Source: Bradyrhizobium barranii subsp. barranii (GTDB lineage: Bacteria; Pseudomonadota; Alphaproteobacteria; Rhizobiales; Xanthobacteraceae). From it: DNA of 64,000 bases. The stretch spans positions 4,447,501-4,511,500 of the forward strand of contig NZ_CP086136.1 of the NCBI RefSeq assembly GCF_017565645.3, read 5' to 3'. Position 1 is the stretch's first letter; each line of letters begins with the position of its first letter. A program made the translations under genes and the position numbers. Positions 1 through 64,000 of the stretch are shown piece by piece. The notes beneath the pieces are model-generated. The model ran no database searches. It was not told where the DNA came from and saw nothing but the letters and a program-made list of their open reading frames with translations.

Positions 1-95
1 GCGCGGTCCTGGGTTGCCAGGAAGGGCGTTCGGATCTGGCACGAGCCGACGACGAGGTGCCATAGACCATTGAGCTTCCGGATGACGACGTTCAT
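1..95 (-). CDS. 5' part of an unidentified small protein, cut by the window edge
   Basis: On the minus strand an ATG at 93-95 is preceded by GAGG with a 9-base gap. It opens a reading frame that stays open to base 1, 31 complete codons beginning MNVVIRKLNG. I do not recognise the family, and the stop lies outside the window. The ribosome site is the main support, so this is a tentative call. Confidence 0.35.
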   Translation of the reverse strand, partial: MNVVIRKLNGLWHLVVGSCQIRTPFLATQDR

Positions 96-371
96 TTGAG
101 CAATCCTCGATGACTCCGCATTTCTGCGAATACTGCTTATCGCGGCAGTCTTGCGATTCATGATCGTGGCCGCTGGCGTGAAATTCCCGGTACCGCTCGC
201 GACCGTCGCAAGACAACGACGATGATTATTAGTTGGTTACGGCGCGGCGGCCCGAGAAGCCGTATCTCATCACAGCCGCTTGAGCGAAGTCATTTTCCGC
301 AAGGATGAAACCGTCCTGAAACAGAGCCACCCCATCTCTGTGGGGTAGTCGAGCTCACACAGGAGGCCGAA

Positions 372-515
372 ATGCGCCGTCTGGTTTTCGTAATCGCCTT
401 GCTCGCAGTCGCCACAGCAGGAATCTCGGCGTCGTTTGCCGCAGTTCGCCACGCCAAGACGCTGACATTCTCCGAGCGCTTTGCTCCGGCGCTCGAGTTG
501 ATGGCGCAGCGCTAG
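372..515 (+). CDS. Short secreted or membrane-anchored protein, 47 aa
   Basis: A textbook AGGAGG at 361-366 lies 5 bases before the ATG, and the frame closes with TAG at 513-515. The N-terminus (MRRLVFVIALLAVATAGISA) is two arginines followed by about 18 hydrophobic residues, as in a signal peptide or single membrane anchor. A polar tail follows and ends in LELMAQR. No family is recognised. Rhizobial genomes carry many such orphan exported peptides. The strong ribosome site and signal-like start make it more convincing than the antisense open frame at 270-452, which I regard as its shadow. Confidence 0.6.
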   Translation: MRRLVFVIALLAVATAGISASFAAVRHAKTLTFSERFAPALELMAQR

Positions 516-558
516 CGGTGTAGCGCCTCGCAGTCGCCGCTACGCAACGGTGGGACGA

Positions 559-762
559 TCACTTCTGGTGCTGCGGGCCGGGTGAGGACAGAAGGCGTTC
601 GATCTCGGCGGCCGCCTCGCCGTTGCGCGCCTTCTGCAACAGTGTGTGGCGTTCGGTGCCGGCGGGCAGCTTCTTGGCCGCGGCGCGGGCGTCCTGCGTG
701 AACCTGTTCAGGCGCTCCTGGAGTGACAGGGCCGGTCGCGTGCGGTTGCGCTTCTTGGTCAT
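559..762 (-). CDS. Small basic hypothetical protein, 67 aa
   Basis: I start the gene at the ATG at 760-762 (MTKKRNRTRP) because GAAAGGTG lies just upstream. An earlier in-frame ATG at 789 has no comparable ribosome site. The product is rich in Lys, Arg and Ala, is probably largely helical, and contains the stretch LSLQERLNRFTQDARAAAKK. No signal peptide or membrane segment is visible. It resembles the short cytoplasmic helical proteins common in Bradyrhizobium, but I cannot assign a family or function. It is divergent from the Crp/Fnr gene, with 162 bases between them. Confidence 0.55.
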   Translation of the reverse strand: MTKKRNRTRPALSLQERLNRFTQDARAAAKKLPAGTERHTLLQKARNGEAAAEIERLLSSPGPQHQK

Positions 763-924
763 GGCTGCACCTTTCCGGCGCAAAGCCAACCATGGGGAGG
801 CGAGTGGCGTCCTTAACTTTTGTTGGAACCGGGGGCGTGGATCGCGGGTTTTTCATTGCAGCGGCGCTTCGGCGCCAGGGATTGCAATACAGGTCCCATC
901 TCATACCAACCGGAGCTAGCTCGC

Positions 925-1656
925 GTGCCCAGCGATACGATCCGTGCTGCGCTTGTCAGGCGTTTGCGTACATCTTCCGGCATCTCGGACGACGACGTGA
1001 AGGAGATCGAGGCGCTCCCGATTGCGGTTTGTCAATATTCGGCGGAGGCGCCCGTGGTGCGCGACGGCGAGCGCGCAACCGATTGCTGCCTGATCGCAGA
1101 TGGCTTCTGTGCGCGTTCCAAGACGATAGCAAGCGGCAAGCGTCAGATCCTCTCTATCCACATCCCCGGCGAGATCCCCGACCTGATGAGCCTGTTTCTG
1201 CACGTGATGGATCACGACCTGTCGACGCTGACGCCGTGCACGCTCGGCTTCATCAGTCACGAAACGCTGCGAAAATTGCACCAGCGCAGTCCAAGCGTTG
1301 CCGAGCTGTTTTGGCGAGACACGCTGATCGACGCCGCGATGTTTCGCGAATGGATCGTCAACGTCGGCCAGCGTCCCGCGCCCGCAAGGCTTGCCCATGT
1401 CATGATCGAGCTGCGCGAACGCCTCCGGGTCATCGGGCATCTTGACGGCAACAGCTTCGAGATGCCGCTGACCCAGGAGCAGATCGGCGAAGCCCTGGGA
1501 ATCACCGGGGTGCACGCCAACCGCGTGATCAAGCAGTTGCGGCAGGAGGGCATCGTCGAGCTGCACCGCGGCCGCGTCACGGTGCTGGACGAGCGGAAAT
1601 TTCTGGACCTTGCCGATTTCGACGGCCGTTACCTGCATCAGTCGCCAACGCTTTGA
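925..1656 (+). CDS. Crp/Fnr-family transcriptional regulator
   Basis: This 243-residue protein has the two-domain plan of the Crp/Fnr family: an N-terminal cyclic-nucleotide-binding-like beta barrel (about residues 25-135) and a C-terminal winged helix-turn-helix (about 160-225), with the recognition region LTQEQIGEALGITGVHANRV. I chose the GTG at 925 because GGAG lies about 9 bases upstream; the frame is open further back, but the added residues are not family-like. The four-cysteine Fe-S pattern of true FNR is absent, although a Cys-Cys pair occurs near residue 53 (ATDCCLIADG). It is therefore probably not an oxygen-sensing FNR. The effector and targets are unknown. Confidence 0.85.
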   Translation: MPSDTIRAALVRRLRTSSGISDDDVKEIEALPIAVCQYSAEAPVVRDGERATDCCLIADGFCARSKTIASGKRQILSIHIPGEIPDLMSLFLHVMDHDLSTLTPCTLGFISHETLRKLHQRSPSVAELFWRDTLIDAAMFREWIVNVGQRPAPARLAHVMIELRERLRVIGHLDGNSFEMPLTQEQIGEALGITGVHANRVIKQLRQEGIVELHRGRVTVLDERKFLDLADFDGRYLHQSPTL

Positions 1657-1795
1657 GGCGCGCAGGCGACTTGACCTACCGCAAATTCGTATCGGTGCAG
1701 GGCGCTATGGTCCGTCGGCATGATTGCCGAACCGGTGTTGCCTGAATGTCGAGGGCGCAGGTGGTTCCGAGACATGCTGACCTGGAGGCATCACC

Positions 1796-1963
1796 GTGAG
1801 CGCAATCTTTCGCATTCTCTTCATCGTTGCCGGTGCCATCACCGCGCTGTTCGTCGCGCGCGATGCCCTGAATTTCACGATCATCCAGACCTTCGTTGCC
1901 GTTCTGCTCGTCACCGCCATCGTCGGCGTCGGAAGCTTCTGGAGCCAGCGACGGAAAACATGA
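1796..1963 (+). CDS. Small two-helix membrane protein, 55 aa
   Basis: A GTG start at 1796 follows GGAGG (1784-1788) at a normal distance, and the frame ends with TGA at 1961-1963. The product has two hydrophobic segments, roughly residues 3-22 (IFRILFIVAGAITALFVAR) and 27-46 (FTIIQTFVAVLLVTAIVG), then a short basic tail (SQRRKT). This is the layout of a tiny inner-membrane protein. No family is recognised. It lies between the Crp/Fnr gene and the convergent mgtC. Confidence 0.55.
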   Translation: MSAIFRILFIVAGAITALFVARDALNFTIIQTFVAVLLVTAIVGVGSFWSQRRKT

Positions 1964-1995
1964 CGGATGTGAGAGCCGCGTGCTGGCGCAGCCGG

Positions 1996-2493
1996 CTAGG
2001 TCCGCGGCGGCGCGTCCGGAGACGTCTCCGCGGTGTGCGCATCCTCCTTCCCGCCGAGCACGCGGTGCAACCGTCGCTCGATGTGGCGGCCCACCGTCAG
2101 CAGCACGAAGGCGAGCGCCAGCGCGACGGCGACGATCTTCCACTGTCCGGCGCCGCAGACGATGCCGATGCAGGCCGCGAGAAAGGTGCAGGCGGCGCTG
2201 GTCAGTCCGCGGACGCGAAATCCCATGCTTTGATGTACGATGACGCCGGCACCGAGAAAGCCGATGCCGGTGAGGATGCCCTGGATGACGCGGCTGGTGG
2301 CATCGGCGACCCTAGTTGGTTCGGCGAGCTGCAGGGCGAGCAGAACCACGGTCGCCGTGGAGAGCCCGACGATGCCGAGCGTCTTCAGCCCGATCGGCTT
2401 GCCGTGCAGGTCGCGGTCGAGGCCGATCGCGCCGGCGGCGACGGTCGCGGCACCGAGACGAGCAAGGATTTCGGACCAGTCGAGCTCCGTCAT
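1996..2493 (-). CDS. mgtC: MgtC/SapB family membrane protein
   Basis: This 165-residue protein has several hydrophobic helices and the MgtC signature region (IGLDRDLHGKPIGLKTLG near residues 23-40), then the conserved GILTGIGFLGAGVI motif. MgtC proteins act in the inner membrane and are linked to growth in low magnesium and, in pathogens, to control of the F-type ATPase. The C-terminus here is short and hydrophilic, so it lacks the long ACT-like domain of Salmonella MgtC. The ATG at 2493 overlaps the stop of the upstream AhpD-like gene by four bases (ATGA), implying translational coupling. No magnesium-sensing leader is apparent, because the start lies directly on the preceding gene. Confidence 0.85.
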   Translation of the reverse strand: MTELDWSEILARLGAATVAAGAIGLDRDLHGKPIGLKTLGIVGLSTATVVLLALQLAEPTRVADATSRVIQGILTGIGFLGAGVIVHQSMGFRVRGLTSAACTFLAACIGIVCGAGQWKIVAVALALAFVLLTVGRHIERRLHRVLGGKEDAHTAETSPDAPPRT

Positions 2494-3071
2494 TTTTTCG
2501 GCAAGCGCCCCATCAGGTAAAACTCCTCGTTCGGCCTCATGCCGGTGAAGTTTGCCAGCCGATTGGACAGCGCGAAGAAGGCGGAGATTGCGGCGATGTC
2601 CCAGATGTCGTCGTCGCTGAAGCCGTGCGGTGCAAGCGCCGCGAAGTCCTCCTCGGAGACGCGCTGCGCGTCGGCCGAGACCTTCATCGCGAAATCGAGC
2701 ATCGCCTTTTGCCGCGGCGTGATGTCGGCCTTGCGGTAGTTCACAGCGACCTGGTCGGCGATCAGCGGGTTCTTGGCGCGAATGCGCAGGATCGCGCCGT
2801 GCGCGATCACGCAATACTGGCACTGGTTGGCCGCCGAGGTCGCGACCACGATCATCTCGCGCTCGGCCTTGGTGAGGCCGCTGTCCTTCTCCATCAGCGC
2901 GTCGTGATAGGCGAAGAACGCGCGGAACTCGTCGGGCCGGTAGGCCAGCGTCAGGAACACGTTCGGCACGAAGCCGCTCTTCTCCTGCACGGCGAGCAGG
3001 CGCGTGCGGATGTCGTCGGGGAGCGTGTCGAGGGCGGGTGCGGGGAAGCGTTGTGAAGGAGGAGGGGACAT
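2490..3071 (-). CDS. Peroxidase-related enzyme of the AhpD/carboxymuconolactone decarboxylase superfamily
   Basis: This is a 193-residue all-helical protein with the core motif NQCQYCVIAHG (about residues 83-93). The CxxC pair plus histidine is the redox centre of AhpD-like peroxidases. The length and the FVPNVF and RPNEEFYLMG flanking motifs match the 'uncharacterised peroxidase-related enzyme' branch rather than true AhpD. It probably reduces peroxides through a dithiol or takes part in thiol redox relay in the cytoplasm. It is the first gene of a two-gene operon with mgtC (4-base overlap). The natural substrate cannot be read from the sequence. Confidence 0.8.
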   Translation of the reverse strand: MSPPPSQRFPAPALDTLPDDIRTRLLAVQEKSGFVPNVFLTLAYRPDEFRAFFAYHDALMEKDSGLTKAEREMIVVATSAANQCQYCVIAHGAILRIRAKNPLIADQVAVNYRKADITPRQKAMLDFAMKVSADAQRVSEEDFAALAPHGFSDDDIWDIAAISAFFALSNRLANFTGMRPNEEFYLMGRLPKK

Positions 3072-3185
3072 GACGATGTTCCGGATGGGGCTCTCGGGGA
3101 AACGCGGAACATAGTCGATCGCAGTCCTTCGCGCAAAGCGCTTGCGCGGACTACATCCTGGCTAGTGCAGAGAGAGCCGAGGCTC

Positions 3186-4959
3186 TCAAAGAGTCTTCAA
3201 ATATTCGAGGAGTGCCTTCTTTTCGTCGTCGCTCAAGCGCGTGCCATAGTCATGCCCGCATCGGCTGTTTCCTGAATTGAGGTCATTGCAATCGGTGACC
3301 GGACGATTTGGCCCCTCTTGTGTGACGTCAAGACCAACATTTTGGATGTCGTATCTCGCGCCAACTTTGAATTGTGACATACGCTTCGCAGGCGGTACGA
3401 GCAATTCCGCCAATGTCGGCACCGAGCCGTTGTGCAAGTAAGGCGCCGCGGCCCAAATTCCCTCCAGCACGCGAGCTTCATACTTGCCTCTTTTGAGGGT
3501 GCGCTTGAAGAACGTCCAAGGCTCGATCGTCAGGCTTTCCGGCGGTCCCGATGGTTGCGCGCTGGGCGGTTCGGCGGAGGCCCGTGCCGGAGCCGGTGAC
3601 GCTGGCAGCGGAGACTTGGACGCGGTGCGTGCCACTTGCCCGTTGCGAGGCAAGGAGGAGCCAAAGCCGTCACCGGCACCGAGCTCGCTCCCCAGAGACA
3701 GCTTATAGTTCAGAATCGTACCGGCGACTGCGCTGAACATCATGTGGACGGCGTAGTCCTCTTCCTCGAGATCCCTGGCGACGCCCAGGGTGCCTGCTCC
3801 CTTCAGCGCGCCGGTCTTCACTCTCCAGCCGAGCTCATCGAATTGACGAGTGTCGGTGCCGACATTCTTGAGCGGCGTCTCCCACGTCGTAGCAAACAAG
3901 TCACGCAGGGCGTGTATCTCCTTCTTCTCGTGACACCCGTCACTGCAGTGTCTTTGGTAGAGTTTTTGACCTTCGTCAGCCAGTTTCTTGTCGAAAGGCC
4001 ATTCCAGTGGCCATTTTGGCGGACCCATCTTCAAGACCAGTTTCTCGAGTCTTTCCAGCCCATCGAAGTTGATGGAGTTGGCGTAGTCGAAGAATAAGCC
4101 GAGCGAACGCTTTTTTGGTTCGAAGTTGGCGAACGCCAGAGCCTGCCCGGTGTTCCGGGCAAGTGCAAAAATGCGGTTTCCATTCGACACAAAACCGGCC
4201 CAGTCGGTTTGGTTCTGCATCGGTGTATTCCACAGGAAAGGATACCGCACCGGAGCGTCGGCAATCCTCATGTTTTCCTTGATCAAAAAATCAGGCGGCG
4301 GCCCAACGTCGGTGCCGGATATGCGGTTGAAGATGATCCCGACGGCGTCCAGCCGCCCAGGCCCCCAGCCAACTGGCGGCAATGTACCGGCCACGAATGC
4401 ATGGAAGCGCAGGTGCCATGCATCAACCCTCTGACGTAGTGCGTCAACATCGGCATCAGAAGGTATCGCAGGTTTGGAGACGGCCGCAGCAAATGCAGCG
4501 AATGCCGTCTTGCTGGCGGTTGCGTCTCCTGTCCAGGTCGCTCAGGAACTCCTGGAAATCCATAAAGGCCGGACCGCCATCGATGCGGTACGTCTTGCCC
4601 TCCACTTCAACCTGCCGCGTGTGACACGCGGAGCATGTTATCCCGATCATCGGGGACTCTGCGGGACCTGTGGTGTGGAGGCCGACGGGGAGGTTGGCCT
4701 TATTGTCCGGATTTGGGAGAAAGCCGTATCGGGTCAGACCATCCGAGAGGAACGGTTGTCCGTCCTTCGCTTTCAATGCCCGTAACCACGTGAGGTTGAT
4801 TAAGCGGGAGCCTTGGTCGCGCGTGTAGTAGTCAGCCCTGTCTTCCGCTGTCCAATTCGGGCCTTGGTCGACATATATTGGATCGCCGAGAGCGGTCTCA
4901 ATTCCCGAACTCGCGGCGACGACCAGCGCAAAGCGAATGAGGAAAGCGACACGACGCAT
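3186..4959 (-). pseudogene. Di-haem cytochrome c peroxidase-like protein, frameshifted
   Basis: The 5' part starts at 4959 (MRRVAFLIRF, signal peptide, GGAGGG 8 bases upstream) and contains a haem site CSACH. The 3' part, in another frame to 3186, contains a second haem-like site CSDGCH and a C-terminal cytochrome fold (PYLHNGSVPTLAELL). The two frames join between 4522 and 4539: after FLSDLD the coding sense continues in the second frame as GDATASKTAFAAFAAAVSK. A net change of one extra base or two lost bases separates them. Intact, this would be a periplasmic protein of about 590 residues in the large di-haem cytochrome c peroxidase-like group. Whether the shift is real or a sequencing error cannot be told from here. 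The neighbouring cyclase gene is also disrupted. Confidence 0.75.
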
Positions 4960-7935
4960 CGCATGACCCTCCATGAACTACAAATGAACCACCCGTTTTC
5001 TCGAAATCAGAATCTGTGGAGATATGCGCAGCTCGGCGAGACGCAGCTCGCCCGGTAGCGACGAGAGCTGTCAGAAATAGCCGCCGGATGCTCGAGATTG
5101 TACTTCCTGGCAAAATCCCGTCAAGGTCGTTGCTCCGAGCCGAAGTTCCGGATTGCATGCCACGCCCGTCGAGCGCGGCGAGCCCGCGACACGGGTTTCC
5201 TGTGAACTGGTGTGTCTCGACACGGGCGGCGTTGCTAAACCGCGAGCCGGGATCCGTCCCAGGCAACAATGCCAAACTGATCGCAAATCGCGTGCATCTC
5301 GGCGAGGTCCTCAACGACGCGGGCGGTGCCAGGATTCGCCTCGGCGAACAGTCGCGCCCTCAAGCCAAGACATTCGACAATCAGCCATGGATTCCTGATG
5401 GTCCTGGCGATGGAAAGAGCGTCATCCAAGGCGCTCAGGCCACGTTCGGATTTCCCGTCCCGAACGAGAGCCTCAGCGTAACCCGCATAGAGGAGGCAGA
5501 GCTCGATCTGGCCTGTCCGCAGATGCGTGCCGCTCTCCATACAAGCGTCTATCAGGTCGACGGCCTGATGTGCCTGGCCTGTTCGTGCCAGAGCGGTCGC
5601 CATTGCTCCGGTCAGGTTGGCCTTGCTGGCATCGTAGCCGTTACGTTCGCCGATCTCCCTTGCAATCGACAAGCATTCCACAGCCTGGTCATTTCGATGG
5701 AGCATGAGGAGATTTCGTCCCATCGTAATGCGGGCGAGCACTTGCCCATATGTATCCTGTTCACGAACTGCGATCTCCAATGCACGCAATGCAAATCCGA
5801 GCGCCTCCGCATATTGACCTGTCGCATTCATGAACCAGCTCCTGAATGCCAAAACCGTGCATTTTGGACCGGCCGGTGTCCCGAGACGGGCAGTCTCGAG
5901 TTCTCCTGTGAGCATTTCATTCAGTTCGTCCATCGCCGCAATCGCGCGATGGACGTGGCCCATGCTGTGCAACACATTTGCCATGATGGTCTGATTTGAA
6001 AATATGAGTGCGGTCGATTTCAGCGCTCGAGCCGTTCTCAATCCCTCGCTCGTTATTTGCAGCCCTTCTTCATACCGGCCCTCAAACCAGTAGACCATCC
6101 CGAGTTGCGACTGGACGCTGCACACGTGAGCAATCCTGCCCTGGCGCCGCGCCAGCTCCAACGTTCGTGGCAAATGCATATTTACCTTTTTGAATTCGCC
6201 GAGTTGCAGCATCGAAGCGAAGCTCATTCGACCGAAGTCGACATATTTTTCCTCGGCGGCTTCCCCAAGACGCTCGATGAGCTTGAGCGCCCGGTCGTAT
6301 ATCAAACTGAGCGATGAGGCTGCGGCGTTCCGGCGCGCTTCGACGGCGGCCTCCCAGAGATAGCAAAGTGCAGCATCAGCATCTCCGGCTTCCTCTGCAT
6401 GAAAGGCCAACTGTTCGTAACGACCATCCAGATTCGGGTAACGCCGAATGATCGCCTGGACAGCGGCCTGGTGGATTTCCAGGCGCCGGCCACGCGGTAT
6501 CGTGTTTGCACAGGCCTCGGCGATGATCTGATGCCGGAAACGCACGGAGTTACCCGCAAGCGGATGGACAAAAGCAAATCGGGCAAGCTCGAACAACGCA
6601 GTCAGCAGCTCGCCTACGTCCACGCCGAGCACCGTCGTAGCCAATTGGATTTCGACCTCCTGTCCCAGCAGGCTGAGCGTCTGCACGAATGCCTTCAACT
6701 TCGGAGAAAGTCGTTGCAGCCGCGCATGAATCACGGACTCGACGCTCTGAGGCAGCGAATGTTCGCTCGTTGCGTTCGTCGCGTCCGCCGAACGCAAGAA
6801 CTCTTCCAATACGAAGGGGACGCCGTCGGCGCGATCGATTGCTCTCGCGAACACGGTCGGGGATCGCGTTTTCGGCCACAATTGGCGTCCCAAAGCCTCC
6901 ATGCAGGCCCGCGACAGCGGTTGCAGATGAATGAGCGAGTCCGCAATCTCCATTGACTGGTCTGATGATTCCGGACGTCCGGTCGGCAATATGCAAAGCG
7001 GCTGCGGGGGACTTGCGCGCGCGAGCAATTTCAGGAAATGGCGGCTTTCCGGATCGATCCACTGGAGGTCTTCGATCAGCAAGAGAGTTGGTCTATCAAG
7101 CGCCAATGCGAGGAAGGCATTGACAAGTGCACGTGCAATTTGCGTTTGCGTATTGTCGGTCAATCGTTGACGAGAGGACGCTTTTCCAGCGATGAATAGG
7201 GCTTCGAGCTTTCTGCGATCGCCTGCCTCGACGTGCAGTTCCGCGAGAGCCTCACGAATATGTTCATCCGAAGATGAGCTGTTTGCAGCGAGCATGTCGC
7301 CCACCAAGGTGCGGGCGGCGGCGAACGCGGTGGCACGTTTCTGTACGCCGCCATAAAAGACGCAGCATCTCACGTCGGATGTCAGTGCCTCGGTCATTAC
7401 GGCTGTCGCAAGGCGGCTCTTACCGATACCTGGTTCGCCAAGCAGCGTGACGGAGCAGCTTTTGGCGCCCGGGCGCGGGAGGAGCTCCCGAAGCGCCGCA
7501 AGTTCGTCGACCCGATTCACGATCGGATTTTGATAGCGGCTGGCGATTTCGTTGTGATCGACATCGTCCGGCCGGGCATTCAGCGTGTAGGCCTCGATGA
7601 CCCGATCGGCGATTCCCGAAGTCGTCTTGTGTGCCGTAAGTTCGAGTGGGGATCGGCACAGCTTTGCGGTTTCGGCGCTAACCCTGATCTCGCCTGCCGC
7701 TGCTTCCTGCTGCAGCTTGGCAGCAACGTGCACGGTCGCTCCGGCAACGTCGAAGCGGGCGATGGCATTTTTGCCGCCTATGCGTAAGCCGACCAGGCCG
7801 GAGTGAAGTCCGACGCGAAAGTTGACTGGATCTCCCCTGGGGCCGGTCGACTGGCTATGGCTCTGAATGTCCCAGGCTGCGATGCACGCACGATCCGCAT
7901 GATCCTCATATGCGGTTGGCCAGCCGAATATGGCA

Positions 7936-7939
7936 ATGC
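7936..7939. repeat. Target-site duplication of the IS element (left copy)
   Basis: ATGC occurs here and again at 9304-9307, immediately outside the two terminal inverted repeats. Deleting one copy together with the element restores the cyclase reading frame exactly, which supports 4 bp as the duplication length. Confidence 0.75.
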
Positions 7940-7952
7940 AGAGCTGGCCCCG
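7940..7952 (+). repeat. Left terminal inverted repeat of the IS element
   Basis: AGAGCTGGCCCCG reads inward from this end and is the exact complement of 9291-9303. A less perfect match continues about 12 bases further and ends in GGACA at both termini. Confidence 0.85.
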
Positions 7953-8019
7953 GTTGTTTGGACAGCGCCCCGCTGGATTTAAGTGGATTCCTGCCGGGTT
8001 ATGCTGAACGCGGGGCTTT

Positions 8020-8076
8020 ACGGTTTTGTCGTTGCGTCGGGAGGGCGTAGCCCGACCAGAGCGACGACAAAACCGT
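8020..8076 (-). terminator. Hairpin downstream of the transposase gene
   Basis: ACGGTTTTGTCGT (8020-8032) pairs perfectly with ACGACAAAACCGT (8064-8076), and an inner GTCGGG/CCCGAC pair extends the stem. It lies 10 bases beyond the orfB stop and inside the element, so it probably ends transposase transcription or protects the element's end. Confidence 0.55.
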
Positions 8077-8085
8077 CGGCGACGG

Positions 8086-8913
8086 TCATGCGGCCATCAC
8101 CATAGCTTGCGTGCCGAAGTAAGCCTCGTCGGGCGTGCGCCCGTCAAGGCTCGAGTGAGGGCGTCCCTGATTGTAGAAGGCCAGATACTTGGCAATTGAC
8201 GCTCGCGCCTCGGACACGCTGTCGTAGGCGCGGAGATATACTTCTTCGTATTTGACCGTGCGCCAGAGCCGCTCGACAAACACGTTGTCGCGCCAGGCGC
8301 CCTTGCCGTCCATGCTGATGGCGATCTTCGCGTCCAGCAGCACATCGGTGAACTCGAGGCTGGTGAACTGGCTGCCCTGATCCGTGTTGAAAATCTCGGG
8401 CCTGCCGTGCTTCGCCAACGCCTCCTGGACCGCTTCGACGCAGAAGGCCGCCTCCATTGTGATCGAGACGCGATGGGCCAGGACCCGTCGGCTGAACACA
8501 TCGACGACCGCCGCGAGATAGACGAAGCCACGCCGCATCGGAATGTAGGTGATGTCCATTGCCCACGCATGGTCGGGCCGCTCGATCTTCAATCCGCGCA
8601 ACAGGTACGGGTAGATCTTGTGACCCGGAGCCGGCTTGCTCGTGTTCGGGCGACGATAGACCGCCTCGATCCGCATGCGCTTCATCAGCGTCGCGATGTG
8701 GCGGCGACCGGCGTATACGCCCTCCCGCCGCAGCAACGATCGCAGCATACGCGCTCCCGCGAAGGGATAATCGAGATGCAGCTCATCGAGCCGACGCATC
8801 AAGGCAAGGTCCTCGGCCGAAACTGGCCGAGGTTCATAGTAGACCGTGCTGCGAGCCAGCTTCAGGACCTTCGCCTGGCGCACGATAGAAAGATCATGAT
8901 CGCGGTCGATCAT
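8086..8913 (-). CDS. IS3-family transposase OrfB (DDE integrase)
   Basis: This 275-residue protein has an N-terminal HTH_21-like region (YPFAGARMLRSLLRREG) and an rve integrase core. The catalytic triad is visible as Asp in WAMDITYIP, Asp in FNTDQGSQFTS and Glu in VERLWRTVKYEEVYL. It ends with the usual YNQGRPHSSLDGRTPDEAYF. Its ATG overlaps the OrfA stop as ATGA, so the fused transposase is probably made by frameshifting or the second gene by coupling, as in other IS3 elements. The protein seems full length and intact. Confidence 0.93.
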   Translation of the reverse strand: MIDRDHDLSIVRQAKVLKLARSTVYYEPRPVSAEDLALMRRLDELHLDYPFAGARMLRSLLRREGVYAGRRHIATLMKRMRIEAVYRRPNTSKPAPGHKIYPYLLRGLKIERPDHAWAMDITYIPMRRGFVYLAAVVDVFSRRVLAHRVSITMEAAFCVEAVQEALAKHGRPEIFNTDQGSQFTSLEFTDVLLDAKIAISMDGKGAWRDNVFVERLWRTVKYEEVYLRAYDSVSEARASIAKYLAFYNQGRPHSSLDGRTPDEAYFGTQAMVMAA

Positions 8914-9215
8914 CGCTTTGCGCTCAGCAGGCCCGCCTTGGTGAGCGCGCCGGACAAAAAATCGTTTTCCAACGCCAGCTCGCCGATCTTGGCATGTAAC
9001 GCCTTCAAATCGACCGGCGTCTCGGCCGATGTCTTGTCATGCCCAAACACGCCGGCGGCGCCTTCCAGGAGCTGGTTTTTCCAGATCGTGATCTGGTTCG
9101 GATGAACATCAAACAGTTGCGCCAGCTCCGCCAGTGTCTTGTCGCCTTTGACCGCAGCCAAAGCAACCTTCGCCTTGAATGCCGGAGAATGCGTCCGGCG
9201 GCTCTTCTTCGTCAT
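8910..9215 (-). CDS. IS3-family transposase OrfA (helix-turn-helix)
   Basis: This is a 101-residue DNA-binding subunit. The start at 9215 (MTKKSRRTHS) has AGGAG five bases upstream; a longer open frame lacks this. The HTH_Tnp_1 motif is seen as HSPAFKAKVALAAVKG and LAELAQLFDVHPNQITIWK. A leucine-rich helix near the end (LHAKIGELALENDFLSGAL) is the usual multimerisation segment. The stop overlaps the OrfB start. Confidence 0.92.
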   Translation of the reverse strand: MTKKSRRTHSPAFKAKVALAAVKGDKTLAELAQLFDVHPNQITIWKNQLLEGAAGVFGHDKTSAETPVDLKALHAKIGELALENDFLSGALTKAGLLSAKR

Positions 9216-9290
9216 CTTCGCTCCTGATTCGCAGCAAGAATCCTCGCCGCTGTCAGGCAGAAAATCCACTCAAGCTACTGTCCGAATTTG

Positions 9291-9303
9291 CGGGGCCAGC
9301 TCT
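9291..9303 (-). repeat. Right terminal inverted repeat of the IS element
   Basis: CGGGGCCAGCTCT is the complement of the left end, and the second ATGC target copy follows at 9304-9307. Confidence 0.85.
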
Positions 9304-9747
9304 ATGCCACCGTCTCCCGCATAGTGGACAATCTGTCCCCCGAGGCGCTCCACGGAGCTGCGGATGTGATCCAGCCACTGGTCCAAAAACGCTTGAGCTT
9401 CATCGGGGTCGCAAGCCGCGATGTGGCGAGTTGAACCCACCATGTCGACGGCGAGCACCGTTATGATGTTACGATCCGCAATATTGGCACCGCCCACGGA
9501 CATCCTCGCGCCCCGGGTGCTCAAACCGGCTCCAAAAGGCAACGGTAGCACGAAGGGCAAGCCTTGGGCTATCCGCGAGACGCGGCCTTGAGCCGCGATA
9601 TCCGGGGGCATTCCCCGTCTTTCACGACTGTCCGCTGTTCGGGAAATTCCAGAGGCGATCGTGATTGAATCGAGGGGCCGCGGCGTACTGGATGCCCCGA
9701 TCAAGCCCGGGCATGACAGCGGAATTTGCCGAAGCGGTGTCCGTTCC

Positions 9748-11502
9748 TTACCGCAGTGGCTTCTTCAGCAGCGAGAAGCGATCCGGGTCCAGCCCCATCG
9801 AGGGCTGCAGCATCGGCGCTTCGGCGGTCGCGAGCGTCTTTGCGGGCGGCTGCGAAAACACCGGATCGTTCGGCACGTCGCGTTGCGAGGTGGCGCCGCG
9901 CCAGCGCTCGAGCACGGCGCCGACGAAATGCATGTCGTGACCGGAGGTGACCGACGGCACGCTTGAGATGGTGGCTTCGCCGCGCGGCAATTGGTGCGGC
10001 GGCACCTCCTTGAAGCGCAGGCGGGTCGGCAGCGCGACGCCTTCGCCGAACGCCAGCACCTCTCGGGTGCCGAGCGATGGCACGAAGGACAGCAGGTTCG
10101 CGGCCGCGTCCGATACCGCGGCGCGCAGCAGCGCCTGGTCGCGCTCGTTGGCCAGACGCATCGTGAACAGCGTGTTGCACTGGGAGATAATGGTGGCGTC
10201 GAGCTCGGCCGGACGCTGGGTGATGAGGCCGAGATAGACGCCGTATTTGCGGCCTTCCTTGGCGATGCGCGACACCGCCTTGCGCGTCGGCCCGAAGCCG
10301 ACGTTGCGGTCGGCCGAGGCATAGCGGTGCGCCTCTTCGCAGACGAACAGCATCGGCGACACGCCGTCGCTCCACAGGCCGAAGTCGAAGGCCATGCGGC
10401 ACAGCACCGAGACGACGGAATCGATGACCTCGGCCGGGAAGCCGGCGAGCTGCATCACCGTCATCGGCTTGCCGTTGGCGGGCAGGCGGAACAGATGGCT
10501 GATCACCTCGGCCATGGTGTCGCCGCGGACATTGGCGTTGTCGAACATGAAGGCGTAGCGCGGGTCGTTGCGGACGGCCTCGATGCGCGAGATCAGCTTG
10601 TGATAGATGATGCGCGAGGAGCGGTTTTCCAGCTTGCCCATGCGCTCGTCGATCAGCGAGATCAGATCGACCAGGCGGTATGGCACCGGCGTGTCGACGG
10701 TGCAGCCGACCTGCTTGGGGTCGATGCGCTTCAGGCCGAGCCGATCGGTGTTCTGATACTGCGTGTAGATGCCCTTGGCCATCGGGATCACCTCGGCGAG
10801 GACGTCGAGCTCCTCGGGCACGCCGGCGCGGCCGCCGAACAGCACGTCGACGATCTCTTCGAAGTTGAACAGCCAGAACGGCAGCTTCAGGTTCCGCGGG
10901 TTGAGCACCAGCGCGCGGTCGCCGAAGCAGCGGCCATATTCGTTGTGAACGTCGAGCAGGAAGATGCGCAGGTTCGGGCGTGATTTCAGGATCTCGTTGA
11001 GCAGCAGCGACACGCCGGTGGATTTGCCGACGCCGGTCGATCCCAGCACCGCGAAATGCTTGGAGAGCATTTCCTCGACGTCGACATAAGCGACGACGGA
11101 GCGGTCCTGCTGGAGGAAGCCGACATTGATCTGGTCCGATCCGGTCGGCGCGTAAATCGTGCGCAGCTCCTGGCTGGTGATCAGGTCGACGGAATCGCCG
11201 ATGGTCGGATAGTTGGTGACGCCGCGCTGAAACTTGGCCTTGTCGGCGGCATTGTGGATTTCGCCGAGCAGGTCGACCGACGCGATGGCGATGTAGTCGG
11301 AGTTCGAGAGGTTCTCGCAGGACACCTCGGTGATCATGGCGACGATCACCGAGCTGGCGCAGCGGATGCTGACGAAACGGCCGACGGTGGCCCGAATTTC
11401 CGAGACCGGCATCTGGCTTGCCGCCAGTAGTCCGACCCGGGCGAGCGACCCGCGTACCGAAATCACGCGTCCAAAGGATGTCACGATGAATGAACCTGGC
11501 AT
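9748..11502 (-). CDS. HerA/DUF87-type ATP-binding protein
   Basis: This is a 584-residue P-loop ATPase of the HerA/FtsK-like group. An N-terminal HAS-barrel-like domain (residues 1-120) precedes a Walker A motif in AVLGSTGVGKSTGVSLLL (about 152-169). The Walker B-like region MLFVCEEAHRYAS carries the acidic pair, and GVYLGLITQRPAELD is typical of HerA sensor regions. Such proteins are hexameric DNA translocases, often paired with NurA nuclease in archaea; no nuclease gene is adjacent here. I start at the ATG at 11502 rather than the TTG six bases earlier. The last 60 residues are Pro-rich and probably disordered. It is a standalone gene with a 420-base upstream region. Confidence 0.85.
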   Translation of the reverse strand: MPGSFIVTSFGRVISVRGSLARVGLLAASQMPVSEIRATVGRFVSIRCASSVIVAMITEVSCENLSNSDYIAIASVDLLGEIHNAADKAKFQRGVTNYPTIGDSVDLITSQELRTIYAPTGSDQINVGFLQQDRSVVAYVDVEEMLSKHFAVLGSTGVGKSTGVSLLLNEILKSRPNLRIFLLDVHNEYGRCFGDRALVLNPRNLKLPFWLFNFEEIVDVLFGGRAGVPEELDVLAEVIPMAKGIYTQYQNTDRLGLKRIDPKQVGCTVDTPVPYRLVDLISLIDERMGKLENRSSRIIYHKLISRIEAVRNDPRYAFMFDNANVRGDTMAEVISHLFRLPANGKPMTVMQLAGFPAEVIDSVVSVLCRMAFDFGLWSDGVSPMLFVCEEAHRYASADRNVGFGPTRKAVSRIAKEGRKYGVYLGLITQRPAELDATIISQCNTLFTMRLANERDQALLRAAVSDAAANLLSFVPSLGTREVLAFGEGVALPTRLRFKEVPPHQLPRGEATISSVPSVTSGHDMHFVGAVLERWRGATSQRDVPNDPVFSQPPAKTLATAEAPMLQPSMGLDPDRFSLLKKPLR

Positions 11503-11781
11503 GAGCAAGAGGTTTAACCCTGACTATGCGTGCCGCGGCTGGACAAACGGTTAAACGGCAGGCGTGGGGGCTTTGTTAAATCTGCGACAATTCGGTTGAG
11601 AGATTTGCTCCTAATGCATACTTGCGGGCGGAATCGGTAGGGGAATGCCGCTTTTCTGGGCCGATAGGCCCGACAGCGCTTAAGGAAGATTTTACCATTC
11701 GGCTAGTCGGTCCGCCGTTCGGGGGATGGAGGTCATCCCGGCCCGCGCGTCATTCGATCCGGGCGGCCATGTTTTGATTTG
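11503..11781. other. Non-coding stretch upstream of the HerA gene and the dioxygenase promoter
   Basis: No convincing reading frame with a ribosome site is seen here. It should hold the promoter of the HerA-like gene on the minus strand, but I could not pick out a reliable -35/-10 pair. Confidence 0.4.
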
Positions 11782-11818
11782 TTGACGGGACCTAATCATT
11801 TGTACATTAGTACAAATG
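11782..11818 (+). promoter_or_regulatory. Promoter with overlapping palindromic operator for the extradiol dioxygenase gene
   Basis: TTGACG (11782-11787) is a good -35. Eighteen bases later ATTAGT can act as -10. Over the -10 lies a perfect inverted repeat, CATTTGTAC-N4-GTACAAATG (11797-11818). Nearly the same sequence, with about 8 mismatches over 38 bases, occurs at 33889-33926 in front of the TetR gene. Binding would block RNA polymerase, so repression is expected. The leader from here to the ATG at 11926 is about 100 bases. Confidence 0.75.
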
Positions 11819-11925
11819 AACCTGCGGCCTGGATGCCGCCCCCCCGGACACTCGAGCGCGTTTGCAGCCTTGCGTCCGGTTGCGCGATCCGGTCCGGCTG
11901 ATCGCAGCCACGCCTGGAGGAAAGT

Positions 11926-12894
11926 ATGCAGCCCGAACCAATCCTCGATCTTGCTCATCTCGGCCACATGGAGCTGCTGACGCCGAAGCCCGACGAGAGC
12001 CTGAAATTCTTCGTCGACGTCATGGGCATGACCGTCAGCGGGCAGAAGGGCGAGTCGGTTTACCTGCGCGGCTGGGACGATTACGAGCGCTATTCGCTCA
12101 AGCTGACGGCGTCGAAGACATCAGGCATGGAGCATATGGCGCTGCGCGCGCGCAGCCAGCAGGCGCTGGAGCGCCGCGTCGCCGCGCTCAAAGGCTCCGG
12201 CTTCGACATCGGCTGGATCGACGGCGACATGGGGCAGGGGCCGACCTTCCGCTGCCGCGACCCTGATGGCCATATCGTCGAGCTCTATTACGAGACCGAA
12301 TGGTACCAGGCGCCGCCGGAGCTTAGACCCGCGCTGAAGAACCAGGCGCAGCGTTTTCCCGCGCGCGGCGTCAACGTTCGCCGTCTCGACCATCTCAACT
12401 GCCTCGCCGTCGACATCAAGGCCAACCGCGAGTTCTTCGAAAACTATCTCGGCTGCCGCCTCACCGAGCAGATCGTGCTCAACGACGGGCGGGAAGCGGC
12501 GATGTGGCTGACGATGTCGAACAAGAGCTACGATTTTGCCTATTCGCTCGACCATTCCGGCACGCCCGGCCGCTTTCACCATGTCACCTACGCGCTCGAC
12601 AGCCGCGAGGAGATTTTGCGCGCCGCCGATATCTTCCTGGAGAACGGCGTGCACATCGAGACCGGCCCGCATAAGCACGCGATCCAGCAGACCTTCTTCC
12701 TCTATGTCTACGAGCCCGGAGGCAACCGCGTCGAAGTCGCCAACGCCGGCGCGCGCCTCATTCTCGCCCCCGACTGGAAGCCGATCGTGTGGACCGAGGA
12801 GGAGCGCAAGAAGGGGCAGGCGTGGGGATTGAAGACGATCGAGTCATTCCACACCCACGGCACGCCGCCGGTGGAGGCGCAGAAGCATGGCTAG
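11926..12894 (+). CDS. Class I (VOC) extradiol ring-cleavage dioxygenase, catechol 2,3-dioxygenase family
   Basis: This 322-residue protein has two VOC repeats, like XylE. The iron ligands fit the 2-His-1-carboxylate pattern in the C-terminal half: His156 (RRLDHLN), His218 or His219 (GRFHHVTY) and Glu270 (GNRVEVA), close to His153/His214/Glu265 of catechol 2,3-dioxygenase. It should open a vicinal diol aromatic ring next to the hydroxyls, using Fe(II) and O2, in the cytoplasm. AGGAAAG-like sequence precedes the ATG. It stands alone, but its promoter matches that of the TetR/PDC-hydrolase cluster 22 kb away, suggesting it feeds that pathway. The substrate cannot be read from the sequence. Confidence 0.85.
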   Translation: MQPEPILDLAHLGHMELLTPKPDESLKFFVDVMGMTVSGQKGESVYLRGWDDYERYSLKLTASKTSGMEHMALRARSQQALERRVAALKGSGFDIGWIDGDMGQGPTFRCRDPDGHIVELYYETEWYQAPPELRPALKNQAQRFPARGVNVRRLDHLNCLAVDIKANREFFENYLGCRLTEQIVLNDGREAAMWLTMSNKSYDFAYSLDHSGTPGRFHHVTYALDSREEILRAADIFLENGVHIETGPHKHAIQQTFFLYVYEPGGNRVEVANAGARLILAPDWKPIVWTEEERKKGQAWGLKTIESFHTHGTPPVEAQKHG

Positions 12895-12963
12895 AGCATG
12901 ACCCGGACCCGAAGGGCCGCGTTAGCGCAAAGTGTGAAGCAGCTTTTCGATCAGGTCATGCTC
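12894..12963. repeat. Rhizobial-type palindromic repeat between convergent genes
   Basis: GAGCATGACC (12894-12903) is the exact complement of GGTCATGCTC (12954-12963), with the interior GTGTGAAGCAGCTTTTCGA typical of short dispersed palindromes in Bradyrhizobium. It begins at the end of the dioxygenase gene and ends just before the nicB stop, so it may act as a two-way transcription end. Confidence 0.6.
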
Positions 12964-12969
12964 CAAAAA

Positions 12970-15900
12970 TCAATGCGTTGAGGTGCGTACGCGCGTGATC
13001 GTCTCGCGGACGCCGGTCCAGGCCGGCTTGTCCGGCGCGAACTGCTTGCGCAGGAAGCTGACGAGCTCTTCGACTTGCGCGTCGCTCATGCTGTTCTTGA
13101 ACGCCGGCATGTAGCCGAGATCGCTCGACACCGGCTCGGCGATGCCGTGCAGGACGACCTGCACGAGATTGTCCGATGTCGCGCTGTGCAGATTGCTGTT
13201 GAGCGCGAGCGAGGGCCGAGTTCCGAACAGCGGCAGGCCGCCGACCTCGTGGCAGACGGCGCAGGCGCCCTGATAGAGCCGCGCGCCGGTGGAAGGCGCC
13301 ACCGTGACCTGCGTTGAGCGTTCAAGCTTTGCGGCAAGTGCATCCTGGCCCCGCGTATCGATCGCGGTGTCGTTGAACGAGTTGAGATAGACCGCCATCG
13401 CGCGGATGTCGGGGTCGGGCAGGGCTTTGAGGTCCTTGACGATCGGCGCCATCGGGCCAGCCGCGACGCCGTGATAGCGCGAATGGCCGGTGCGCAAATA
13501 GGCGAACAGCTCGTCCTCGCTCCATGGGATCGGTGCGCGTGAGAGCGAGGTCAGCGCCGGCGCCTCCCAGCCCTCGGCAAAGCCGCCGGCGAGATAGGCC
13601 TCACGTTGCTCGGCGCCGAGCGCGTTGCGCGGCGAGTGGCAGGCGCTGCAATGGCCGAGGCTCTCGACGAGATAGGCGCCGCGATTCCACTGCTCCGATT
13701 TGGCGGGATCGGGCTTGAATTCTTGCGTGTGGTGAAACAGCGCATTCCAGCCCGCAAGCAGCGGGCGGAGGTTGAACGGGAAGGCGAGCGCATTCGCCGG
13801 CGCCGTGGCGCGAACCGAAGGCTGGGTCATCAGGTAGGCGTAGAGCGCCTGCATGTCGGCGTCGCTGGTCTTGGCGAAATGGGTGTAGGGGAAGGCGGGG
13901 TAGAGCTGCCGTCCGTCGCGATGCAGTCCGTCGCGCATCGCGCGCTCGAAGGCGGGATAGGACCAGGCGCCGATGCCGGTCTCGGCGTCGGGCGTGATGT
14001 TGGTTGAGTAGATCGTGCCGAACGGCGTCTGTAGTGCGCGGCCGCCGGCGTTGAGCACGCCATTGAGGCTGGTGTGGCACTCCGCGCAATTGCCGAGTGC
14101 TGCGAGTTGCTCTCCGCGCGCGATCGTCGCCGCGGAATAGACCGATGGATCGGGACGTGCGATCGGCGCGATCGCGCGTCCGGGCAGGAGTGCTGCGCCG
14201 ATGCCGATCGCGGCAGTGCAGACGGCCGCGATCGTCGCGAAGATGCCGGCGCGCTTGGCGAAGGGATTCTCCCAGATGCGGGACGGCGGCGATGCAGCGG
14301 GTGCGGGCAGGGCTTGCGGCACGGGCGATGCCTCACCGTGCAATCCCTTCAGGATGCGCTCCGGCGTGAACGGCGGCTCGCGAAAGCGCACACCGGTGGC
14401 ATCGAAGATCGCGTTGGCGATCGCCGCTGCGCTCGGCACCGAGGCGGACTCGCCGACGCCGAGCGGCGGCTGGTCCTGACGCGGCAACATCAGCACGTCG
14501 ATCTTGGGCACGTCAGGGAAAGGGATGATCGGATAGGCGCCCCATTCGCGCGCCGTCACCACGCCGCGCTCGAACGAAACCTCTTCCATCAGCGCGCGGC
14601 TGGTGGACTGGATGACGTTGCCGTGGATCTGGTGGCGCACGCCGTCCGGATTGATCATCAGGCCGGAGTCCTGCCCGGCGACGACGCGCGTGACGCTGAC
14701 ATCGCCGGTGGACTTGTTCACCGCAACGTCGGCAACCCAGGCCGACCACGCCGCACCATAGCCGGGAAACTTGCTGTGGACATAGAGCGCATAGGCAAAG
14801 CCGCGCCCGTGCACGATGTCGCCGTTTTTCTCTTCGCGGACAGGCCGGGGCGTCCAGCCCGCGCGCTCGGCCACCGCATTGACGAGATCGACGGCGCGCT
14901 GGTCCTTCAGGTAACGCAGGCGGTATTCGATCGGATCGACGCCGGCCTCGGTCGCGGCCTCGTCGATATAGGATTCATGCGCGAACGTGTTCGGCAGCGC
15001 CGAGACACCGCGAAACCAGGACGCGCGCACGATCGGCGCCATGTCGTGGGCGACGACGCGCATGTGGTCGTAGTCGTAAGGCGGAATCGCGGTGCGGTCG
15101 CCCATGTGGAGCACATCGGCCACCGGCGAGATTCGCCCCGTCAACAGCAGCGCCAATGTCGGCGCAGCGTTGGAAGGGTAGCGCGTGGCGAGGTCGTAGC
15201 CGGCGACGCCGCCGTCCGCGTCGAGCCCGCCATTGACGTCGATGAGCTGCGCGGTGCCCTTGGGCTCCCAGGCATGCTCCTGCTCGCGCGTCAGCTGCAC
15301 GCGCACGGGCCGGCCGACGGCGCGCGACAGCAGCAGCGCATCCGCGGTGACGTCATCGGCGCAGTTGCGGCCGTAGCAGCCGGCGGCCTCCAGGCGGATC
15401 ACCTCGATCTGGCTTTCGGGACGTTCGATCAGGAGCGCCAGATCGCTGCGCAGGACATGCGGGTTCTGCGTGCCCGACCAGACGCGGATGTTACCGTCCT
15501 GGACATCGGCGACCGCGCAGGACGGCCCGATCGAGGCGTGCATCTGGTACGGCCACACATAAGTGCGCTGCATCGGCTTGGCCGCGCCTGAGATCGCCTT
15601 ATCGACATCGCCCTTGTCGATCAGCGTGCGCGGCGTCGATGGATTGGCGCGCAGCGCGGTCTCGACGTCGGCGAGATCGGTCAGATGAGGCGTCGGCTTC
15701 CAGCTTACCGCGAGCTGCTCCGCCGCGCGGATCGCGTTCTCCTCGCGCTCGGCGACCACGCCGACGAAATCGCCGATGCGCACGACGGCAATGATGCCGG
15801 GAATGTCACGTACCGAGGACTCATCCACCGCGATCAGGCTGGTGCCGACGAACGAGCCGGCATCGACGCCGGCATAGGGCGGACGCACGACCCGGCCGTG

Positions 15901-16500
15901 CAGCATTCCGGGCACCCTAATGTCGTGCACGAAGGTCAGCTCGCGCGTCGCCTTGGCGGGCAGGTCGACGCGGGGCGTCGACTGGCCGACGATGGCGTAG
16001 TCGCCAACGGGCTTGAGTGCGACGTCGTCGGCAAGCTCGAGGCGAATGGTCTCGCCGCCGATCAGTTCGCCATAGCTGACGCTGCGGTTGTGCCCGCGCA
16101 CGAGGCCGTCTTCGATCTTGAGGTCGCTGGCCGGCAGCTCCAGCCGCTCGGCTGCGCGCGCGATCAGAAAGTGCCGCGCTTGCGCGGCGGCCTTGCGCAG
16201 GGGGACGGCGGTGATCTGGATGGTCTCGCTCGCGATCGTCGCGCCCTGGTTCGGCACCACGGCGGTATCGCCGAGCACCACGACGACGCGCGCAAAGGAC
16301 ACATCCAGCTCTTCGGCGACGATCTGGCCGAGTGCGGTGCGGATCCCGGTGCCGAGATCGACATGGCCGTTATAGGCCGAGACCGATCCATCTGCGGTGA
16401 TGCGGACGAAGGTTTCGGACGTGACTTCGTCCACGGTGCGGACGACGACGAGCGAACCGGATTGCCGCTCAGCTCCGTTCGAAAGAGGGGAGGCCATCAA
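12970..16500 (-). CDS. nicB: Nicotinate dehydrogenase large subunit: molybdopterin domain fused to tri-haem cytochrome c
   Basis: The 1176-residue product begins with an aldehyde oxidase/xanthine dehydrogenase-type molybdopterin-binding region (about residues 20-740). After a hydrophobic linker (IFATIAAVCTAAIGIGAALL) come three haem-binding motifs: CAECH (about 805), CSACH (about 950) and CAVCH (about 1078). This is the plan of NicB from Pseudomonas putida KT2440 (about 1190 residues), which hydroxylates nicotinate to 6-hydroxynicotinate and passes electrons out through cytochrome c. The ATG at 16500 overlaps the nicA stop by four bases. Isoquinoline 1-oxidoreductase has the same plan and is the main alternative, but the neighbouring reductase and enamidase favour nicotinate. 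Confidence 0.87.
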   Translation of the reverse strand: MMASPLSNGAERQSGSLVVVRTVDEVTSETFVRITADGSVSAYNGHVDLGTGIRTALGQIVAEELDVSFARVVVVLGDTAVVPNQGATIASETIQITAVPLRKAAAQARHFLIARAAERLELPASDLKIEDGLVRGHNRSVSYGELIGGETIRLELADDVALKPVGDYAIVGQSTPRVDLPAKATRELTFVHDIRVPGMLHGRVVRPPYAGVDAGSFVGTSLIAVDESSVRDIPGIIAVVRIGDFVGVVAEREENAIRAAEQLAVSWKPTPHLTDLADVETALRANPSTPRTLIDKGDVDKAISGAAKPMQRTYVWPYQMHASIGPSCAVADVQDGNIRVWSGTQNPHVLRSDLALLIERPESQIEVIRLEAAGCYGRNCADDVTADALLLSRAVGRPVRVQLTREQEHAWEPKGTAQLIDVNGGLDADGGVAGYDLATRYPSNAAPTLALLLTGRISPVADVLHMGDRTAIPPYDYDHMRVVAHDMAPIVRASWFRGVSALPNTFAHESYIDEAATEAGVDPIEYRLRYLKDQRAVDLVNAVAERAGWTPRPVREEKNGDIVHGRGFAYALYVHSKFPGYGAAWSAWVADVAVNKSTGDVSVTRVVAGQDSGLMINPDGVRHQIHGNVIQSTSRALMEEVSFERGVVTAREWGAYPIIPFPDVPKIDVLMLPRQDQPPLGVGESASVPSAAAIANAIFDATGVRFREPPFTPERILKGLHGEASPVPQALPAPAASPPSRIWENPFAKRAGIFATIAAVCTAAIGIGAALLPGRAIAPIARPDPSVYSAATIARGEQLAALGNCAECHTSLNGVLNAGGRALQTPFGTIYSTNITPDAETGIGAWSYPAFERAMRDGLHRDGRQLYPAFPYTHFAKTSDADMQALYAYLMTQPSVRATAPANALAFPFNLRPLLAGWNALFHHTQEFKPDPAKSEQWNRGAYLVESLGHCSACHSPRNALGAEQREAYLAGGFAEGWEAPALTSLSRAPIPWSEDELFAYLRTGHSRYHGVAAGPMAPIVKDLKALPDPDIRAMAVYLNSFNDTAIDTRGQDALAAKLERSTQVTVAPSTGARLYQGACAVCHEVGGLPLFGTRPSLALNSNLHSATSDNLVQVVLHGIAEPVSSDLGYMPAFKNSMSDAQVEELVSFLRKQFAPDKPAWTGVRETITRVRTSTH

Positions 16501-16979
16501 TCAACGGCCTCAGTGATCTGGCCGGATGCGCGCATCACCGCGCGCAGGATCTCGACATGGGTGCCGCAGCGGCAGAGATTGTAGCGCAGCGCCGCCAGCG
16601 CCTCCTGTTCGGTCGGCTGCGGGTTGATCGCGAGCAACGCCTTGGTGGTCATGATCATGCCGTTGAGGCAATAGCCGCATTGCGCGGCCTGCTCGTCGAT
16701 GAAGGCCTGCTGCACCACATCCGGCTTGTCGCGCGTGCCGAGCCCTTCGAGCGTCAGGATGTCGCGGCCTGCGCAGCCGCTCACGGGAATCACGCAGGAG
16801 CGCGCGGCCTGCCCGTCGATCAGGACAGTGCAGGTGCCGCATTCGCCCAAGCCGCAGCCATATTTCGGACCGTTGAGCGCGAGATCGTTGCGCAGCACAT
16901 AGAGCAGCGGCGTCTGCGGCGCTGCCGTGATCTCGTGGATCCTGCCGTTCACGGTGAGGCGGATCGGTGTCTGCGTCAT
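16497..16979 (-). CDS. nicA: Nicotinate dehydrogenase small [2Fe-2S] subunit
   Basis: The 160-residue protein carries two [2Fe-2S] sites: the plant-ferredoxin type CGLGECGTC plus a later Cys in AARSC, and the helical type CGYC with CRC in the C-terminal half. This is the standard small subunit of molybdenum hydroxylases. The true start is the ATG at 16979 (MTQTPIRLTV); the open frame extends far upstream, but that part is not protein-like. It heads the nicAB operon. A 16-bp operator lies 56 bases upstream (17035-17050). Electrons flow from the molybdenum site of NicB through these clusters to the NicB haems. Confidence 0.9.
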   Translation of the reverse strand: MTQTPIRLTVNGRIHEITAAPQTPLLYVLRNDLALNGPKYGCGLGECGTCTVLIDGQAARSCVIPVSGCAGRDILTLEGLGTRDKPDVVQQAFIDEQAAQCGYCLNGMIMTTKALLAINPQPTEQEALAALRYNLCRCGTHVEILRAVMRASGQITEAVD

Positions 16980-17034
16980 CCTCGTTCCCAAGTCCGTGGC
17001 CAAGTGCTCGTCAAAACTTACGTCGCGACGATAC

Positions 17035-17050
17035 CGTTTGTACACAAACG
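17035..17050. promoter_or_regulatory. Palindromic operator upstream of nicA
   Basis: CGTTTGTACACAAACG has 7-bp arms around a 2-bp centre. It fits the consensus C[AG]TTNGT[AG][CT]ACNAA[CT]G shared with sites at 17188 and 28102, each in front of another nicotinate pathway gene. A MarR-type repressor such as the one encoded at 25003 is the likeliest binder. Confidence 0.75.
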
Positions 17051-17187
17051 TGCAAGCCGCGCATGCCGCACTGCAGCGCGACTGCCTTCTTTGTGGACAG
17101 AGCGGATAGGCAAATGGGGTTTTATGCGGCAGCCGCACCTTTTGCGCCGCACCGCCGCTTGACAGCCTTCGGGAGGGCGCGCAACAT

Positions 17188-17203
17188 CGTTCGTATACGA
17201 ATG
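17188..17203. promoter_or_regulatory. Palindromic operator upstream of the 6-hydroxynicotinate reductase gene
   Basis: CGTTCGTATACGAATG contains the perfect 12-bp core TTCGTATACGAA. Extended to 20 bp (17186-17205) it stays symmetrical except at one base pair. It ends 26 bases before the ATG at 17230, so the transcript probably has a very short leader. It fits the same consensus as the sites at 17035 and 28102. Confidence 0.75.
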
Positions 17204-17229
17204 ATAACCGCAGTCGACTGGCTTTGGAC

Positions 17230-18687
17230 ATGGTGACTGAAACGACGAGCGCCGCCATCGACAAGATCCGTTGCGATGCCTGTCCGGTGATGTGCTACAT
17301 CAAGCCGGGCGCGGCGGGCGCCTGCGACCGCTATGCCAATCACGACGGCAAGCTCGTCCGCGTCGACCCGCACGTGATCCTGGAACGCACCGTCTCGCAT
17401 GGCGGCAAGCTCGTTCCGTTCAGCCGCACCGAAGACTGGGACGGCAAGATCGTCCACGAGCCCTCGACCTTTGTGACAGCGATCGGTGCGGGCACAACCT
17501 ATCCCGACTACAAGCCGGCGCCGTTCATCGTCTCGTCCGAGATCGATGGCGTCGATATGGTGACTGTCGTCACCGAGGGCATCTTCTCCTATTGCGGCAT
17601 CAAGGTGAAGATCGACACCGACCGCTATCTCGGCCCGGAAACCGCGACCGTTCGCGCGCAGGGCGAGGCGGTCGGCCACGTCACGACAAGCGAATACGGT
17701 TCGCAGATGCTGTCGCTCGGCGGCGTGCATCATCTCACCGGCGGCTCCAAGAAAGAGGGCCGCGTCACCTGCGATACGCTGATGGATCTCGCCAATTGCA
17801 AGGCGGTCGAGCTGACCATCGACGGCGGCGCCAGCGTGGTGGTGCAGGCCGGCCAGCCGCCGATCGTCAACGGCATGAAGGAAGAGCGCATGCGCGTCGG
17901 CTGCGGCTCGGCGACGATCGGCATGTTCGCCAAGCAATGGCACGGCAAGGTCGACGAGGTCGTCGTCGTCGACGACCACATCACCGGCGTGCTCTCGGAG
18001 CATCAGGCCGGCAAGCTGCTCGACATCGCCGACACCGGCATCAAGATGAAGGGCCGCCGCTCGACGCCCGGCCGCTATTTCCAGGTCGCCGATCCCGGCA
18101 CGGGGTGGGGCGGCACCAACATTTCCGATCCGCTGGCGATTCTCGGGCCGTTCGACGCCAAGGAAGCCAAGCCTGGTCTCTCCATGCTGATGGTCTCCAC
18201 GACCGGCGAGCACTCGTCTTACTATGTGCTCGACGAGGCCCTGAAGCCGGTCGAAACCGAGATGCCTGATGACCTGAAGTTCTCGGTCGAGCGCATCCAG
18301 GAGAATTGCGAGCCGGCGCTGTGCACGGTGTTGTTCATGGCGGGGGCCGGCGGCTCCTTGCGCGCGGGCGTCACCGACAATCCGGTGCGGCTGACGCGTT
18401 CGGTGAAGGACGCGCTGACGCGCGTCACCAGCGGCGGCGCGCCTGTTTATGTCTGGCCGGGCGGTGGCATCACCTACATGGTCGATGTGACGCAGATGCC
18501 TTCAGGCGCGTTCGGTTATGTTCCGACGCCCGCGCTGGTCGCGCCGATCGAGTTCACGATGAAGCTGTCGGACTACGCCGCGCTCGGCGGGCACATGGAT
18601 CACGTCAAACCGCTCTCCGAAGTGCAGAACGGCGAAGATGTTCGCCAATTGCCCTGGCAGAACCCGATTCCGGGGCGCCGGGCATGA
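17230..18687 (+). CDS. hnr: 6-hydroxynicotinate reductase (ferredoxin-dependent)
   Basis: The 485-residue protein starts with a four-cysteine cluster site, Cys15, Cys18, Cys22 and Cys32 (RCDACPVMCYIKPGAAGACD), suited to a [4Fe-4S] centre. The remainder matches my recollection of the 6-hydroxynicotinate reductase family first known from Eubacterium barkeri, which reduces 6-hydroxynicotinate to 1,4,5,6-tetrahydro-6-oxonicotinate with reduced ferredoxin. Placement between nicAB and enamidase genes fits that step. Azorhizobium caulinodans is known to use this reductive route aerobically. The start at 17230 is preferred over an in-frame TTG at 17224. The ribosome site is weak. The stop overlaps the next start as ATGA. 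Confidence 0.82.
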   Translation: MVTETTSAAIDKIRCDACPVMCYIKPGAAGACDRYANHDGKLVRVDPHVILERTVSHGGKLVPFSRTEDWDGKIVHEPSTFVTAIGAGTTYPDYKPAPFIVSSEIDGVDMVTVVTEGIFSYCGIKVKIDTDRYLGPETATVRAQGEAVGHVTTSEYGSQMLSLGGVHHLTGGSKKEGRVTCDTLMDLANCKAVELTIDGGASVVVQAGQPPIVNGMKEERMRVGCGSATIGMFAKQWHGKVDEVVVVDDHITGVLSEHQAGKLLDIADTGIKMKGRRSTPGRYFQVADPGTGWGGTNISDPLAILGPFDAKEAKPGLSMLMVSTTGEHSSYYVLDEALKPVETEMPDDLKFSVERIQENCEPALCTVLFMAGAGGSLRAGVTDNPVRLTRSVKDALTRVTSGGAPVYVWPGGGITYMVDVTQMPSGAFGYVPTPALVAPIEFTMKLSDYAALGGHMDHVKPLSEVQNGEDVRQLPWQNPIPGRRA

Positions 18688-19580
18688 CCAGGCTCCCGCA
18701 AATCGCATTGCTGTCTGGTGGCCGGCGGCTGCATTTGCAGGATGGACCGATTGATCTGATCGTGGAGGCGAGGGGGCACGCGGACGCAGTGCGCGCGGCC
18801 TATGAGGCGGCGGCGCGGCGTTTCACCGGACTGCTCGACGAACTCTGCGCGGAATTGCCGGAACTGCGGACGGCTGCTGAGAAGCAGACTTCGCTGAAGG
18901 GCGTGGTGGCGCGTCGGATGCACGCTGCTGTCGCACCCTATGCCGCCGATTGCTTCATCACGCCGATGGCCGCGGTTGCCGGCAGCGTTGCAGAGGAGAT
19001 TCTTGGCGCCATGCTGGGCGCTGCGGCGCTCGATCAGGCCTATGTCAACAATGGCGGCGATATCGCGCTGCATCTCGGCGAGGGCGAGCATTTTTCGGTC
19101 GGCTTGATGGATCGGCCTGATCGTGACGGCGTGCTGCGCAAGATGAGGGTCTACTCAGGTGATCCCGTGCGCGGCATCGCGACCAGCGGGCGTCACGGCC
19201 GCAGCTTTTCGCTCGGCATTGCCGACGCGGTCACGGTGCTGGCTGCCACCGCATCGCAGGCCGATGCGGCCGCGACGGTCATCGCCAATGCCGTCGATCT
19301 GCCCGGGCATCCCGGCATCATCAGAAAGCCTGCGAACGAGCTTCAGCCCGACAGCGATCTCGGCGCGCGTCTCGTCACCCGCGATGTCGGTGAATTGTCG
19401 CAGAACGAGGTCGCGGCCGCACTGGAATCTGGCGCGGAATGTGCACGGCAATTGTTCGATCGCGGATTGATCGAGGGTGCCGTGTTGCAGCTTTGTGGTG
19501 ATATGCTTGTCATCGGAACCAAGGATATAGAAGAGCAACGAACGCGCCCGCTCATGCTGGAGAACGCGGTCTATGCCTGA
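18684..19580 (+). CDS. UPF0280 family protein (ApbE-like fold)
   Basis: This is a 298-residue protein of the UPF0280 family, which structural databases place in the ApbE-like superfamily. Recognisable parts are DCFITPMAAVAGSVAEEIL (about 90-108), YVNNGGDIALHL, GIATSGRHGRSFSLGIADAVTVLA and ANAVDLP. The ATG overlaps the reductase stop by four bases, so the two proteins are made together in fixed ratio. ApbE proteins attach FMN to other proteins; by analogy this one could mature the reductase, but that is inference only. No signal peptide is seen, so it acts in the cytoplasm. Confidence 0.8.
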   Translation: MTRLPQIALLSGGRRLHLQDGPIDLIVEARGHADAVRAAYEAAARRFTGLLDELCAELPELRTAAEKQTSLKGVVARRMHAAVAPYAADCFITPMAAVAGSVAEEILGAMLGAAALDQAYVNNGGDIALHLGEGEHFSVGLMDRPDRDGVLRKMRVYSGDPVRGIATSGRHGRSFSLGIADAVTVLAATASQADAAATVIANAVDLPGHPGIIRKPANELQPDSDLGARLVTRDVGELSQNEVAAALESGAECARQLFDRGLIEGAVLQLCGDMLVIGTKDIEEQRTRPLMLENAVYA

Positions 19581-19595
19581 ACAGGGAAGCGAAAC

Positions 19596-20180
19596 ATGAG
19601 CGCGATCATCCGCAAGATCGTCACGGTCGTCGAAGAGACGCAGATGGAAATGGGCCGCCAGGTCTCGCCGCCGACGCGGCGCGCCGCGGCGATCGCCGTG
19701 ATCGAAAATCCCTTTGCCGGCAAATATGTCGAGGATCTCTCGCCCCTGATCGCCATCGGCGAGGAGCTCGGCGATCTCCTGGCGAAGCGCGCGGTGGCGG
19801 CGCTGGGCATCGATGGCGCGAAGGCGCAGAGCTACGGCAAGGCCGCGGCGGTCGGCGAGAACGGCGAGCTGGAGCATGCGGCGGCTATCCTGCATCCGAA
19901 GATGGGCGCTCCGGTGCGCAAGGTCCTGAGCAAGGGCGCGGCGCTGATCCCGTCGTCGAAGAAGCGCAGCGGCCCGGGCACGACGCTGGACATTCCGCTC
20001 GGGCACAAGGACGCCGCCTTCGTGCGCAGCCATTTTGACGGCATGGAGGTGCAGATCAACGATGCGCCGCGCGCCAACGAGATCATGGTCGCGGTCGCCG
20101 TCACCGATAGCGGCCGACCCTTGCCGCGTGTCGGCGGGCTGACGGTTGCGGAAGTGAAGGGTGAAGACGGTTTGAAATAG
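19596..20180 (+). CDS. DUF1185 ('amino acid synthesis') family protein
   Basis: The 194-residue product belongs to the family named for putative amino acid synthesis proteins (DUF1185); no reaction is established for it to my knowledge. Features include VVEETQMEMGRQVSPPTRRA near the start, AVIENPFAGKY, and a segment IPLGHKDAAFVRSHFDGMEV. The gene follows UPF0280 by 15 bases and precedes the transporter genes in the same direction, so it belongs to the nicotinate operon. The pathway step after enamidase (handling of 2-formylglutarate) has no obvious enzyme here, and this protein is one candidate. Confidence 0.75.
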   Translation: MSAIIRKIVTVVEETQMEMGRQVSPPTRRAAAIAVIENPFAGKYVEDLSPLIAIGEELGDLLAKRAVAALGIDGAKAQSYGKAAAVGENGELEHAAAILHPKMGAPVRKVLSKGAALIPSSKKRSGPGTTLDIPLGHKDAAFVRSHFDGMEVQINDAPRANEIMVAVAVTDSGRPLPRVGGLTVAEVKGEDGLK

Positions 20181-20260
20181 AGTTTGAACCGGGGAGGCGG
20201 GCATGGCTTCTCCGACAAGATCACGCTGAAGACGTAGAGAGTTCAAAACTGGAGGTTGGG

Positions 20261-21463
20261 ATGCGAGCGAGAAACACTTTTGTGGGCGCGGCCTTCGCGC
20301 TGCTGGCGGGCGGCATGGCTCATTCGGCCGTGGCGCAGGAGATCAAGATCGGCGAGATCAACAGCTACTCGCTGTTGCCGGCGTTCACCGAGCCCTATCG
20401 CAAGGGCTGGCAGCTCGCAGTCGAACAGGTCAACGCGGCCGGCGGCATCAACGGCAAGAAGCTCGTCGTCGTCTCCAAGGACGACGGCGGCAAGCCGGCC
20501 GATGCGCAGACCGCTGCCAACGAGCTCGTCTCCAGCGAGGGGGTTGCGATGCTGACGGGGACGTTCCTGTCGAACATCGGCCTCGCCGTCAGCGACTTCG
20601 CCAACCAGAAGAAGGTGTTCTTCCTCGCGGCCGAGCCGCTGACGGATGCCATCACCTGGTCCAAGGGCAACAAGTACACCTTCCGCCTGCGTCCCTCCAA
20701 CTACATGCAGGCGGCGATGCTGGTGGAAGCAGCCAGCAAGCTGCCGGCCAAGCGCTGGGCGACCATCGCGCCGAACTATGAATATGGCCAGTCCGCGGTC
20801 GCGGTGTTCAAGAAGCTGATGTCGGAGAAGCGCCCTGACATCCAGTGGGTCGACGAGCAGTGGCCGCCGCAGGGCAAGATCGACGCGGGTCCGGTGGTGC
20901 AGGCGGTTGCCGCAGCCAATCCCGAAGCGATCCTCAACGTCACCTTCGGCGCCGACCTCGTGAAGCTCGTGCGTGAAGGCAACACCCGTGGCCTGTTCAA
21001 GGGGCGCGAGGTCGTCTCGTTCCTGACCGGCGAGCCCGAATACCTCGATCCGCTCAAGGACGAGACGCCGGAGGGCTGGATCGTCACCGGCTATCCCTGG
21101 TACTCGATCAAGACGCCCGAGCATGACGCGTTCCTGAAGGCCTACCAGGCCAAGTACAACGACTATCCGCGCCTGGGCTCGATCGTCGGTTACCAGACCA
21201 TCAAGGCGGCCGCTGCGATCCTTGCGAAGGCCGGCTCGACCGATCCGGAGAAACTGATCGCCGCGGCGGAGGGGCTGTCGATGCCGTCGCCGTTCGGCGA
21301 GATCACCTTCCGCAAGATCGACCACCAGTCGACGCTCGGTGCCTATGTCGGCAAGACCGCGCTGAAGGACGGCAAGGGCGTGATGGTGGATTCTTCTTAC
21401 AAGAAGGGCTCGGACTATCTGCCGAGCGACGCCGAAGTCGATAAGCTGCGTCCGAAGGACTGA
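20261..21463 (+). CDS. Branched-chain-type ABC transporter substrate-binding protein
   Basis: The 400-residue periplasmic protein has a cleavable signal peptide (NTFVGAAFALLAGGMAHSAVAQ) and the Leu/Ile/Val-binding fold (Peripla_BP_6): IKIGEINSYSLLPAFTEPYRKGWQLA, KLVVVSKDDGGKPADAQ, and MLTGTFLSNIGLAVSDFA. GGAGG lies 7-8 bases before the ATG. It is followed by fused permease and two ATPase genes. Its position in the nicotinate operon suggests it binds nicotinate, 6-hydroxynicotinate or a related acid rather than an amino acid; this is inference from context. Confidence 0.85.
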   Translation: MRARNTFVGAAFALLAGGMAHSAVAQEIKIGEINSYSLLPAFTEPYRKGWQLAVEQVNAAGGINGKKLVVVSKDDGGKPADAQTAANELVSSEGVAMLTGTFLSNIGLAVSDFANQKKVFFLAAEPLTDAITWSKGNKYTFRLRPSNYMQAAMLVEAASKLPAKRWATIAPNYEYGQSAVAVFKKLMSEKRPDIQWVDEQWPPQGKIDAGPVVQAVAAANPEAILNVTFGADLVKLVREGNTRGLFKGREVVSFLTGEPEYLDPLKDETPEGWIVTGYPWYSIKTPEHDAFLKAYQAKYNDYPRLGSIVGYQTIKAAAAILAKAGSTDPEKLIAAAEGLSMPSPFGEITFRKIDHQSTLGAYVGKTALKDGKGVMVDSSYKKGSDYLPSDAEVDKLRPKD

Positions 21464-21477
21464 TGTGAAGAGGAACC

Positions 21478-21583
21478 GGGGCCTCGTGGTTCGAGACGCG
21501 CGGCGTTGCCGCGCTCCTCACCATGAGGGTCCCGGACCTCATCCTGAGGAGGCGCGTAGCGCCGTCTCGAAGGATGAAGCCCC
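21478..21583. repeat. Dispersed palindromic repeat (Bradyrhizobium type)
   Basis: The outer arms GGGGCCTCGTGGTTCGAGAC (from 21478) and GTCTCGAAGGATGAAGCCCC (to 21583) match at most positions as an inverted repeat. The interior has CCTCACCATGAGGGTC and CATCCTGAGGAGGCGCG. This type of element, with CCTCATCCTGAGGAG and CGTCTCGAAGGATG, is very common between genes in Bradyrhizobium. It lies inside the transporter operon and could trim or stabilise the mRNA between the binding protein and permease. Confidence 0.7.
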
Positions 21584-21615
21584 ATACTGAGACTTATTCT
21601 TAACCCGGACCGCCG

Positions 21616-23505
21616 ATGGCCTTTTATGTCGTACAGTTTCTGACCGGTCTCGCCAGCGCAGCGTCGCTGTTCCTGGTGGCCTCGGGCCTGTCGATCATCT
21701 TCGGCGTGACGCGGATCGTGAATTTCGCGCATGGCGCCTTCTACATGATCGGCGCCTACATCGCCTTCACGCTGACGGAGCGGCTTTCGGGTGCGTTCGG
21801 CTTCTGGGGCGGGATCGTCGTCGCCGCGTTTGCCGTGGCCTTGATCGGCGTCATCGTCGAGATGGTGCTGCTGCGCCGCATCTATCACGCGCCCGAGCTG
21901 TTCCAGCTGCTTGCGACCTTCGGCCTGACCTTGATGGTCGAGGATCTCGTCGTGCTGATCTGGGGCCCCGACGATCTCGTCGGCCGCCGCGCGCCGGGCT
22001 TCAAGGGCGCCATCGATTTCTTCGGCCAGAACATCCCGAGCTACGATTTGTTCCTGATCGTGCTCAGCCCGGTCGTACTCGGCATTCTCTGGCTGCTGTT
22101 CCAGCGCACGCGCTGGGGCGTGCTGGTGCGCGCGGCGACGCAGGACCGCGACATGGTCGCAGCGCTTGGCGTCAACCAGAAATGGCTGTTCACATCCGTG
22201 TTTGCGGTCGGCGTCTTCCTCGCCGCACTCGGCGGCGCGCTCCAGATCCCGCGCGATGCCGTGCATCACGCCATGGATTTGCGGATCATCGTCGAGGTCT
22301 TCGTCGTCGTCGTGATCGGTGGCCTCGGCAGCATCGTCGGCGCCTTCGTTGCGGCGGTGCTGGTCTCCGAGCTCAACGCCTTCGGCATCCTGATCTTCCC
22401 GAAGATCTCCATCATCCTGGTCTTCCTGGTGATGGCGGTGGTGCTGATCGTCCGGCCCTGGGGTCTGTTCGGCAAGCCCGAGGCGCCCGCGCGCAAGACA
22501 CCAGGCCTCACTGTTAATCCCTGGCGGCCGCTGACGTCGAACGAGCGGCTCGCGGCGCTTGCCGCGCTCGTCATCGCGGCGACGTTGCCGCTGTTCGCCG
22601 GCAATTATGTTCTCACAGTCGGTTCGGAGATTGCGATCTTCGTGATCTTCGCCGTCAGCCTGCATTTCCTGATGTCGGTCGGTGGGCTCGCGTCCTTCGG
22701 GCATGCCGCTTATTTCGGTCTCGGCGCCTACGGCGTCGCCTTCCTCGCCAAGATGGCCGGGCTGCCGATGGTCGTGTGCCTGCTGCTCGGGCCGCTGCTG
22801 GGCTGCATGGGCGCTGCCGTGTTCGGTTTCTTCGCGGTGCAGCTTTCCGGCGTCTATTTCGCGATGCTGACGCTTGCGTTTGCGCAGATCGTCTGGTCGA
22901 TCGCGTTCCAGTGGGTGAGTGTAACGGGCGGCGACAACGGCATACTCGGCGTCTGGCCGTCAAGCTGGGCGGCGAGCCCGGGGCATTTCTATTGGTTGGC
23001 GCTCGGCGTTGCGGCACTTGTGACGGTCGCGCTTCGGGCCATGGTATTCTCGCCGTTCGGCTACGCACTCAGGGCCACGCGCGACTCGCCTCTGCGCAGC
23101 GAGGCGGTCGGCATCAATGCCAAGCGCATCCAGTGGACGGCGTTCGTGATCGCAGGCACGACCGCCGGCATCGGCGGCGCGCTGTTCGCCTACCTCAAGG
23201 GTAGCGTCTTCCCCGACAATCTTGGGATCTCGCTGTCGGTCGACGCACTGGTCATGGTGCTGCTCGGCGGCGTCGAGACGGTGTCGGGCGCGGTGATCGG
23301 CGCCATCGTCTACAAGGCGCTCAACATCTGGCTGGTCAGCCAGACCGACCTGTCAAAACTTGTGCTCGGTGGCTTCATCGTGCTGATCGTCGTCGTCTTC
23401 CCCAAGGGCATCGTTGGCATGCTGGAGATGCTGGCGCAGCGGCGCAGGAAGACATCGCCGCCGGGATCTCCCTTGCTTGCCAAGCCGATCGAGTCCGTCG
23501 AATGA
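21616..23505 (+). CDS. Fused LivH-LivM ABC permease
   Basis: The 629-residue protein joins two permeases that are usually separate. Residues 1-290 are LivH-like (LSIIFGVTRIVNFAHGAFYM, AATQDRDMVAALGVN, VVVIGGLGSIVGAFVAAVLV). Residues about 305-620 are LivM-like (SVGGLASFGHAAYFGLGAYG, LRATRDSPLRSEAVGINAKR, MVLLGGVETVSGAVIGA). Each half carries the EAA-like cytoplasmic loop that contacts an ATPase subunit. One polypeptide therefore forms both halves of the channel. The stop overlaps the start of the first ATPase gene. Confidence 0.9.
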   Translation: MAFYVVQFLTGLASAASLFLVASGLSIIFGVTRIVNFAHGAFYMIGAYIAFTLTERLSGAFGFWGGIVVAAFAVALIGVIVEMVLLRRIYHAPELFQLLATFGLTLMVEDLVVLIWGPDDLVGRRAPGFKGAIDFFGQNIPSYDLFLIVLSPVVLGILWLLFQRTRWGVLVRAATQDRDMVAALGVNQKWLFTSVFAVGVFLAALGGALQIPRDAVHHAMDLRIIVEVFVVVVIGGLGSIVGAFVAAVLVSELNAFGILIFPKISIILVFLVMAVVLIVRPWGLFGKPEAPARKTPGLTVNPWRPLTSNERLAALAALVIAATLPLFAGNYVLTVGSEIAIFVIFAVSLHFLMSVGGLASFGHAAYFGLGAYGVAFLAKMAGLPMVVCLLLGPLLGCMGAAVFGFFAVQLSGVYFAMLTLAFAQIVWSIAFQWVSVTGGDNGILGVWPSSWAASPGHFYWLALGVAALVTVALRAMVFSPFGYALRATRDSPLRSEAVGINAKRIQWTAFVIAGTTAGIGGALFAYLKGSVFPDNLGISLSVDALVMVLLGGVETVSGAVIGAIVYKALNIWLVSQTDLSKLVLGGFIVLIVVVFPKGIVGMLEMLAQRRRKTSPPGSPLLAKPIESVE

Positions 23506-24287
23506 GCGTCGCACCCCCACTTCTCGCGGTTGAAGGCCTGTCCAAATCCTATGGCGGCATCCACGCCGTGCGTGGCGTCTCGTTTTCGCTGCGATCAGGC
23601 GAAATTCTGGCGCTGATCGGCCCGAACGGCGCGGGCAAGAGCACCTGCTTCGACATGCTCAACGGCCAGAACAAGCCTGATACCGGCCATGTCCGTCTGC
23701 TCGGCGAGGAGACCACCGGCAAGAAGCCGCGCGAGATCTGGCGGCTCGGTGTCGGGCGCACTTTCCAGATCACCGCGACCTTCGCGACGATGACCGTGCG
23801 CGAGAACGTGCAGGTCGCGCTGATCTCGCACGGCAAGCAGCTGTTCAATCTCTTCGGCTCGGCGCCGAACTTCGACCGCGGCGAGGCGGGCCGGCTGCTC
23901 GAGCTGGTGGGCATGGGCGGCTACGCCGATCGACCCTGCGGCGAGCTCGCCTATGGCGACCTCAAGCGGCTCGAGCTTGCGGTGGCGCTTGCCAACGATC
24001 CCAAGCTGCTGCTGATGGACGAGCCAACCGCCGGCATGGCGCCGCGCGAGCGCGTCGACCTGATGCGGCTGACGGCGCAGATCGCGCGGGAAAAATCGAT
24101 CGGCGTGCTCTTCACCGAGCACGACATGGACGTGGTGTTCGAACATGCCGACCGCATTATCGTACTCAACCGCGGCACGTTGATCGCCGAAGGTTCGCCG
24201 GCCGAGGTGCGCGGCAATCCGCAGGTGCAGGCCGTCTATCTCGGCGAGGGCCTGCTTTACGATGCCGGGCATGGAGCCTCCGCATGA
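23502..24287 (+). CDS. ABC transporter ATP-binding protein, LivG type
   Basis: This is a 261-residue ATPase with Walker A GPNGAGKST (about residues 43-51), a signature-like region CGELAYGDLKRLELAVALA and Walker B LLLMDEPTAG, followed by a switch His in LFTEHDMDVVF. The extended helical region around 80-130 and the C-terminal tail YLGEG are typical of LivG. It overlaps both neighbours by four bases. It powers the transporter together with the LivF-type partner. Confidence 0.92.
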   Translation: MSVAPPLLAVEGLSKSYGGIHAVRGVSFSLRSGEILALIGPNGAGKSTCFDMLNGQNKPDTGHVRLLGEETTGKKPREIWRLGVGRTFQITATFATMTVRENVQVALISHGKQLFNLFGSAPNFDRGEAGRLLELVGMGGYADRPCGELAYGDLKRLELAVALANDPKLLLMDEPTAGMAPRERVDLMRLTAQIAREKSIGVLFTEHDMDVVFEHADRIIVLNRGTLIAEGSPAEVRGNPQVQAVYLGEGLLYDAGHGASA

Positions 24288-24988
24288 AGCTCACGGTGCA
24301 AGACCTCAACAGCCATTACGGCCCGGCCCATATCCTGTTCGACATCGGTTTCGAGGTCGGCGAGGGCGAGGTGGTGGCGTTGCTCGGCCGCAACGGCGCC
24401 GGCAAGTCGACGACGTTCCGCTCGATCGTCGGGCTCGTTGCCCAGCGCTCGGGGCGCATCATGTTCGAGGGCAAGGATGTCTCGGCGCGCCCGACGCATG
24501 AGATCGTGCGCGACGGGCTTGGTTACGTGCCCGAGGAGCGGCGCATCTTCACTGATTTGACGGTGGAGGAGAATCTCGAGGTCGGCCGGCAGCCGAAGCG
24601 TCCGAACGCCCCGCACTGGACCCGCGAAAAGCTGTTCACGCTGTTTCCAAATTTGGGTGAGATGAAGAACCGACCGGGCGGCCGCATGAGCGGCGGCGAG
24701 CAGCAGATGCTCACCATCGCGCGCACGCTGATGGGCAATCCGTCGCTGGTGCTGCTGGACGAGCCCTCGGAAGGCCTGTCGCCGAAGATCGTGGAGCAGA
24801 TGGTCGATGCCATCCTGACCATGAAGAAGGAAGGCGTCAGCATCGTCGTGTCCGAGCAGAATTTGCATTTTGCGCGGCTGATCTCCGACCGCGCCTATAT
24901 CATCGAGCGCGGCCGCATCTGCTTCGGCGGCACCATGGCCGAGCTCGACGCGCGTCCGGATGTCCGCGACGCGCATCTGTCGTTGTGA
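24284..24988 (+). CDS. ABC transporter ATP-binding protein, LivF type
   Basis: A 234-residue ATPase with Walker A GRNGAGKST, signature SGGEQQMLTIARTLM, Walker B LVLLDEPSEGLSP, and the LivF-like stretch GYVPEERRIFTDLTVEENL. It ends with DAHLSL, as usual for LivF. Together with the LivG-type subunit it forms the nucleotide-binding heterodimer. The frame ends 14 bases before the MarR gene, indicating that the regulator is cotranscribed with the transporter. Confidence 0.92.
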   Translation: MKLTVQDLNSHYGPAHILFDIGFEVGEGEVVALLGRNGAGKSTTFRSIVGLVAQRSGRIMFEGKDVSARPTHEIVRDGLGYVPEERRIFTDLTVEENLEVGRQPKRPNAPHWTREKLFTLFPNLGEMKNRPGGRMSGGEQQMLTIARTLMGNPSLVLLDEPSEGLSPKIVEQMVDAILTMKKEGVSIVVSEQNLHFARLISDRAYIIERGRICFGGTMAELDARPDVRDAHLSL

Positions 24989-25002
24989 GGGGCGGGGAGC
25001 GG

Positions 25003-25458
25003 ATGGCGAGAAGCGTTGCGGCGAAGAAAAGCGTCAAACCGGCAAAATTGTCTTACGTGCTCGACGAGCAGGTCGGCTTCATCCTGCGTCAGGTCTGGCA
25101 GCGCCACAGCTCGATCTTCTCGCGCGACATCGGCACCAATCTCACGCCGACGCAATGGGCGGCATTGTCGAAGCTGGCCGAGACCGGGCCATGCTCGCAG
25201 AACCAGCTCGGGCGGCTGACGGCGATGGATGTCGCGACCATCAAGGGCGTGATCGACCGCCTGACCGCACGGGGCCTGACCGAGACCAGCCAGGATCCCG
25301 AGGACGGACGGCGGCTTCTGGTCAGCCTGACGCGCGCCGGTCAGCAGCTTGCGGAGAAGGTCGCGCCGAGTGCGCTCGCGATCACCAGGGAAACGCTCGC
25401 GCCGCTCGACGCCAGGGAGCGCGAGATGCTGATGGCGCTGTTGAACAAGCTGCGGTGA
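25003..25458 (+). CDS. MarR-family regulator, NicR-like
   Basis: This 151-residue MarR protein has the winged helix in the middle (LTPTQWAALSKLAETGPCSQNQLGRL, MDVATIKGVIDRLTARGL, DPEDGRRLLVSLT). The start at 25003 has GGGGAG upstream. Its opening YVLDEQVGFILRQVWQRH and the rest strongly recall NicR of Pseudomonas putida and BpsR of Bordetella, repressors of nicotinate genes released by 6-hydroxynicotinate. It is therefore the likeliest binder of the three operators at 17035, 17188 and 28102. It is at the end of the transport operon. A palindromic repeat appears to have inserted at its stop codon. Confidence 0.85.
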   Translation: MARSVAAKKSVKPAKLSYVLDEQVGFILRQVWQRHSSIFSRDIGTNLTPTQWAALSKLAETGPCSQNQLGRLTAMDVATIKGVIDRLTARGLTETSQDPEDGRRLLVSLTRAGQQLAEKVAPSALAITRETLAPLDAREREMLMALLNKLR

Positions 25459-25579
25459 GTAAGGTGCCGTAGGGTGGGCAAAGGCGCGTAAGCGCCGTGC
25501 CCACCATCTCTGCGGCTTGGCGAAGAACGGTGGGCACGCTTACGCTTTGCCCACCCTACGGCAGTTGAACAAGCTGCGG
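25440..25579. repeat. MITE-like inverted repeat flanked by 16-bp direct repeats
   Basis: The direct repeat GTTGAACAAGCTGCGG occurs at 25440-25455 (last codons of the MarR gene) and at 25564-25579. Between them lies a palindrome with perfect 19-bp arms, TGCCGTAGGGTGGGCAAAG (25465-25483) and its complement (25545-25563), plus inner GTGGGCACG-type repeats. The GTAGGGTGGGCAAAG unit is a dispersed repeat familiar from Bradyrhizobium intergenic regions. The direct repeats look like an insertion footprint. Confidence 0.7.
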
Positions 25580-25625
25580 GGACTGGCGACTAACCTCGAT
25601 GAAGGGTTTGTCGAGGTCTTCCGAT

Positions 25626-26015
25626 ATGAGAGCGGCGACGCGGTTCACACTGATTTTGGGTCTTGGTGCGGCGCTGGCGGGCGAATGCGCTCCTGCCTGC
25701 GCGGCACAGCCCTACGAGGGCTTCTGGGCGTCGACCAGAAAGGATTGCCGCGATCAGGACAGCGCCAACCGGATGAGCATCGAAGGCGGCAACCGCCTCT
25801 ATTGGTACGAGACGCGCTGCCGCGCCAGCGAGATCACCGCAGACGGCAAGCAAAGCTGGAAGATGCGGCTTGCCTGCGAAGGCGAGGGCGAAAAGTTTCG
25901 CTCCGATCCCCGAGTCTCCGTTGCGGCGGATGGCCGGCTGGTGATCGAGAATGGCCCGGTCGGCCAGGCCAAGCGCCAGACCTACGTGCGCTGTGAGATC
26001 GCAAAGAAGCGCTGA
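25626..26015 (+). CDS. Exported hypothetical protein with conserved cysteines
   Basis: A 129-residue product with a signal peptide (MRAATRFTLILGLGAALAGE, cleavage near ACAAQ). The mature part is about 105 residues and holds four cysteines (RKDC, TRC, LAC, VRC) that could form two disulphide bonds, with the motif EGFWASTRKDCRDQDS. This pattern is common in small secreted alphaproteobacterial proteins of unknown function. No neighbours suggest a role. The start at 25626 gives the cleanest signal peptide. Confidence 0.65.
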   Translation: MRAATRFTLILGLGAALAGECAPACAAQPYEGFWASTRKDCRDQDSANRMSIEGGNRLYWYETRCRASEITADGKQSWKMRLACEGEGEKFRSDPRVSVAADGRLVIENGPVGQAKRQTYVRCEIAKKR

Positions 26016-26019
26016 TCCC

Positions 26020-26703
26020 TTACGTCTTCCCCGGCCATTTGGCGCGGTAGCGGATTTCGCTGCCATCGGCGAGCCGCCGCCACGTGCCGAACTCCGGCGT
26101 ATGCGGCGCCCGGGCCGTCAGGTCGATCGGATAGATCCGGCTCGGCTGGCCCTGGATGTTGACGGCGAGCTGCCGGTGCGAGGTTCTAAAGGCAAGCTCG
26201 ACTTCGCCTGCGATGACGGGTTGGTCGCCATCACGATAGAAGGCGTAGGGGGTCACTTCACCCGGCATGGTGTTGATGTCGGTCTGCAGCTCGATGGTAA
26301 TGCCTTGCGGTGACGTCGGCACCGTTGCTTCTGCCGGAAGACGAACCTCGAACACGAGCAGTGGATTGCTGGCGTTCGGATTGAGCCAGGGCGTGGCGGT
26401 CGTATACGCGTAGACGGCGTAAGTGACACCGGCGGCGAGGCAGAGCAGGACGACGACGCCGAGTGACTTCAGGCTGTTGCGTGCGAGGCCGCCGCTATTG
26501 TCGTCCTTGCGTGTCGCCAGCTTGGTGGCGAGCACCAGGCCGATGACTGCGCCGATGGGGGCGATGACGAACAGGGCGACCAGCCCCGTCGTGATCGGGT
26601 CTGCACGATTGCCGAAGCCGGTCAGCTCGAGCAGCCCGATCGTGGCGATGAAGCCTGCCACCGCACCGGCGATGCCGGCGGCAATCCGCAGCGAACTTTT
26701 CAT
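26020..26703 (-). CDS. Membrane-anchored protein of unknown function
   Basis: The 227-residue protein has three hydrophobic helices: about residues 5-27, 38-62 and 78-102 (SLKSLGVVVLLCLAAGVTYAVYAY). A soluble domain of about 120 residues follows, rich in beta-strand-like sequence (VFEVRLPAEATV, ITIELQTDIN, EVELAFRTSHRQLAVNI), probably outside the inner membrane. It ends RYRAKWPGKT. No family name comes to mind with confidence. It is convergent with the secreted protein gene, 4 bases apart. Confidence 0.65.
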   Translation of the reverse strand: MKSSLRIAAGIAGAVAGFIATIGLLELTGFGNRADPITTGLVALFVIAPIGAVIGLVLATKLATRKDDNSGGLARNSLKSLGVVVLLCLAAGVTYAVYAYTTATPWLNPNASNPLLVFEVRLPAEATVPTSPQGITIELQTDINTMPGEVTPYAFYRDGDQPVIAGEVELAFRTSHRQLAVNIQGQPSRIYPIDLTARAPHTPEFGTWRRLADGSEIRYRAKWPGKT

Positions 26704-26828
26704 GTCTCCCTCGATGGTCCAGCAATGAACTGCCGCCGCCGAGGGCTGCCTGCGTTAGACGCGGCAGGCAGCAGACTTGTTCAATGCCTTCGAGGCGCGA
26801 CGCGAAGCGGCGAGCTGCTCCGGCTGCG

Positions 26829-28025
26829 TCACTTCGCCACCACTTCCGGCACCCGGCCGGCCGGCGGCGTGTTGCGGCTGCGCTGGGTGCGCACGATGCC
26901 GTCGATGATGGTCATGCCGATGCCGGGGAGGTCGCCGAGCTGCACGCTCTCCAGGATGGTCTTGCCGGGCGAATGCTGCGCCTTGTCCATGATGACGAAA
27001 TCGGCGGAGCGGCCGACCTCGATCAGGCCGCAATCGAGCTGACGCATTCGCGCGGTGTTGCCGGTGGCAAGACAGAAGGCGAGTTCGGCCGGCAAATCGC
27101 CGAGCGAGGACAGCATCGAGACCATCCGCAAGATGCCGAGCGGCTGCACGCCGGAGCCGGCCGGCGCGTCGGTGCCGAGGATCACCCTGTGCAGATCGTT
27201 CATCTCGCGCGCGATGCGCAGCGTGAACAGGGCCGAGCGCTCATTGCCGTTGTGAACGATCTCGAGGCCGCGCTTGCAGCCCTCGCAGATGCAGCGGATC
27301 TGGTCGTCGGGAAGCGCGGTGTGGCCGCCATTGATGTGGCCGACCACGTCGGTGTCGGCCTCCAGCACCACGTCCTTGTCGATCAGGCCGGAGCCTGGGA
27401 TCGAGGGGCCGCCGGTGTGGATCGTGCTCTGGATGCCGTATTTGCGGGCCCAGCCGACCATCTTGCGCGCCGTCGGGCCGTCCTTGACGCCGCCGAGGCC
27501 GACCTCGCCGAGCAGCTTGACGCCCGCCGCGGCCAACTCCTTGAAATCCTCCTCGACCATCTCGCATTCGATCACCGGTGCGCCGGCGTGAACCTTCACG
27601 CCGCCCGGGCGCAGATTCCAGAATGCGCGCTGGGCGAAGATCGCCATCGCCTTCAGCCCGACGACGTCGCGCGGGCGGCCGGGCATGTGCACCTCGCCGG
27701 CGGAGATCATCGTGGTGACGCCGCCATGCAAATTGCTGTCGATCCAGCCGATCTGGTTCTGGCGCGGCGTCCAGTCGCCCGCCACAGGGTGGACATGGCT
27801 GTCGATCAGGCCGGGCGCGACCGTGGTGCCGTTGGCCTCGACGATGGTGGTCGCGCCTTCGGTGTTGAGGTCCTTGAAGCGGCCGATCGCGGTGATCTTG
27901 CCGTTCTCGGCGACGATGGTGTCGCCGTCCAGGATCGGCTTTTCCAGGGCGCCGGACAGGATCAGGCCGATATTCCGGATCACGAGCTTCGAGGGTCCGG
28001 TGGCCTGGGGGGCGTCATGCGCCAT
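26829..28025 (-). CDS. ena: Enamidase (amidohydrolase of nicotinate degradation)
   Basis: The 398-residue amidohydrolase has the metal motif HVHP (APGLIDSHVHP), a later His in HTGGPSIPGSG, and Asp in VILGTDAPAGSG. The composition and the segments QIGWIDSNLHGGVTTMISAGEVH and HINGGHTALPD match enamidase, the binuclear metal enzyme that hydrolyses 1,4,5,6-tetrahydro-6-oxonicotinate to ammonia and 2-formylglutarate. AAGGAG lies 8 bases before the ATG. The gene is divergent from the ferredoxin reductase gene, with an operator of the nicotinate type between them. With nicAB and hnr it makes the three-step upper pathway complete. Confidence 0.85.
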   Translation of the reverse strand: MAHDAPQATGPSKLVIRNIGLILSGALEKPILDGDTIVAENGKITAIGRFKDLNTEGATTIVEANGTTVAPGLIDSHVHPVAGDWTPRQNQIGWIDSNLHGGVTTMISAGEVHMPGRPRDVVGLKAMAIFAQRAFWNLRPGGVKVHAGAPVIECEMVEEDFKELAAAGVKLLGEVGLGGVKDGPTARKMVGWARKYGIQSTIHTGGPSIPGSGLIDKDVVLEADTDVVGHINGGHTALPDDQIRCICEGCKRGLEIVHNGNERSALFTLRIAREMNDLHRVILGTDAPAGSGVQPLGILRMVSMLSSLGDLPAELAFCLATGNTARMRQLDCGLIEVGRSADFVIMDKAQHSPGKTILESVQLGDLPGIGMTIIDGIVRTQRSRNTPPAGRVPEVVAK

Positions 28026-28101
28026 GGAAGGGGCTCCTTGTTCCTAACTGCAACGCTCGCGATCTTGGGCAGCCTTGACCCCGGGAGCAAGCAGGATTAT
28101 T

Positions 28102-28131
28102 CATTAGTACACGAATGATCGTGTACAAACG
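28102..28131. promoter_or_regulatory. Double palindromic operator between enamidase and ferredoxin reductase genes
   Basis: A 16-bp site CATTAGTACACGAATG (28102-28117) fits the nicotinate operator consensus exactly. Overlapping it is a perfect inverted repeat GTACACGA-ATGA-TCGTGTAC (28107-28126), and a second, weaker consensus match ends at 28131. The arrangement suits divergent control of both flanking genes. Confidence 0.75.
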
Positions 28132-28182
28132 ACGCATAGCTGCCCGCCTCGGAACCGCATTGGAAGCGACAGGGAAGGTGAG

Positions 28183-28956
28183 ATGAGCAATTTCAATCAG
28201 GAAAGCGTTTTGAGCGTCCACCACTGGACCGACACGCTGTTCTCTTTCAAGACCACCCGCAGCCCGACCTTCCGTTTCCGCAACGGCGAATTCACCATGA
28301 TCGGGCTCAAGGTCGGCGAGAAGCCGCTGCTGCGGGCCTACAGCGTCGCCAGCGCCAATTACGAGGAAACGCTTGAGTTCTTTTCGATCAAGGTGCCGGA
28401 CGGTCCGCTGACCTCGCGCCTCCAGCACCTGAAGGAAGGCGACGAGATCATCGTCAGCCGCAAGGCCACCGGCACGCTGGTGATCGACAACCTCGAAGAG
28501 GGCCGCAACCTCTACCTCATCGGCACCGGCACGGGCCTCGCGCCGTTTCTGAGCGTGATCAAGGACCCCGAGACCTATGAGCGGTTCGAGAAGGTCGTGC
28601 TGCTGCACGGCTGCCGGCATGTGAAGGAGCTCGCCTATGGCGAGATGATCACCGAGACGCTGCCGAAGGACGAACTGATCGGCGAGTACATCCGCGATCA
28701 GCTGATCTACTATCCGACCGTGACCCGCGATCCCTTCCGCAACCGCGGCCGCATCACCGACCTCATCACCTCCGGCAAGCTGTTCGCCGATATCGGCCTG
28801 CCGCCGCTGGAAGCCGCCCATGACCGGGTCATGATCTGCGGCAGCCCGGCATTGGTCGCTGACACCCGCGTGCTGCTGGGCGAGCGCGGCCTCATTGAGG
28901 GCAATCACGGCGAGCCGGCCCAATTCGTGGTCGAAAAGGCCTTTGCCGAGCGCTGA
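28183..28956 (+). CDS. fpr: Ferredoxin/flavodoxin-NADP+ reductase (bacterial type)
   Basis: This 257-residue FAD enzyme has RAYSVASANYEETLEFFSIKV (FAD binding, about 48-68), GPLTSRLQHL, GTGTGLAPFLSVIKDPE for NADP(H), and MICGSPALVADTRVLL near the end. It is the length of bacterial subclass I enzymes such as Azotobacter and Rhodobacter Fpr. It moves electrons between NADPH and ferredoxin in the cytoplasm. AAGGTGAG precedes the ATG directly. The nicotinate-type operator 50 bases upstream suggests that here it supplies reduced ferredoxin to the 6-hydroxynicotinate reductase. It may also be the general Fpr of the cell. Confidence 0.9.
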   Translation: MSNFNQESVLSVHHWTDTLFSFKTTRSPTFRFRNGEFTMIGLKVGEKPLLRAYSVASANYEETLEFFSIKVPDGPLTSRLQHLKEGDEIIVSRKATGTLVIDNLEEGRNLYLIGTGTGLAPFLSVIKDPETYERFEKVVLLHGCRHVKELAYGEMITETLPKDELIGEYIRDQLIYYPTVTRDPFRNRGRITDLITSGKLFADIGLPPLEAAHDRVMICGSPALVADTRVLLGERGLIEGNHGEPAQFVVEKAFAER

Positions 28957-29062
28957 TCGCGGATTTTTCGCGCAATAAGACCGTATTTTCGCCGTTCGGC
29001 GGGCGTTGCGGCGCCGATTCCGTGCGCGATACACTGTGGGAGCGAATCAGCGGAGTTCCCAC

Positions 29063-29386
29063 ATGGTTGCGGACAGCGACAGCAACATCGCCTGGCACCG
29101 GGTCCAGTTGAAGAAGAACCGCGCCGAGTTGAAGGCGCTGGAGACCGCGCGCTTCACGATGGGCGAGATCGCGTCTTCGAAGCGGAATGGGGAGACCCAG
29201 AAGACGATTGCGGAACTCAAGCGCAAGATCTCGCTATCCGAGCGCGTCATCGCCGATCACGACAAGCGCACGCGCCGCCCCCTCGGCACCGATCTGCAAA
29301 GCCTCGCCAACGGTAGCTGGAGCCATTGGGACGCCTACACCAATCAGCAGCGCAAGACGGGCCAACGCTCGCCGGGGCGCGGATAG
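29063..29386 (+). CDS. Small coiled-coil hypothetical protein
   Basis: The 107-residue hydrophilic protein starts at 29063 (MVADSDSNIAWH). Residues about 15-75 show a heptad-like helical pattern (LKKNRAELKALETARF, TIAELKRKISLSERVIADHD), suggesting a short coiled coil. The tail is basic and rich in Gln and Arg. No signal peptide or family is recognised. It stands between fpr and the P450 gene without an obvious functional link. Confidence 0.6.
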   Translation: MVADSDSNIAWHRVQLKKNRAELKALETARFTMGEIASSKRNGETQKTIAELKRKISLSERVIADHDKRTRRPLGTDLQSLANGSWSHWDAYTNQQRKTGQRSPGRG

Positions 29387-29475
29387 GCTCGCTTCTTCTC
29401 GCGCGGTTCCGGCCCTTGCGCGTCGCCGCGTACACACCATCTGGTTGAGGCGCCACCAACCAACACGGTGATCCC

Positions 29476-30783
29476 ATGACACCGCGCCTCGATTTCACCA
29501 GCGAGGCCTTTTTCCGCGATCCGCCCAAGGCGATCGCGGCGCTGCGCGCGTCCGGCCCCGTGATCGCGACGCGATTTCCTCTGGTCGGCGATGTCTGGGT
29601 CACCACGACCCATGACGCCACGGCGCAGGTCCTGAAGGACGGCACCACCTTCACGCTGCGCAAGGGGGACGGCAAAGTCGCTGGCCTGCGCTGGTGGATG
29701 CCAAAACTGGTCACCACCATCGCCAACAACATGCTGACGATGGACGAGCCTGATCACACGAGGCTGCGCAGCATCGTGGACGAGGCTTTTCGCCGCCGCG
29801 CGATCGTGGCGATGGAGCCACGCATTCGTGCCATCGCCGACGGCTTGGCGAACGACCTGTTTGCCGATGGCAGCCCCGCCGACCTCGTCCAGCGTTACGC
29901 CCGCATCCTGCCGGTGTCGGTGATCTGCGAATTGCTGGGCCTGCCTGCGGCCGATCGGCCACGATTCATCGCCTGGGCCAACAAGATGTCGTCGCTGACG
30001 AATGTCGTCAGCTTCTTCCGCCTGCTGCTCGCGTTTCGCAAGATGCGCGCTTATCTCGAACGGCAGTTGCAGGTCGCACGCGTGCAGGGCGGCGAGGGCC
30101 TGATTGCGGAGCTGGTTCAGGTCGAGCGTGAGGGCGGCCAGATCACGCCGGACGAAATGGTGTCGATGGTGTTCCTGCTGCTTGCGGCAGGATCGGAGAC
30201 CACGACGCATCTGATCAGCGGCTCGGTCTACGAGCTTCTCAGAAATCCGGGCTTGCGCGATTGGCTGGAGCAAGACCGAAGCCGCGTCGGGCTCGCTGTC
30301 GAGGAGTTTTTGCGCTTCGTGTCACCAGTGCAGTTTTCCAAGCCGCGCTATGTGCGGCGGGATATCGAGCTTGCGGGCGTGCCGCTGAAAAAGGGCGATC
30401 GCGTCATGGTCATGCTCGCCGCGGCGAACATGGATCCGGCGGTGCATGACCAGCCCGAGCGGCCCGACCTCACGCGCAAGCCAAACCGCCACATCTCGTT
30501 CGGAACGGGAATTCACTTCTGTCTCGGCCATCAGCTCGCACGGATCGAGGCGGCCTGTGCGCTGGAGGCGCTGTTTGCGCGATGGCCGAGGCTCGGTCTC
30601 GCCGTCGATCCCGCGCAAATCCACTGGCGCAAGCGGCCGGGCATGCGTGCCATCGCGGAGTTGCCGGTCGTTGCGGTGGACCGTCAGCCCGTCGATTTCC
30701 GTGATGCCACGACATCGCGCTCCCAGCCGAACACGGAGCGGCCGTCGAGATCGGGCGAGGCTTCACGCTCTCCGGCGATGTAG
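29476..30783 (+). CDS. Cytochrome P450
   Basis: The 435-residue protein shows the P450 hallmarks: the I-helix oxygen motif LLLAAGSETTTH (about 235-246), the K-helix ExxR in VEEFLRF, and the haem-cysteine loop FGTGIHFCLGHQLARIE (about 340-356). It is a soluble bacterial class that receives electrons from ferredoxin and inserts one oxygen atom into an organic substrate. No ferredoxin gene is adjacent, but fpr lies one gene upstream. The substrate is unknown. The last 30 residues lie beyond the usual fold, and their DNA overlaps the end of the convergent DUF763 gene by 100 bases. Confidence 0.92.
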   Translation: MTPRLDFTSEAFFRDPPKAIAALRASGPVIATRFPLVGDVWVTTTHDATAQVLKDGTTFTLRKGDGKVAGLRWWMPKLVTTIANNMLTMDEPDHTRLRSIVDEAFRRRAIVAMEPRIRAIADGLANDLFADGSPADLVQRYARILPVSVICELLGLPAADRPRFIAWANKMSSLTNVVSFFRLLLAFRKMRAYLERQLQVARVQGGEGLIAELVQVEREGGQITPDEMVSMVFLLLAAGSETTTHLISGSVYELLRNPGLRDWLEQDRSRVGLAVEEFLRFVSPVQFSKPRYVRRDIELAGVPLKKGDRVMVMLAAANMDPAVHDQPERPDLTRKPNRHISFGTGIHFCLGHQLARIEAACALEALFARWPRLGLAVDPAQIHWRKRPGMRAIAELPVVAVDRQPVDFRDATTSRSQPNTERPSRSGEASRSPAM

Positions 30784-31934
30784 GCCTCGACCGACGGACC
30801 GCTGGCAGTCCGCTCCAGCCGCCGCGCCTGGTCGTCAAGGCGCCTGATTGCCTGCATCTCCTCTTCGCGTCCGAGCTTGGCGTTATGGATCGCGCCCTTC
30901 AGCACGCGGATGGTCTCGTCATAGACCTTGATCGGGACGGGGTAGGGATGCCGGTCCTTGCCGCCATGGGCGAGCGAGAAGCGCGCGGGATCGTTGAAGC
31001 GATAGGGCGCGCCATGCACGACCTCGGCGACCATCGCCAGCGAGCGCACGGTGCGCGCGCCGACGCCGGGCGTCAGCAGCAATTCCGGAAAATCGACCGG
31101 GCCGCGTTCGGCCGCGGCGGCCAGCGTGCCGTGCAGGCGGCGTGCGAACACGTCCTTGGGCCTGACATCATGATGCGCGGGCATGATCAGATGCGGCAGC
31201 ATCGCCTGCGCCGGCTCGGGCGCAGTGCCGGTGAGCCGCTCGAATTCAGTGAGGATGCGATCGGGGCCGAGGCCGCTCAACAGCTCGAGCTGCGCGGCGC
31301 GCGAGACATCCGCGCGGTGATCGGTGAGATTGACGATCTCGCCCTGCTGCGGCCCGTCGATCGCGCTGTGCGGCGTATCGACAAAACTCTTCAGCGCCTC
31401 GGAATGCCAGTGATAGCGGCGGGCCTGGCGCTTGTCGCCGTTCATACCCTGCTGCACCACGGTCCACTTGCCGTCGGCAGTGACGAAGAAGCCGTGGAGA
31501 TAGAGATCAAAACCGTCCTGAACCGCAGCGCTGTCGACCTTGGCGACCAGGCGACTGGCCCGCGTGAGGCTCGCGCCGTCCAAACCGACGCGATCGCCCA
31601 GCTGCAACAGCTCGTCCGGCGTCTTGCGCGAATGCTGGCCGCGTCCGCCGCAAACATAGATGCCGAGCTCATCCTGGAGCGGTCCGAGCCCGCGCTTCAG
31701 CGCGCCGATCACGGAGGTGGTGATGCCGGAGGAGTGCCAGTCCATCCCCATGACGGCACCGAATGACTGGAACCAGAACGGATGCGACAGCCGCTGCAGG
31801 AACGCGTCGCGGCCGTAGTGAAGTACGATCGCCTGTGTGACGATCGCCCCCAGCGAAGACATGCGGGTGGCAAGCCAGGGTGGAACCCGGCCGGTGTGGA
31901 GGGGAAGATCGGCGCTGCCGGTACGTCGAGTCAT
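30684..31934 (-). CDS. DUF763 family protein
   Basis: The 416-residue protein matches the DUF763 family: TGSADLPLHTGRVPPWLATRM at the start, VMGMDWHSSGITTSVIGALK, and LLLTPGVGARTVRSLAMVAEVVHG, where a helix-hairpin-helix-like segment suggests contact with DNA. The family is found in bacteria and archaea and has no settled function; a nucleic acid role has been suggested by its motifs. It is a single gene on the minus strand whose 3' end overlaps the P450 tail. There is no strong ribosome site, so the start is less certain than the rest. Confidence 0.8.
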   Translation of the reverse strand: MTRRTGSADLPLHTGRVPPWLATRMSSLGAIVTQAIVLHYGRDAFLQRLSHPFWFQSFGAVMGMDWHSSGITTSVIGALKRGLGPLQDELGIYVCGGRGQHSRKTPDELLQLGDRVGLDGASLTRASRLVAKVDSAAVQDGFDLYLHGFFVTADGKWTVVQQGMNGDKRQARRYHWHSEALKSFVDTPHSAIDGPQQGEIVNLTDHRADVSRAAQLELLSGLGPDRILTEFERLTGTAPEPAQAMLPHLIMPAHHDVRPKDVFARRLHGTLAAAAERGPVDFPELLLTPGVGARTVRSLAMVAEVVHGAPYRFNDPARFSLAHGGKDRHPYPVPIKVYDETIRVLKGAIHNAKLGREEEMQAIRRLDDQARRLERTASGPSVEAYIAGEREASPDLDGRSVFGWERDVVASRKSTG

Positions 31935-32026
31935 GATTGACGCAAATTAGCGCAGTTCGGCGACGCTTGCATCGAGGGAATATTGTATTGGGCAGGGCGG
32001 GAGGACACCTCACCCAAGTCCGCGAG

Positions 32027-32827
32027 CTACTCGCGCGTCGCCTTGGACGCGCCGCGCAGGCCCGCCTGCTGCTGGATCGTGTCCAGCGCGCCGGACGACT
32101 GCTCGTCCGTCACGAAGCGGTTGAGCAGGGGAAGGGCGTCCTCGCGCCCCTTGGGGATCGCGATGGCCATATGCTCGGCGCCCCAATTGCCGTCGAGGAT
32201 TTTCGCGCCCGGCATCTGGTCGGACATCTCGAACAGCGTCGGTTTGTTGGTGGCGTAGAGGTCGATCTCGCCGCGGCCGAACATGGCGATCGCGACCTTG
32301 ACGCTTTCCGCGGGGACGATGGTCGCGCTCCTGAACTTCGTCGGCAATGTCCGTTCCGAGGTCGACCCTTTGGTGACGCCGATCTTCACACCCGGTCTGT
32401 CGATGTCCTCGATCCTGCCGATCTGCGAGTTCGCCGGGACGAGATAGCCGAGCTCGATCGCCAGCACGGGCTGGCTGAAGCTGACCTCGTTGGCGCGGGC
32501 CGGCGTGGCGTTGGTCACGGTGAAGTCGACCTGGCCGTCGTGGATCGCGGTGACGATGTCGGCGACTCGCTGAAACCTGACATAGTCGATGCCAACGCCG
32601 AGCCTTCTGGCCAGTTCGCCGCCGAGATCGTAGGCGAGGCCATGCGGCTTGCCGGCCGCATCCGTCACCATCGAGGTCGGGCTGCCCGGATAGATGCCGA
32701 CACGCAATCTTCCGCTCGGCGCCAGCAGCCTGGCTTCGCCATCGGCGCGCGCGGGCGCGCCGAGCAGGCCGGTCATTGCAAATGCGAGCAGGACGATGGG
32801 CGCAATTCGCCGGGAAGAGGTCCTCAT
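32027..32827 (-). CDS. Periplasmic amino-acid-type ABC substrate-binding protein
   Basis: The 266-residue protein has a signal peptide (RIAPIVLLAFAMTGLLGAPARA) and the type II binding fold of the GlnH/ArtJ group (SBP_bac_3): LRVGIYPGSPTSMVTDAAGK, VDFTVTNATPARANEVSFS, VKIGVTKGSTSERTLP. No permease or ATPase gene is adjacent, so it must serve a transporter elsewhere, or be a sensor-type binding protein. It follows the Bug-type gene; its ATG lies in a TCACATGAGG context where an overlapping TGA would be expected if the upstream gene ended normally. Confidence 0.82.
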   Translation of the reverse strand: MRTSSRRIAPIVLLAFAMTGLLGAPARADGEARLLAPSGRLRVGIYPGSPTSMVTDAAGKPHGLAYDLGGELARRLGVGIDYVRFQRVADIVTAIHDGQVDFTVTNATPARANEVSFSQPVLAIELGYLVPANSQIGRIEDIDRPGVKIGVTKGSTSERTLPTKFRSATIVPAESVKVAIAMFGRGEIDLYATNKPTLFEMSDQMPGAKILDGNWGAEHMAIAIPKGREDALPLLNRFVTDEQSSGALDTIQQQAGLRGASKATRE

Positions 32828-32837
32828 GTGACGAGCC

Positions 32838-33815
32838 GCACTGTGCGCGGATGTCGGCGGCCTTCAGCACCGGCTCCCATTTGGTCGCTTCGGCGTGCAT
32901 GTAGGCGTCAAAATCCTTGGCGGAGGAGCCGACCGGCGAGGCGCCAATCTTGCCGAGCGTCGACAGCACGTTCGCGTCCTGCAGTGCGGCCTTCAGATCG
33001 GTCTCGAGCTTCGCCACGATCTCCGGCGGCATCTTGGCAGGTCCAAGAACGCCCCACCAGACCGAGACGTCGTAGCCGGGGACGCCTGATTCCGCGATAG
33101 TTGGCACATTCGGCAGCGCCTTGGAGCGTTCGGCCGAGGTCACCGCGAGCGCGCGCACCGGGCCGCCTTCGAGCTGGCCGATCGCTTCCGCCAGCGGATT
33201 GATGCTGAGCGGAATCTCGCCAGCGATCACGGCGGTCAGCGCCGGTGCGCCGCCTTTGTAGGGGATCGCGACGATCTTGCTGCCGGACATGTATTTGAGC
33301 AGCTCGCCGGCGAGATGCGCGGAGGTGCCGTTGCCGGACATGCCGTAGGAGAGCTTGTCGGGCTCCTTCTTTGCGGCGGCGAGGAGATCGCCGAGCGTCT
33401 TGTAGGGGCTGTCCTTCGCGACCACGATCGCAAGCGGCGAGGAGGCGACCTCGGTGATCGCGGTGAAATCCTTGAACGTGTCGTAGGGCACGCTCGGATA
33501 GATGAACTGGTTGAGCGGATGGCCGCTCGCGACCAGGATCAGCGTGTAGCCGTCCGGGGCGGCCTGCGTCAGCGCTTGCGAGGCGACGATGCCGCCGGCG
33601 CCCGGACGGTTGTCGATCACCGGCTGCTGGCCCCAGGTCTTCGCCAGCGCCTGGCCGAGCGTACGCGCGAGCACGTCGACGGCGCCGCCCGCCGCATAGG
33701 GCACAAGGATATGGACCGGCTTGCTCGGGTAATTGTCGGCGGCCTGCGCGGTGCCGCCCAGCAGCAGACCGGCACCGAGCATCAAACCGCCGATTGTCTT
33801 GTTTAAACCCAGCAT
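32838..33815 (-). CDS. Bug/TctC-type tripartite tricarboxylate transporter binding protein, stop codon missing
   Basis: The start at 33815 has AAGGAG upstream and a signal peptide (LMLGAGLLLGGTAQA). Family features follow: YPSKPVHILVPYAAGGAVDVLAR, VIDNRPGAGGIVASQ, APDGYTLILVASGHP, MSGNGTSAHLAGELL, and a C-terminus WEPVLKAADIRAQ at residue 325, the normal length. At codon 326 there is TGC (32838-32840) instead of a stop. The frame then runs on to 32010 (601 residues) through the next gene in a different frame. A single base change (TGA to TGC) or a 1-base shift near the 3' end would explain it. These proteins bind small carboxylates, including aromatic acids. It is divergent from the TetR gene. 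Confidence 0.8.
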
Positions 33816-33890
33816 TTTCCAGCACTCCTTGCGGGCTTTCGCATCCTGCCTCGGTGTTCCGAGCCGTCCGGACGCCGCCCATGGTTCTTG

Positions 33891-33929
33891 TTGACGAGAC
33901 CTGATCTTTTGTACGATAGTGCAAATCAC
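33891..33929 (+). promoter_or_regulatory. Promoter/operator of the TetR gene, twin of the site at 11782
   Basis: TTGACG (33891-33896), then 18 bases, then GATAGT as -10. The -10 is covered by the near-palindrome TTTGTAC-GATA-GTGCAAA. It aligns with 11780-11818 at about 30 of 38 positions, including TTGACG, GACCT, ATC, TTTGTAC, TAGT and CAAAT. The expected transcription start is within a few bases of the TetR ATG, so the mRNA may be leaderless. The same site can also control the divergent Bug gene. Confidence 0.72.
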
Positions 33930-34640
33930 ATGGTACGCAAGCCCACCAGCAAGGAAACGGCCCGCAAGCCGAACATGCGCGAGGCGATCCTCGCCGCGGC
34001 CGAAGAGCTGTTCGCCACCAACGGCTTCAATGCCGTTTCGGTGCGCGACATCGCGCAGGCCGCCGGCGCCAATCCCGGCAGCGTGACCTATCATTTCAAG
34101 ACCAAGGACGGTCTGCTGCTGGAGATCTACCAGCGCCATTGCGGGCCGATGAATTTGCGCCGTTCCGAGCTGCTCGCCGCGGCCAAGCGCGTGCGCGACC
34201 TCCAGGACCGGCTGGAGGCGATCGTGCGCGCCTATGTGGTGCCGGCCTTCACCTCGGGCAGCGATCTCGCCGGGGGCGGGGCGCGCTTCACGCGGCTGCG
34301 CGCCGTGATGTCCGCCGAAGGCAACGAGGTCGTGCGAAAAATCATCGCGCAGACCTTTGACGACACCAGCCACGCCTTCATCGATGCGGTCCACGAGAGC
34401 CTGCCGCATATTCCGCGCACCGACATCGTCTGGCGCAGCCACTTCCTGCTCGGCGCGCTCTATTACTCGCTGGTGACGCCGGATCGTGTCTCGCGCCTGT
34501 CGCGCGGCGAGGCCGACGGCAGCGATGCCGCCAGCGCCATCGAGCAACTGGTGCAGGCCACCGTCGCCGCGTTCCAGGCGCCGCCGCTCGATCAGGCCGC
34601 GCCGGTGCGGCGGCGGCCGGTCGTCAGCAGCAAGACTTGA
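33930..34640 (+). CDS. TetR-family transcriptional regulator
   Basis: The 236-residue protein has the TetR helix-turn-helix near the N-terminus (ILAAAEELFATNGFNAVSVR, DIAQAAGANPGSVTYHFKTK) and a helical ligand-binding domain after residue 75. I start at 33930 (MVRKPTSKET); the longer frame from 33888 would start inside the -35 box. There is no ribosome site, consistent with a leaderless transcript. It probably represses its own promoter, the divergent Bug-type gene, the catabolic genes that follow and, by the matching operator, the dioxygenase gene at 11926. The inducer may be the aromatic substrate or a ring-cleavage product. Confidence 0.87.
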   Translation: MVRKPTSKETARKPNMREAILAAAEELFATNGFNAVSVRDIAQAAGANPGSVTYHFKTKDGLLLEIYQRHCGPMNLRRSELLAAAKRVRDLQDRLEAIVRAYVVPAFTSGSDLAGGGARFTRLRAVMSAEGNEVVRKIIAQTFDDTSHAFIDAVHESLPHIPRTDIVWRSHFLLGALYYSLVTPDRVSRLSRGEADGSDAASAIEQLVQATVAAFQAPPLDQAAPVRRRPVVSSKT

Positions 34641-34670
34641 AAGAAGCGATCTCGCTCGGCGGTTCACCTG

Positions 34671-35555
34671 ATGACGATGATGTACACGCCGACCATTCCG
34701 CCGCCCGATCCGAACACGCGCACGCCGAAGTTCAAGCTGCCAAAGCTGTCCTGCGATGCGCATTGCCACATCTTCGGGCCCGGCGCGACATATCCGTATG
34801 CGCCTGACCGTTCTTACACGCCGCCGGATGCCCCGCTCGAAGATTTTCGAGCGCTGCATGCCAAGCTCGGCGTCGAGCGAGCCGTCATCGTCAATGCCAG
34901 CGTGCACGGCACTGATAACACTGTCGCGCTCGATGCGATCGCACAGAGCAATGGTGCCTATCGCGCAGTCGCCAACATTGACGACACCATCACCGAGCGT
35001 GGGCTCCAGGTGCTGCACGACGGCGGCTTCCGCGGCTGTCGGTTCAATTTCGTCCGCCATCTCGGTGGCGTCCCCGACAGAAACGTGTTCAACCGCGTCA
35101 TCGCGATGGTCGCGCCACTCGGCTGGCACATCGATCTGCATTTCGATGCGATCGATCTGCCCGAATATGCCGACATGCTGGCAAAGCTGCCACTGAGCTA
35201 CACCATCGACCATATGGGACGGGTGAGGGCGTCAGAGGGGCTCGACCAGCTTCCGTTCAGGATTCTGATCGAGCTGATGCAGCGCGACGAGAAATGCTGG
35301 GTCAAGATCTGCGGCTCGGAGCGGGTGTCCTCGGCCGGACCGCCGTTCACGGACGCGGTGCCGTTCGCGCGCAAGATCGTCGAGACCGCGCCCGACCGCG
35401 TCATCTGGGGCACCGACTGGCCGCATCCCAACGTCAAGGTGATGCCGAATGACGGCGATCTGGTCGACCTGATCCCGCTGTTCGCGCCGGAGCCGGAATT
35501 ACAGCAGAAGATCCTCGTCGATAATCCCGCGCATCTGTTTGGGTTCGACACATGA
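34671..35555 (+). CDS. ligI: 2-pyrone-4,6-dicarboxylate hydrolase-like amidohydrolase
   Basis: A 294-residue member of the amidohydrolase 2 family. The metal-site motif CDAHCHIFGP is near residue 28, the middle has GGFRGCRFNFVRHLGG, and the C-terminal Asp is in VIWGTDWPHPN. These fit LigI, which opens the lactone ring of 2-pyrone-4,6-dicarboxylate (PDC) to 4-oxalomesaconate. The next two genes encode the two following steps, which makes this assignment firm by context. The ATG at 34671 lacks a strong ribosome site; 34680 is an alternative start. Confidence 0.83.
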   Translation: MTMMYTPTIPPPDPNTRTPKFKLPKLSCDAHCHIFGPGATYPYAPDRSYTPPDAPLEDFRALHAKLGVERAVIVNASVHGTDNTVALDAIAQSNGAYRAVANIDDTITERGLQVLHDGGFRGCRFNFVRHLGGVPDRNVFNRVIAMVAPLGWHIDLHFDAIDLPEYADMLAKLPLSYTIDHMGRVRASEGLDQLPFRILIELMQRDEKCWVKICGSERVSSAGPPFTDAVPFARKIVETAPDRVIWGTDWPHPNVKVMPNDGDLVDLIPLFAPEPELQQKILVDNPAHLFGFDT

Positions 35556-35607
35556 CGGTGCTCGCGATCGATACGTTGCTTATCAAGGAAAGAGGGGAGT
35601 TCGTCCC

Positions 35608-36321
35608 ATGAAAACAGGTCTCGTGATCACCGCCCATCCCGGCGATTTCGTCTGGCGCGCCGGCGGCGCCATCGCGCTGCATGCGAAGAAGGGTTATCGC
35701 ATGAAGATCGTCTGCATGTCCTTTGGCGAGCGCGGCGAGAGCCAGTTCGCCTGGAAGGAAAAAGGCGCGACGCTGGAGTCGGTCAAGGCAGGTCGCAAGG
35801 ACGAGGCGGAGCGGGCGGCGAAGCTGCTCGGCGCCGAGATCGAGTTCTTCGACTGCGGCGATTATCCGCTGAAGCTCACCGAGGCGCATTTCGACCGCAT
35901 GGTCGATATCTACCGCGAGCTCAATCCGAGCTTCGTGCTGACGCATGCGCTGGAAGATCCCTATAATTTCGACCATCCGAACGCGGCGCATTTCGCGCAG
36001 GAGACCCGCGTGGTCGCGCAGGCGATGGGCCACAAGCCCGGCGCGCAGTACAAATATTCGGCGCCCCCGGTGTTCCTGTTCGAGCCGCACCAGCCCGAGC
36101 AGTGCAACTACAAGCCGGACCTGCTCCTCAAGATCGACGAGGTCTGGAAGGAGAAGTACGAGGCGTTCCAGATCCTCGCCGCGCAAAAACATCTCTGGGG
36201 TTACTACGAGCGCGTCGCGCTCAACCGTGGCATCCAGGGCAGCCGCAACACCGGCGTGCCCATGACCTATGGCGAGGCCTATCAGCGCCTGTTCCCGACG
36301 GTTGCGGAGGAGCTGGCATGA
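35608..36321 (+). CDS. galB: 4-oxalomesaconate hydratase, PIG-L/GalB type
   Basis: The 237-residue protein belongs to the PIG-L zinc family. It contains [17 protein letters not shown] near the start, where classical deacetylases have HPDD, and a later metal-binding His in [11 protein letters not shown]. The RAGGAIALH variant and the neighbours LigI and LigK point to GalB, the zinc-dependent hydratase that converts 4-oxalomesaconate to 4-carboxy-4-hydroxy-2-oxoadipate. GAGGGGAG lies upstream of the ATG at 35608. Its stop overlaps the aldolase start by four bases. Confidence 0.83.
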
Positions 36322-37001
36322 AGCCCGTCGTCGTTCGCAACATCAAGCGAGCCGATCCCGCCGGAATGGCGGAATACGGCGTCTCGACCGTGCACGAGGC
36401 TTACGGTCGCCTCGGCCTGATGAAGCCTTACTTGCGGCCTGTCTGGGCAGGTGCGTCGATTGCCGGCCCCGCCGTCACCGTTCTGGCACAGCCCGGCGAC
36501 AACTGGATGATCCATGTCGCGGTCGAGCAGTGCAGGAAGGGCGACATCCTCGTCGTCGGCTGCACCACTGATAACACCGACGGCATGTTCGGCGAGCTGC
36601 TCGCGACCTCGCTGCAGGCGCGCGGCGTGCAGGGGCTGATCATCGACGCCGGCTGCCGCGACGTGAAAGCGCTGCACGAGATGAAGTTTCCGGTGTGGTC
36701 GCGCGCGGTCTCGGCCAAGGGCACGGTCAAGGCGACGCTCGGCTCGGTCAACGTTCCCGTGGTTTGCGCCGGCGTCAACGTCGATCCCGGCGACATCATC
36801 GTGGCCGATGACGACGGCGTCGTCGTGGTGCCCAAGCGCTATGCCGCTGAGGTCGCCGAAAAGGCGAAGAAGCGCAACGCGGACGAGGGCGGCAAGCGCA
36901 GGCGGCTGGCCTCGGGTGAGCTCGGCCTCGATATGTACAACATGCGCGAGGCGCTGGCGAAGGCCGGGCTCGTCTATGTCGACAATCCCGAGGACGTCTA
37001 A
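36318..37001 (+). CDS. ligK: 4-carboxy-4-hydroxy-2-oxoadipate aldolase
   Basis: The 227-residue protein is of the RraA/HMG aldolase fold (class II pyruvate aldolase). Motifs include [33 protein letters not shown], a metal/pyruvate site [17 protein letters not shown], and [19 protein letters not shown]. It matches LigK/GalC, which splits 4-carboxy-4-hydroxy-2-oxoadipate into pyruvate and oxaloacetate, the last step of the protocatechuate 4,5-cleavage and gallate pathways. Translational coupling with galB (ATGA) supports the joint role. Confidence 0.88.
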
Positions 37002-37028
37002 GCGGGACCAGAGAAGCGGAGCGGGCGG

Positions 37029-37898
37029 ATGGATCGTCTCAAGTTGAAGGCCGTGCTCGGCAGTCACCCTCACGTGCAGGCGGTGAAGAGCGGCGAGCTC
37101 CGCTCCGACCTGTTCGACCTCGATTTCATCGCGTACACGCCGACCAACACGGCGTTCAAGCCGATGGTGCGCGAGCAGGCTTTCGACGTCTGCGAGATGG
37201 CGATCGTCACCTATCTGATGGCGAAGGCGCATGGCAAGCCGCTGGTGCTACTGCCTGCCACCATGCTCGGCCGCTTTCAGCATTCCTACGCGCTCTACAA
37301 CCCTGCAAGGGGAGCGCTCGGCCCCTCCGATCTCGAAGGCAAGCGCGTTGGCATCCGCTCGTTCACGACGACGACGGGCGCATGGATCAGGGGCATTCTC
37401 GCCAACGACTATGGTGTCAATCTCGACAAGATCCGCTGGATCACCTTCGAGGATCCGCACGTTGCCGAATATGTCGACACCACCGAGCGTGCGCCGAAGG
37501 ACAAGAAGGTCCTGCAGATGCTGCTCGACGGCGAACTCGACGCCGTCCTCGGCGAGACCTCTGATCATCCCACATTGAAGCCGCTATTCCCCGATCCGGC
37601 CGCAGAGGCTGCCAAATGGTACACCCGTCGTGGCGTCGTCCCGGTCAATCATCTCGTGGTCGTGACCGAGCAGCTTGCAAGATCGCGCCCCGATGTGGTT
37701 GCGGGCGTCTATGATCTCCTGAAGCGGAACAAGGCGCAGGTGGGACCCGCGGCGACGCCCGACCTCGTTCCGTTCGGGATCGAGGCGAACAGAAAGCCGT
37801 TGGAGCTGATCGTCGACTACGCATTCCAGCAGGCGCTGATCCCGCGCCGCTATGCGGTCGAGGAGCTGTTCGACGCGACGACGCGAGGATTGAATTGA
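37029..37898 (+). CDS. 4,5-dihydroxyphthalate decarboxylase-like protein (periplasmic-binding fold)
   Basis: The 289-residue protein lacks a signal peptide and resembles the family annotated as 4,5-dihydroxyphthalate decarboxylase (Pht5 type), which has the fold of an ABC binding protein. Segments: LKAVLGSHPHVQAVKSGEL, FDVCEMAIVTYLMAKA, GKRVGIRSFTTTTGAWIRGIL, LDGELDAVLGE. If it is a decarboxylase it would generate protocatechuate from 4,5-dihydroxyphthalate and so feed the downstream genes. Many family members are uncharacterised, and a cytoplasmic decarboxylase for another ring acid is possible. GGAGCGG precedes the ATG, and the stop overlaps the next start (TGATG). Confidence 0.7.
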   Translation: MDRLKLKAVLGSHPHVQAVKSGELRSDLFDLDFIAYTPTNTAFKPMVREQAFDVCEMAIVTYLMAKAHGKPLVLLPATMLGRFQHSYALYNPARGALGPSDLEGKRVGIRSFTTTTGAWIRGILANDYGVNLDKIRWITFEDPHVAEYVDTTERAPKDKKVLQMLLDGELDAVLGETSDHPTLKPLFPDPAAEAAKWYTRRGVVPVNHLVVVTEQLARSRPDVVAGVYDLLKRNKAQVGPAATPDLVPFGIEANRKPLELIVDYAFQQALIPRRYAVEELFDATTRGLN

Positions 37899-38815
37899 TG
37901 GCAGGTGATCCCAGGCGCTGGCAGATCGGGCTCGTCGGCTACGGCGAGGTCGGCAGGATCCTGGCTGAGGATTTGCGGCAGCAGGACATCAAGGTAGCCG
38001 CTTACGACATCAAGCTCGGAGGCGGGCACGGCGCTCCGCTGAAGGAGCATGCGGCGAAGTTCGGCGTGACGCTGGCGGTGTCTCACGCCGAGCTGACCGC
38101 GAAATCCGATTTCATCATCTCCGCGGTCACGGCGAGCCAGGCCGTGCCCGTTGCAAAAGCCTGCGCGGCTGCGATCAACCAGGGCACCTGGTTCCTGGAT
38201 TTCAATTCGGCCTCGCCGGGTGCCAAGCAGCGCGCCGCCGCTCTGATCGACGGCGCTGCAGGACGCTATGTCGAGGGCGCGGTGATGACCTCGGTGCCGC
38301 CTTATCGTATCAAGGTGCCGCTGCTGCTCGGCGGTCCCGGCGCGAGGGAGCTGGAGCCGCTGCTGAACGCGATTGGCTTTGCGGCCAAGGTCGCGAGCGA
38401 CAAGCTCGGCGTGTCCTCGGCGGTGAAGATGTGCCGCAGCATCATGATCAAGGGCCTGGAGGCCATGGTCATCGAGAGCTTTACCACCGCGCGCGCCTAT
38501 GGCGTCGAGGATGCGGTGCTGGCCTCGCTCGCGGAGACGTTTCCCGCGATCGACTGGGAGAAGCAGGGCGCCTATTGCTTCCAGCGCGTGATCGAGCACG
38601 GCCGTCGCCGTGCCGAGGAGGTGCGTGAAGTCGCGGAGACCGTGCGCGAGGCGGGGCTGACGCCATGGTCGGCGCAGGGCACCGCCGAACGCCAGGCCTG
38701 GGTCGCCGATCTCGCTGACGAAGGCCTGTTCGGCATCAAGGGGACGAAGGAATTTGCCCGCAGCGCCGATTGGTGTACCGAGGCGGATCGCATTCTGGCG
38801 AAGATCAAGCGCTGA
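37898..38815 (+). CDS. NAD(P)-dependent dehydrogenase with DUF1932 domain
   Basis: A 305-residue two-domain protein. The N-terminal Rossmann fold has the dinucleotide motif GLVGYGEVGRILAEDL (about residues 10-25), like 6-phosphogluconate or hydroxyisobutyrate dehydrogenases. The C-terminal helical half (SSAVKMCRSIMIKGLEAMVIES) matches DUF1932. It is the last gene of the TetR-linked operon. In the classical pathway the aldehyde made by 4,5-ring opening is oxidised to PDC by LigC, a Gfo/Idh/MocA protein. No LigC is seen here, and this enzyme could fill that place, which is inference. Confidence 0.75.
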   Translation: MAGDPRRWQIGLVGYGEVGRILAEDLRQQDIKVAAYDIKLGGGHGAPLKEHAAKFGVTLAVSHAELTAKSDFIISAVTASQAVPVAKACAAAINQGTWFLDFNSASPGAKQRAAALIDGAAGRYVEGAVMTSVPPYRIKVPLLLGGPGARELEPLLNAIGFAAKVASDKLGVSSAVKMCRSIMIKGLEAMVIESFTTARAYGVEDAVLASLAETFPAIDWEKQGAYCFQRVIEHGRRRAEEVREVAETVREAGLTPWSAQGTAERQAWVADLADEGLFGIKGTKEFARSADWCTEADRILAKIKR

Positions 38816-38834
38816 GATCCAGCGCGCATTCAGC

Positions 38835-39146
38835 TCAAGACTCTGCTGCCGCCGCGTAGTCCGAGAGTTCGTCGCGCGCGAGCTCGATCAGGCTGATCAG
38901 GCTCGTGGCTTCGCGGACGACTTCCGTGGTGCGCTCGGTGCGGAACTCGGTGAGAATCGTGCGAATGCATTTGTCGGCCGTATCGAGCGTCAACAGCGCG
39001 CGGGCCATGTCGTCCTGCGTGTGGATTGCCGATATGTCGATGCCCGACAGGACTTCGCCGATGCCGGTCAGTCGCTTGATGGCCATCTCGGCGGGCGTGT
39101 TGGCCCGAATGGAATGGTAATCGATGCTGCTGAATGCGCTGAACAT
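38835..39146 (-). CDS. Conserved hypothetical protein, 103 aa
   Basis: The product is hydrophilic and mostly helical (DDMARALLTLDTADKCIRTIL, REATSLISLIELARDELSDY), without signal peptide or membrane segments. The ATG at 39146 follows GGGGAAGTATGGA, a plausible ribosome site. It is convergent with the dehydrogenase gene, 19 bases away. I cannot assign a family. Confidence 0.55.
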   Translation of the reverse strand: MFSAFSSIDYHSIRANTPAEMAIKRLTGIGEVLSGIDISAIHTQDDMARALLTLDTADKCIRTILTEFRTERTTEVVREATSLISLIELARDELSDYAAAAES

Positions 39147-39264
39147 TCCATACTTCCCCGGAGAACGCAGATGTCAGTGCGCGTCTTAGTATGATCTCCT
39201 TGGCCCGTCGTGCAATGCGCGTATTTACGGTCAGGGATTCTACCGGATTGGGGAGTGAGGAAAG

Positions 39265-40503
39265 CTAGCGGTATAATCGAACGGAAAAGATCCGATCATT
39301 ACCGCGCTTCCCGACAATCTTACCGTCGCATGCGACGAGCTTGCCTTCCTTGTACACGGAGCGCCCTTGCGGCACGCCGACAACGGCTTCAGGAATATGC
39401 TCGGCATTCAGTGTCACGAAATCGGCCTTGGCGCCGACGCGCAGGCCATAGCCTTCGAGCCGCAGCGCTTTTGCGCCTGATACGGTGACGACATCGAACG
39501 CGACACGCAGCTCTTCATCGATGTTGAAGCCCGAGCGATAGCCGAGGGTCGTGGCCCGGCGCAGCATGTCGCCGTCGCCATAGGGCCACCAGGAATCGCG
39601 GATGTTGTCGTTGCCGCTGAAGACGGTGACGCCGGCATTGCGCAGGGCCAGGATCGGCGGGAACGGCCGAGCGCCCGGCGCATTGGTCATGATCGCGACG
39701 CCCGAGCGGGCGAGGGTGTCGGCGATCTTCTTGAGCTGATCCATGGGGATGTCGCCGAGCCCGTAAGCATGGCTGACGGCAACGCGTCCCTCCATACCGA
39801 GCGCGCGGGTGCGCGCTGCGATCTGCTCGATTTCGAACGCGCCCAGCGTGCCCATGTCATGCAGATGGATGTCGACGTCGACGCCGTGCTTGCCGGCCGC
39901 GCCGAACACGACGTCGAGATGCTTCTCGATGTCGCGATCGAAGCTTGCGGGGTCGAGCCCGCCGACGAGATCGGCGCCGAGCCCGATGGCCTCGTCCAGC
40001 AATTGCGGCGTGCCCGGGCTCATCAGGATGCCGCTCTGGGGGAAGGCGACGAGCTGGATGTCGATCAGGCCCTTGTATTCCTCGCGCACGCGCAAAATCG
40101 TCTCGAGCGATTTCAGGCCGACCGAGCCGTCGACCATGACGTGGCTGCGCATCTGCGTGGTGCCGTGGCCGATGCAGAGGTCGAGCTGGTTGCGTGCGCG
40201 CACATCCATCGGCGCTGATACGGCCATGTTCTGGGCCTGGAAGGCGACGCGCTCATGCACGTCGAACCCGCTGGTGCATGGCTTGTGCGGACGCCAGGCG
40301 TCGCCATAGAAGCTGGTGTCGAGATGGATGTGGCCTTCGACGAAGCCGGGAACGACGAGGACGTTGCCGAGGTCGATGGTCTCGTTCGCGGCGGGACGCT
40401 CATCGACGGACGTGATCGCGGCGATGCGGCCGTCGGCGACGACGATGTGATGCCGGGCTCCGCCGTCGAAGCGCGCGTTCAGGAAGATCGTGTCGAAGGC
40501 CAT
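39265..40503 (-). CDS. Cytosine deaminase-like amidohydrolase (metal residues conserved)
   Basis: The 412-residue amidohydrolase contains the full metal and catalytic set of the cytosine deaminase group: His58-x-His60 (EGHIHLD), His213 (DIHLHDMG), His245 (VAVSHAYGLG) and Asp299 (FSGNDNIRDSW). GGAG lies 7 bases before the ATG at 40503. It should deaminate or hydrolyse a cyclic N-heterocycle such as a pyrimidine, triazine or hydantoin-like compound; the substrate is not readable. It is followed upstream in the operon by a related enzyme (40577-41815), both on the minus strand, opposite an ABC transporter cluster. Confidence 0.8.
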   Translation of the reverse strand: MAFDTIFLNARFDGGARHHIVVADGRIAAITSVDERPAANETIDLGNVLVVPGFVEGHIHLDTSFYGDAWRPHKPCTSGFDVHERVAFQAQNMAVSAPMDVRARNQLDLCIGHGTTQMRSHVMVDGSVGLKSLETILRVREEYKGLIDIQLVAFPQSGILMSPGTPQLLDEAIGLGADLVGGLDPASFDRDIEKHLDVVFGAAGKHGVDVDIHLHDMGTLGAFEIEQIAARTRALGMEGRVAVSHAYGLGDIPMDQLKKIADTLARSGVAIMTNAPGARPFPPILALRNAGVTVFSGNDNIRDSWWPYGDGDMLRRATTLGYRSGFNIDEELRVAFDVVTVSGAKALRLEGYGLRVGAKADFVTLNAEHIPEAVVGVPQGRSVYKEGKLVACDGKIVGKRGNDRIFSVRLYR

Positions 40504-40576
40504 CCGGTTGCTCCGTTGGTCGATTGTGATGATCATCGCGCAAGCTGCGGGTAGGGCGCAAGGCGCGGAAACTCGG

Positions 40577-41815
40577 TCAGCCCGGCCCGAACAAGGTGGG
40601 CCGCTGCCGTTCAAACGTCTGCCGGCCAGCCTTGAAGCCCATCACGATGTCCGGCAGTTCGGCGATGGCGAAGCGGCTGTCCTGGGTATCGAGCACGACG
40701 AGATCGGCGGGGTTGCCGACCTTGATGCCGTAATCGCCAAGGCTCATCAGCCGCGCCGGCAGTTCGGTCACGAGATCCAGGCAGGTATCGAAGTCGCTGA
40801 CCGAGGCGTGCGCGACGTTGGCGTAGAAATTTGCCATCCGCAGCAGCGAGGCGTCGCCGAATGGCGTGAACGGGTTGAGCACGTTGTTGGTCGCGACCGA
40901 ACACAGCACGCCGTCGCCGGCGAGCTTGTGCGCAAGCGTCAGCCCGCGCGGCACGTTGTGGGTGGCTTCGCGGCCCATCAGATAGAGATCGGTTGCGGGC
41001 AGGACGGTGACGGCAACGCCTGATGTCGCCAGCTGCGCGGTGGCCGCCTTCATCCGCTCCGGCGGTAGCGCCGAGAGTTTTGTCGCGTGGCCGATCGCCA
41101 CGCGCCCCTGGTAGTTGCGCCGCTCGGTCTGGCGGCAGACCTCGTCGAGGTGCCACCAGGAGGGGTCGAGATCGAAATCGAGATGGAGGTCGACGTCGAC
41201 GTCGAATTCCTGCGCGAGATCGAAGATGCGCGCGAGGTGCGCGTTCGGGTCGGTGTCCATGTAGGGACAGCCGCCGATCGCTTCGCCGCCGTCGCGCAGC
41301 GCCTGCACCAGCAGCTCTTCGCTGCCGGGGTCGTTGGTCAGGCCTTCCTGCGGGAAGACACAGAGCGACAGGTCGATCGCCCAGGCATAGTCGCGCTTCA
41401 GCGCCTTGACCGCCTCGAAGCCGCGCAAGGCGATGCGGGGGTCGATCTCGACATGGGTCCGCATGCGCGTCGTGCCATGCACGATGGCGCGTTCGAGCAC
41501 TTTTGCGCCGCGCGCGTAGACGTCCTCGACCGTAAAGTCCTTCTTCATCCCGGCCACGGCGCGGATCGCGTCCGAGACGCTGCCGTGATTGTGCCCGCAG
41601 CGGCCGAGCAGGCAGGCCTTGTCGAGATGGACGTGGGTGTCGACGAACCCGGGCAGGGCGAGGCGCCCGCCGACATCGACCTCGACGGCCTCGCAGGCAA
41701 GCTGCGGCTCGATCGCGGCGATGCGGCCGCCCTTCACGCCGATATCGACGGGTGCGGCGGATGATCGCAACAGCGTGTTGCGGAAGATCAGGTCGAAGGC
41801 GGGTTGGGCGGTCAT
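40577..41815 (-). CDS. Cytosine deaminase-like amidohydrolase with Asn at the usual Asp position
   Basis: The 412-residue protein is a paralogue in plan of the previous one: His61-x-His63 (DTHVHLDKA), His211 (DLHLDFD) and His243 (AIGHATKLS). Where cytosine deaminase has the metal-binding Asp motif (DD or DN), this protein reads VATNNVLNPFTPFG (Asn310, Asn311). That may mean a different metal arrangement or reaction. It is the first gene of the minus-strand pair; its upstream region (41816-41963) contains a TGCATGCA site. The two enzymes probably act on consecutive or alternative substrates of one nitrogen-heterocycle pathway. Confidence 0.78.
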   Translation of the reverse strand: MTAQPAFDLIFRNTLLRSSAAPVDIGVKGGRIAAIEPQLACEAVEVDVGGRLALPGFVDTHVHLDKACLLGRCGHNHGSVSDAIRAVAGMKKDFTVEDVYARGAKVLERAIVHGTTRMRTHVEIDPRIALRGFEAVKALKRDYAWAIDLSLCVFPQEGLTNDPGSEELLVQALRDGGEAIGGCPYMDTDPNAHLARIFDLAQEFDVDVDLHLDFDLDPSWWHLDEVCRQTERRNYQGRVAIGHATKLSALPPERMKAATAQLATSGVAVTVLPATDLYLMGREATHNVPRGLTLAHKLAGDGVLCSVATNNVLNPFTPFGDASLLRMANFYANVAHASVSDFDTCLDLVTELPARLMSLGDYGIKVGNPADLVVLDTQDSRFAIAELPDIVMGFKAGRQTFERQRPTLFGPG

Positions 41816-41909
41816 GGTGTCGGATTCAGCTGTGGTAGCCTAGCGGAAGCTGGGGAAGTGGGCAGCTCCAGATTGTGTGCAGTTATGCCACCAAATTGTT
41901 CAAAAAATG

Positions 41910-41917
41910 TGCATGCA
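41910..41917. promoter_or_regulatory. TGCATGCA site (probable GntR operator) between amidohydrolase and NTF2-like genes
   Basis: The palindrome TGCATGCA is followed by CTTTTGGGTGTGA. A closely similar string occurs at 43309 (TGCATGCACTTTGGCTGTGA) and a partial one at 43205 (TGCATGCAGTTTGG). All three sites flank genes next to the GntR regulator, so they are probable binding sites for it. Confidence 0.6.
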
Positions 41918-41963
41918 CTTTTGGGTGTGAATTGTAGAATGCCGGCACCTCGGAGAGCCCACC

Positions 41964-42380
41964 ATGTCTGTCCCCGCAAAAGCCGAACGCCCGATGACCG
42001 ACGCCGAGATCGTGGAGGCCTATCTCACGGCCTCGATGATACCCGATCCCGATGCGGCTGCGGCCTATATGAAGCCGGGTACGGTGATTACGTTTACCGG
42101 CGGGCGCGAGTTCGATCATCCGCGCGGCCCGACCGGCTTCAATGCGAAGCGCTATCGCTGGGTCAAGAAGAAGATGGACCGGTTCGACGTCTGTCCGGGC
42201 GCGGACGAGACCGTCGTCTACAGCGTTGGCACGCTCTATGGCGAGTGGTTGGACGGCACGCCTTTCGAGGGCAATCGCTATGTCGATCGCTTTGTCGTGC
42301 GGGGTTGGCAGATCGTGAAGATGGACGTCTGGAACGACAGCGCCGAGCGGATTTTGGTCCAGCGCGGTATCGAGGCTTAG
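41964..42380 (+). CDS. SnoaL/NTF2-like fold protein
   Basis: The 138-residue protein looks like an NTF2-like alpha+beta barrel: MTDAEIVEAYLTASMIPDPDAAAAYMKPG forms the helical start, and VVYSVGTLYGEWLDGTPFEG, NRYVDRFVVRGWQIVKMDVWND form the curved sheet. Such proteins are small enzymes or ligand carriers, here perhaps acting on an intermediate of the amidohydrolase pathway. GGAGAG lies upstream. Its TAG overlaps the TAA of the convergent GntR gene by two bases. Confidence 0.7.
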   Translation: MSVPAKAERPMTDAEIVEAYLTASMIPDPDAAAAYMKPGTVITFTGGREFDHPRGPTGFNAKRYRWVKKKMDRFDVCPGADETVVYSVGTLYGEWLDGTPFEGNRYVDRFVVRGWQIVKMDVWNDSAERILVQRGIEA

Positions 42381-43135
42381 CCCCTGCGGGCGATCTTCGG
42401 TAGCTTGACGACGCGATCACTCGTCACCTCGTCCGCATAGGGCGCGAGAATATCGAGCAGGTCGCGGCCACGTTGCGGGGTGGGGGCCACCAATGCACGA
42501 TTGGCCACGGAATCCAGATGATGATGCATCAATTGCATCACCTTGGCTTCGTCGCCCTTGGCGAGCGAAGCGATGATAGCGCGGTGCTCGTTGATCGCGC
42601 ATTCGGTGGAATGCGGTCGGCTGTAGAGCGACAGCGTCAGGCAGCAGCGATAGGCGACCTCGCTGACATAGCGCACCAGGATCGGGCTGTTCGTCATGTG
42701 CGCGAGCAGGATGTGGAATTCGGTGGCGAGCCGGATCGAAACTGCATCCGTGCCGCCGCGCGCGCGGTCCTCGGCGTCAACATGGGCATTCAGCTCGGCG
42801 ATCTGGCTCTTGCTTAGCTTGCCCGCGAGCTGGCGGACGACAAGGCCCTCGAGCTGGATGCGGATGTCGAAGGCATCGCGCGCCTCCTGCCAGCTCGGCG
42901 TTGCCACCACCGCGATCCGGTTGCGGCGGAGCTCGACGAGGCCTTCGGCAGCAAGCTGTCCCAGCGCATGGCGCGCAATGGTGCGGCTGACGCCGAAACG
43001 TTCGCCCAGCGCATCCTCGGGCAGCTTTGCACCGGGCTCCAGCGCCTGCTCGATGATCGCGCGCCTGAGTGCGCGGCAGATCACGCCGACCTTGTCCGAT
43101 GATTCAGACGTCTTGCTGGTGGTGCGCGCCGCCAT
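42377..43135 (-). CDS. GntR-family regulator with FCD domain
   Basis: The 252-residue protein starts at 43135 (MAARTTSKTS, AAGGA upstream). The N-terminal winged helix (ALRRAIIEQALEPGAKLPED, LGERFGVSRTIARHALGQLA) is GntR type and the C-terminal helical half is an FCD ligand domain (RLATEFHILLAHMTNSPILV, EHRAIIASLAKGDEAKVMQL). It is divergent from the ABC transporter genes, with two TGCATGCA sites in the intergenic region and one in front of the amidohydrolase genes. It probably controls the whole third catabolic unit in response to a carboxylate or heterocyclic ligand. Confidence 0.88.
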   Translation of the reverse strand: MAARTTSKTSESSDKVGVICRALRRAIIEQALEPGAKLPEDALGERFGVSRTIARHALGQLAAEGLVELRRNRIAVVATPSWQEARDAFDIRIQLEGLVVRQLAGKLSKSQIAELNAHVDAEDRARGGTDAVSIRLATEFHILLAHMTNSPILVRYVSEVAYRCCLTLSLYSRPHSTECAINEHRAIIASLAKGDEAKVMQLMHHHLDSVANRALVAPTPQRGRDLLDILAPYADEVTSDRVVKLPKIARRG

Positions 43136-43204
43136 CGGCGAATCCTTGCGGGGAGGGTCGAAACCTCTCTTTAGCACAGACTTACTCCGATCCAGCGCTC
43201 CAAT

Positions 43205-43212
43205 TGCATGCA
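43205..43212. promoter_or_regulatory. TGCATGCA site near the GntR gene
   Basis: TGCATGCAGTTTGG lies about 70 bases before the GntR start and matches the other two TGCATGCA sites. This would suit autoregulation. Confidence 0.5.
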
Positions 43213-43308
43213 GTTTGGCGTCTGGATTGCCTAAATCGAATCCGGCCGTTTGGTGCGTCGTTTGGCCAAATCATTGATTTCGCGGGGCCGATCGATTGGC
43301 ACTCAGCT

Positions 43309-43316
43309 TGCATGCA
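43309..43316. promoter_or_regulatory. TGCATGCA site at the ABC transporter start
   Basis: TTGCATGCACTTTGGCTGTG ends within a base or two of the ATG chosen for the ATPase gene (43328). Binding here would block transcription or initiation of the transporter operon. Confidence 0.55.
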
Positions 43317-43327
43317 CTTTGGCTGTG

Positions 43328-44191
43328 ATGCGCATGCAACCCAACGCCCAATTCGACGGCCGGCCCGTTCCCGAAGGCTCCGGCCCTGTCGCCATCGAGC
43401 TGTCCGAGGCCTCCGTGACCTTCGGGCGCGGCGACCGCGCCGTGCCCGCTCTATCGAAGACGACGTTGCGGATCGCCGACGGCGAGTTTGTCGCACTGGT
43501 CGGCCCGTCCGGATGCGGCAAATCGACCATTTTGCGTCTCGTCAGCGGCCTGGTGCAGCCGACCAGCGGCGTCGTCATCGTCGGCGGCCGCGAGGTCGCG
43601 GCGCGGGCGCTGCGGGTCGGCATGGCCTTTCAGAACCCGACCATGCTGCCGTGGATGACGATCGAGCGGAACATCATGTTGCCGCTGAAGATCGTCGAGC
43701 CGTTCCGCTCGAACTTCCGCAAGCTGCGTAAGACCGAGTTTCGCGACAAGGCCAATGCGCTGCTGGAGCAGGTCGGCCTCAAGGGATTTGGCAGTCGCTA
43801 TCCCTGGCAGCTATCCGGCGGCATGCTCCAACGTGCCAATCTCTGCCGTGCGCTGATCCATGAGCCGCGGATGCTGCTGCTTGATGAGCCGTTCGGCGCG
43901 CTCGACCAGTTCACCCGGGAAGAGCTGTGGGCGATCCTCCAGAACCTCTGGATGACGCACAAGCCGACGGTGCTGCTGGTGACGCACGATTTGCGCGAGG
44001 CCGGCTTCCTCGCCAGCCGCATCTGCGTGATGAGCGCGCGTCCCGGCCGCATCCTCGACGACAGCGGTGTGGAGTTCGCGCGGCCGCGCACCGTCGCGAT
44101 GACCTTCGAGCCGGAATTCGTCGCGCTGAACCAGAAGCTGCGCGCCTTCATCGAGGATGCGCGCAGTGCGGCCCAACAGGGGACAGGCTGA
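43328..44191 (+). CDS. Nitrate/sulfonate/taurine-type ABC transporter ATP-binding protein
   Basis: This is a 287-residue ATPase with Walker A GPSGCGKST, Q-loop FQNPTMLPWMTIERNIMLP, signature LSGGMLQRANLCRAL, Walker B LLLDEPFGALDQFTREEL and switch VTHDLREAGFLA. The pattern is that of SsuB/TauB/NrtD. The start is uncertain: 43328 is the first ATG after the operator, and 43334 is also possible; neither has a ribosome site. The stop overlaps the permease start (TGATG). Confidence 0.85.
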   Translation: MRMQPNAQFDGRPVPEGSGPVAIELSEASVTFGRGDRAVPALSKTTLRIADGEFVALVGPSGCGKSTILRLVSGLVQPTSGVVIVGGREVAARALRVGMAFQNPTMLPWMTIERNIMLPLKIVEPFRSNFRKLRKTEFRDKANALLEQVGLKGFGSRYPWQLSGGMLQRANLCRALIHEPRMLLLDEPFGALDQFTREELWAILQNLWMTHKPTVLLVTHDLREAGFLASRICVMSARPGRILDDSGVEFARPRTVAMTFEPEFVALNQKLRAFIEDARSAAQQGTG

Positions 44192-44967
44192 TGTTCGGGA
44201 TCGATGTCAGGCAGAAGGCGTGGTCGGCCGGACTGATCGTACTGTTCTTCGTCGCCTGGGAGTTGTTCTGCTTGATGACGGGCATGTCCGACCTGGTGCT
44301 GCCGCGGCCGTCGCAGGTTTTTGTCACGTTGGTCCAGCGCTTCCCGGTTCTGTGGCCGCACATCGTGCAGACGCTCGCGACCACCATGTTCGGCTTCGTC
44401 CTCGGCGTTGCGCTTGGGGTCGCCCTCGGCGCCATCATCGGTGTCTCCAGGACGGCTTATGACACCTGCTATCCGCTGCTGATCGGCTTCTCCTCGATCC
44501 CCAAGGTCGCGGTGGTGCCGATCTTCGTCCTGTGGTTCGGCTCCGGTACGGTGCCGGCGGTGCTGACCGCGCTGTCGATCTGCTTCTTCCCGATCGTCGT
44601 CAATATCGCCACGGGCCTTGCGACCACCGAGCCCGAGCTGGAAGACGTGTTGAAGGCGCTCGGCGCCAGCAAGTTTGACATCCTCTGAAACGTCGGTCTG
44701 CCCAGGACCATGCCGTTCTTCTTCGCCTCGCTGAAGGTCGCGATCTCCTATGCCTTCGTCGGCGCGGTGCTGTCGGAGACGGTTGCCTCCAACCGCGGCA
44801 TTGGCAACGTCATGATGACCGCGTCCTCGAATTTCAACGTACCGCTGGTGTTCGCCGGGCTGTTTGTGCTCGCCGGCCTCGGTGTCGCGCTCTACGCCGT
44901 GTTCTCGCTGATTGAAGGCCGTGTCACCGGCTGGGCCACGCGCAAGAACGACGTGATCGCCACCTGA
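44191..44967 (+). pseudogene. ABC transporter permease with in-frame TGA
   Basis: The frame encodes a 258-codon SsuC/TauC-like permease with about six membrane segments and the EAA-like loop (EDVLKALGASKFDIL). At codon 166 (44686-44688) it reads TGA, where relatives have a Trp within the pattern FxxLWxVxLP. Immediately after, the same frame continues with NVGLPRTMPFFFASLKVAIS and normal permease sequence to TGA at 44967. A single G-to-A change (TGG to TGA) explains it. If real, the transporter lacks a functional channel unless the stop is read through. Internal restart at 44710 would give only a fragment. Confidence 0.82.
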
Positions 44968-45007
44968 ATTTCTGAACCGTCATGCAACGAAGCTTGAGGA
45001 GGTCTCG

Positions 45008-46033
45008 ATGTTGAGAAAAGTAACTGTCGCGCTGCTCGGATTGGCTCTGTCCGCGGGCGCTGCCACGGCCGAGGACACCACGATCAAGTTCACGCTGGGC
45101 TGGAAGACGCAAGGCAGCGATGCGGCATTCTTCTACGCCAAGGACAACGGCTACTTCAAAGAGGAAGGCCTCAACGTCGTCATCGACCAGGGCGAAGGCT
45201 CCGGCGCGACCGTCACGCGCGTGATGTCGGGGGCCTATGACGCCGGCTTCGGCGACGTCAACGCCATCATTCAGAACGCCTCGACCAAGCCGCAGGAGGC
45301 GCCCGTCATGGTCTACATGATGTGGAACCAGCCGCCGTTCGCGATCGTCGCCAAGAAGACCAGCGGCATCAACACCATCAAGGATTTTGAGGGCCACACG
45401 CTGGGCGGCGCGCAGGGCACGCCGACGACGCGGCTGTTGCCGGTGTTCACCCGCAAGAACGGGCTCGACGGCGAGAAGATCAAGATCTCCAACATGGCCC
45501 CGAACCTGCAGGAGCCGATGCTGATCAAGGGCGATATCGACGCGGCGCTCGTGTTCAACATCACCAGCTACTTTAACCTCGTGCTCAACCGCCAGGACCC
45601 GGACAAGGATTTCAAATGGTTCTCGTTCGGTGAGTACGGTCTCGATCTCTATTCCAACGGTGTGATGGTCTCGAAGAAGCTGATCGCGGCGAACCCGAAG
45701 GCCGTGGCCGGGCTGGTGCGCGCCATCAACAAGGGCGCGATTGCGGTGGCCAAGGACCAGAACGCCGGCATGAAGGCGGCGCTGAGCTACGACAATCTGA
45801 TCGACGTCGCCGTCGAGAAGCGCCGGCTGCAATATTCCTTCGACAAGCTGATCGTCTCGCCCGAGATGAAGGAGATCGGCATCGGCGACATCAAGGATGA
45901 CCGCATGACGCGCGCCATCGGCATCGTGGTCGAGGGCTATCAGCTCGCCCGCGCGCCGACACCCGCAGAGGTGTTCTCTCGCGAATTCCTGCCGCCGCGT
46001 GCGGAGCGGGAGCTGGTGTATACTGCCAACTGA
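45008..46033 (+). CDS. ABC transporter substrate-binding protein, NMT1/SsuA type
   Basis: The 341-residue periplasmic protein has a signal peptide (VTVALLGLALSAGAATA) and the NMT1/THI5-like fold: IKFTLGWKTQGSDAAFFYAKDNGYFKEEG, GSGATVTRVMSGAYDAGFGD and GIN-TIKDFEGHTLGGAQGTP. THI5-like binding proteins often carry pyrimidines, thiamine precursors or riboflavin, which suits the neighbouring cytosine-deaminase-like enzymes. GAGGAGG lies before the ATG. It is the third component of the ABC transporter whose permease carries the TGA. Confidence 0.87.
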   Translation: MLRKVTVALLGLALSAGAATAEDTTIKFTLGWKTQGSDAAFFYAKDNGYFKEEGLNVVIDQGEGSGATVTRVMSGAYDAGFGDVNAIIQNASTKPQEAPVMVYMMWNQPPFAIVAKKTSGINTIKDFEGHTLGGAQGTPTTRLLPVFTRKNGLDGEKIKISNMAPNLQEPMLIKGDIDAALVFNITSYFNLVLNRQDPDKDFKWFSFGEYGLDLYSNGVMVSKKLIAANPKAVAGLVRAINKGAIAVAKDQNAGMKAALSYDNLIDVAVEKRRLQYSFDKLIVSPEMKEIGIGDIKDDRMTRAIGIVVEGYQLARAPTPAEVFSREFLPPRAERELVYTAN

Positions 46034-46060
46034 TCGTCACAGATCTTTGGAGAGACCGTC

Positions 46061-47500
46061 ATGGCCACGGAGATTGCGGCAACCAGCCTGTTCCGTGGCC
46101 CTGATCTCGGTGTGACCGACAATGTCGTGCTGCGGCACGATAACGGTATCATCACCGACATTCTTGAAGGAGCGGGGCCTGCTGGCGGGCCTCGCTCCTT
46201 CGTCATTCCTGCCTTCGTCAACGCCCATGATCATGCGCGCGCGACCGCGTCGTCCTTCGGGGCGGTCGGCATGCCCCTCGAAAGCTGGATCCTGCGGACC
46301 GCGCTCGGTTCGCCCATCGACCCCTATCTGACCGCCGCCTCCGCACTGGCACGTTCCGCCAGGGCTGGTTGCGCGGCGATGATGGTGCACTACACCCGCC
46401 CAAGCGGGACGATGCCGTTGCTCGATGAAGCCAAGGCGATTGCGAGGGCGGCATCCGATGTCGGCATCCGCGTGGCATTTGCCCTCGCGGTGCGGGACCA
46501 GAATCCGATCGTTTATGGCGATGCCGAGCCGATTCTCTCCGGCCTCCCCAGTGATGACCGCAAGACCATCGAAGACCTCTTTGTCCGCGCGCCGATGTCT
46601 CCGAAGGCCTATATCGAGCTGACCGATGCGATTGCCGCCGCCATCTCCGGCCCGATGGTGGACGTGCAGCTCGGGCCCGCCGGTGTGCAATGGTGCTCAA
46701 AGCCGCTGCTGGAGGCGGTCGCCGAGAACTCGGCGCAGACGGGCCGCCGCATTCACATGCATCTGCTGGAGACCGTCTATCAGCGCGCCTGGGCCGACCA
46801 AAACTTTCCGGACATGGTGCGTTGGCTGCGCGATATCGGCTTCCTCTCGGAGCGGCTGACGCTGGCGCACTGCATCCACGCCCGTCCCGATGAACTGGAA
46901 ATGATCGCGGCCTCCGGCGCGCGCATCGTCACCAATTTCAGCTCGAACATGCATCTGCGCTCGGGGCTCGCCCCGATCGCCGCCGCGCATAGATGCGGCT
47001 GCGCCATCGCGGTCGGCGTCGACGGGTTGGCGCTGGACGAGGACGACGACATCCTGCGCGAGATGCGGCTGGTGCAGATGGCCCATGGCGGCCTCGGCTT
47101 CAAGGCGACCTGGACGCCGGCCGAGCTGTTCGCGCTTGCTGTCCGCCATGGGCGCCGTGCCACCGGCGCGCCCGGGAGCGGCGAGCTCATCACAGGCAAT
47201 CCCGCCGATTTCGTCGTGATCGACCTCGACCGGCTGGACCGAGATCAGATCATGCCCGTTGACCCCATGGCGCTTCTGTTCGCGCGAGGCAATGCGTCGC
47301 TGGTGAAGGAGGTCGTCGTTGCCGGTAAGACGATCGCGAAGGACGGGGCCTGCATGGGCGTTGACCTGCCGGCCATCGAGCAGGAGTTGCGGGCGATGTA
47401 CCGCGCCAATGTCGGCAAGCTCGGCAGTTTTCAGCGCATGTGGCCGTCCCTATCGGAGCGCGTCTCCGGTTGGTTCGAGCAGCAGCTCACCTGCGAATAG
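46061..47500 (+). CDS. Amidohydrolase of the chlorohydrolase/deaminase group
   Basis: The 479-residue protein has the metal motif NAHDHA (His-x-His, about residues 53-57), a third His in IHMHLLET, LAHCIHARPDE and the Asp in VGVDGLALDEDDD. This fits the TrzN/AtzA and guanine or SAH deaminase branch of the amidohydrolases. GGAGAG lies upstream of the ATG. It is 28 bases after the binding protein gene, so it is transported-substrate processing by context. The early hairpin-like GAAGGAGCG...CGCTCCTTC (46166-46201) lies in the coding region and is probably incidental. Confidence 0.78.
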   Translation: MATEIAATSLFRGPDLGVTDNVVLRHDNGIITDILEGAGPAGGPRSFVIPAFVNAHDHARATASSFGAVGMPLESWILRTALGSPIDPYLTAASALARSARAGCAAMMVHYTRPSGTMPLLDEAKAIARAASDVGIRVAFALAVRDQNPIVYGDAEPILSGLPSDDRKTIEDLFVRAPMSPKAYIELTDAIAAAISGPMVDVQLGPAGVQWCSKPLLEAVAENSAQTGRRIHMHLLETVYQRAWADQNFPDMVRWLRDIGFLSERLTLAHCIHARPDELEMIAASGARIVTNFSSNMHLRSGLAPIAAAHRCGCAIAVGVDGLALDEDDDILREMRLVQMAHGGLGFKATWTPAELFALAVRHGRRATGAPGSGELITGNPADFVVIDLDRLDRDQIMPVDPMALLFARGNASLVKEVVVAGKTIAKDGACMGVDLPAIEQELRAMYRANVGKLGSFQRMWPSLSERVSGWFEQQLTCE

Positions 47501-47649
47501 GGCGGGGCGCCACGCCCCCCTTAGGTCCGGCCGATATAAAACCGCGATAGCTGATAGGCGGAACCTCGTCTGGCGGTTGGTCCGGCTCTGGGCTATCACA
47601 CGCGCGGCTGCGCCGCGGCGCAGCCCATGACCCCCTTGAGGAGCCCCCG

Positions 47650-48558
47650 ATGCGTCTTCCCATCGTTATCCTGGCCGTCACATGTCTTGCGGGCGCAGCT
47701 TCAGCCGAGGACCTGTCGGGCACGCTCCAGAAGGTCAAGGAGACCAAGAAGATCACGCTGGGCTATCAGGAGGCCTCGGTTCCGTTCAGCTATCTCGACG
47801 GCAACCAGAAGCCGATCGGCTTTGCGATGGATATCTGCCTCAAGATCGTGGATGCCGTGAAGAAGCAGCTCGGCATGCCCGACATCGCCGTCGACACGCT
47901 CGCCGTGACGTCGTCGAACCGGATTCCGCTGATGGTCAACGGCACCCTCGATCTGCACTGCTCGGCGACGACAAACAACGCCGACCGCCAGAAGCAGGTC
48001 GCCTTCACCAACACGCATTTCCTCAGCGCGACGCGGTTTGCGGCCAAGAAGGCCGCGAAGATCAACACGATCGACGATCTCAAGGGCAAGGCCGTCACGG
48101 CGGTGGCAGGCTCGGTCAATCTGAATCAGCTTGCCAAGGTCAACACCGAGCGAAATCTCGGCATCAGGATAGTGCCGGCCGTGGATCAAGCCGAAGCGTT
48201 CCTGCTGCTGGAAACCGACCGCGCTCAGGCTTACGCGCTCGACGACGTCCAGCTTGCGGTCGCGATTGCGCGCTCGAAGGAGCCGGCGCTGTTCATGATC
48301 AGCGAAGAGACGTTTTCGAAGGCCGAGCCCTTCGGGATCATGCTGCGGCGGGAAGACGCGCCGTTCAAGGCGCTGGCCGACCGCGCGACCGCGGAGCTCT
48401 ACGCGAGCCCGGAGATCGAGGTGCTCTACAAGCGCTGGCTGGAATCGCCGACTCCGCCGAACGGCCTCAACTACAATGTCCCGATGTCGGCGGCCTTGCG
48501 CAACGCTTTCAAGTCGCCGAGCTCGAGCGCCGACCCCGACGTCTATCTGGTGAAGTGA
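47650..48558 (+). CDS. GltI-type amino acid ABC transporter substrate-binding protein
   Basis: This 302-residue protein has a signal peptide (RLPIVILAVTCLAGAASAED) and the glutamate/aspartate-binding fold: ITLGYQEASVPFSYLDGNQK, DLHCSATTNNADRQKQVAFT, KGKAVTAVAGSVNLNQLAKVN. GAGGAG precedes the ATG. Neither permease nor ATPase genes adjoin it. It lies 149 bases after the amidohydrolase gene and may be part of the same unit, capturing an amino-acid-like product or inducer. Confidence 0.83.
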   Translation: MRLPIVILAVTCLAGAASAEDLSGTLQKVKETKKITLGYQEASVPFSYLDGNQKPIGFAMDICLKIVDAVKKQLGMPDIAVDTLAVTSSNRIPLMVNGTLDLHCSATTNNADRQKQVAFTNTHFLSATRFAAKKAAKINTIDDLKGKAVTAVAGSVNLNQLAKVNTERNLGIRIVPAVDQAEAFLLLETDRAQAYALDDVQLAVAIARSKEPALFMISEETFSKAEPFGIMLRREDAPFKALADRATAELYASPEIEVLYKRWLESPTPPNGLNYNVPMSAALRNAFKSPSSSADPDVYLVK

Positions 48559-48567
48559 GGCGAGGAG

Positions 48568-49758
48568 CTAGCGCGTTCGCGGTGCATCCAGCAGCTGGCC
48601 AGCCAGCGCCGCGCCGATCGCCGCGATGGCGGCCATAGCAAGCGCCCACGGAACGAACAGCCGATGACCGATCAGCGCGCCGCTCAGGAGCGGCGCGCTG
48701 ATATTCGCGCCCGACATCAGCGACTGGTTCAGGCCCATGATCATGCCCTGACGATTGATCGCGGTCGAGCGCGACAGCTCGGCCGTCAGCGTGCTGCGCG
48801 CGAACATGGTGCCGACGATGATCAGTGTCAGGTTGATCGCGAGCAGGCCGACATAGTCGCGGGCCGCAAGTCCGGCAAATCCGAGACCCATGCAAGCGAA
48901 CGCGGCCATCACGATGCTGCGGTCTGACGCGATGATGCTCACACGCGTGATGAGCAGTCCCTGAACCACCATGTTGATGAAACCGGCATAGGCGAACATC
49001 CAGCCGAGCTCGCGCGCGCCGAAGGGATGTCCGTCCCACGAGAACCGCGCCGACAGGAACAGGCCGATCTGCGACAGGAACATCGAGTTGACGAAGAAGA
49101 ACACGATGAGCAGGCCGAGCAGCCGCCAGGCATAGCGCATGCCGAGCAGGCTGCGGGTCAGCGTCGGCTCGGGCAAGCGATGCTGGCAGAGCGGCTCGGA
49201 CGCCGGGTGATCAGGCGGGAGCAGGGCGATCGTCGCAACGATGCTGATCAGCGAGAGCGCGGCCGCGGCCCACACCGGCGCGGTCTGGCCGTAGTGCACG
49301 AGGAAGCTCGAGAGAGCAGGGCCGAGCAGCAGCCCGGTTCCGATCGCACCGCTGGTCATGCCGAGTGCCTGCTTGCGCGTTGCCGGCGCGCTGTGCTCGG
49401 CGGCATAGGCGTGAGCAACCGAGATGTTGCCTGATGTCAGGCCGTCGATGATGCGTGCCAGGAACACCAGCGTCAGGTTGCCCGCCAATGCGAGCAGGAT
49501 GAAGCCGATGAAAGTCCCGATCTGGCTGACGACCAAAACCTTCCGTCGGCCGTAACGATCCGAGAGCATGCCGACCACGGGGCCGGCAACGAGCTGACAG
49601 ACGGCATAAGCCGAGATCAGCGCGCCGAGAAGGAACGGCGTCGCGCCGAGCCGCTGCGAGTAGAACGGCAGCAGCGGCAGGATGATTCCCATGCCCGTGG
49701 CGTCCACAGCGACGACCACGAAGGTCGGGACCAGCGTCAGCGTGCTCTCGCCAACCAT
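48568..49758 (-). CDS. MFS efflux transporter, TetA/multidrug type
   Basis: The 396-residue product has about twelve membrane helices and the major facilitator signatures: motif A GMLSDRYGRRKVLVVSQ between helices 2 and 3, and motif C-like AIGTGLLLGPALSSFL in helix 5, which marks drug:proton antiporters. AAGGGAG lies just upstream of the ATG at 49758; a longer frame to 49794 is open but lacks such a site. It is divergent from a MarR gene that is likely to regulate it. The substrate is unknown. Confidence 0.85.
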   Translation of the reverse strand: MVGESTLTLVPTFVVVAVDATGMGIILPLLPFYSQRLGATPFLLGALISAYAVCQLVAGPVVGMLSDRYGRRKVLVVSQIGTFIGFILLALAGNLTLVFLARIIDGLTSGNISVAHAYAAEHSAPATRKQALGMTSGAIGTGLLLGPALSSFLVHYGQTAPVWAAAALSLISIVATIALLPPDHPASEPLCQHRLPEPTLTRSLLGMRYAWRLLGLLIVFFFVNSMFLSQIGLFLSARFSWDGHPFGARELGWMFAYAGFINMVVQGLLITRVSIIASDRSIVMAAFACMGLGFAGLAARDYVGLLAINLTLIIVGTMFARSTLTAELSRSTAINRQGMIMGLNQSLMSGANISAPLLSGALIGHRLFVPWALAMAAIAAIGAALAGQLLDAPRTR

Positions 49759-49886
49759 CGTCTCCCTTGCCTCGGTCGCGGAACCCGGTCCCATCCAGCG
49801 CTGTCCTCGTTCGCATTTGCGTGATCGCTTGCGACACGCCGGATTATATAGTTGCAGGCTAATAGTTCGCGTCCTATCTAATTTGC

Positions 49887-50360
49887 ATGGCTCCCTCGCA
49901 GGCTCATATCCACGGCGAGATCGGCCGGCTGATCGCGCGACTGGCCCGCATCTGGCGCCGCGAGTCGGATCAGGCGCTGTCCGATCACGGCCTGTCCTAT
50001 GCGACCGCGATTCCGCTGCTGGTGCTGTCGCGGCAGGGCGAGAACGTGCGACAGGGCGTGCTCGCCGACGAGCTCGGCATCGAGGGGCCGTCGCTGGTCC
50101 GGTTGATCGATCTGCTCGAGGCCGAGGGGCTGGTTGAACGCCGCGAGGATCCGAGCGACCGCCGTGCCAAAACGCTACATCTGACCAAAGCGGGCGAGGT
50201 CAAGGTCGAAGAGACCAACCGGGTGCTGCGCCGGGTCCGGGCGAGCCTGCTCAAGGATATCGGCGCGGACGAACTTGCGATAACCTTCGAAACTCTTCAG
50301 CGCATCGAGCAGCGGGCCAGTCGCCTGCAGGACACCAAGACCGGTCCAGAGACGAAATAG
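49887..50360 (+). CDS. MarR-family regulator of the efflux locus
   Basis: A 157-residue MarR protein with a central winged helix (VLADELGIEGPSLVRLIDLL, GLVERREDPSDRRAKTLHLT). It heads the AaeXAB-like efflux operon (one base separates it from the FUSC gene) and is divergent from the MFS gene, so it may control both. The 128-base intergenic region contains an AT-rich stretch with two ATAGTT repeats (about 49848-49870) that could be part of the operator or promoter. Confidence 0.87.
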   Translation: MAPSQAHIHGEIGRLIARLARIWRRESDQALSDHGLSYATAIPLLVLSRQGENVRQGVLADELGIEGPSLVRLIDLLEAEGLVERREDPSDRRAKTLHLTKAGEVKVEETNRVLRRVRASLLKDIGADELAITFETLQRIEQRASRLQDTKTGPETK

Positions 50361-50361
50361 C

Positions 50362-52413
50362 ATGCGTGCGCAAGAGCCGTTCCTGGTCCGCCACGCGGAC
50401 GTCATTTTTGCGTTGAAGACGTTTGCCGCGTCGATGCTGGCGCTCGTCATCGCCTTCGCCATGGACCTGCCGCGGCCCTATTGGGCGATGGCGACGGTCT
50501 ACATCACCTCGCAGCCGCTGGCGGGCGCGACCAGCTCAAAAGCGTTCTTCCGCGTCATGGGCACGCTGGTCGGCGCCACCATGACGGTGGCGCTGGTGCC
50601 GAACCTGATCGATGCGCCGGAATTGCTTTGCCTCGCGATCGCGCTCTGGGTCGGGCTCTGCCTCTATCTGTCGCTGCTGGATGGCACGCCGCGCAGCTAC
50701 GTCTTCATGCTGGCGGGATACACGGTCGCGTTGATCGGGTTTCCCTCGGTCTCCGAGCCCGGCGCCATCTTCGATACCGCCATTGCGCGGGTGGAGGAGA
50801 TCTCCCTCGGCATCATCTGCGCGAGCCTCGTCTCCACCATCGTCCTTCCCCGCAGCGTCGCGCCAGCCGTCGCCAACCGCGTCGACGCATGGCTGTCGGA
50901 TGCGCAGCGCCTGAGCCAAGCGGTGCTGCTTCGTCAGGGAACGAGTGAAACGCGCCGTGGCAGGCGACTCAAGCTTGCGACCGACATCGTCGAGATCGAC
51001 ACGCTTTCCACTCATCTTGCGTATGACCGGCTGACCGATCGCAATGCAGTGACTGGCCTCGGCGAGATCCGGCTACGCATGCTGATGCTGTTGCCGGTGA
51101 TCGCCTCGCTGGAGGATCGGCTGGCAGCGCTGGGGGAGGAGGCGTTGCGCCGGCAGCCCGAGCTGAAGCGGCTGCTGGAGGATCTTGCGCAATGGATTGC
51201 GAGCGATGCCGGCGCGCGGCAACCGGCCGAGCCGATCCGCGCCGCGATCGCAGAGCGACAGGCGGTGCTCGATGACAGCGCATCATGGGAGCGGATCATC
51301 ACCACGAGCCTGCTGTTGCGGCTGCGCGAGCTGGTCGACCTCTCGCGCGACTGCCACGTGCTCAGCGAGGCCATCGCCGAGAGCCGCAATGTTTCGACGC
51401 TCGATCTGGCCTTCCGTTCCGAGGCCGGTGCCGCGCCGGTGCGCCATCGCGACCGCGGCCTTGCCTTGTGGTCGGCGGCCGGCGCGGCCACGGCCATCCT
51501 GATCTGCTGCGCGTTCTGGATCGGGACCGGCTGGCCGGACGGCGCCTCGGCGCCGATGATGGCGGCGGTCGCATGCTCCTTCTTTGCCGCGCAGGACGAG
51601 CCCGCACGTTTCATCCGCAGTTTCGGCCTGTGGTCGCTGGTCGCCATCGTGGTCGTCGCGATCTATCTGTTCGCGCTGGTGCCCGCGATCTCTCATATCG
51701 AGGTTCTGATCGTCGCGCTGGCGCCGACCTTTCTGCTCTACGGCTTCCTGATCGGACGGCCGGCAACGGCGGGAACAGGCATGGCGCTCGCGGCCAACAC
51801 CGCCACGCTGCTGGCGCTGCAATCGACCTACAGCGCGGATTTCGCATCCTATGCCAATTCCGCGGTCGCCTTCTTCGTCGGCGTCGTCATCGCCGAGCTC
51901 GTGACGCGGATCGCGCGCGGCGTGGGCGCGGAGTGGGTCGCCAATCGCCTGGTGCTGTCGAGCTGGAAGACGCTCGCGGTCGCTGCCGAGCGCCGTGGCA
52001 AGCATGATCGGGCGGAGTTTGCGGGCCTCATGCTGCATCGTCTGGGCCTTCTGGTGCAGCGGATCGCCTTCCTCTCCGAGAGCGATCGCCACGATGCCGA
52101 CAGCCTCGTGCAGCTTCGAATCGGGATCAATATCATCGACCTGCGCCGCGCCCGCTATGGGCTTGCCGCAACCACCATTGCCGTCATCGACGACATGCTT
52201 GATCAGCTCGCGATCGCTTGCCGCAGCCATGCCGGTGGAGCAATGCCGACCGAGCTGTTGACCAGCGTCGATCGGGCGCTGGCCAAGGCGGTGACGGATT
52301 CCAATGACCGCGCGCGCGAAGACGCTCTGATCGGCCTCGTCGGCATCCGCCGCGGCCTGTTCCCGGACGCACCGGCCTACCGGCCGCGTACAGGCGCGAG
52401 TGTTGCAGCATGA
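50362..52413 (+). CDS. FUSC-domain aromatic acid exporter (AaeB/YccS-like)
   Basis: The 683-residue inner-membrane protein has two blocks of about five to six helices (residues 15-170 and 365-520), each followed by a long cytoplasmic region, as in the FUSC/AaeB family. The first block contains MDLPRPYWAMATVYITSQPLAGATSSK, the family's opening motif. Together with the DUF1656 and HlyD partners it should form a pump for p-hydroxybenzoate-like aromatic acids or related toxins. It overlaps the DUF1656 start by four bases. This would relieve stress when the aromatic pathways in the window overflow. Confidence 0.88.
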   Translation: MRAQEPFLVRHADVIFALKTFAASMLALVIAFAMDLPRPYWAMATVYITSQPLAGATSSKAFFRVMGTLVGATMTVALVPNLIDAPELLCLAIALWVGLCLYLSLLDGTPRSYVFMLAGYTVALIGFPSVSEPGAIFDTAIARVEEISLGIICASLVSTIVLPRSVAPAVANRVDAWLSDAQRLSQAVLLRQGTSETRRGRRLKLATDIVEIDTLSTHLAYDRLTDRNAVTGLGEIRLRMLMLLPVIASLEDRLAALGEEALRRQPELKRLLEDLAQWIASDAGARQPAEPIRAAIAERQAVLDDSASWERIITTSLLLRLRELVDLSRDCHVLSEAIAESRNVSTLDLAFRSEAGAAPVRHRDRGLALWSAAGAATAILICCAFWIGTGWPDGASAPMMAAVACSFFAAQDEPARFIRSFGLWSLVAIVVVAIYLFALVPAISHIEVLIVALAPTFLLYGFLIGRPATAGTGMALAANTATLLALQSTYSADFASYANSAVAFFVGVVIAELVTRIARGVGAEWVANRLVLSSWKTLAVAAERRGKHDRAEFAGLMLHRLGLLVQRIAFLSESDRHDADSLVQLRIGINIIDLRRARYGLAATTIAVIDDMLDQLAIACRSHAGGAMPTELLTSVDRALAKAVTDSNDRAREDALIGLVGIRRGLFPDAPAYRPRTGASVAA

Positions 52414-52616
52414 GATACGTGATCGACATCTATGGCGTGCTCGTGCCGGCGCTGCTGCTGTGGATCATCGTCGCCTATGTCCTGAGCGCGATCCTGCGCC
52501 GGCTCATGCAGCGCTTCGACCTCTACCGGCTGGTCTGGCACCGTGCGCTGTTCGATTTCGCGATTTTCGTCTGTCTTCTCGGCGGCGTCGTCTATCTCTC
52601 GGAGTTTTTGCCATGA
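52410..52616 (+). CDS. DUF1656 membrane protein (AaeX-like)
   Basis: The 68-residue protein has two hydrophobic helices: about residues 8-28 (VLVPALLLWIIVAYVLSAIL) and 46-65. The family is found with AaeA/AaeB efflux systems, and this one sits between those genes with ATGA overlaps on both sides. Its role in the pump is unknown. Confidence 0.87.
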   Translation: MRYVIDIYGVLVPALLLWIIVAYVLSAILRRLMQRFDLYRLVWHRALFDFAIFVCLLGGVVYLSEFLP

Positions 52617-53479
52617 AGGGGAATTTCGCCTGGTTTGGCCGCCTTGCGCTGACCGTTCTCGCCGTCGTTGCCGCGCTCGCGGTCGGCCGTGAACTTTGGG
52701 TCTATTACATGGAGCAGCCCTGGACCCGCGACGGTCGCGTCCGCGCCGATGTGGTGCAGGTCGCGCCTGACGTATCCGGGTTCGTCACGGAGGTGCTGGT
52801 CAAGGACAACCAGAAAGTCCATCGCGGCGATGTGCTGTTCCGGATTGATCGCGAACGTTTCGCGCTGGCCTTGCGGCAAGCCGATGCATCCGTGGCGGGT
52901 CATCAGGCCACGCTCGACCAGGCCAATTCCGATTTGAAGCGCTACAGCGCGCTGACCACCGATGCGGTATCGCAGCAGAAGCAGGAGCAGGTGTTGGCCA
53001 CCCAGCTCCAGGCCAAGGCGGCGTTCGATCAGGCCGTCGCCGACCGCGCGGTCGCCCAGCTCAACCTCGATCGCAGCGAGGTCCACGCCTCCGTGAACGG
53101 TGTCATCACCAACATGGATCTGCGTCCCGGCGCTTACGTCACGGCCGGCAAGGGCGTGATGGCGCTGGTCGACACGGATACGTTGCACGTGGAGGGTTAT
53201 TTCGAAGAGACAAAGCTCGCGCGCATCCGCACCGGCGACAAGGTGCGGGTCCGCCTGATGGGCGAAACGGTCACGCTGTCGGGCCATGTCGAGAGCATCG
53301 CCGCCGGCATCGAGGACCGCGACCGCGCTGAGGGCGCGAACCTGCTTGCCAATGTCAACCCGACCTTCAGCTGGGTGCGGCTCGCCCAGCGCGTCCCCGT
53401 GCGCATCGCGCTGGACAATGTCCCCGACACCATGTCGCTCGTCGCCGGCCGCTCCGCGACGGTAGAGGTATTGAACTAA
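52613..53479 (+). CDS. HlyD/AaeA-type membrane fusion protein
   Basis: The 288-residue periplasmic adaptor has one N-terminal membrane anchor (GRLALTVLAVVAALAVGREL) and then the barrel-sandwich segment TRDGRVRADVVQVAPDVSGFVTEV, a helical hairpin (about 90-150: ATLDQANSDLKRYSALTTDA), and the beta-barrel region MDLRPGAYVTAGKGVMALVD. It bridges the FUSC pump to an outer membrane channel, which is not encoded nearby. The start at 52613 is fixed by the overlap with DUF1656. Confidence 0.9.
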   Translation: MKGNFAWFGRLALTVLAVVAALAVGRELWVYYMEQPWTRDGRVRADVVQVAPDVSGFVTEVLVKDNQKVHRGDVLFRIDRERFALALRQADASVAGHQATLDQANSDLKRYSALTTDAVSQQKQEQVLATQLQAKAAFDQAVADRAVAQLNLDRSEVHASVNGVITNMDLRPGAYVTAGKGVMALVDTDTLHVEGYFEETKLARIRTGDKVRVRLMGETVTLSGHVESIAAGIEDRDRAEGANLLANVNPTFSWVRLAQRVPVRIALDNVPDTMSLVAGRSATVEVLN

Positions 53480-53587
53480 CGCAACGAGCCCATGGATCGC
53501 GCCTGGCTTGGGGAAAACCGCCAACAGGCGTTTCAATGCCAAATCGCAGGGCTAATCCTGACGCGCTTGTGTGAGTCGGGGGACCGT

Positions 53588-53659
53588 ATGGGCGTTTGGT
53601 TTTTAGTCCTAGCAGTCTGCGTCGTCGGCGCGTTGCTCCTTTTGGCATTCTGCCGATAG
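53588..53659 (+). CDS. Membrane micropeptide, 23 aa
   Basis: ATG at 53588 is preceded by GGGGGA at a usable distance. The frame gives MGVWFLVLAVCVVGALLLLA followed by FCR and TAG. It is one hydrophobic helix with almost no soluble part. Evidence is limited to the ribosome site and composition; it could be chance. Confidence 0.35.
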   Translation: MGVWFLVLAVCVVGALLLLAFCR

Positions 53660-53780
53660 AGCCGACAGCGGACGCAAATGTTGCTGCGAAGCATCAGCCA
53701 GCCGTTGAATAGCGGTTCCAGACCGATGGTTTTTGACTGTGCATGGATGACCGCGTTCACTTCCGGGATCGGAGGCGGAC

Positions 53781-53861
53781 ATGAGCTGGTTGTTTGTGTT
53801 TCTCATTGCCGCGAGCGCAGTCGTTCTGATCGCCCATGCGATTGACGCGATGCGTTCCTGA
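53781..53861 (+). CDS. Membrane micropeptide, 26 aa
   Basis: GGAGG (53771-53775) lies five bases before the ATG. The product starts MSWLFVFLIAASAVVLIAHA and ends IDAMRS, a single hydrophobic helix with a short polar end. The good ribosome site makes it more likely than its upstream neighbour. The function is unknown. Confidence 0.45.
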   Translation: MSWLFVFLIAASAVVLIAHAIDAMRS

Positions 53862-53986
53862 TACTGCATGCGACTCGGTTTCGTCGGTAGCTAGGTAAGC
53901 GACGAAATTTTTCCGAGGCGGGCGAGTGTCAAATTGAGGAACCTGGTCCTGCAGGCCAAGGTTTTCACAGCAGGAGGAATACGATC

Positions 53987-54091
53987 ATGCTTGCGTTCTA
54001 TCTGCCGATCATCATTTTCGGAGCGATGCTCGAAGCGATTTCGAAGCAAAAGGTCTCTGCACCCATCCAGGAGCCGCCAAGCATCGACTAG
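53987..54091 (+). CDS. Small membrane-associated peptide, 34 aa
   Basis: AGGAGG (53972-53977) sits 9 bases before the ATG. The product has a hydrophobic start (MLAFYLPIIIFGAMLEAI), then a polar tail with KQKVSAPIQEPPSID. It is the third candidate micropeptide in this 500-base stretch downstream of the efflux operon. The region otherwise has no long gene. I recognise no family. Confidence 0.45.
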   Translation: MLAFYLPIIIFGAMLEAISKQKVSAPIQEPPSID

Positions 54092-54138
54092 ACCCCGATG
54101 CTCAGGCGTCGGTTAGGGACTGACGAACCAACGTCTGC

Positions 54139-55350
54139 TCAGTCATTCGAGTATTTCTTCAGCTCGAATCGCGCGATCTGGTTTCGGTGCACCTCATCCG
54201 GCCCATCGGCAAGCCGCAGCAGGCGCGCGGTCGCGTAGGCCTGGGTCAAGCCAAAATCGTTCGAGGTGCCGCCGCCGCCGTGCGCCTGGATGGCCCAGTC
54301 GATGATCTGGCAGGCCATGTTGGGCACGGCGACCTTGATCATCGCGATCTCAGCCTTCGCGACCTTGTTGCCGACCGTGTCCATCGCGTAGGCGGCGTTG
54401 AGCGTCAGCAGCCGGGCCTGCTCGATCATGATGCGGGCTTCCGCGATTCGCTCCTGCGTCACGGTCTGCTCCGAGACCGGCTTGCCGAAGGTCACGCGGC
54501 TGCGCACGCGGCGGCACATCTTTTCCAGCGTGCGCTCGGCAAGGCCAATCAGCCGCATGCAGTGATGGATGCGGCCGGGGCCGAGGCGGCCCTGTGCGAT
54601 CTCGAAGCCGCGGCCTTCGCCCAGCAGCATGTTCTCCTTGGGCACGCGCACATTGGTGAAGACGACCTCGGAAGCGCGGTCGGGCACGCCGTAGAAGCTG
54701 AACACGGGCAGCGGACGCTTGACCTCGATGCCCGGCGTGTCCATCGGCACCAGGATCATGGATTGCTGCTTGTGGCGGTCGGGATTGTCCGGATCGGTCT
54801 TGCCCATGAAGATGCAGATCTTGCAGCGCGGATCGGTCGCGTTGGTCGTGTACCATTTCCGCCCGTTGATGACGTAATGGTCGCCGTCGCGCACGATCGA
54901 GCTTTCGATGTTCGTCGCATCGGATGATGCGACCGCGGGCTCGGTCATGGCGAAGCAGGAGCGGATTTCGCCTGATAGCAGCGGCTTCAGCCAGCGCTCC
55001 TTGTCCTTCTCCGTGCCATAGCGCTCCAGCACCTCCATGTTGCCGGTGTCGGGCGCCGAGCAGTTGAACACTTCGGGCGCCAGATGCGTGCGCCCCATCA
55101 CCTCGCAGAGCGGGGCATATTCGAGATTGGTGAGACCCGCGCCGTGGCCGGACTCCGGCAGGAACAAATTCCAGAGACTTTCGGCGCGCGCCAGCGGCTT
55201 CAGCTCCTCGACGACCGGATAGACCTTCCACGGTCCGAGCTCCTCCGCTTCGCGATAGAAGCGCTCCTCGTTCGGATAGATGTGCCGGTCCATGAAACTT
55301 TCGAGCTTGCGCTTGAGTTCGACGACTTTGGGCGACATCGGGTAGAGCAT
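54139..55350 (-). CDS. Acyl-CoA dehydrogenase
   Basis: The 403-residue flavoprotein has the usual ACAD segments: [20 protein letters not shown] (FAD and substrate binding), [42 protein letters not shown] and the C-terminal [49 protein letters not shown] before the ATG at 55350 fixes the start. The end of the protein lacks a clear catalytic Glu at the usual late position, as in the ACAD10/11-like branch, where it is in the QAHGG region's surroundings. It oxidises an acyl-CoA to the enoyl-CoA and passes electrons to ETF. The substrate is unclear and it stands alone. Confidence 0.88.
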
Positions 55351-55919
55351 CTGGACCTCCTGTAGATCAAGCAGCGCCTGCACGCGGGGCCGGCCTGCAT
55401 CAGAATCGAGTCGGCGATAGCGGCGCTTGCCTCATCGCATTTTCATCGGCGCGGCTCTGCGCAAATCGCGTCAGAGCTCACCTGTTGCGTAGCGATATTA
55501 ACGTCCATTCATGCGTTGTCTTGCGTTTGTGCACCGAATGAGAAGCGCGTGGGAAACAATCAGCAACTGTGACTTTGACGCGACTGGCAATCCGAAAGGT
55601 CGTGCCTAAGATCGGCCTCAATCAAAAGTGGGGGCAGCAGTCATGACAACACAAGGGGACTACGGAAGCACATCCTTACGGATCGCGCGCCCCTAGTTCG
55701 CCAGTCGATGGGACGCGGAGCGCATTGTCCTAGACTGCGCGCGGGTTCTTCCAACAACCGGTAGTTCGTCCCGTCGATCCGCAAGCTGCGCGGTCGCCGG
55801 TTTCGTTCGTTCAAAAGCAAGCAAGGGCTTGATCCCAACGTCGCACCTCAAGACACAATCTAAAATAGATTAATATAAGCAACACAATCTTGAATTCGAA
55901 AAAGGAAACGGACATCGAC
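55351..55919. other. Long intergenic region without a convincing gene
   Basis: This 570-base stretch becomes AT-richer towards its end (55860-55890, TAAAATAGATTAATATAAGC), which probably holds the promoter of the outer membrane protein gene. A 17-codon frame at 55642 and an antisense frame at 55641-55838 lack support. No repeat or RNA gene could be recognised. Confidence 0.4.
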
Positions 55920-56648
55920 ATGCACACGCAATCAGAACGCTCCGTCACTCGCCGCATCAGGCTCACCGCCGCCGTTGCAGCGATGAGCGCGATTATCGCT
56001 TCACCTGCTCTCGCTGGCGGTCCGCCGCCAGCACCCGTCGTCTCCTGGTCTGGATTCTACGCCGGTGTCCATGGTGGCTGGGGATGGGGGAAGTCGGAGT
56101 TTCGCGATCCCCTCAACAGCCCCGCCAACAACCCGTTCTCTGCCTACTACAACGGACCGCTCGCGGGCGGGCAGCTCGGCTACAATTGGCAGCTGGGCAA
56201 CTATGTCCTTGGTGCCGAGGTCGACGGCTCCTGGTCCTTCGTGAAGGGCAACACCAGCACCTCGCCCCTTCTCACGTCGAGCACCACCAACGGGGTCGGC
56301 TACACCGCCCTCGCGACCGCGACGGGCCGTGTCGGCTACGCATCGGGCCAATGGCTCGCCTATGCCAAGGGCGGTGGCGCCTATGCCCGCATGGAGCTCT
56401 CGTCGCGGTTCACCCCGGAGATCACCAACTACAACCGCGAGCTGTTCGGTGCCGTCGGCGGCGTCGGCCTGGAAGTGGCCTTCCTGCGCAACGTCTCCGC
56501 CAAGGTCGAATACAACGCGATCTTTCTCCCCACCGAAACGCTGCATTGGGTGAGCCAGGACACGACCTCCGAGATCAAGCATTTCGTCCAGGTGGTGAAG
56601 GCCGGCATCAACGTCCGTTTCAACGGCGACGGCGGCCTCCCGCGTTAA
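55920..56648 (+). CDS. Omp25/RopB-like outer membrane beta-barrel protein (copy 1)
   Basis: The 242-residue protein has a signal peptide ending near SPALAGGPP, then the family's opening VVSWSGFYAGVHGGWGWGKS, GGQLGYNWQLGNYVLGAEVDGSW, TATGRVGYASGQWLAYAKGG, and a C-terminal strand KAGINVRFNGDGG. It is an eight-stranded porin-like barrel of the rhizobial immunogenic OMP family. The ATG at 55920 is preferred to a TTG at 55890. It is the first of a duplicated pair (55920-57209 and 57262-58584). Confidence 0.88.
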   Translation: MHTQSERSVTRRIRLTAAVAAMSAIIASPALAGGPPPAPVVSWSGFYAGVHGGWGWGKSEFRDPLNSPANNPFSAYYNGPLAGGQLGYNWQLGNYVLGAEVDGSWSFVKGNTSTSPLLTSSTTNGVGYTALATATGRVGYASGQWLAYAKGGGAYARMELSSRFTPEITNYNRELFGAVGGVGLEVAFLRNVSAKVEYNAIFLPTETLHWVSQDTTSEIKHFVQVVKAGINVRFNGDGGLPR

Positions 56649-56699
56649 TTCCCCGGCACATCGAATCAACATTCAACAGAAATCCTCGGAGACAACATC

Positions 56700-57209
56700 A
56701 TGTCCACCATGTCCAAGATCGCCGCAGTCGTCACCGCCGGCCTCGGCGCCATGATCGCCGCACCAAGCCACGCCGCCGCTCCAGTCGAGTACGTCAAGGT
56801 CTGCTCCTTGTACGGCGCCGGCTTCTTCTACATTCCGGGCACCGACACCTGCACCAACGCCAACCAGATCGCGACGAACCAGTTCGATCTCGCGCGTGCG
56901 CAGACCCGCGCTTCGACCGGCACCGCGATGGCCGCGTCGCTCGTCGCGCCGTGGCTTCCGACCGGCACCAATTACGCGGTCTCGACCCACTGGGCGACCT
57001 ATGACGGCCAGCACGCAGCGGGCTTCTCAGGGCTCGTGCGGGTCTCCGGCAATTTCGTGTTCTCGGGCGGCTTCTCGCTCGGCCTCGACAAGGGAAGCCT
57101 CACGTCCCTCACCAACCGCACGCAGACGGAATTCGGCACGGCGATCCCGGCGCAATCGTGGAGTGACGTCCGTGGCCTCGGCCGCGCGGGGTTCATGTAC
57201 GCCTGGTGA
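56700..57209 (+). CDS. Short porin-signature outer membrane protein (copy 1)
   Basis: The 169-residue protein has a signal peptide (AAVVTAGLGAMIAAPSHAAA) and then VEYVKVCSLYGAGFFYIPGT, the hallmark N-terminal motif of the rhizobial porin family (Porin_2). The rest is much shorter than a true porin of about 350-500 residues and ends in beta strands (LVRVSGNFVFSGGFSLGLDK, SDVRGLGRAGFMYAW). It may be a miniature barrel or a porin-derived surface protein. GGAGA precedes the ATG. A frameshifted homologue is at 58052. Confidence 0.75.
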   Translation: MSTMSKIAAVVTAGLGAMIAAPSHAAAPVEYVKVCSLYGAGFFYIPGTDTCTNANQIATNQFDLARAQTRASTGTAMAASLVAPWLPTGTNYAVSTHWATYDGQHAAGFSGLVRVSGNFVFSGGFSLGLDKGSLTSLTNRTQTEFGTAIPAQSWSDVRGLGRAGFMYAW

Positions 57210-57261
57210 TGCACGCGACGCTCGCTCCTAAAATTCATTCTGACATTTGAAAGACCATCCC

Positions 57262-58020
57262 ATGACAATCTCTCTCTCGCGATCGGCGCGCCGCTTCCTC
57301 TCCTGCGTTGCTGCCGTCACGCCGCTTCTCGCGGCCATGCCGCTCACCGCTACATCCGCGAACGCGGCCGACATGACCGTGAAGGCTCCGGTCGTCGCTC
57401 CGGTGCCGCTCTGGAACGGCTTCTACATTGGTGCTCATGGCGGTTATGGCATGGGCAGCAGCCGGCTCGTCGACCCGAGCTTCGCATTCGCGCAAGATCG
57501 CTTCACGATGGACACAAAGGGCGCGCTCGCAGGTGCGCAGGTTGGCGCCAACTGGCAGTTCGACAACATCGTGGTCGGTGCCGAGCTCGATCTTTCCTGG
57601 GCGTCGATCAAGGGCAATCGTCCGTTCGATCCCGCGAACCCCATCTTGTCCGGGCTTTCAGTGTCGTACCAGGCGATGGCGACGGGCACCGGTCGCATCG
57701 GCTACGCGTTTGATAACGTACTGGCTTACGCCAAAGGCGGCGTTGCCTGGGCAAATGTCGCCTACCAGGCCTATGTCGGCACGGTTGCTCCGCTCGACGT
57801 GAACCACCAGCGGACCGGCTTGACCGGCGGCGTCGGCCTTGAATACTCGCTGACGAGCAATCTCTCGGCGCGACTGGAGTACGACTACCTGTATTTCGGT
57901 CCGGCCGCGATCGCGCTGAGCACACGGATCAGCACCCAGAACGTCGACCATGACCTTCATCTCGTGAAGCTCGGCGTGAACTACCGCTTCAACGGCGATG
58001 CCATCGTTGCTCGTTACTGA
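57262..58020 (+). CDS. Omp25/RopB-like outer membrane beta-barrel protein (copy 2)
   Basis: The 252-residue protein has a signal peptide (SRSARRFLSCVAAVTPLLAA, cleaved near ANA-AD) and the family features PLWNGFYIGAHGGYGMGSSR, GAQVGANWQFDNIVVGAELD, GTGRIGYAFDNVLAYAKGGV, and a closing strand LVKLGVNYRFNGD. It shares its layout with copy 1 at 55920 but has diverged in sequence, so the duplication is not recent. It precedes the second porin-signature gene. Confidence 0.88.
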   Translation: MTISLSRSARRFLSCVAAVTPLLAAMPLTATSANAADMTVKAPVVAPVPLWNGFYIGAHGGYGMGSSRLVDPSFAFAQDRFTMDTKGALAGAQVGANWQFDNIVVGAELDLSWASIKGNRPFDPANPILSGLSVSYQAMATGTGRIGYAFDNVLAYAKGGVAWANVAYQAYVGTVAPLDVNHQRTGLTGGVGLEYSLTSNLSARLEYDYLYFGPAAIALSTRISTQNVDHDLHLVKLGVNYRFNGDAIVARY

Positions 58021-58051
58021 GCCGCGTCAACGTCACTGATTGGAGACAAAC

Positions 58052-58584
58052 ATGTGGAAGCAAATCAACGCGGCACGAGACGTCTTCCGACGTCACCTGC
58101 GCGCTATCCTTGCGACTGCCGCTCTGGTTCTGGCGATCCCGACGCCCGGCCATGCTGCGGTCGAGTACGAAAAGATCTGCTCGGTCTACGGTGCCAACTT
58201 CTTCTACATACCGGGTACTGACACCTGCGTGAACGCGGGGCAGACGGTGCAGAGCCAGTTCGATCTCGCACGCCAGATTACCCGTGCAGCGACGGGAACG
58301 GCCATGGCGACTTCGCTCGTCAATCCGTTCCTGCCCGACGGGACCAACTATGCGATCTCGACGCACTGGGCCGTCTTCGACGGGCAGCATGCCGCGGTGT
58401 GGTCGGAATGATCAGGATCCAGGGAAACCTGTCACTGACCATGGGCATCGCGTTCGGTCTCGATCGCGGCAGCTTGACGTCCACGTCCAACCGGACCGCG
58501 ACGGAGTTTGGCGTGGCGCTTCCGGCGCAGTCGTGGAGCGACGTGCGCGCCCTTGGACGCGTGGGGCTCCAGTATTCCTGGTAG
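58052..58584 (+). pseudogene. Short porin-signature protein (copy 2), frameshifted
   Basis: The first frame (from ATG 58052, GGAG upstream) gives a signal peptide and VEYEKICSVYGANFFYIPGT, parallel to copy 1, up to DGQHAAVWSE and a stop at 58409-58411. The homologous continuation MIRIQGNLSLTMGIAFGLDR to SDVRALGRVGLQYSW lies in another frame, ending at 58584. Loss of one base, for example one G in TCGGGA at about 58405, accounts for the shift. With the base restored, the protein would be about 177 residues, like copy 1. Confidence 0.8.
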
Positions 58585-58602
58585 CCGGCGCCGAACACGA
58601 AG

Positions 58603-58640
58603 GCGCCGCCCGGACGATCTTCACGACGTCCGGGCGGCGC
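58603..58640. terminator. Strong hairpin between convergent genes
   Basis: GCGCCGCCCGGACG (58603-58616) pairs perfectly with CGTCCGGGCGGCGC (58627-58640) around a 10-base loop. It lies between the stop of the porin-like gene and the stop of the convergent GH172 gene. It has no U-run, but the 14-bp GC stem is a good two-way terminator or 3' stabiliser. Confidence 0.7.
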
Positions 58641-58667
58641 AAATGCTGTGAGCGCAGGGAAGGGCGG

Positions 58668-59777
58668 CTAGCCGATTTCGAGATAATCCGGGCCGGGCAA
58701 TGTCGGGAAGGGCGGGGTCGGCAGCGTCTGGTACCAGAATGCGACCGAGGCGATGTCGTCCTGCAATGGAAGATACTTCGCCTCCTTGACGCCCGGCAGC
58801 CAGCCCAGTGCCTGGATCGTCACGCGCAGATCGGAGCGGAAGCGCACGGGATCGGGGATGTGCCAGCGGTATAGGCCGAAGCGTTGCTGCGACTTGTAGA
58901 CACCATCGGGACGGATCACCTGCGGCAGGCCGGCATAGGGCGTGGTGAATTCCTGGTAGCGTGATTGCCCCTGGCCGGCATGCGCGACATAGGGATCGAA
59001 ATTATAGGCGCCGCAGAAATAGTCCTCGGTGCCGGTGCCGCAGATGGTCGGGAATGCACCGTCGCCGTCGATGAAGAACTTGATCTCGCCTTCGCCCCAC
59101 CAGCCGTTGTTGTTGACGCCCCAGGCCATATAGGTGCCGACATAATGGCCCGCACCGCTGACGCCATCGAGGATGGTGTAGACCTCTTTGTACGGCAGCG
59201 GGTTGGTACGCCGGAACTGCGCATGGAAATAGGCGCAGTCCTCGGGCACCTCAGTCAGCGCATAGTTGATCTGGTAGTAGACGGTGAGCTGCTCCTCGCT
59301 GCGGTTCTCCAGCGTGAAGCGCGCGCGCTTGCGGAACGGCATTTCCCAGTAACAGTTGAAGGCGCGACCGGGATTGACGCAGACCGCGAGCGAGGACACC
59401 TGCGCGAATTCCTCCCATCCGCAGGCGAAGAAATCGCCGACCGGGCATTCCACGCTTGGCTGTGCCTGGTCGTCCCAGTAGACGCGCAGGATCGAGTGAC
59501 GAAGGCGCCCGCGCGCCAGCGTCATCCAGATCTGCTGGATCGCGCCCTGGCCGTGAATGTCGCCGAGCGTAAAGGTCGCGCCGGGCTCGATGACGACATA
59601 GGGCGAGACCTTCCAGCCCTGGCCGAGATCGCGGGCCTGGCGTGCGGCAGGGCCGTCGACCGACATGCCGCCCTTGCCCTTCTCGCCGGTGAAATTCTCG
59701 GGGCTGATCGAGCGCGTCTGCGCATTCGACAGGCGCGACAGATTGCCGAGATGCAGGCCCAATCCGGAAAACGCCAT
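58668..59777 (-). CDS. GH172 (DUF2961) glycoside hydrolase-like protein
   Basis: The 369-residue protein fits the DUF2961 family, now GH172: DLGQGWKVSPYVVIEPGATF, DIHGQGAIQQIWMTL, ILRVYWDDQAQPSVECPVGDFF, the TICGTGTEDYFCGAYNFDPY motif that carries the catalytic Glu, and a jelly-roll pair. Known members act on fructofuranosides or arabinofuranosides, for example difructose dianhydride and D-arabinan. There is no signal peptide, so it should be cytoplasmic. No sugar transporter is adjacent. The start at 59777 is chosen over a longer frame because the family begins there. Confidence 0.82.
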   Translation of the reverse strand: MAFSGLGLHLGNLSRLSNAQTRSISPENFTGEKGKGGMSVDGPAARQARDLGQGWKVSPYVVIEPGATFTLGDIHGQGAIQQIWMTLARGRLRHSILRVYWDDQAQPSVECPVGDFFACGWEEFAQVSSLAVCVNPGRAFNCYWEMPFRKRARFTLENRSEEQLTVYYQINYALTEVPEDCAYFHAQFRRTNPLPYKEVYTILDGVSGAGHYVGTYMAWGVNNNGWWGEGEIKFFIDGDGAFPTICGTGTEDYFCGAYNFDPYVAHAGQGQSRYQEFTTPYAGLPQVIRPDGVYKSQQRFGLYRWHIPDPVRFRSDLRVTIQALGWLPGVKEAKYLPLQDDIASVAFWYQTLPTPPFPTLPGPDYLEIG

Positions 59778-59869
59778 GCTGTCCTCTATCCCTGGAGTTA
59801 GCGACACCTCGATATATCGCCGTCGAATCTACCAAAAGATGAAGACCGCGCACGCAGGGTGCGCGTACT

Positions 59870-61495
59870 TCAGGCGACGCGGTATTCCCTGAACTTCTCG
59901 CGCAGCGCGGATTTGAGCACCTTGCCGGTGCCGGTCATCGGAAGTTCGTCCAGGAATTCGACCGCATCCGGCATCCACCAGCTCGCAATCTTCGGGCGCA
60001 TGTGGTCGAGCAGGGCCTTGCCGTCCACGGTCGCGCCCTTCTTGCGGACGACGAGGAGCAGCGGACGCTCCTGCCATTTTTCATGGTTGATCGCGACCAC
60101 CGCGGCCTGAAGCACATCGGGGTGGGACAAGGCGACGTCCTCGAGCTGGATCGAGGAGATCCATTCGCCACCGGACTTGATCACGTCCTTGGAGCGATCG
60201 GTCAGCGTGACGTGGCCTTGGCTGTCGATCACCGCCATGTCGCCAGTGATCAGCCAGCCATCACGGTCGAGGCCTTCGTCGAGCTTCATATAGCCCGAGG
60301 CGACCCACGGTCCACGCGCGCGCAGATGGCCGACGGTCTTGCCGTCGCGCGGCAGCTCGTTGCCGCCGTCGTCGACGATGCGCAAGGCTGTGCCGAAGCA
60401 GGCGCGGCCCGACACCTGGCGCCGGTCGAATTTCTCCTTGTCGCCGAGATGCTCGGAGCCCGGCCGTAAGCCCGGCATCGAGCAGCCCAGGGCCTCGGTC
60501 ATGCCCCAGGCCTGGACGTAGTTGATGTCATAGTCGCGCTTCAGCTTCTCGACCATCGCGCGCGGCGGCGCCGAGCCGGACGACAGCGTCGCGCGCAGCG
60601 TCGAGAATTTATTGCCGGTGCGACCCAGCCAATCGAGCAGGATCAGCCAGAAGCTCGGCACGCCCGCCGACAGCGTCACCTTCTCGCCTTCGAGCAGTTC
60701 ATAGAGTTTGTCGGGCTCATAGTTGCGGCCGGGTAGCACCAGCTTCGATCCCGTGTAAGGCGCGGTGAACGGCATGTTCCAGCCGTTGCCGTGGAAGAGC
60801 GGCGCCATCGGCATCATCACCTCGCGCACGCCCTCGACATGGCCGGGCAGGAAGTCGAAATTGCAGCAGGTCATGGTTTGCAAGATGGCGGCGCGGTGCG
60901 AGTAGATCACGCCCTTCGGATTGCCGGTCGTGCCCGACGTGTAGCAGATGGTGGAGGCGGATTTTTCGTCGAACTCCGGCCAGGCGAAACCGCCGTCGTT
61001 CTCGCTGGCGAGGAGATCCTCATAGCAATGCACGTTCGCAAGCTTGGTCTCCGGCATCCGCTCGCGCGAGGACATCAGGACGAAGGCCTCGATCGTCTTC
61101 AGCTGCGGCGCGATCGCCTCGACCAGCGGCAGCGTGGCGCGGTCGATGAACAGCAGCCGGTCCTCGGCGTGGTTGATGATGTAGACGAGCTGCTCGGGGA
61201 ACAGCCGCGGATTGATGGTGTGCAGCACGTAGCCCATGCCCGGCGCGGCATAGAACATCTCGAAATGCCGGTGCGTATTCCAGGCCAGGGTGCCGACGCG
61301 GTCGCCTTGCTTCATGCCGAGCCGCTTCAGAGCCAGCGCCATGCGCTTGATGCGTGGATGGGCGTCGGCGTAGGTGTAGCGATGGATGTCGCCCTCGATC
61401 TCGCGCGCGACGATCTCGGCTTCGCCGTGATAGTCCGCGGCATACTGGATCAGGCCGCTAATCAGGAGCGGCATATCCATCATCAATCCCTGCAT
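59870..61495 (-). CDS. Acyl-CoA synthetase (AMP-binding, long/medium-chain type)
   Basis: This is a 541-residue adenylate-forming enzyme with the P-loop motif [20 protein letters not shown] (about 183-202), the motif [14 protein letters not shown], and a C-terminal [22 protein letters not shown], with the catalytic Lys in [21 protein letters not shown] lies just before the ATG at 61495. It activates a fatty or aryl acid to its CoA thioester; the family resembles the DmdB/medium-chain group. It is divergent from the monooxygenase gene, and a link to that pathway is possible but unproven. Confidence 0.9.
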
Positions 61496-61658
61496 GGTCT
61501 CCTCCGCAGCCACGTCGTTGCGTGGCATATGTTGTGATTTGCGCGTGAGGTTAGCGGAACGTCACGGGACGTTCACGCAAAAAGCGAGGGACGCGATTGC
61601 ATGCGTCACTTTTTCGGGGCTAACTGATCCGAAGCAGCGTCCGCCGTGGAGGAAATCG

Positions 61659-63512
61659 ATGTCAGCGGAAAGACACAAGACCGGTACAGCCGGCGAATCT
61701 ACGGTCGATATTTCCGCACTCCGCGCGCGTTATCGCGACGAGCGCGACCGCCGCCTGCGCGCGGAGGGCAAGGCGCAATATGTCGAGGTCGCAGGCGATT
61801 TCGGCCGCTATCCCTGGGCCGATCCCGGATTTGCCCGCGCAGCTGTCAGCGAGGAGACCGAAGTTCTCATCGTCGGCGGCGGCTTCGGCGGCCTGCTCTG
61901 TGGCGCGCGTCTGCGCGAGGCCGGCATCGAGGATTTTCGTATCGTGGAAAAGGCCGCCGATTTCGGCGGCACCTGGTACTGGAATCGTTATCCCGGTGCG
62001 GCCTGCGATACCGAGAGCTACATCTATCTGCCGCTGCTGGAAGAGACCGGTTACATGCCGGTGCGCAAATATGCGCGGGCGCCCGAGATCTACGAGCACT
62101 CCCGCCGCATCGGCCGTCACTTCGGCCTCTACGAGCGCGCGCTGTTTCAGACAATCATCTCGCGGATGGAATGGCAGGAGCAGGAGGGACGCTGGCTGGT
62201 CGAGACCGATCGTGGCGATCGCATCCGCGCGCGCTTCGTCATTCTCGCCGGGGGCCCGCTGAGCCGTCCGAAGCTGCCGGGCATTCCCGGCATCGAGACC
62301 TTTAGGGGACACAGCTTCCACACCAGCCGCTGGGATTATGGCTACACCGGCGGCACGGCTGAAGGCGGTCTCACCGGTCTCGCCGACAAGCGCGTCGGCA
62401 TTATCGGGACCGGCGCGACCGCCGTGCAATGCGTGCCGCATCTCGGCCGCTCGGCGAAGGAGCTCTACGTCTTCCAGCGCACGCCATCGGCGATCGGCGT
62501 GCGCGATGACCGTCCGACGGACGCAAGCTGGGCGCAGAGCATCAAGCCCGGCTGGCAGCGCGAGCGCATGGACAATTTCACCGCGGTGATCTCCGGCGAG
62601 CCGTTCGAACGGGACCTGGTGCAGGACGGCTGGACCGGCCTGCTTGGCGAGATCCTGCTGGCGCCGCGCCGCCAGCCGCAGCCGGTGACCTCGCTCGAAG
62701 AGGCGCTGAAGGTCATCGAGCAGGCCGACTACCGCAAGATGGAAGAGATTCGCGCGCGCGTCGATACCGTCGTGAAGGACGAAGCCGCCGCGGCGGCGCT
62801 CAAGCCCTGGTACAAGGCGTTCTGCAAACGCCCATGCTTCCACGACGAATATCTCGACACCTTCAATCGTCCCGACGTGCATCTGGTCGACACCAAAGGG
62901 CAGGGCGTCGAGCGGATCACCGAGAACGCCGTCGTGGTTGACGGCAAGGCCTATGAGCTCGACTGCCTGATCTATGCCAGCGGCTTCGAGGTCGGCACCG
63001 ATTACGCCCGCCGCATGGGCTTCGAGGTTTACGGCCGCGACGGCGTGAGCCTGTCCGAGCGATGGCGCGATGGCGTCAAGACGCTGCATGGCTTCTACAG
63101 CCGCGGTTTCCCGAATTGCTTCCTGATCGTCACCGTGCAGGCCGGCCAGAGCGCCAATTTTCCGCACATCATCGACGAGCAGTCGCAGCACATCGCCTAT
63201 GTGATCGCGGAGGCGCGCAAGCGCAAAGCGCGGACGCTGGAGCCGACGCTCGCTGCCGAGAACGCCTGGGTCGACGAAGTCGTCAAGGCCGCGCTCGGCC
63301 GCCAGACCTATCTGGCCGAATGCACGCCGGGCTATTACAACAACGAGGGCGTGTTCGATCCGATCGCGGCGAGAAACAGCCAGTACTGGCGCGGGCCGGT
63401 GGCGTTCCTGCGGCTGCTCGACAAATGGCGCAAGGAAGGCAATCTGGATGGCTTGGAATTGACTGAGGGGACCGAGGCGGGCGGCTCTCAGGTTCCGGCT
63501 TCAACGGCATGA
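61659..63512 (+). CDS. Baeyer-Villiger-type flavin monooxygenase
   Basis: The 617-residue protein has a FAD GxGxxG motif ([17 protein letters not shown], from about residue 69), the class motif [14 protein letters not shown], the Baeyer-Villiger fingerprint-like [13 protein letters not shown], an NADPH motif [18 protein letters not shown], and the C-terminal [25 protein letters not shown] lies before the ATG at 61659. It should insert oxygen next to a ketone using NADPH and O2, producing an ester or lactone. The substrate is probably a cyclic ketone or steroid-like compound. Its stop overlaps the next start (ATGA). Confidence 0.9.
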
Positions 63513-64000
63513 TCGCGGCCCCATCAGGCGCGACGCGGCTCTACGTCATCGTCGGCGATCCCATCGCACAGGTGCGCTCGCCGGCGGGCGTGACAGCCGC
63601 CTTCGCCGCGCGCGGCCATGACGGCATTCTCGTGCCGGTCCAGGTTGCGCCAGCGGATTTGCCGGATTTCCTTTCGGTGGCGACGCGGCTGAAGAACCTC
63701 GACGGCATCGTCGTGACCATCCCGCACAAATTCGCCTGCTATGAGGCCTGCGCCAGTGCGACCGAGCGCGCACATTTCCTGCGCACCGCGAACCTGATGC
63801 GCCGGCGCGCCGACCGCTCATGGCATGGCGACATGGTGGACGGCCTCGGCTTCGTCGGTGCGGCGCGGGCCAAGGGGATCGATCCCCGGGGCATGCGGGC
63901 GCTGCTCGTCGGCGCCGGCGGCGCAGGATCGGCGATCGCGCTTGCGCTGGTCGAGGCCGGCGTGAGCGATCTCGCGATTCATGACAGCGTGCCCGAGCGC
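63509..64000 (+). CDS. Shikimate/quinate dehydrogenase-like protein, cut by the window edge
   Basis: The 5' 164 codons are visible. The N-terminal half contains [20 protein letters not shown] (substrate-binding SxS variant), [17 protein letters not shown] with the catalytic Lys, and [13 protein letters not shown] with the Asp of the active site. The NADP-binding motif [16 protein letters not shown] begins the second domain. This is the AroE fold; being cotranslated (4-base overlap) with a monooxygenase suggests a catabolic paralogue rather than the biosynthetic shikimate dehydrogenase. The stop is outside the window. Confidence 0.85.

Follow-up and report, generated by a model that had tools for sequence, protein, structure and literature searches.

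The gene island at positions 12,970 to 28,956 of the window, the 64,000-nucleotide stretch of Bradyrhizobium barranii subsp. barranii DNA that was analyzed, is a further copy, from a soil bacterium, of a nicotinate (vitamin B3) cluster known from the literature; the new elements are the tie of a UPF0280 protein to the 6-hydroxynicotinate reductase Hnr, the association of a DUF1185 protein with ring opening and a regulon suggested by four operators. The gene ends were refined by reading the sequence, and the island comprises the following features:

12970..16497, minus strand: nicB, Mo-cofactor subunit of nicotinate dehydrogenase with C-terminal triple cytochrome c (MoCoBD and cytochrome c Pfam matches)
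16497..16979, minus strand: nicA, 2x[2Fe-2S] subunit of nicotinate dehydrogenase (PF00111, PF01799; start codon picked from the sequence)
17035..17050: operator copy 1, nicA side, palindrome CGTTTGTACACAAACG
17188..17203: operator copy 2, hnr side, downstream of TTGACA at 17159-17164
17230..18687, plus strand: hnr, 6-hydroxynicotinate reductase with N-terminal four-Cys cluster site (homologue names, invariant Cys)
18684..19580, plus strand: UPF0280, proposed dedicated Hnr maturation partner (NF003322, co-occurrence with Hnr, 2o34, weak ApbE similarity)
19596..20180, plus strand: DUF1185/AA_synth (PF06684), proposed to act on the ring-opened product (family match, 2qtp, gene contexts)
20261..21463, plus strand: SBP, periplasmic binding protein of the importer (PF13458)
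21616..23505, plus strand: LivH-LivM fused permease (two BPD_transp_2 stretches)
23502..24287, plus strand: LivG-type ATPase (PF00005, PF12399)
24284..24988, plus strand: LivF-type ATPase (PF00005)
25003..25458, plus strand: MarR regulator (PF01047)
26829..28025, minus strand: ena, enamidase (2vun match)
28102..28117: operator copy 3, ena/fpr, two mismatches
28116..28131: operator copy 4, ena/fpr, two mismatches, 2-base overlap with copy 3
28183..28956, plus strand: fpr, ferredoxin/flavodoxin-NADP+ reductase (PF00175), likely electron supply

Every gene named in a first-pass annotation of this DNA was present where it had been placed, with the ends refined. Among 80 Bradyrhizobium loci (the best 80 of 364 matches, some stretches stopping at contig or flank limits), Hnr, UPF0280, DUF1185, NicA and the SBP were each found in 80, NicB in 79, LivHM, LivG, LivF and MarR in 78 each, Ena in 74 and Fpr in 68. 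Because the gene set recurs across these loci, the island is not a product of chance. A gene at 26020-26703 on the minus strand occurred in just 27 of the same 80 loci and was left out of the island parts. The Hnr proteins of the window and of B. barranii subsp. apii (NZ_CP096255.1) shared 100% identity. The combination with a fused LivHM, DUF1185 and fpr had been annotated as particular, which did not hold: the Bradyrhizobium cluster, including the transporter and two unknown proteins, is already described in the available text of PMC3511419, and the LivHM fusion and fpr recur elsewhere. In a phylum-wide comparison of 28 loci, from which matches below identity, bit-score and length limits were discarded, a LivHM relative was present in 14 loci (12 of the 26 outside Bradyrhizobium), each time as one single frame of about 1.9-2.0 kb, and an Fpr relative was present in 8 stretches and recurred in other genera. 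Set beside the clusters of Bradyrhizobium USDA110, Azorhizobium caulinodans ORS571, Rhodopseudomonas palustris HaA2 and SG-6C, as far as they are described in the text of PMC3511419 at hand, the window holds another copy with no difference seen.

The reductive nicotinate pathway that the first-pass annotation had read from the island is very likely the correct interpretation. Searches by family, by homologue and against solved structures placed NicAB, Hnr and enamidase, and a shared operator ties ena/fpr to nicA/hnr. In the solved-structure search, chains of 8gy3 were the top match of NicB and the E. barkeri nicotinate dehydrogenase 3hrd ranked lower; NicB carries three CxxCH haem sites, and two plasmid genes with the annotation nicB show 53% and 57% identity to it. 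A cytochrome c tail on a Mo-hydroxylase presumably marks NicB. The family, structure and CxxCH evidence points to a Mo-family nicotinate hydroxylase, with nicotinate as the predicted substrate. Homologues of Hnr are called 6-hydroxynicotinate reductase wherever their source names them beyond 'hypothetical protein', and the island carries the Hnr homologue by which a reductive nicotinate cluster is recognized. The four-Cys site (C17, C20, C24 and C34, numbered from 17224) was invariant in all 28 sequences of the alignment, as were C124, C227 and C362, giving seven invariant Cys altogether; L131, in which Hnr is broken into two frames, was omitted from this alignment. Hnr had no Pfam family above cut-off and no relative in the solved-structure searches, and its structure prediction was poor (pLDDT 58.1, pTM 0.44; shallow alignment of 45 sequences). 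The enamidase matched 2vun over residues 12-395 of 398 (E 7.4e-109), and Fpr scored 163 bits against NF008178, under the cut-off of 390. The nicotinate fermentation of Eubacterium barkeri (attributed to Alhapel 2006) has Hnr and enamidase in common with the island. Its first step is reportedly carried out by another, four-subunit hydroxylase and its 2-formylglutarate is reportedly reduced, not routed to glutarate.

It is highly improbable that the Mo-hydroxylase and the reductase work on another N-heterocycle, such as isoquinoline. Against NCBIfam, NicAB gave scores typical of the xanthine dehydrogenase family at large and none above cut-off, and 16 of the 28 related loci have a different hydroxylase, both of which would fit such a substrate, but the enamidase relative 2vun, the naming of the Hnr homologues and the cytochrome c tail of NicB speak for nicotinate. 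Strain SG-6C, for which the same cluster is reported, also grows on nicotinate, with transient 6-hydroxynicotinate, and its Hnr has a reported 42% identity to that of E. barkeri (PMC3511419, in the text available).

We propose that the importer brings in nicotinate and that NicAB hydroxylates it to 6-hydroxynicotinate, the electrons leaving through cytochrome c; Hnr would then reduce this to 1,4,5,6-tetrahydro-6-oxonicotinate, probably with electrons passing from NADPH via Fpr, and the enamidase would open the ring and set ammonia free. The whole island would be one MarR-controlled regulon ending at 2-formylglutarate. Gene identities, co-occurrence and shared palindromes are features of the sequence itself; the importer substrate and the electron path are predicted. 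As the best overall explanation, this regulon and pathway, with UPF0280 maturing Hnr and DUF1185 acting after ring opening, is likely.

The single regulon is suggested by one palindrome that occurs four times, at the divergent promoters of nicA/hnr and of ena/fpr. At two or fewer mismatches it was found at 4 places in the 64 kb, compared with 1 match in total in 10 mononucleotide shuffles (one strand), and all four operators were present in 65 of the 80 Bradyrhizobium loci (again the best 80 of 364 matches). At three mismatches and against a dinucleotide-preserving control, the whole-window count was not unusual (10 vs 7.7 +/- 3.6); the sites with 0-2 mismatches alone stand out, against the weaker, mononucleotide control. 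Phylum-wide, 9 of 28 loci had no operator site at two or fewer mismatches. MarR would be the protein that binds these operators. Its closest solved relative was 2nnn (E 4e-46), followed by the 6-hydroxynicotinate-binding BpsR (6pcp/6pco, E 5e-26 and 9e-26). Three of the four BpsR sensor residues Tyr15, His23, Arg26 and His32 were kept in MarR and His23 was replaced by Phe; despite this Phe, the island MarR may be a BpsR-like 6-hydroxynicotinate sensor.

The ATG of UPF0280 overlaps the hnr stop codon, and the protein belongs to NF003322 (428.6 bits, cut-off 290). UPF0280 and its strict tie to Hnr were missing from the reason stated in the first-pass annotation. Of 398 Pseudomonadota genomes, 32 had Hnr and the identical 32 had UPF0280 above cut-off; as these genomes are related by descent, the raw chance value of the co-occurrence is no probability. 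In all 32, UPF0280 lay directly downstream of Hnr on the same strand, within about 0.6 kb; G293 and G373, where UPF0280 scored below cut-off, were not counted among them. A repeat Hnr search in 289 genomes gave 21 matches, all within the same 32 genomes and thus no independent sample. On plasmids, 26 records had Hnr and UPF0280 was on all 26. A single-frame Hnr-UPF0280 protein (P0067) was not accepted as a true fusion, as its junction resembles a frame slip. A 27th plasmid carried IS1071-linked UPF0280 together with an Hnr remnant; there were four UPF0280 copies, and the C-terminal Hnr remnant, which is short (26 residues, E 7e-4), lay upstream in both copies examined. Since the two proteins share the same genomes and the same plasmids and are always adjacent, UPF0280 is probably a dedicated Hnr maturation partner, and we hold its specificity for Hnr, as judged from gene occurrence, with good confidence. 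UPF0280 would be made together with Hnr through the overlapping stop and start codons and would be needed solely for Hnr maturation; its putative catalytic role would most likely be to place or attach one of the flavin or Fe-S cofactors of Hnr.

The structure prediction of UPF0280 was poor (pLDDT 53.7, pTM 0.58; shallow alignment of 34 sequences), and in the search with this model 2o34 (DVU1097, D. vulgaris), its nearest solved protein, was the sole match below E 0.001; FmnB (0.092) and ApbE (0.18 and 0.44) were not significant. We take UPF0280 and COG2122 to be one family, and the origin of 2o34 from D. vulgaris fits this identity. UPF0280 thereby resembles the COG2122 proteins of homocysteine synthesis (DvMF_0044, MA1715), whose partners in the available text of PMC5764234 are DUF39 and a ferredoxin protein, whereas the partner here is Hnr. 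It is possible, though not the reading we favor, that UPF0280 serves Hnr through sulfur, building or repairing an Fe-S cluster or persulfide, a role proposed in the literature for COG2122 with DUF39. COG2122, DUF39 and a NIL/ferredoxin protein are reported to be required for homocysteine synthesis, and the same text (PMC5764234) mentions a persulfide role and the lack of a flavin-binding region; both the nearness of 2o34 and the seven invariant Cys of Hnr are consistent with sulfur. However, no Cys was found among the 52 invariant UPF0280 positions (29 sequences aligned), hence sulfur carriage by UPF0280 itself is unlikely, and DUF39 was absent from all 398 Pseudomonadota genomes at E 0.001, therefore DUF39-type homocysteine synthesis cannot account for UPF0280 here. 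Pfam up to E 10 listed no DUF39 match for Hnr that would indicate kinship of the two. The strict operon pairing with Hnr, kept whatever the ring-opening enzyme, would equally fit a pathway enzyme acting on 6-hydroxynicotinate, on the product of its reduction or on a tautomer of that product. Such an enzyme is unlikely, as the related COG2122 serves homocysteine synthesis with no such shared substrate (PMC5764234, available text) and the E. barkeri route is described, in the account at hand, as reduction followed directly by enamidase.

In sequence, UPF0280 is distantly ApbE-like yet falls outside ApbE by membership tests, scoring 20.9 against a PF02424 cut-off of 25.6. Some close UPF0280 relatives carry the PF02424 label. 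Residues 99-199 are distantly homologous to ApbE and keep the GGD, ATSG and ADxxxT motifs, among them the Ser and Asp of the ApbE catalytic triad (TSG, aDxxxT; roles matched to motifs by spacing counts), but the profile alignment showed no HHILDPxTG loop, which bears the catalytic His257. For this comparison, 18 of 30 ApbE loci passed the filter. None of 29 Hnr sequences, one of which is only half of the protein, contained a DxxSGAT-type ApbE target motif, and the organism's own genome had no ApbE at E 0.001. Canonical ApbE-type flavinylation of Hnr was rejected, given the missing target motif in Hnr and the missing His loop in UPF0280.

The DUF1185 protein belongs to PF06684 (E 2.4e-75; 252.3 bits, cut-off 27), and its closest solved member is 2qtp (E 1.1e-87). 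The salt-bridge and His residues E91, E93, H94, R174 and R178 were invariant in 49 of 49 aligned sequences, the overlong L140 frame being omitted. DUF1185 was present in 59 of 398 Pseudomonadota genomes. All of the 32 Hnr genomes except G139, which had none, are among them, and each of these 31 has a DUF1185 copy next to UPF0280. Away from Hnr, 18 loci were considered (from 16 of the 28 genomes with DUF1185 and no Hnr, and from two Hnr genomes that have a second copy), of which 13 sit with trigonelline-type genes and 5 have neither a trigonelline nor an enamidase context. Two further loci (L190, L191) pair DUF1185 with enamidase and have no Hnr, and HyuAB-type ring-opening loci also contain DUF1185. 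An isochorismatase (L119) and an amidase (L122) are third and fourth ring-opening candidates, by neighborhood alone. Among plasmids, 387 records had DUF1185, and eight of those without Hnr were examined. The mean identity between Hnr-linked and other DUF1185 proteins was about 38%. By its gene contexts, DUF1185 tracks ring-opening enzymes rather than Hnr.

The first-pass annotation had recognized no enzyme that consumes 2-formylglutarate. This can be improved upon, in that the contexts and TgnF make DUF1185 the best candidate for handling 2-formylglutarate; the chemistry remains a prediction. TgnF of trigonelline degradation is likewise a DUF1185 protein giving late assistance in the breakdown of a nicotinate derivative, and is reported to stimulate semialdehyde oxidation by TgnE; its pathway has a ring-opening oxygenase where Hnr stands here. 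For HcdD, another DUF1185 protein, no stimulation was seen in the pathway to which it belongs, which counts against such a role (both in the available text of PMC7913881). We consider it reasonably probable that the step of DUF1185 follows ring opening, with 2-formylglutarate as its most likely substrate and decarboxylation towards glutarate semialdehyde as its putative catalytic role; that it is specifically a decarboxylase is a tentative assignment. The Azorhizobium route passes through glutarate (PMC3511419, available text). DUF1185 could instead hydrolyze the enamine left by ring opening or help an aldehyde dehydrogenase, a less than even prospect with which the Bacillus chorismate mutase-like fold, the presence in HyuAB-type loci, whose ring opening need not free ammonia, and the reported stimulation of TgnE (PMC7913881, same text) are consistent; DUF1185 nevertheless also accompanies enamidase, which itself already deaminates. 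Quite unlikely, as a joint claim, is that UPF0280 is the first of a second, soluble flavin-attaching class, a His-less ApbE relative binding the Hnr flavin covalently at a non-ApbE site, and that DUF1185 supplies the missing decarboxylation of 2-formyl-dicarboxylic acids in both nicotinate and trigonelline breakdown.

The name 'amino acid synthesis' of DUF1185 rests partly on adjacent transporters labelled branched-chain amino acid importers, and it is probably misleading for this branch, because 2qtp is closely related to the nicotinate-island protein. The chemistry of UPF0280 is unsettled in the literature found, where COG2122 relatives appear only with homocysteine synthesis (PMC5764234, in the text available). 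Its strict tie to one reductase in easily grown aerobes makes this chemistry testable, and the comparison of relatives gives two unexplained genes testable jobs, UPF0280 as a helper of Hnr and DUF1185 in a step after ring opening.

Open reading frame and family searches bore out every gene that the first-pass annotation had named in the nicotinate degradation island. These genes include:

17230..18687, plus strand, 6-hydroxynicotinate reductase (Hnr)
18684..19580, plus strand, UPF0280 protein
19596..20180, plus strand, DUF1185 protein (PF06684)

At the sequence level, the enamidase identity of the ena product is secure (match to 2vun, E 7.4e-109, residues 12-395). NicB combines Mo-binding domains with a cytochrome c tail that carries three CxxCH sites; its best matches were membrane dehydrogenase chains such as 8gy3, and the chains of the E. 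barkeri nicotinate dehydrogenase (3hrd) scored lower. The window belongs to a Bradyrhizobium-type genome, and its Hnr protein was 100% identical to that of B. barranii subsp. apii. The Pfam scan of Hnr gave no family over the cut-off and no solved relative was found, the profile search included; its close homologues, where sources name them, are labeled 6-hydroxynicotinate reductase or hypothetical protein. The available text of PMC3511419 describes the same cluster in A. caulinodans, B. japonicum USDA110, R. palustris HaA2 and strain SG-6C, and the island is therefore a further copy of a published cluster. Two proteins left unnamed in that text are taken here to be UPF0280 and DUF1185. Upstream of the island, at 8086-8913 and 9748-11508, are genes for an integrase-core (IS-type) protein and a HerA-like ATPase. 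A membrane-protein-like gene within it (26020-26703) was found in just 27 of 80 Bradyrhizobium loci, the best 80 of 364 matches, which are titled Bradyrhizobium and in one case Bradyrhizobiaceae.

The palindrome CGTTYGTRYACRAAYG occurred without mismatches at 17035 and 17188 in the divergent nicA/hnr promoter and with two mismatches at 28102 and 28116 in the divergent ena/fpr promoter, and no fifth place within the window matched at up to two mismatches. A single match in total was obtained at this threshold from ten mononucleotide shuffles searched on one strand; under a dinucleotide control, applied at three mismatches only, the palindrome count did not stand out. Across the 80 Bradyrhizobium loci, four sites were present in 65, three in 5 and two in 10. 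At least one site was found in 19 of 28 phylum-wide Hnr loci, some not adjoining hnr. The MarR protein (25003-25458) was nearest to 2nnn, followed by BpsR, and retains three of the four 6-hydroxynicotinate contacts of BpsR given in the available text of PMC6837509, according to which the P. putida regulator NicR is without those contacts. We infer that the MarR protein binds the palindromes.

The pathway is modular across related loci. In the 28 phylum-wide loci (20 genome and 8 plasmid loci), the hydroxylase was NicAB-like in 10 (locus L129 showed NicA alone within the stretch); another 16 have a fused Fe-S/Mo protein together with a FAD subunit, and 2 have neither type. For ring opening, 9 loci had an enamidase and 11 a HyuA relative at 60% or more, and at this threshold no locus had both; locus L135 had an enamidase plus a 42% HyuA match. 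Neither enzyme lay within the stretch covered in 8 loci, and four genomes of these (G287, G339, G123 and G194) encode an enamidase elsewhere. In whole genomes, enamidase orthologues (at least 65% identity) occurred in 18 of the 32 Hnr genomes, including that of the window. An isochorismatase-family gene (L119:14950-15564) and an amidase gene (L122:5281-6696) were observed near Hnr at two loci where no enamidase or HyuAB was found nearby, and are perhaps additional alternative ring-opening enzymes.

PF06684 was detected in 59 of 398 Pseudomonadota genomes. Of the 32 Hnr genomes, all but G139 are among these, and all 31 have a DUF1185 copy beside UPF0280. Nine of the 59 have two side-by-side copies. 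At L190 (G123) and L191 (G194), two DUF1185 copies occur with an enamidase, nucleoside hydrolases, MarR and isochorismatase, Hnr and UPF0280 being absent from the locus and Hnr located on another contig. At L145 (S. medicae), one copy, with 62-78% identity to the eight second-paralogue sequences listed out of 25, lies beside a HyuA/HyuB pair with no Hnr nearby. Each of these three loci (L190:2073-12544, L191:1869-12457 and L145:4793-12641) combines DUF1185 and MarR with a pair of nucleoside hydrolases, a member of the isochorismatase family and either an enamidase or HyuAB; they lack Hnr, and possibly serve pyridine nucleoside salvage feeding the nicotinate route.

In 13 of 18 further DUF1185 loci away from Hnr, hydrolase and aldehyde dehydrogenase relatives adjoin DUF1185, accompanied by a flavin reductase in 12 of the 13 and an LLM oxygenase in 11; the other 5 are without this context. 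The same type of context was present in 6 of 8 annotated plasmid DUF1185 loci. We read such loci as putative trigonelline-type clusters. Trigonelline breakdown has an intermediate at the 2-formylsuccinate level. In the available text of PMC7913881, the DUF1185 protein under study is homologous to TgnF, which is said to stimulate TgnE-dependent semialdehyde oxidation; stimulation of this kind was not observed for the studied protein itself. The closest solved protein to DUF1185 was 2qtp (E 1.1e-87), which by our matching of entry to gene would be SPO0826 of PMC2954203, a gene that the available text places next to genes labeled branched-chain amino acid ABC transport. The distribution of DUF1185 follows ring-opening enzymes, and a common task on 2-formyl acids would fit both the nicotinate and the trigonelline pathways, and also the Azorhizobium route via glutarate.

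Irrespective of the type of hydroxylase or ring-opening enzyme, UPF0280 accompanied Hnr in all 28 phylum-wide loci. Hnr and UPF0280 over the cut-off each occurred in 32 of the 398 genomes, the sets were identical, and UPF0280 was directly downstream of Hnr on the same strand in each; the window copies of this gene pair overlap as ATGA. Of 212 genera, 15 have Hnr and 16 have UPF0280 when any match at E 0.001 is counted, the extra genus having just two weak matches, both under the cut-off. Among plasmid records, 26 had Hnr and 27 had UPF0280, with 26 common to both. The exception, a Hydrogenophaga plasmid (L141), carries four UPF0280 copies; the two examined are both within IS1071 units, and a 26-residue remnant of the Hnr C-terminus lies just upstream of each (47% identity, E 7e-4). 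This repeated IS1071-linked unit of UPF0280 and short Hnr tail (L141:8975-9998 and 19784-20807) adjoins Rieske-oxygenase genes and is apparently passenger DNA. At L131:8725-10274 (G016), Hnr is split over two overlapping frames, which may reflect a slip in the sequencing or a disrupted gene.

Close UPF0280 homologues are labeled PF27030.1, a label that the Pfam scan did not give to the window protein (18684-19580). The solved relative of UPF0280 is 2o34 (DVU1097, D. vulgaris), and the family is presumably COG2122. Homocysteine synthesis in D. vulgaris needs COG2122 together with DUF39, according to the available text of PMC5764234. DUF39 was absent from all 398 Pseudomonadota genomes, and the partnership of UPF0280 here therefore differs from COG2122/DUF39. 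Profile comparison with 18 ApbE proteins, a single comparison, gave a probability of 93% and E 2.8e-7 over residues 99-199; UPF0280 retains the GGD, ATSG and ADxxxT motifs, and the loop bearing ApbE His257 is missing. The roles of the ApbE catalytic residues, including His257, are from the available text of PMC12052999, in which replacement of His257 reduced activity and did not abolish the fold, so that the missing histidine is not decisive alone. The DxxSGAT motif was found in none of 29 Hnr sequences. The E. barkeri Hnr reportedly contains a covalent flavin and Fe-S clusters. As no ApbE was detected in the genome of the window at E 0.001, UPF0280 is the sole ApbE-related candidate found, if Hnr is flavinylated here. 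The role of UPF0280 is likely in cofactor maturation for Hnr, by way of either flavin or sulfur.
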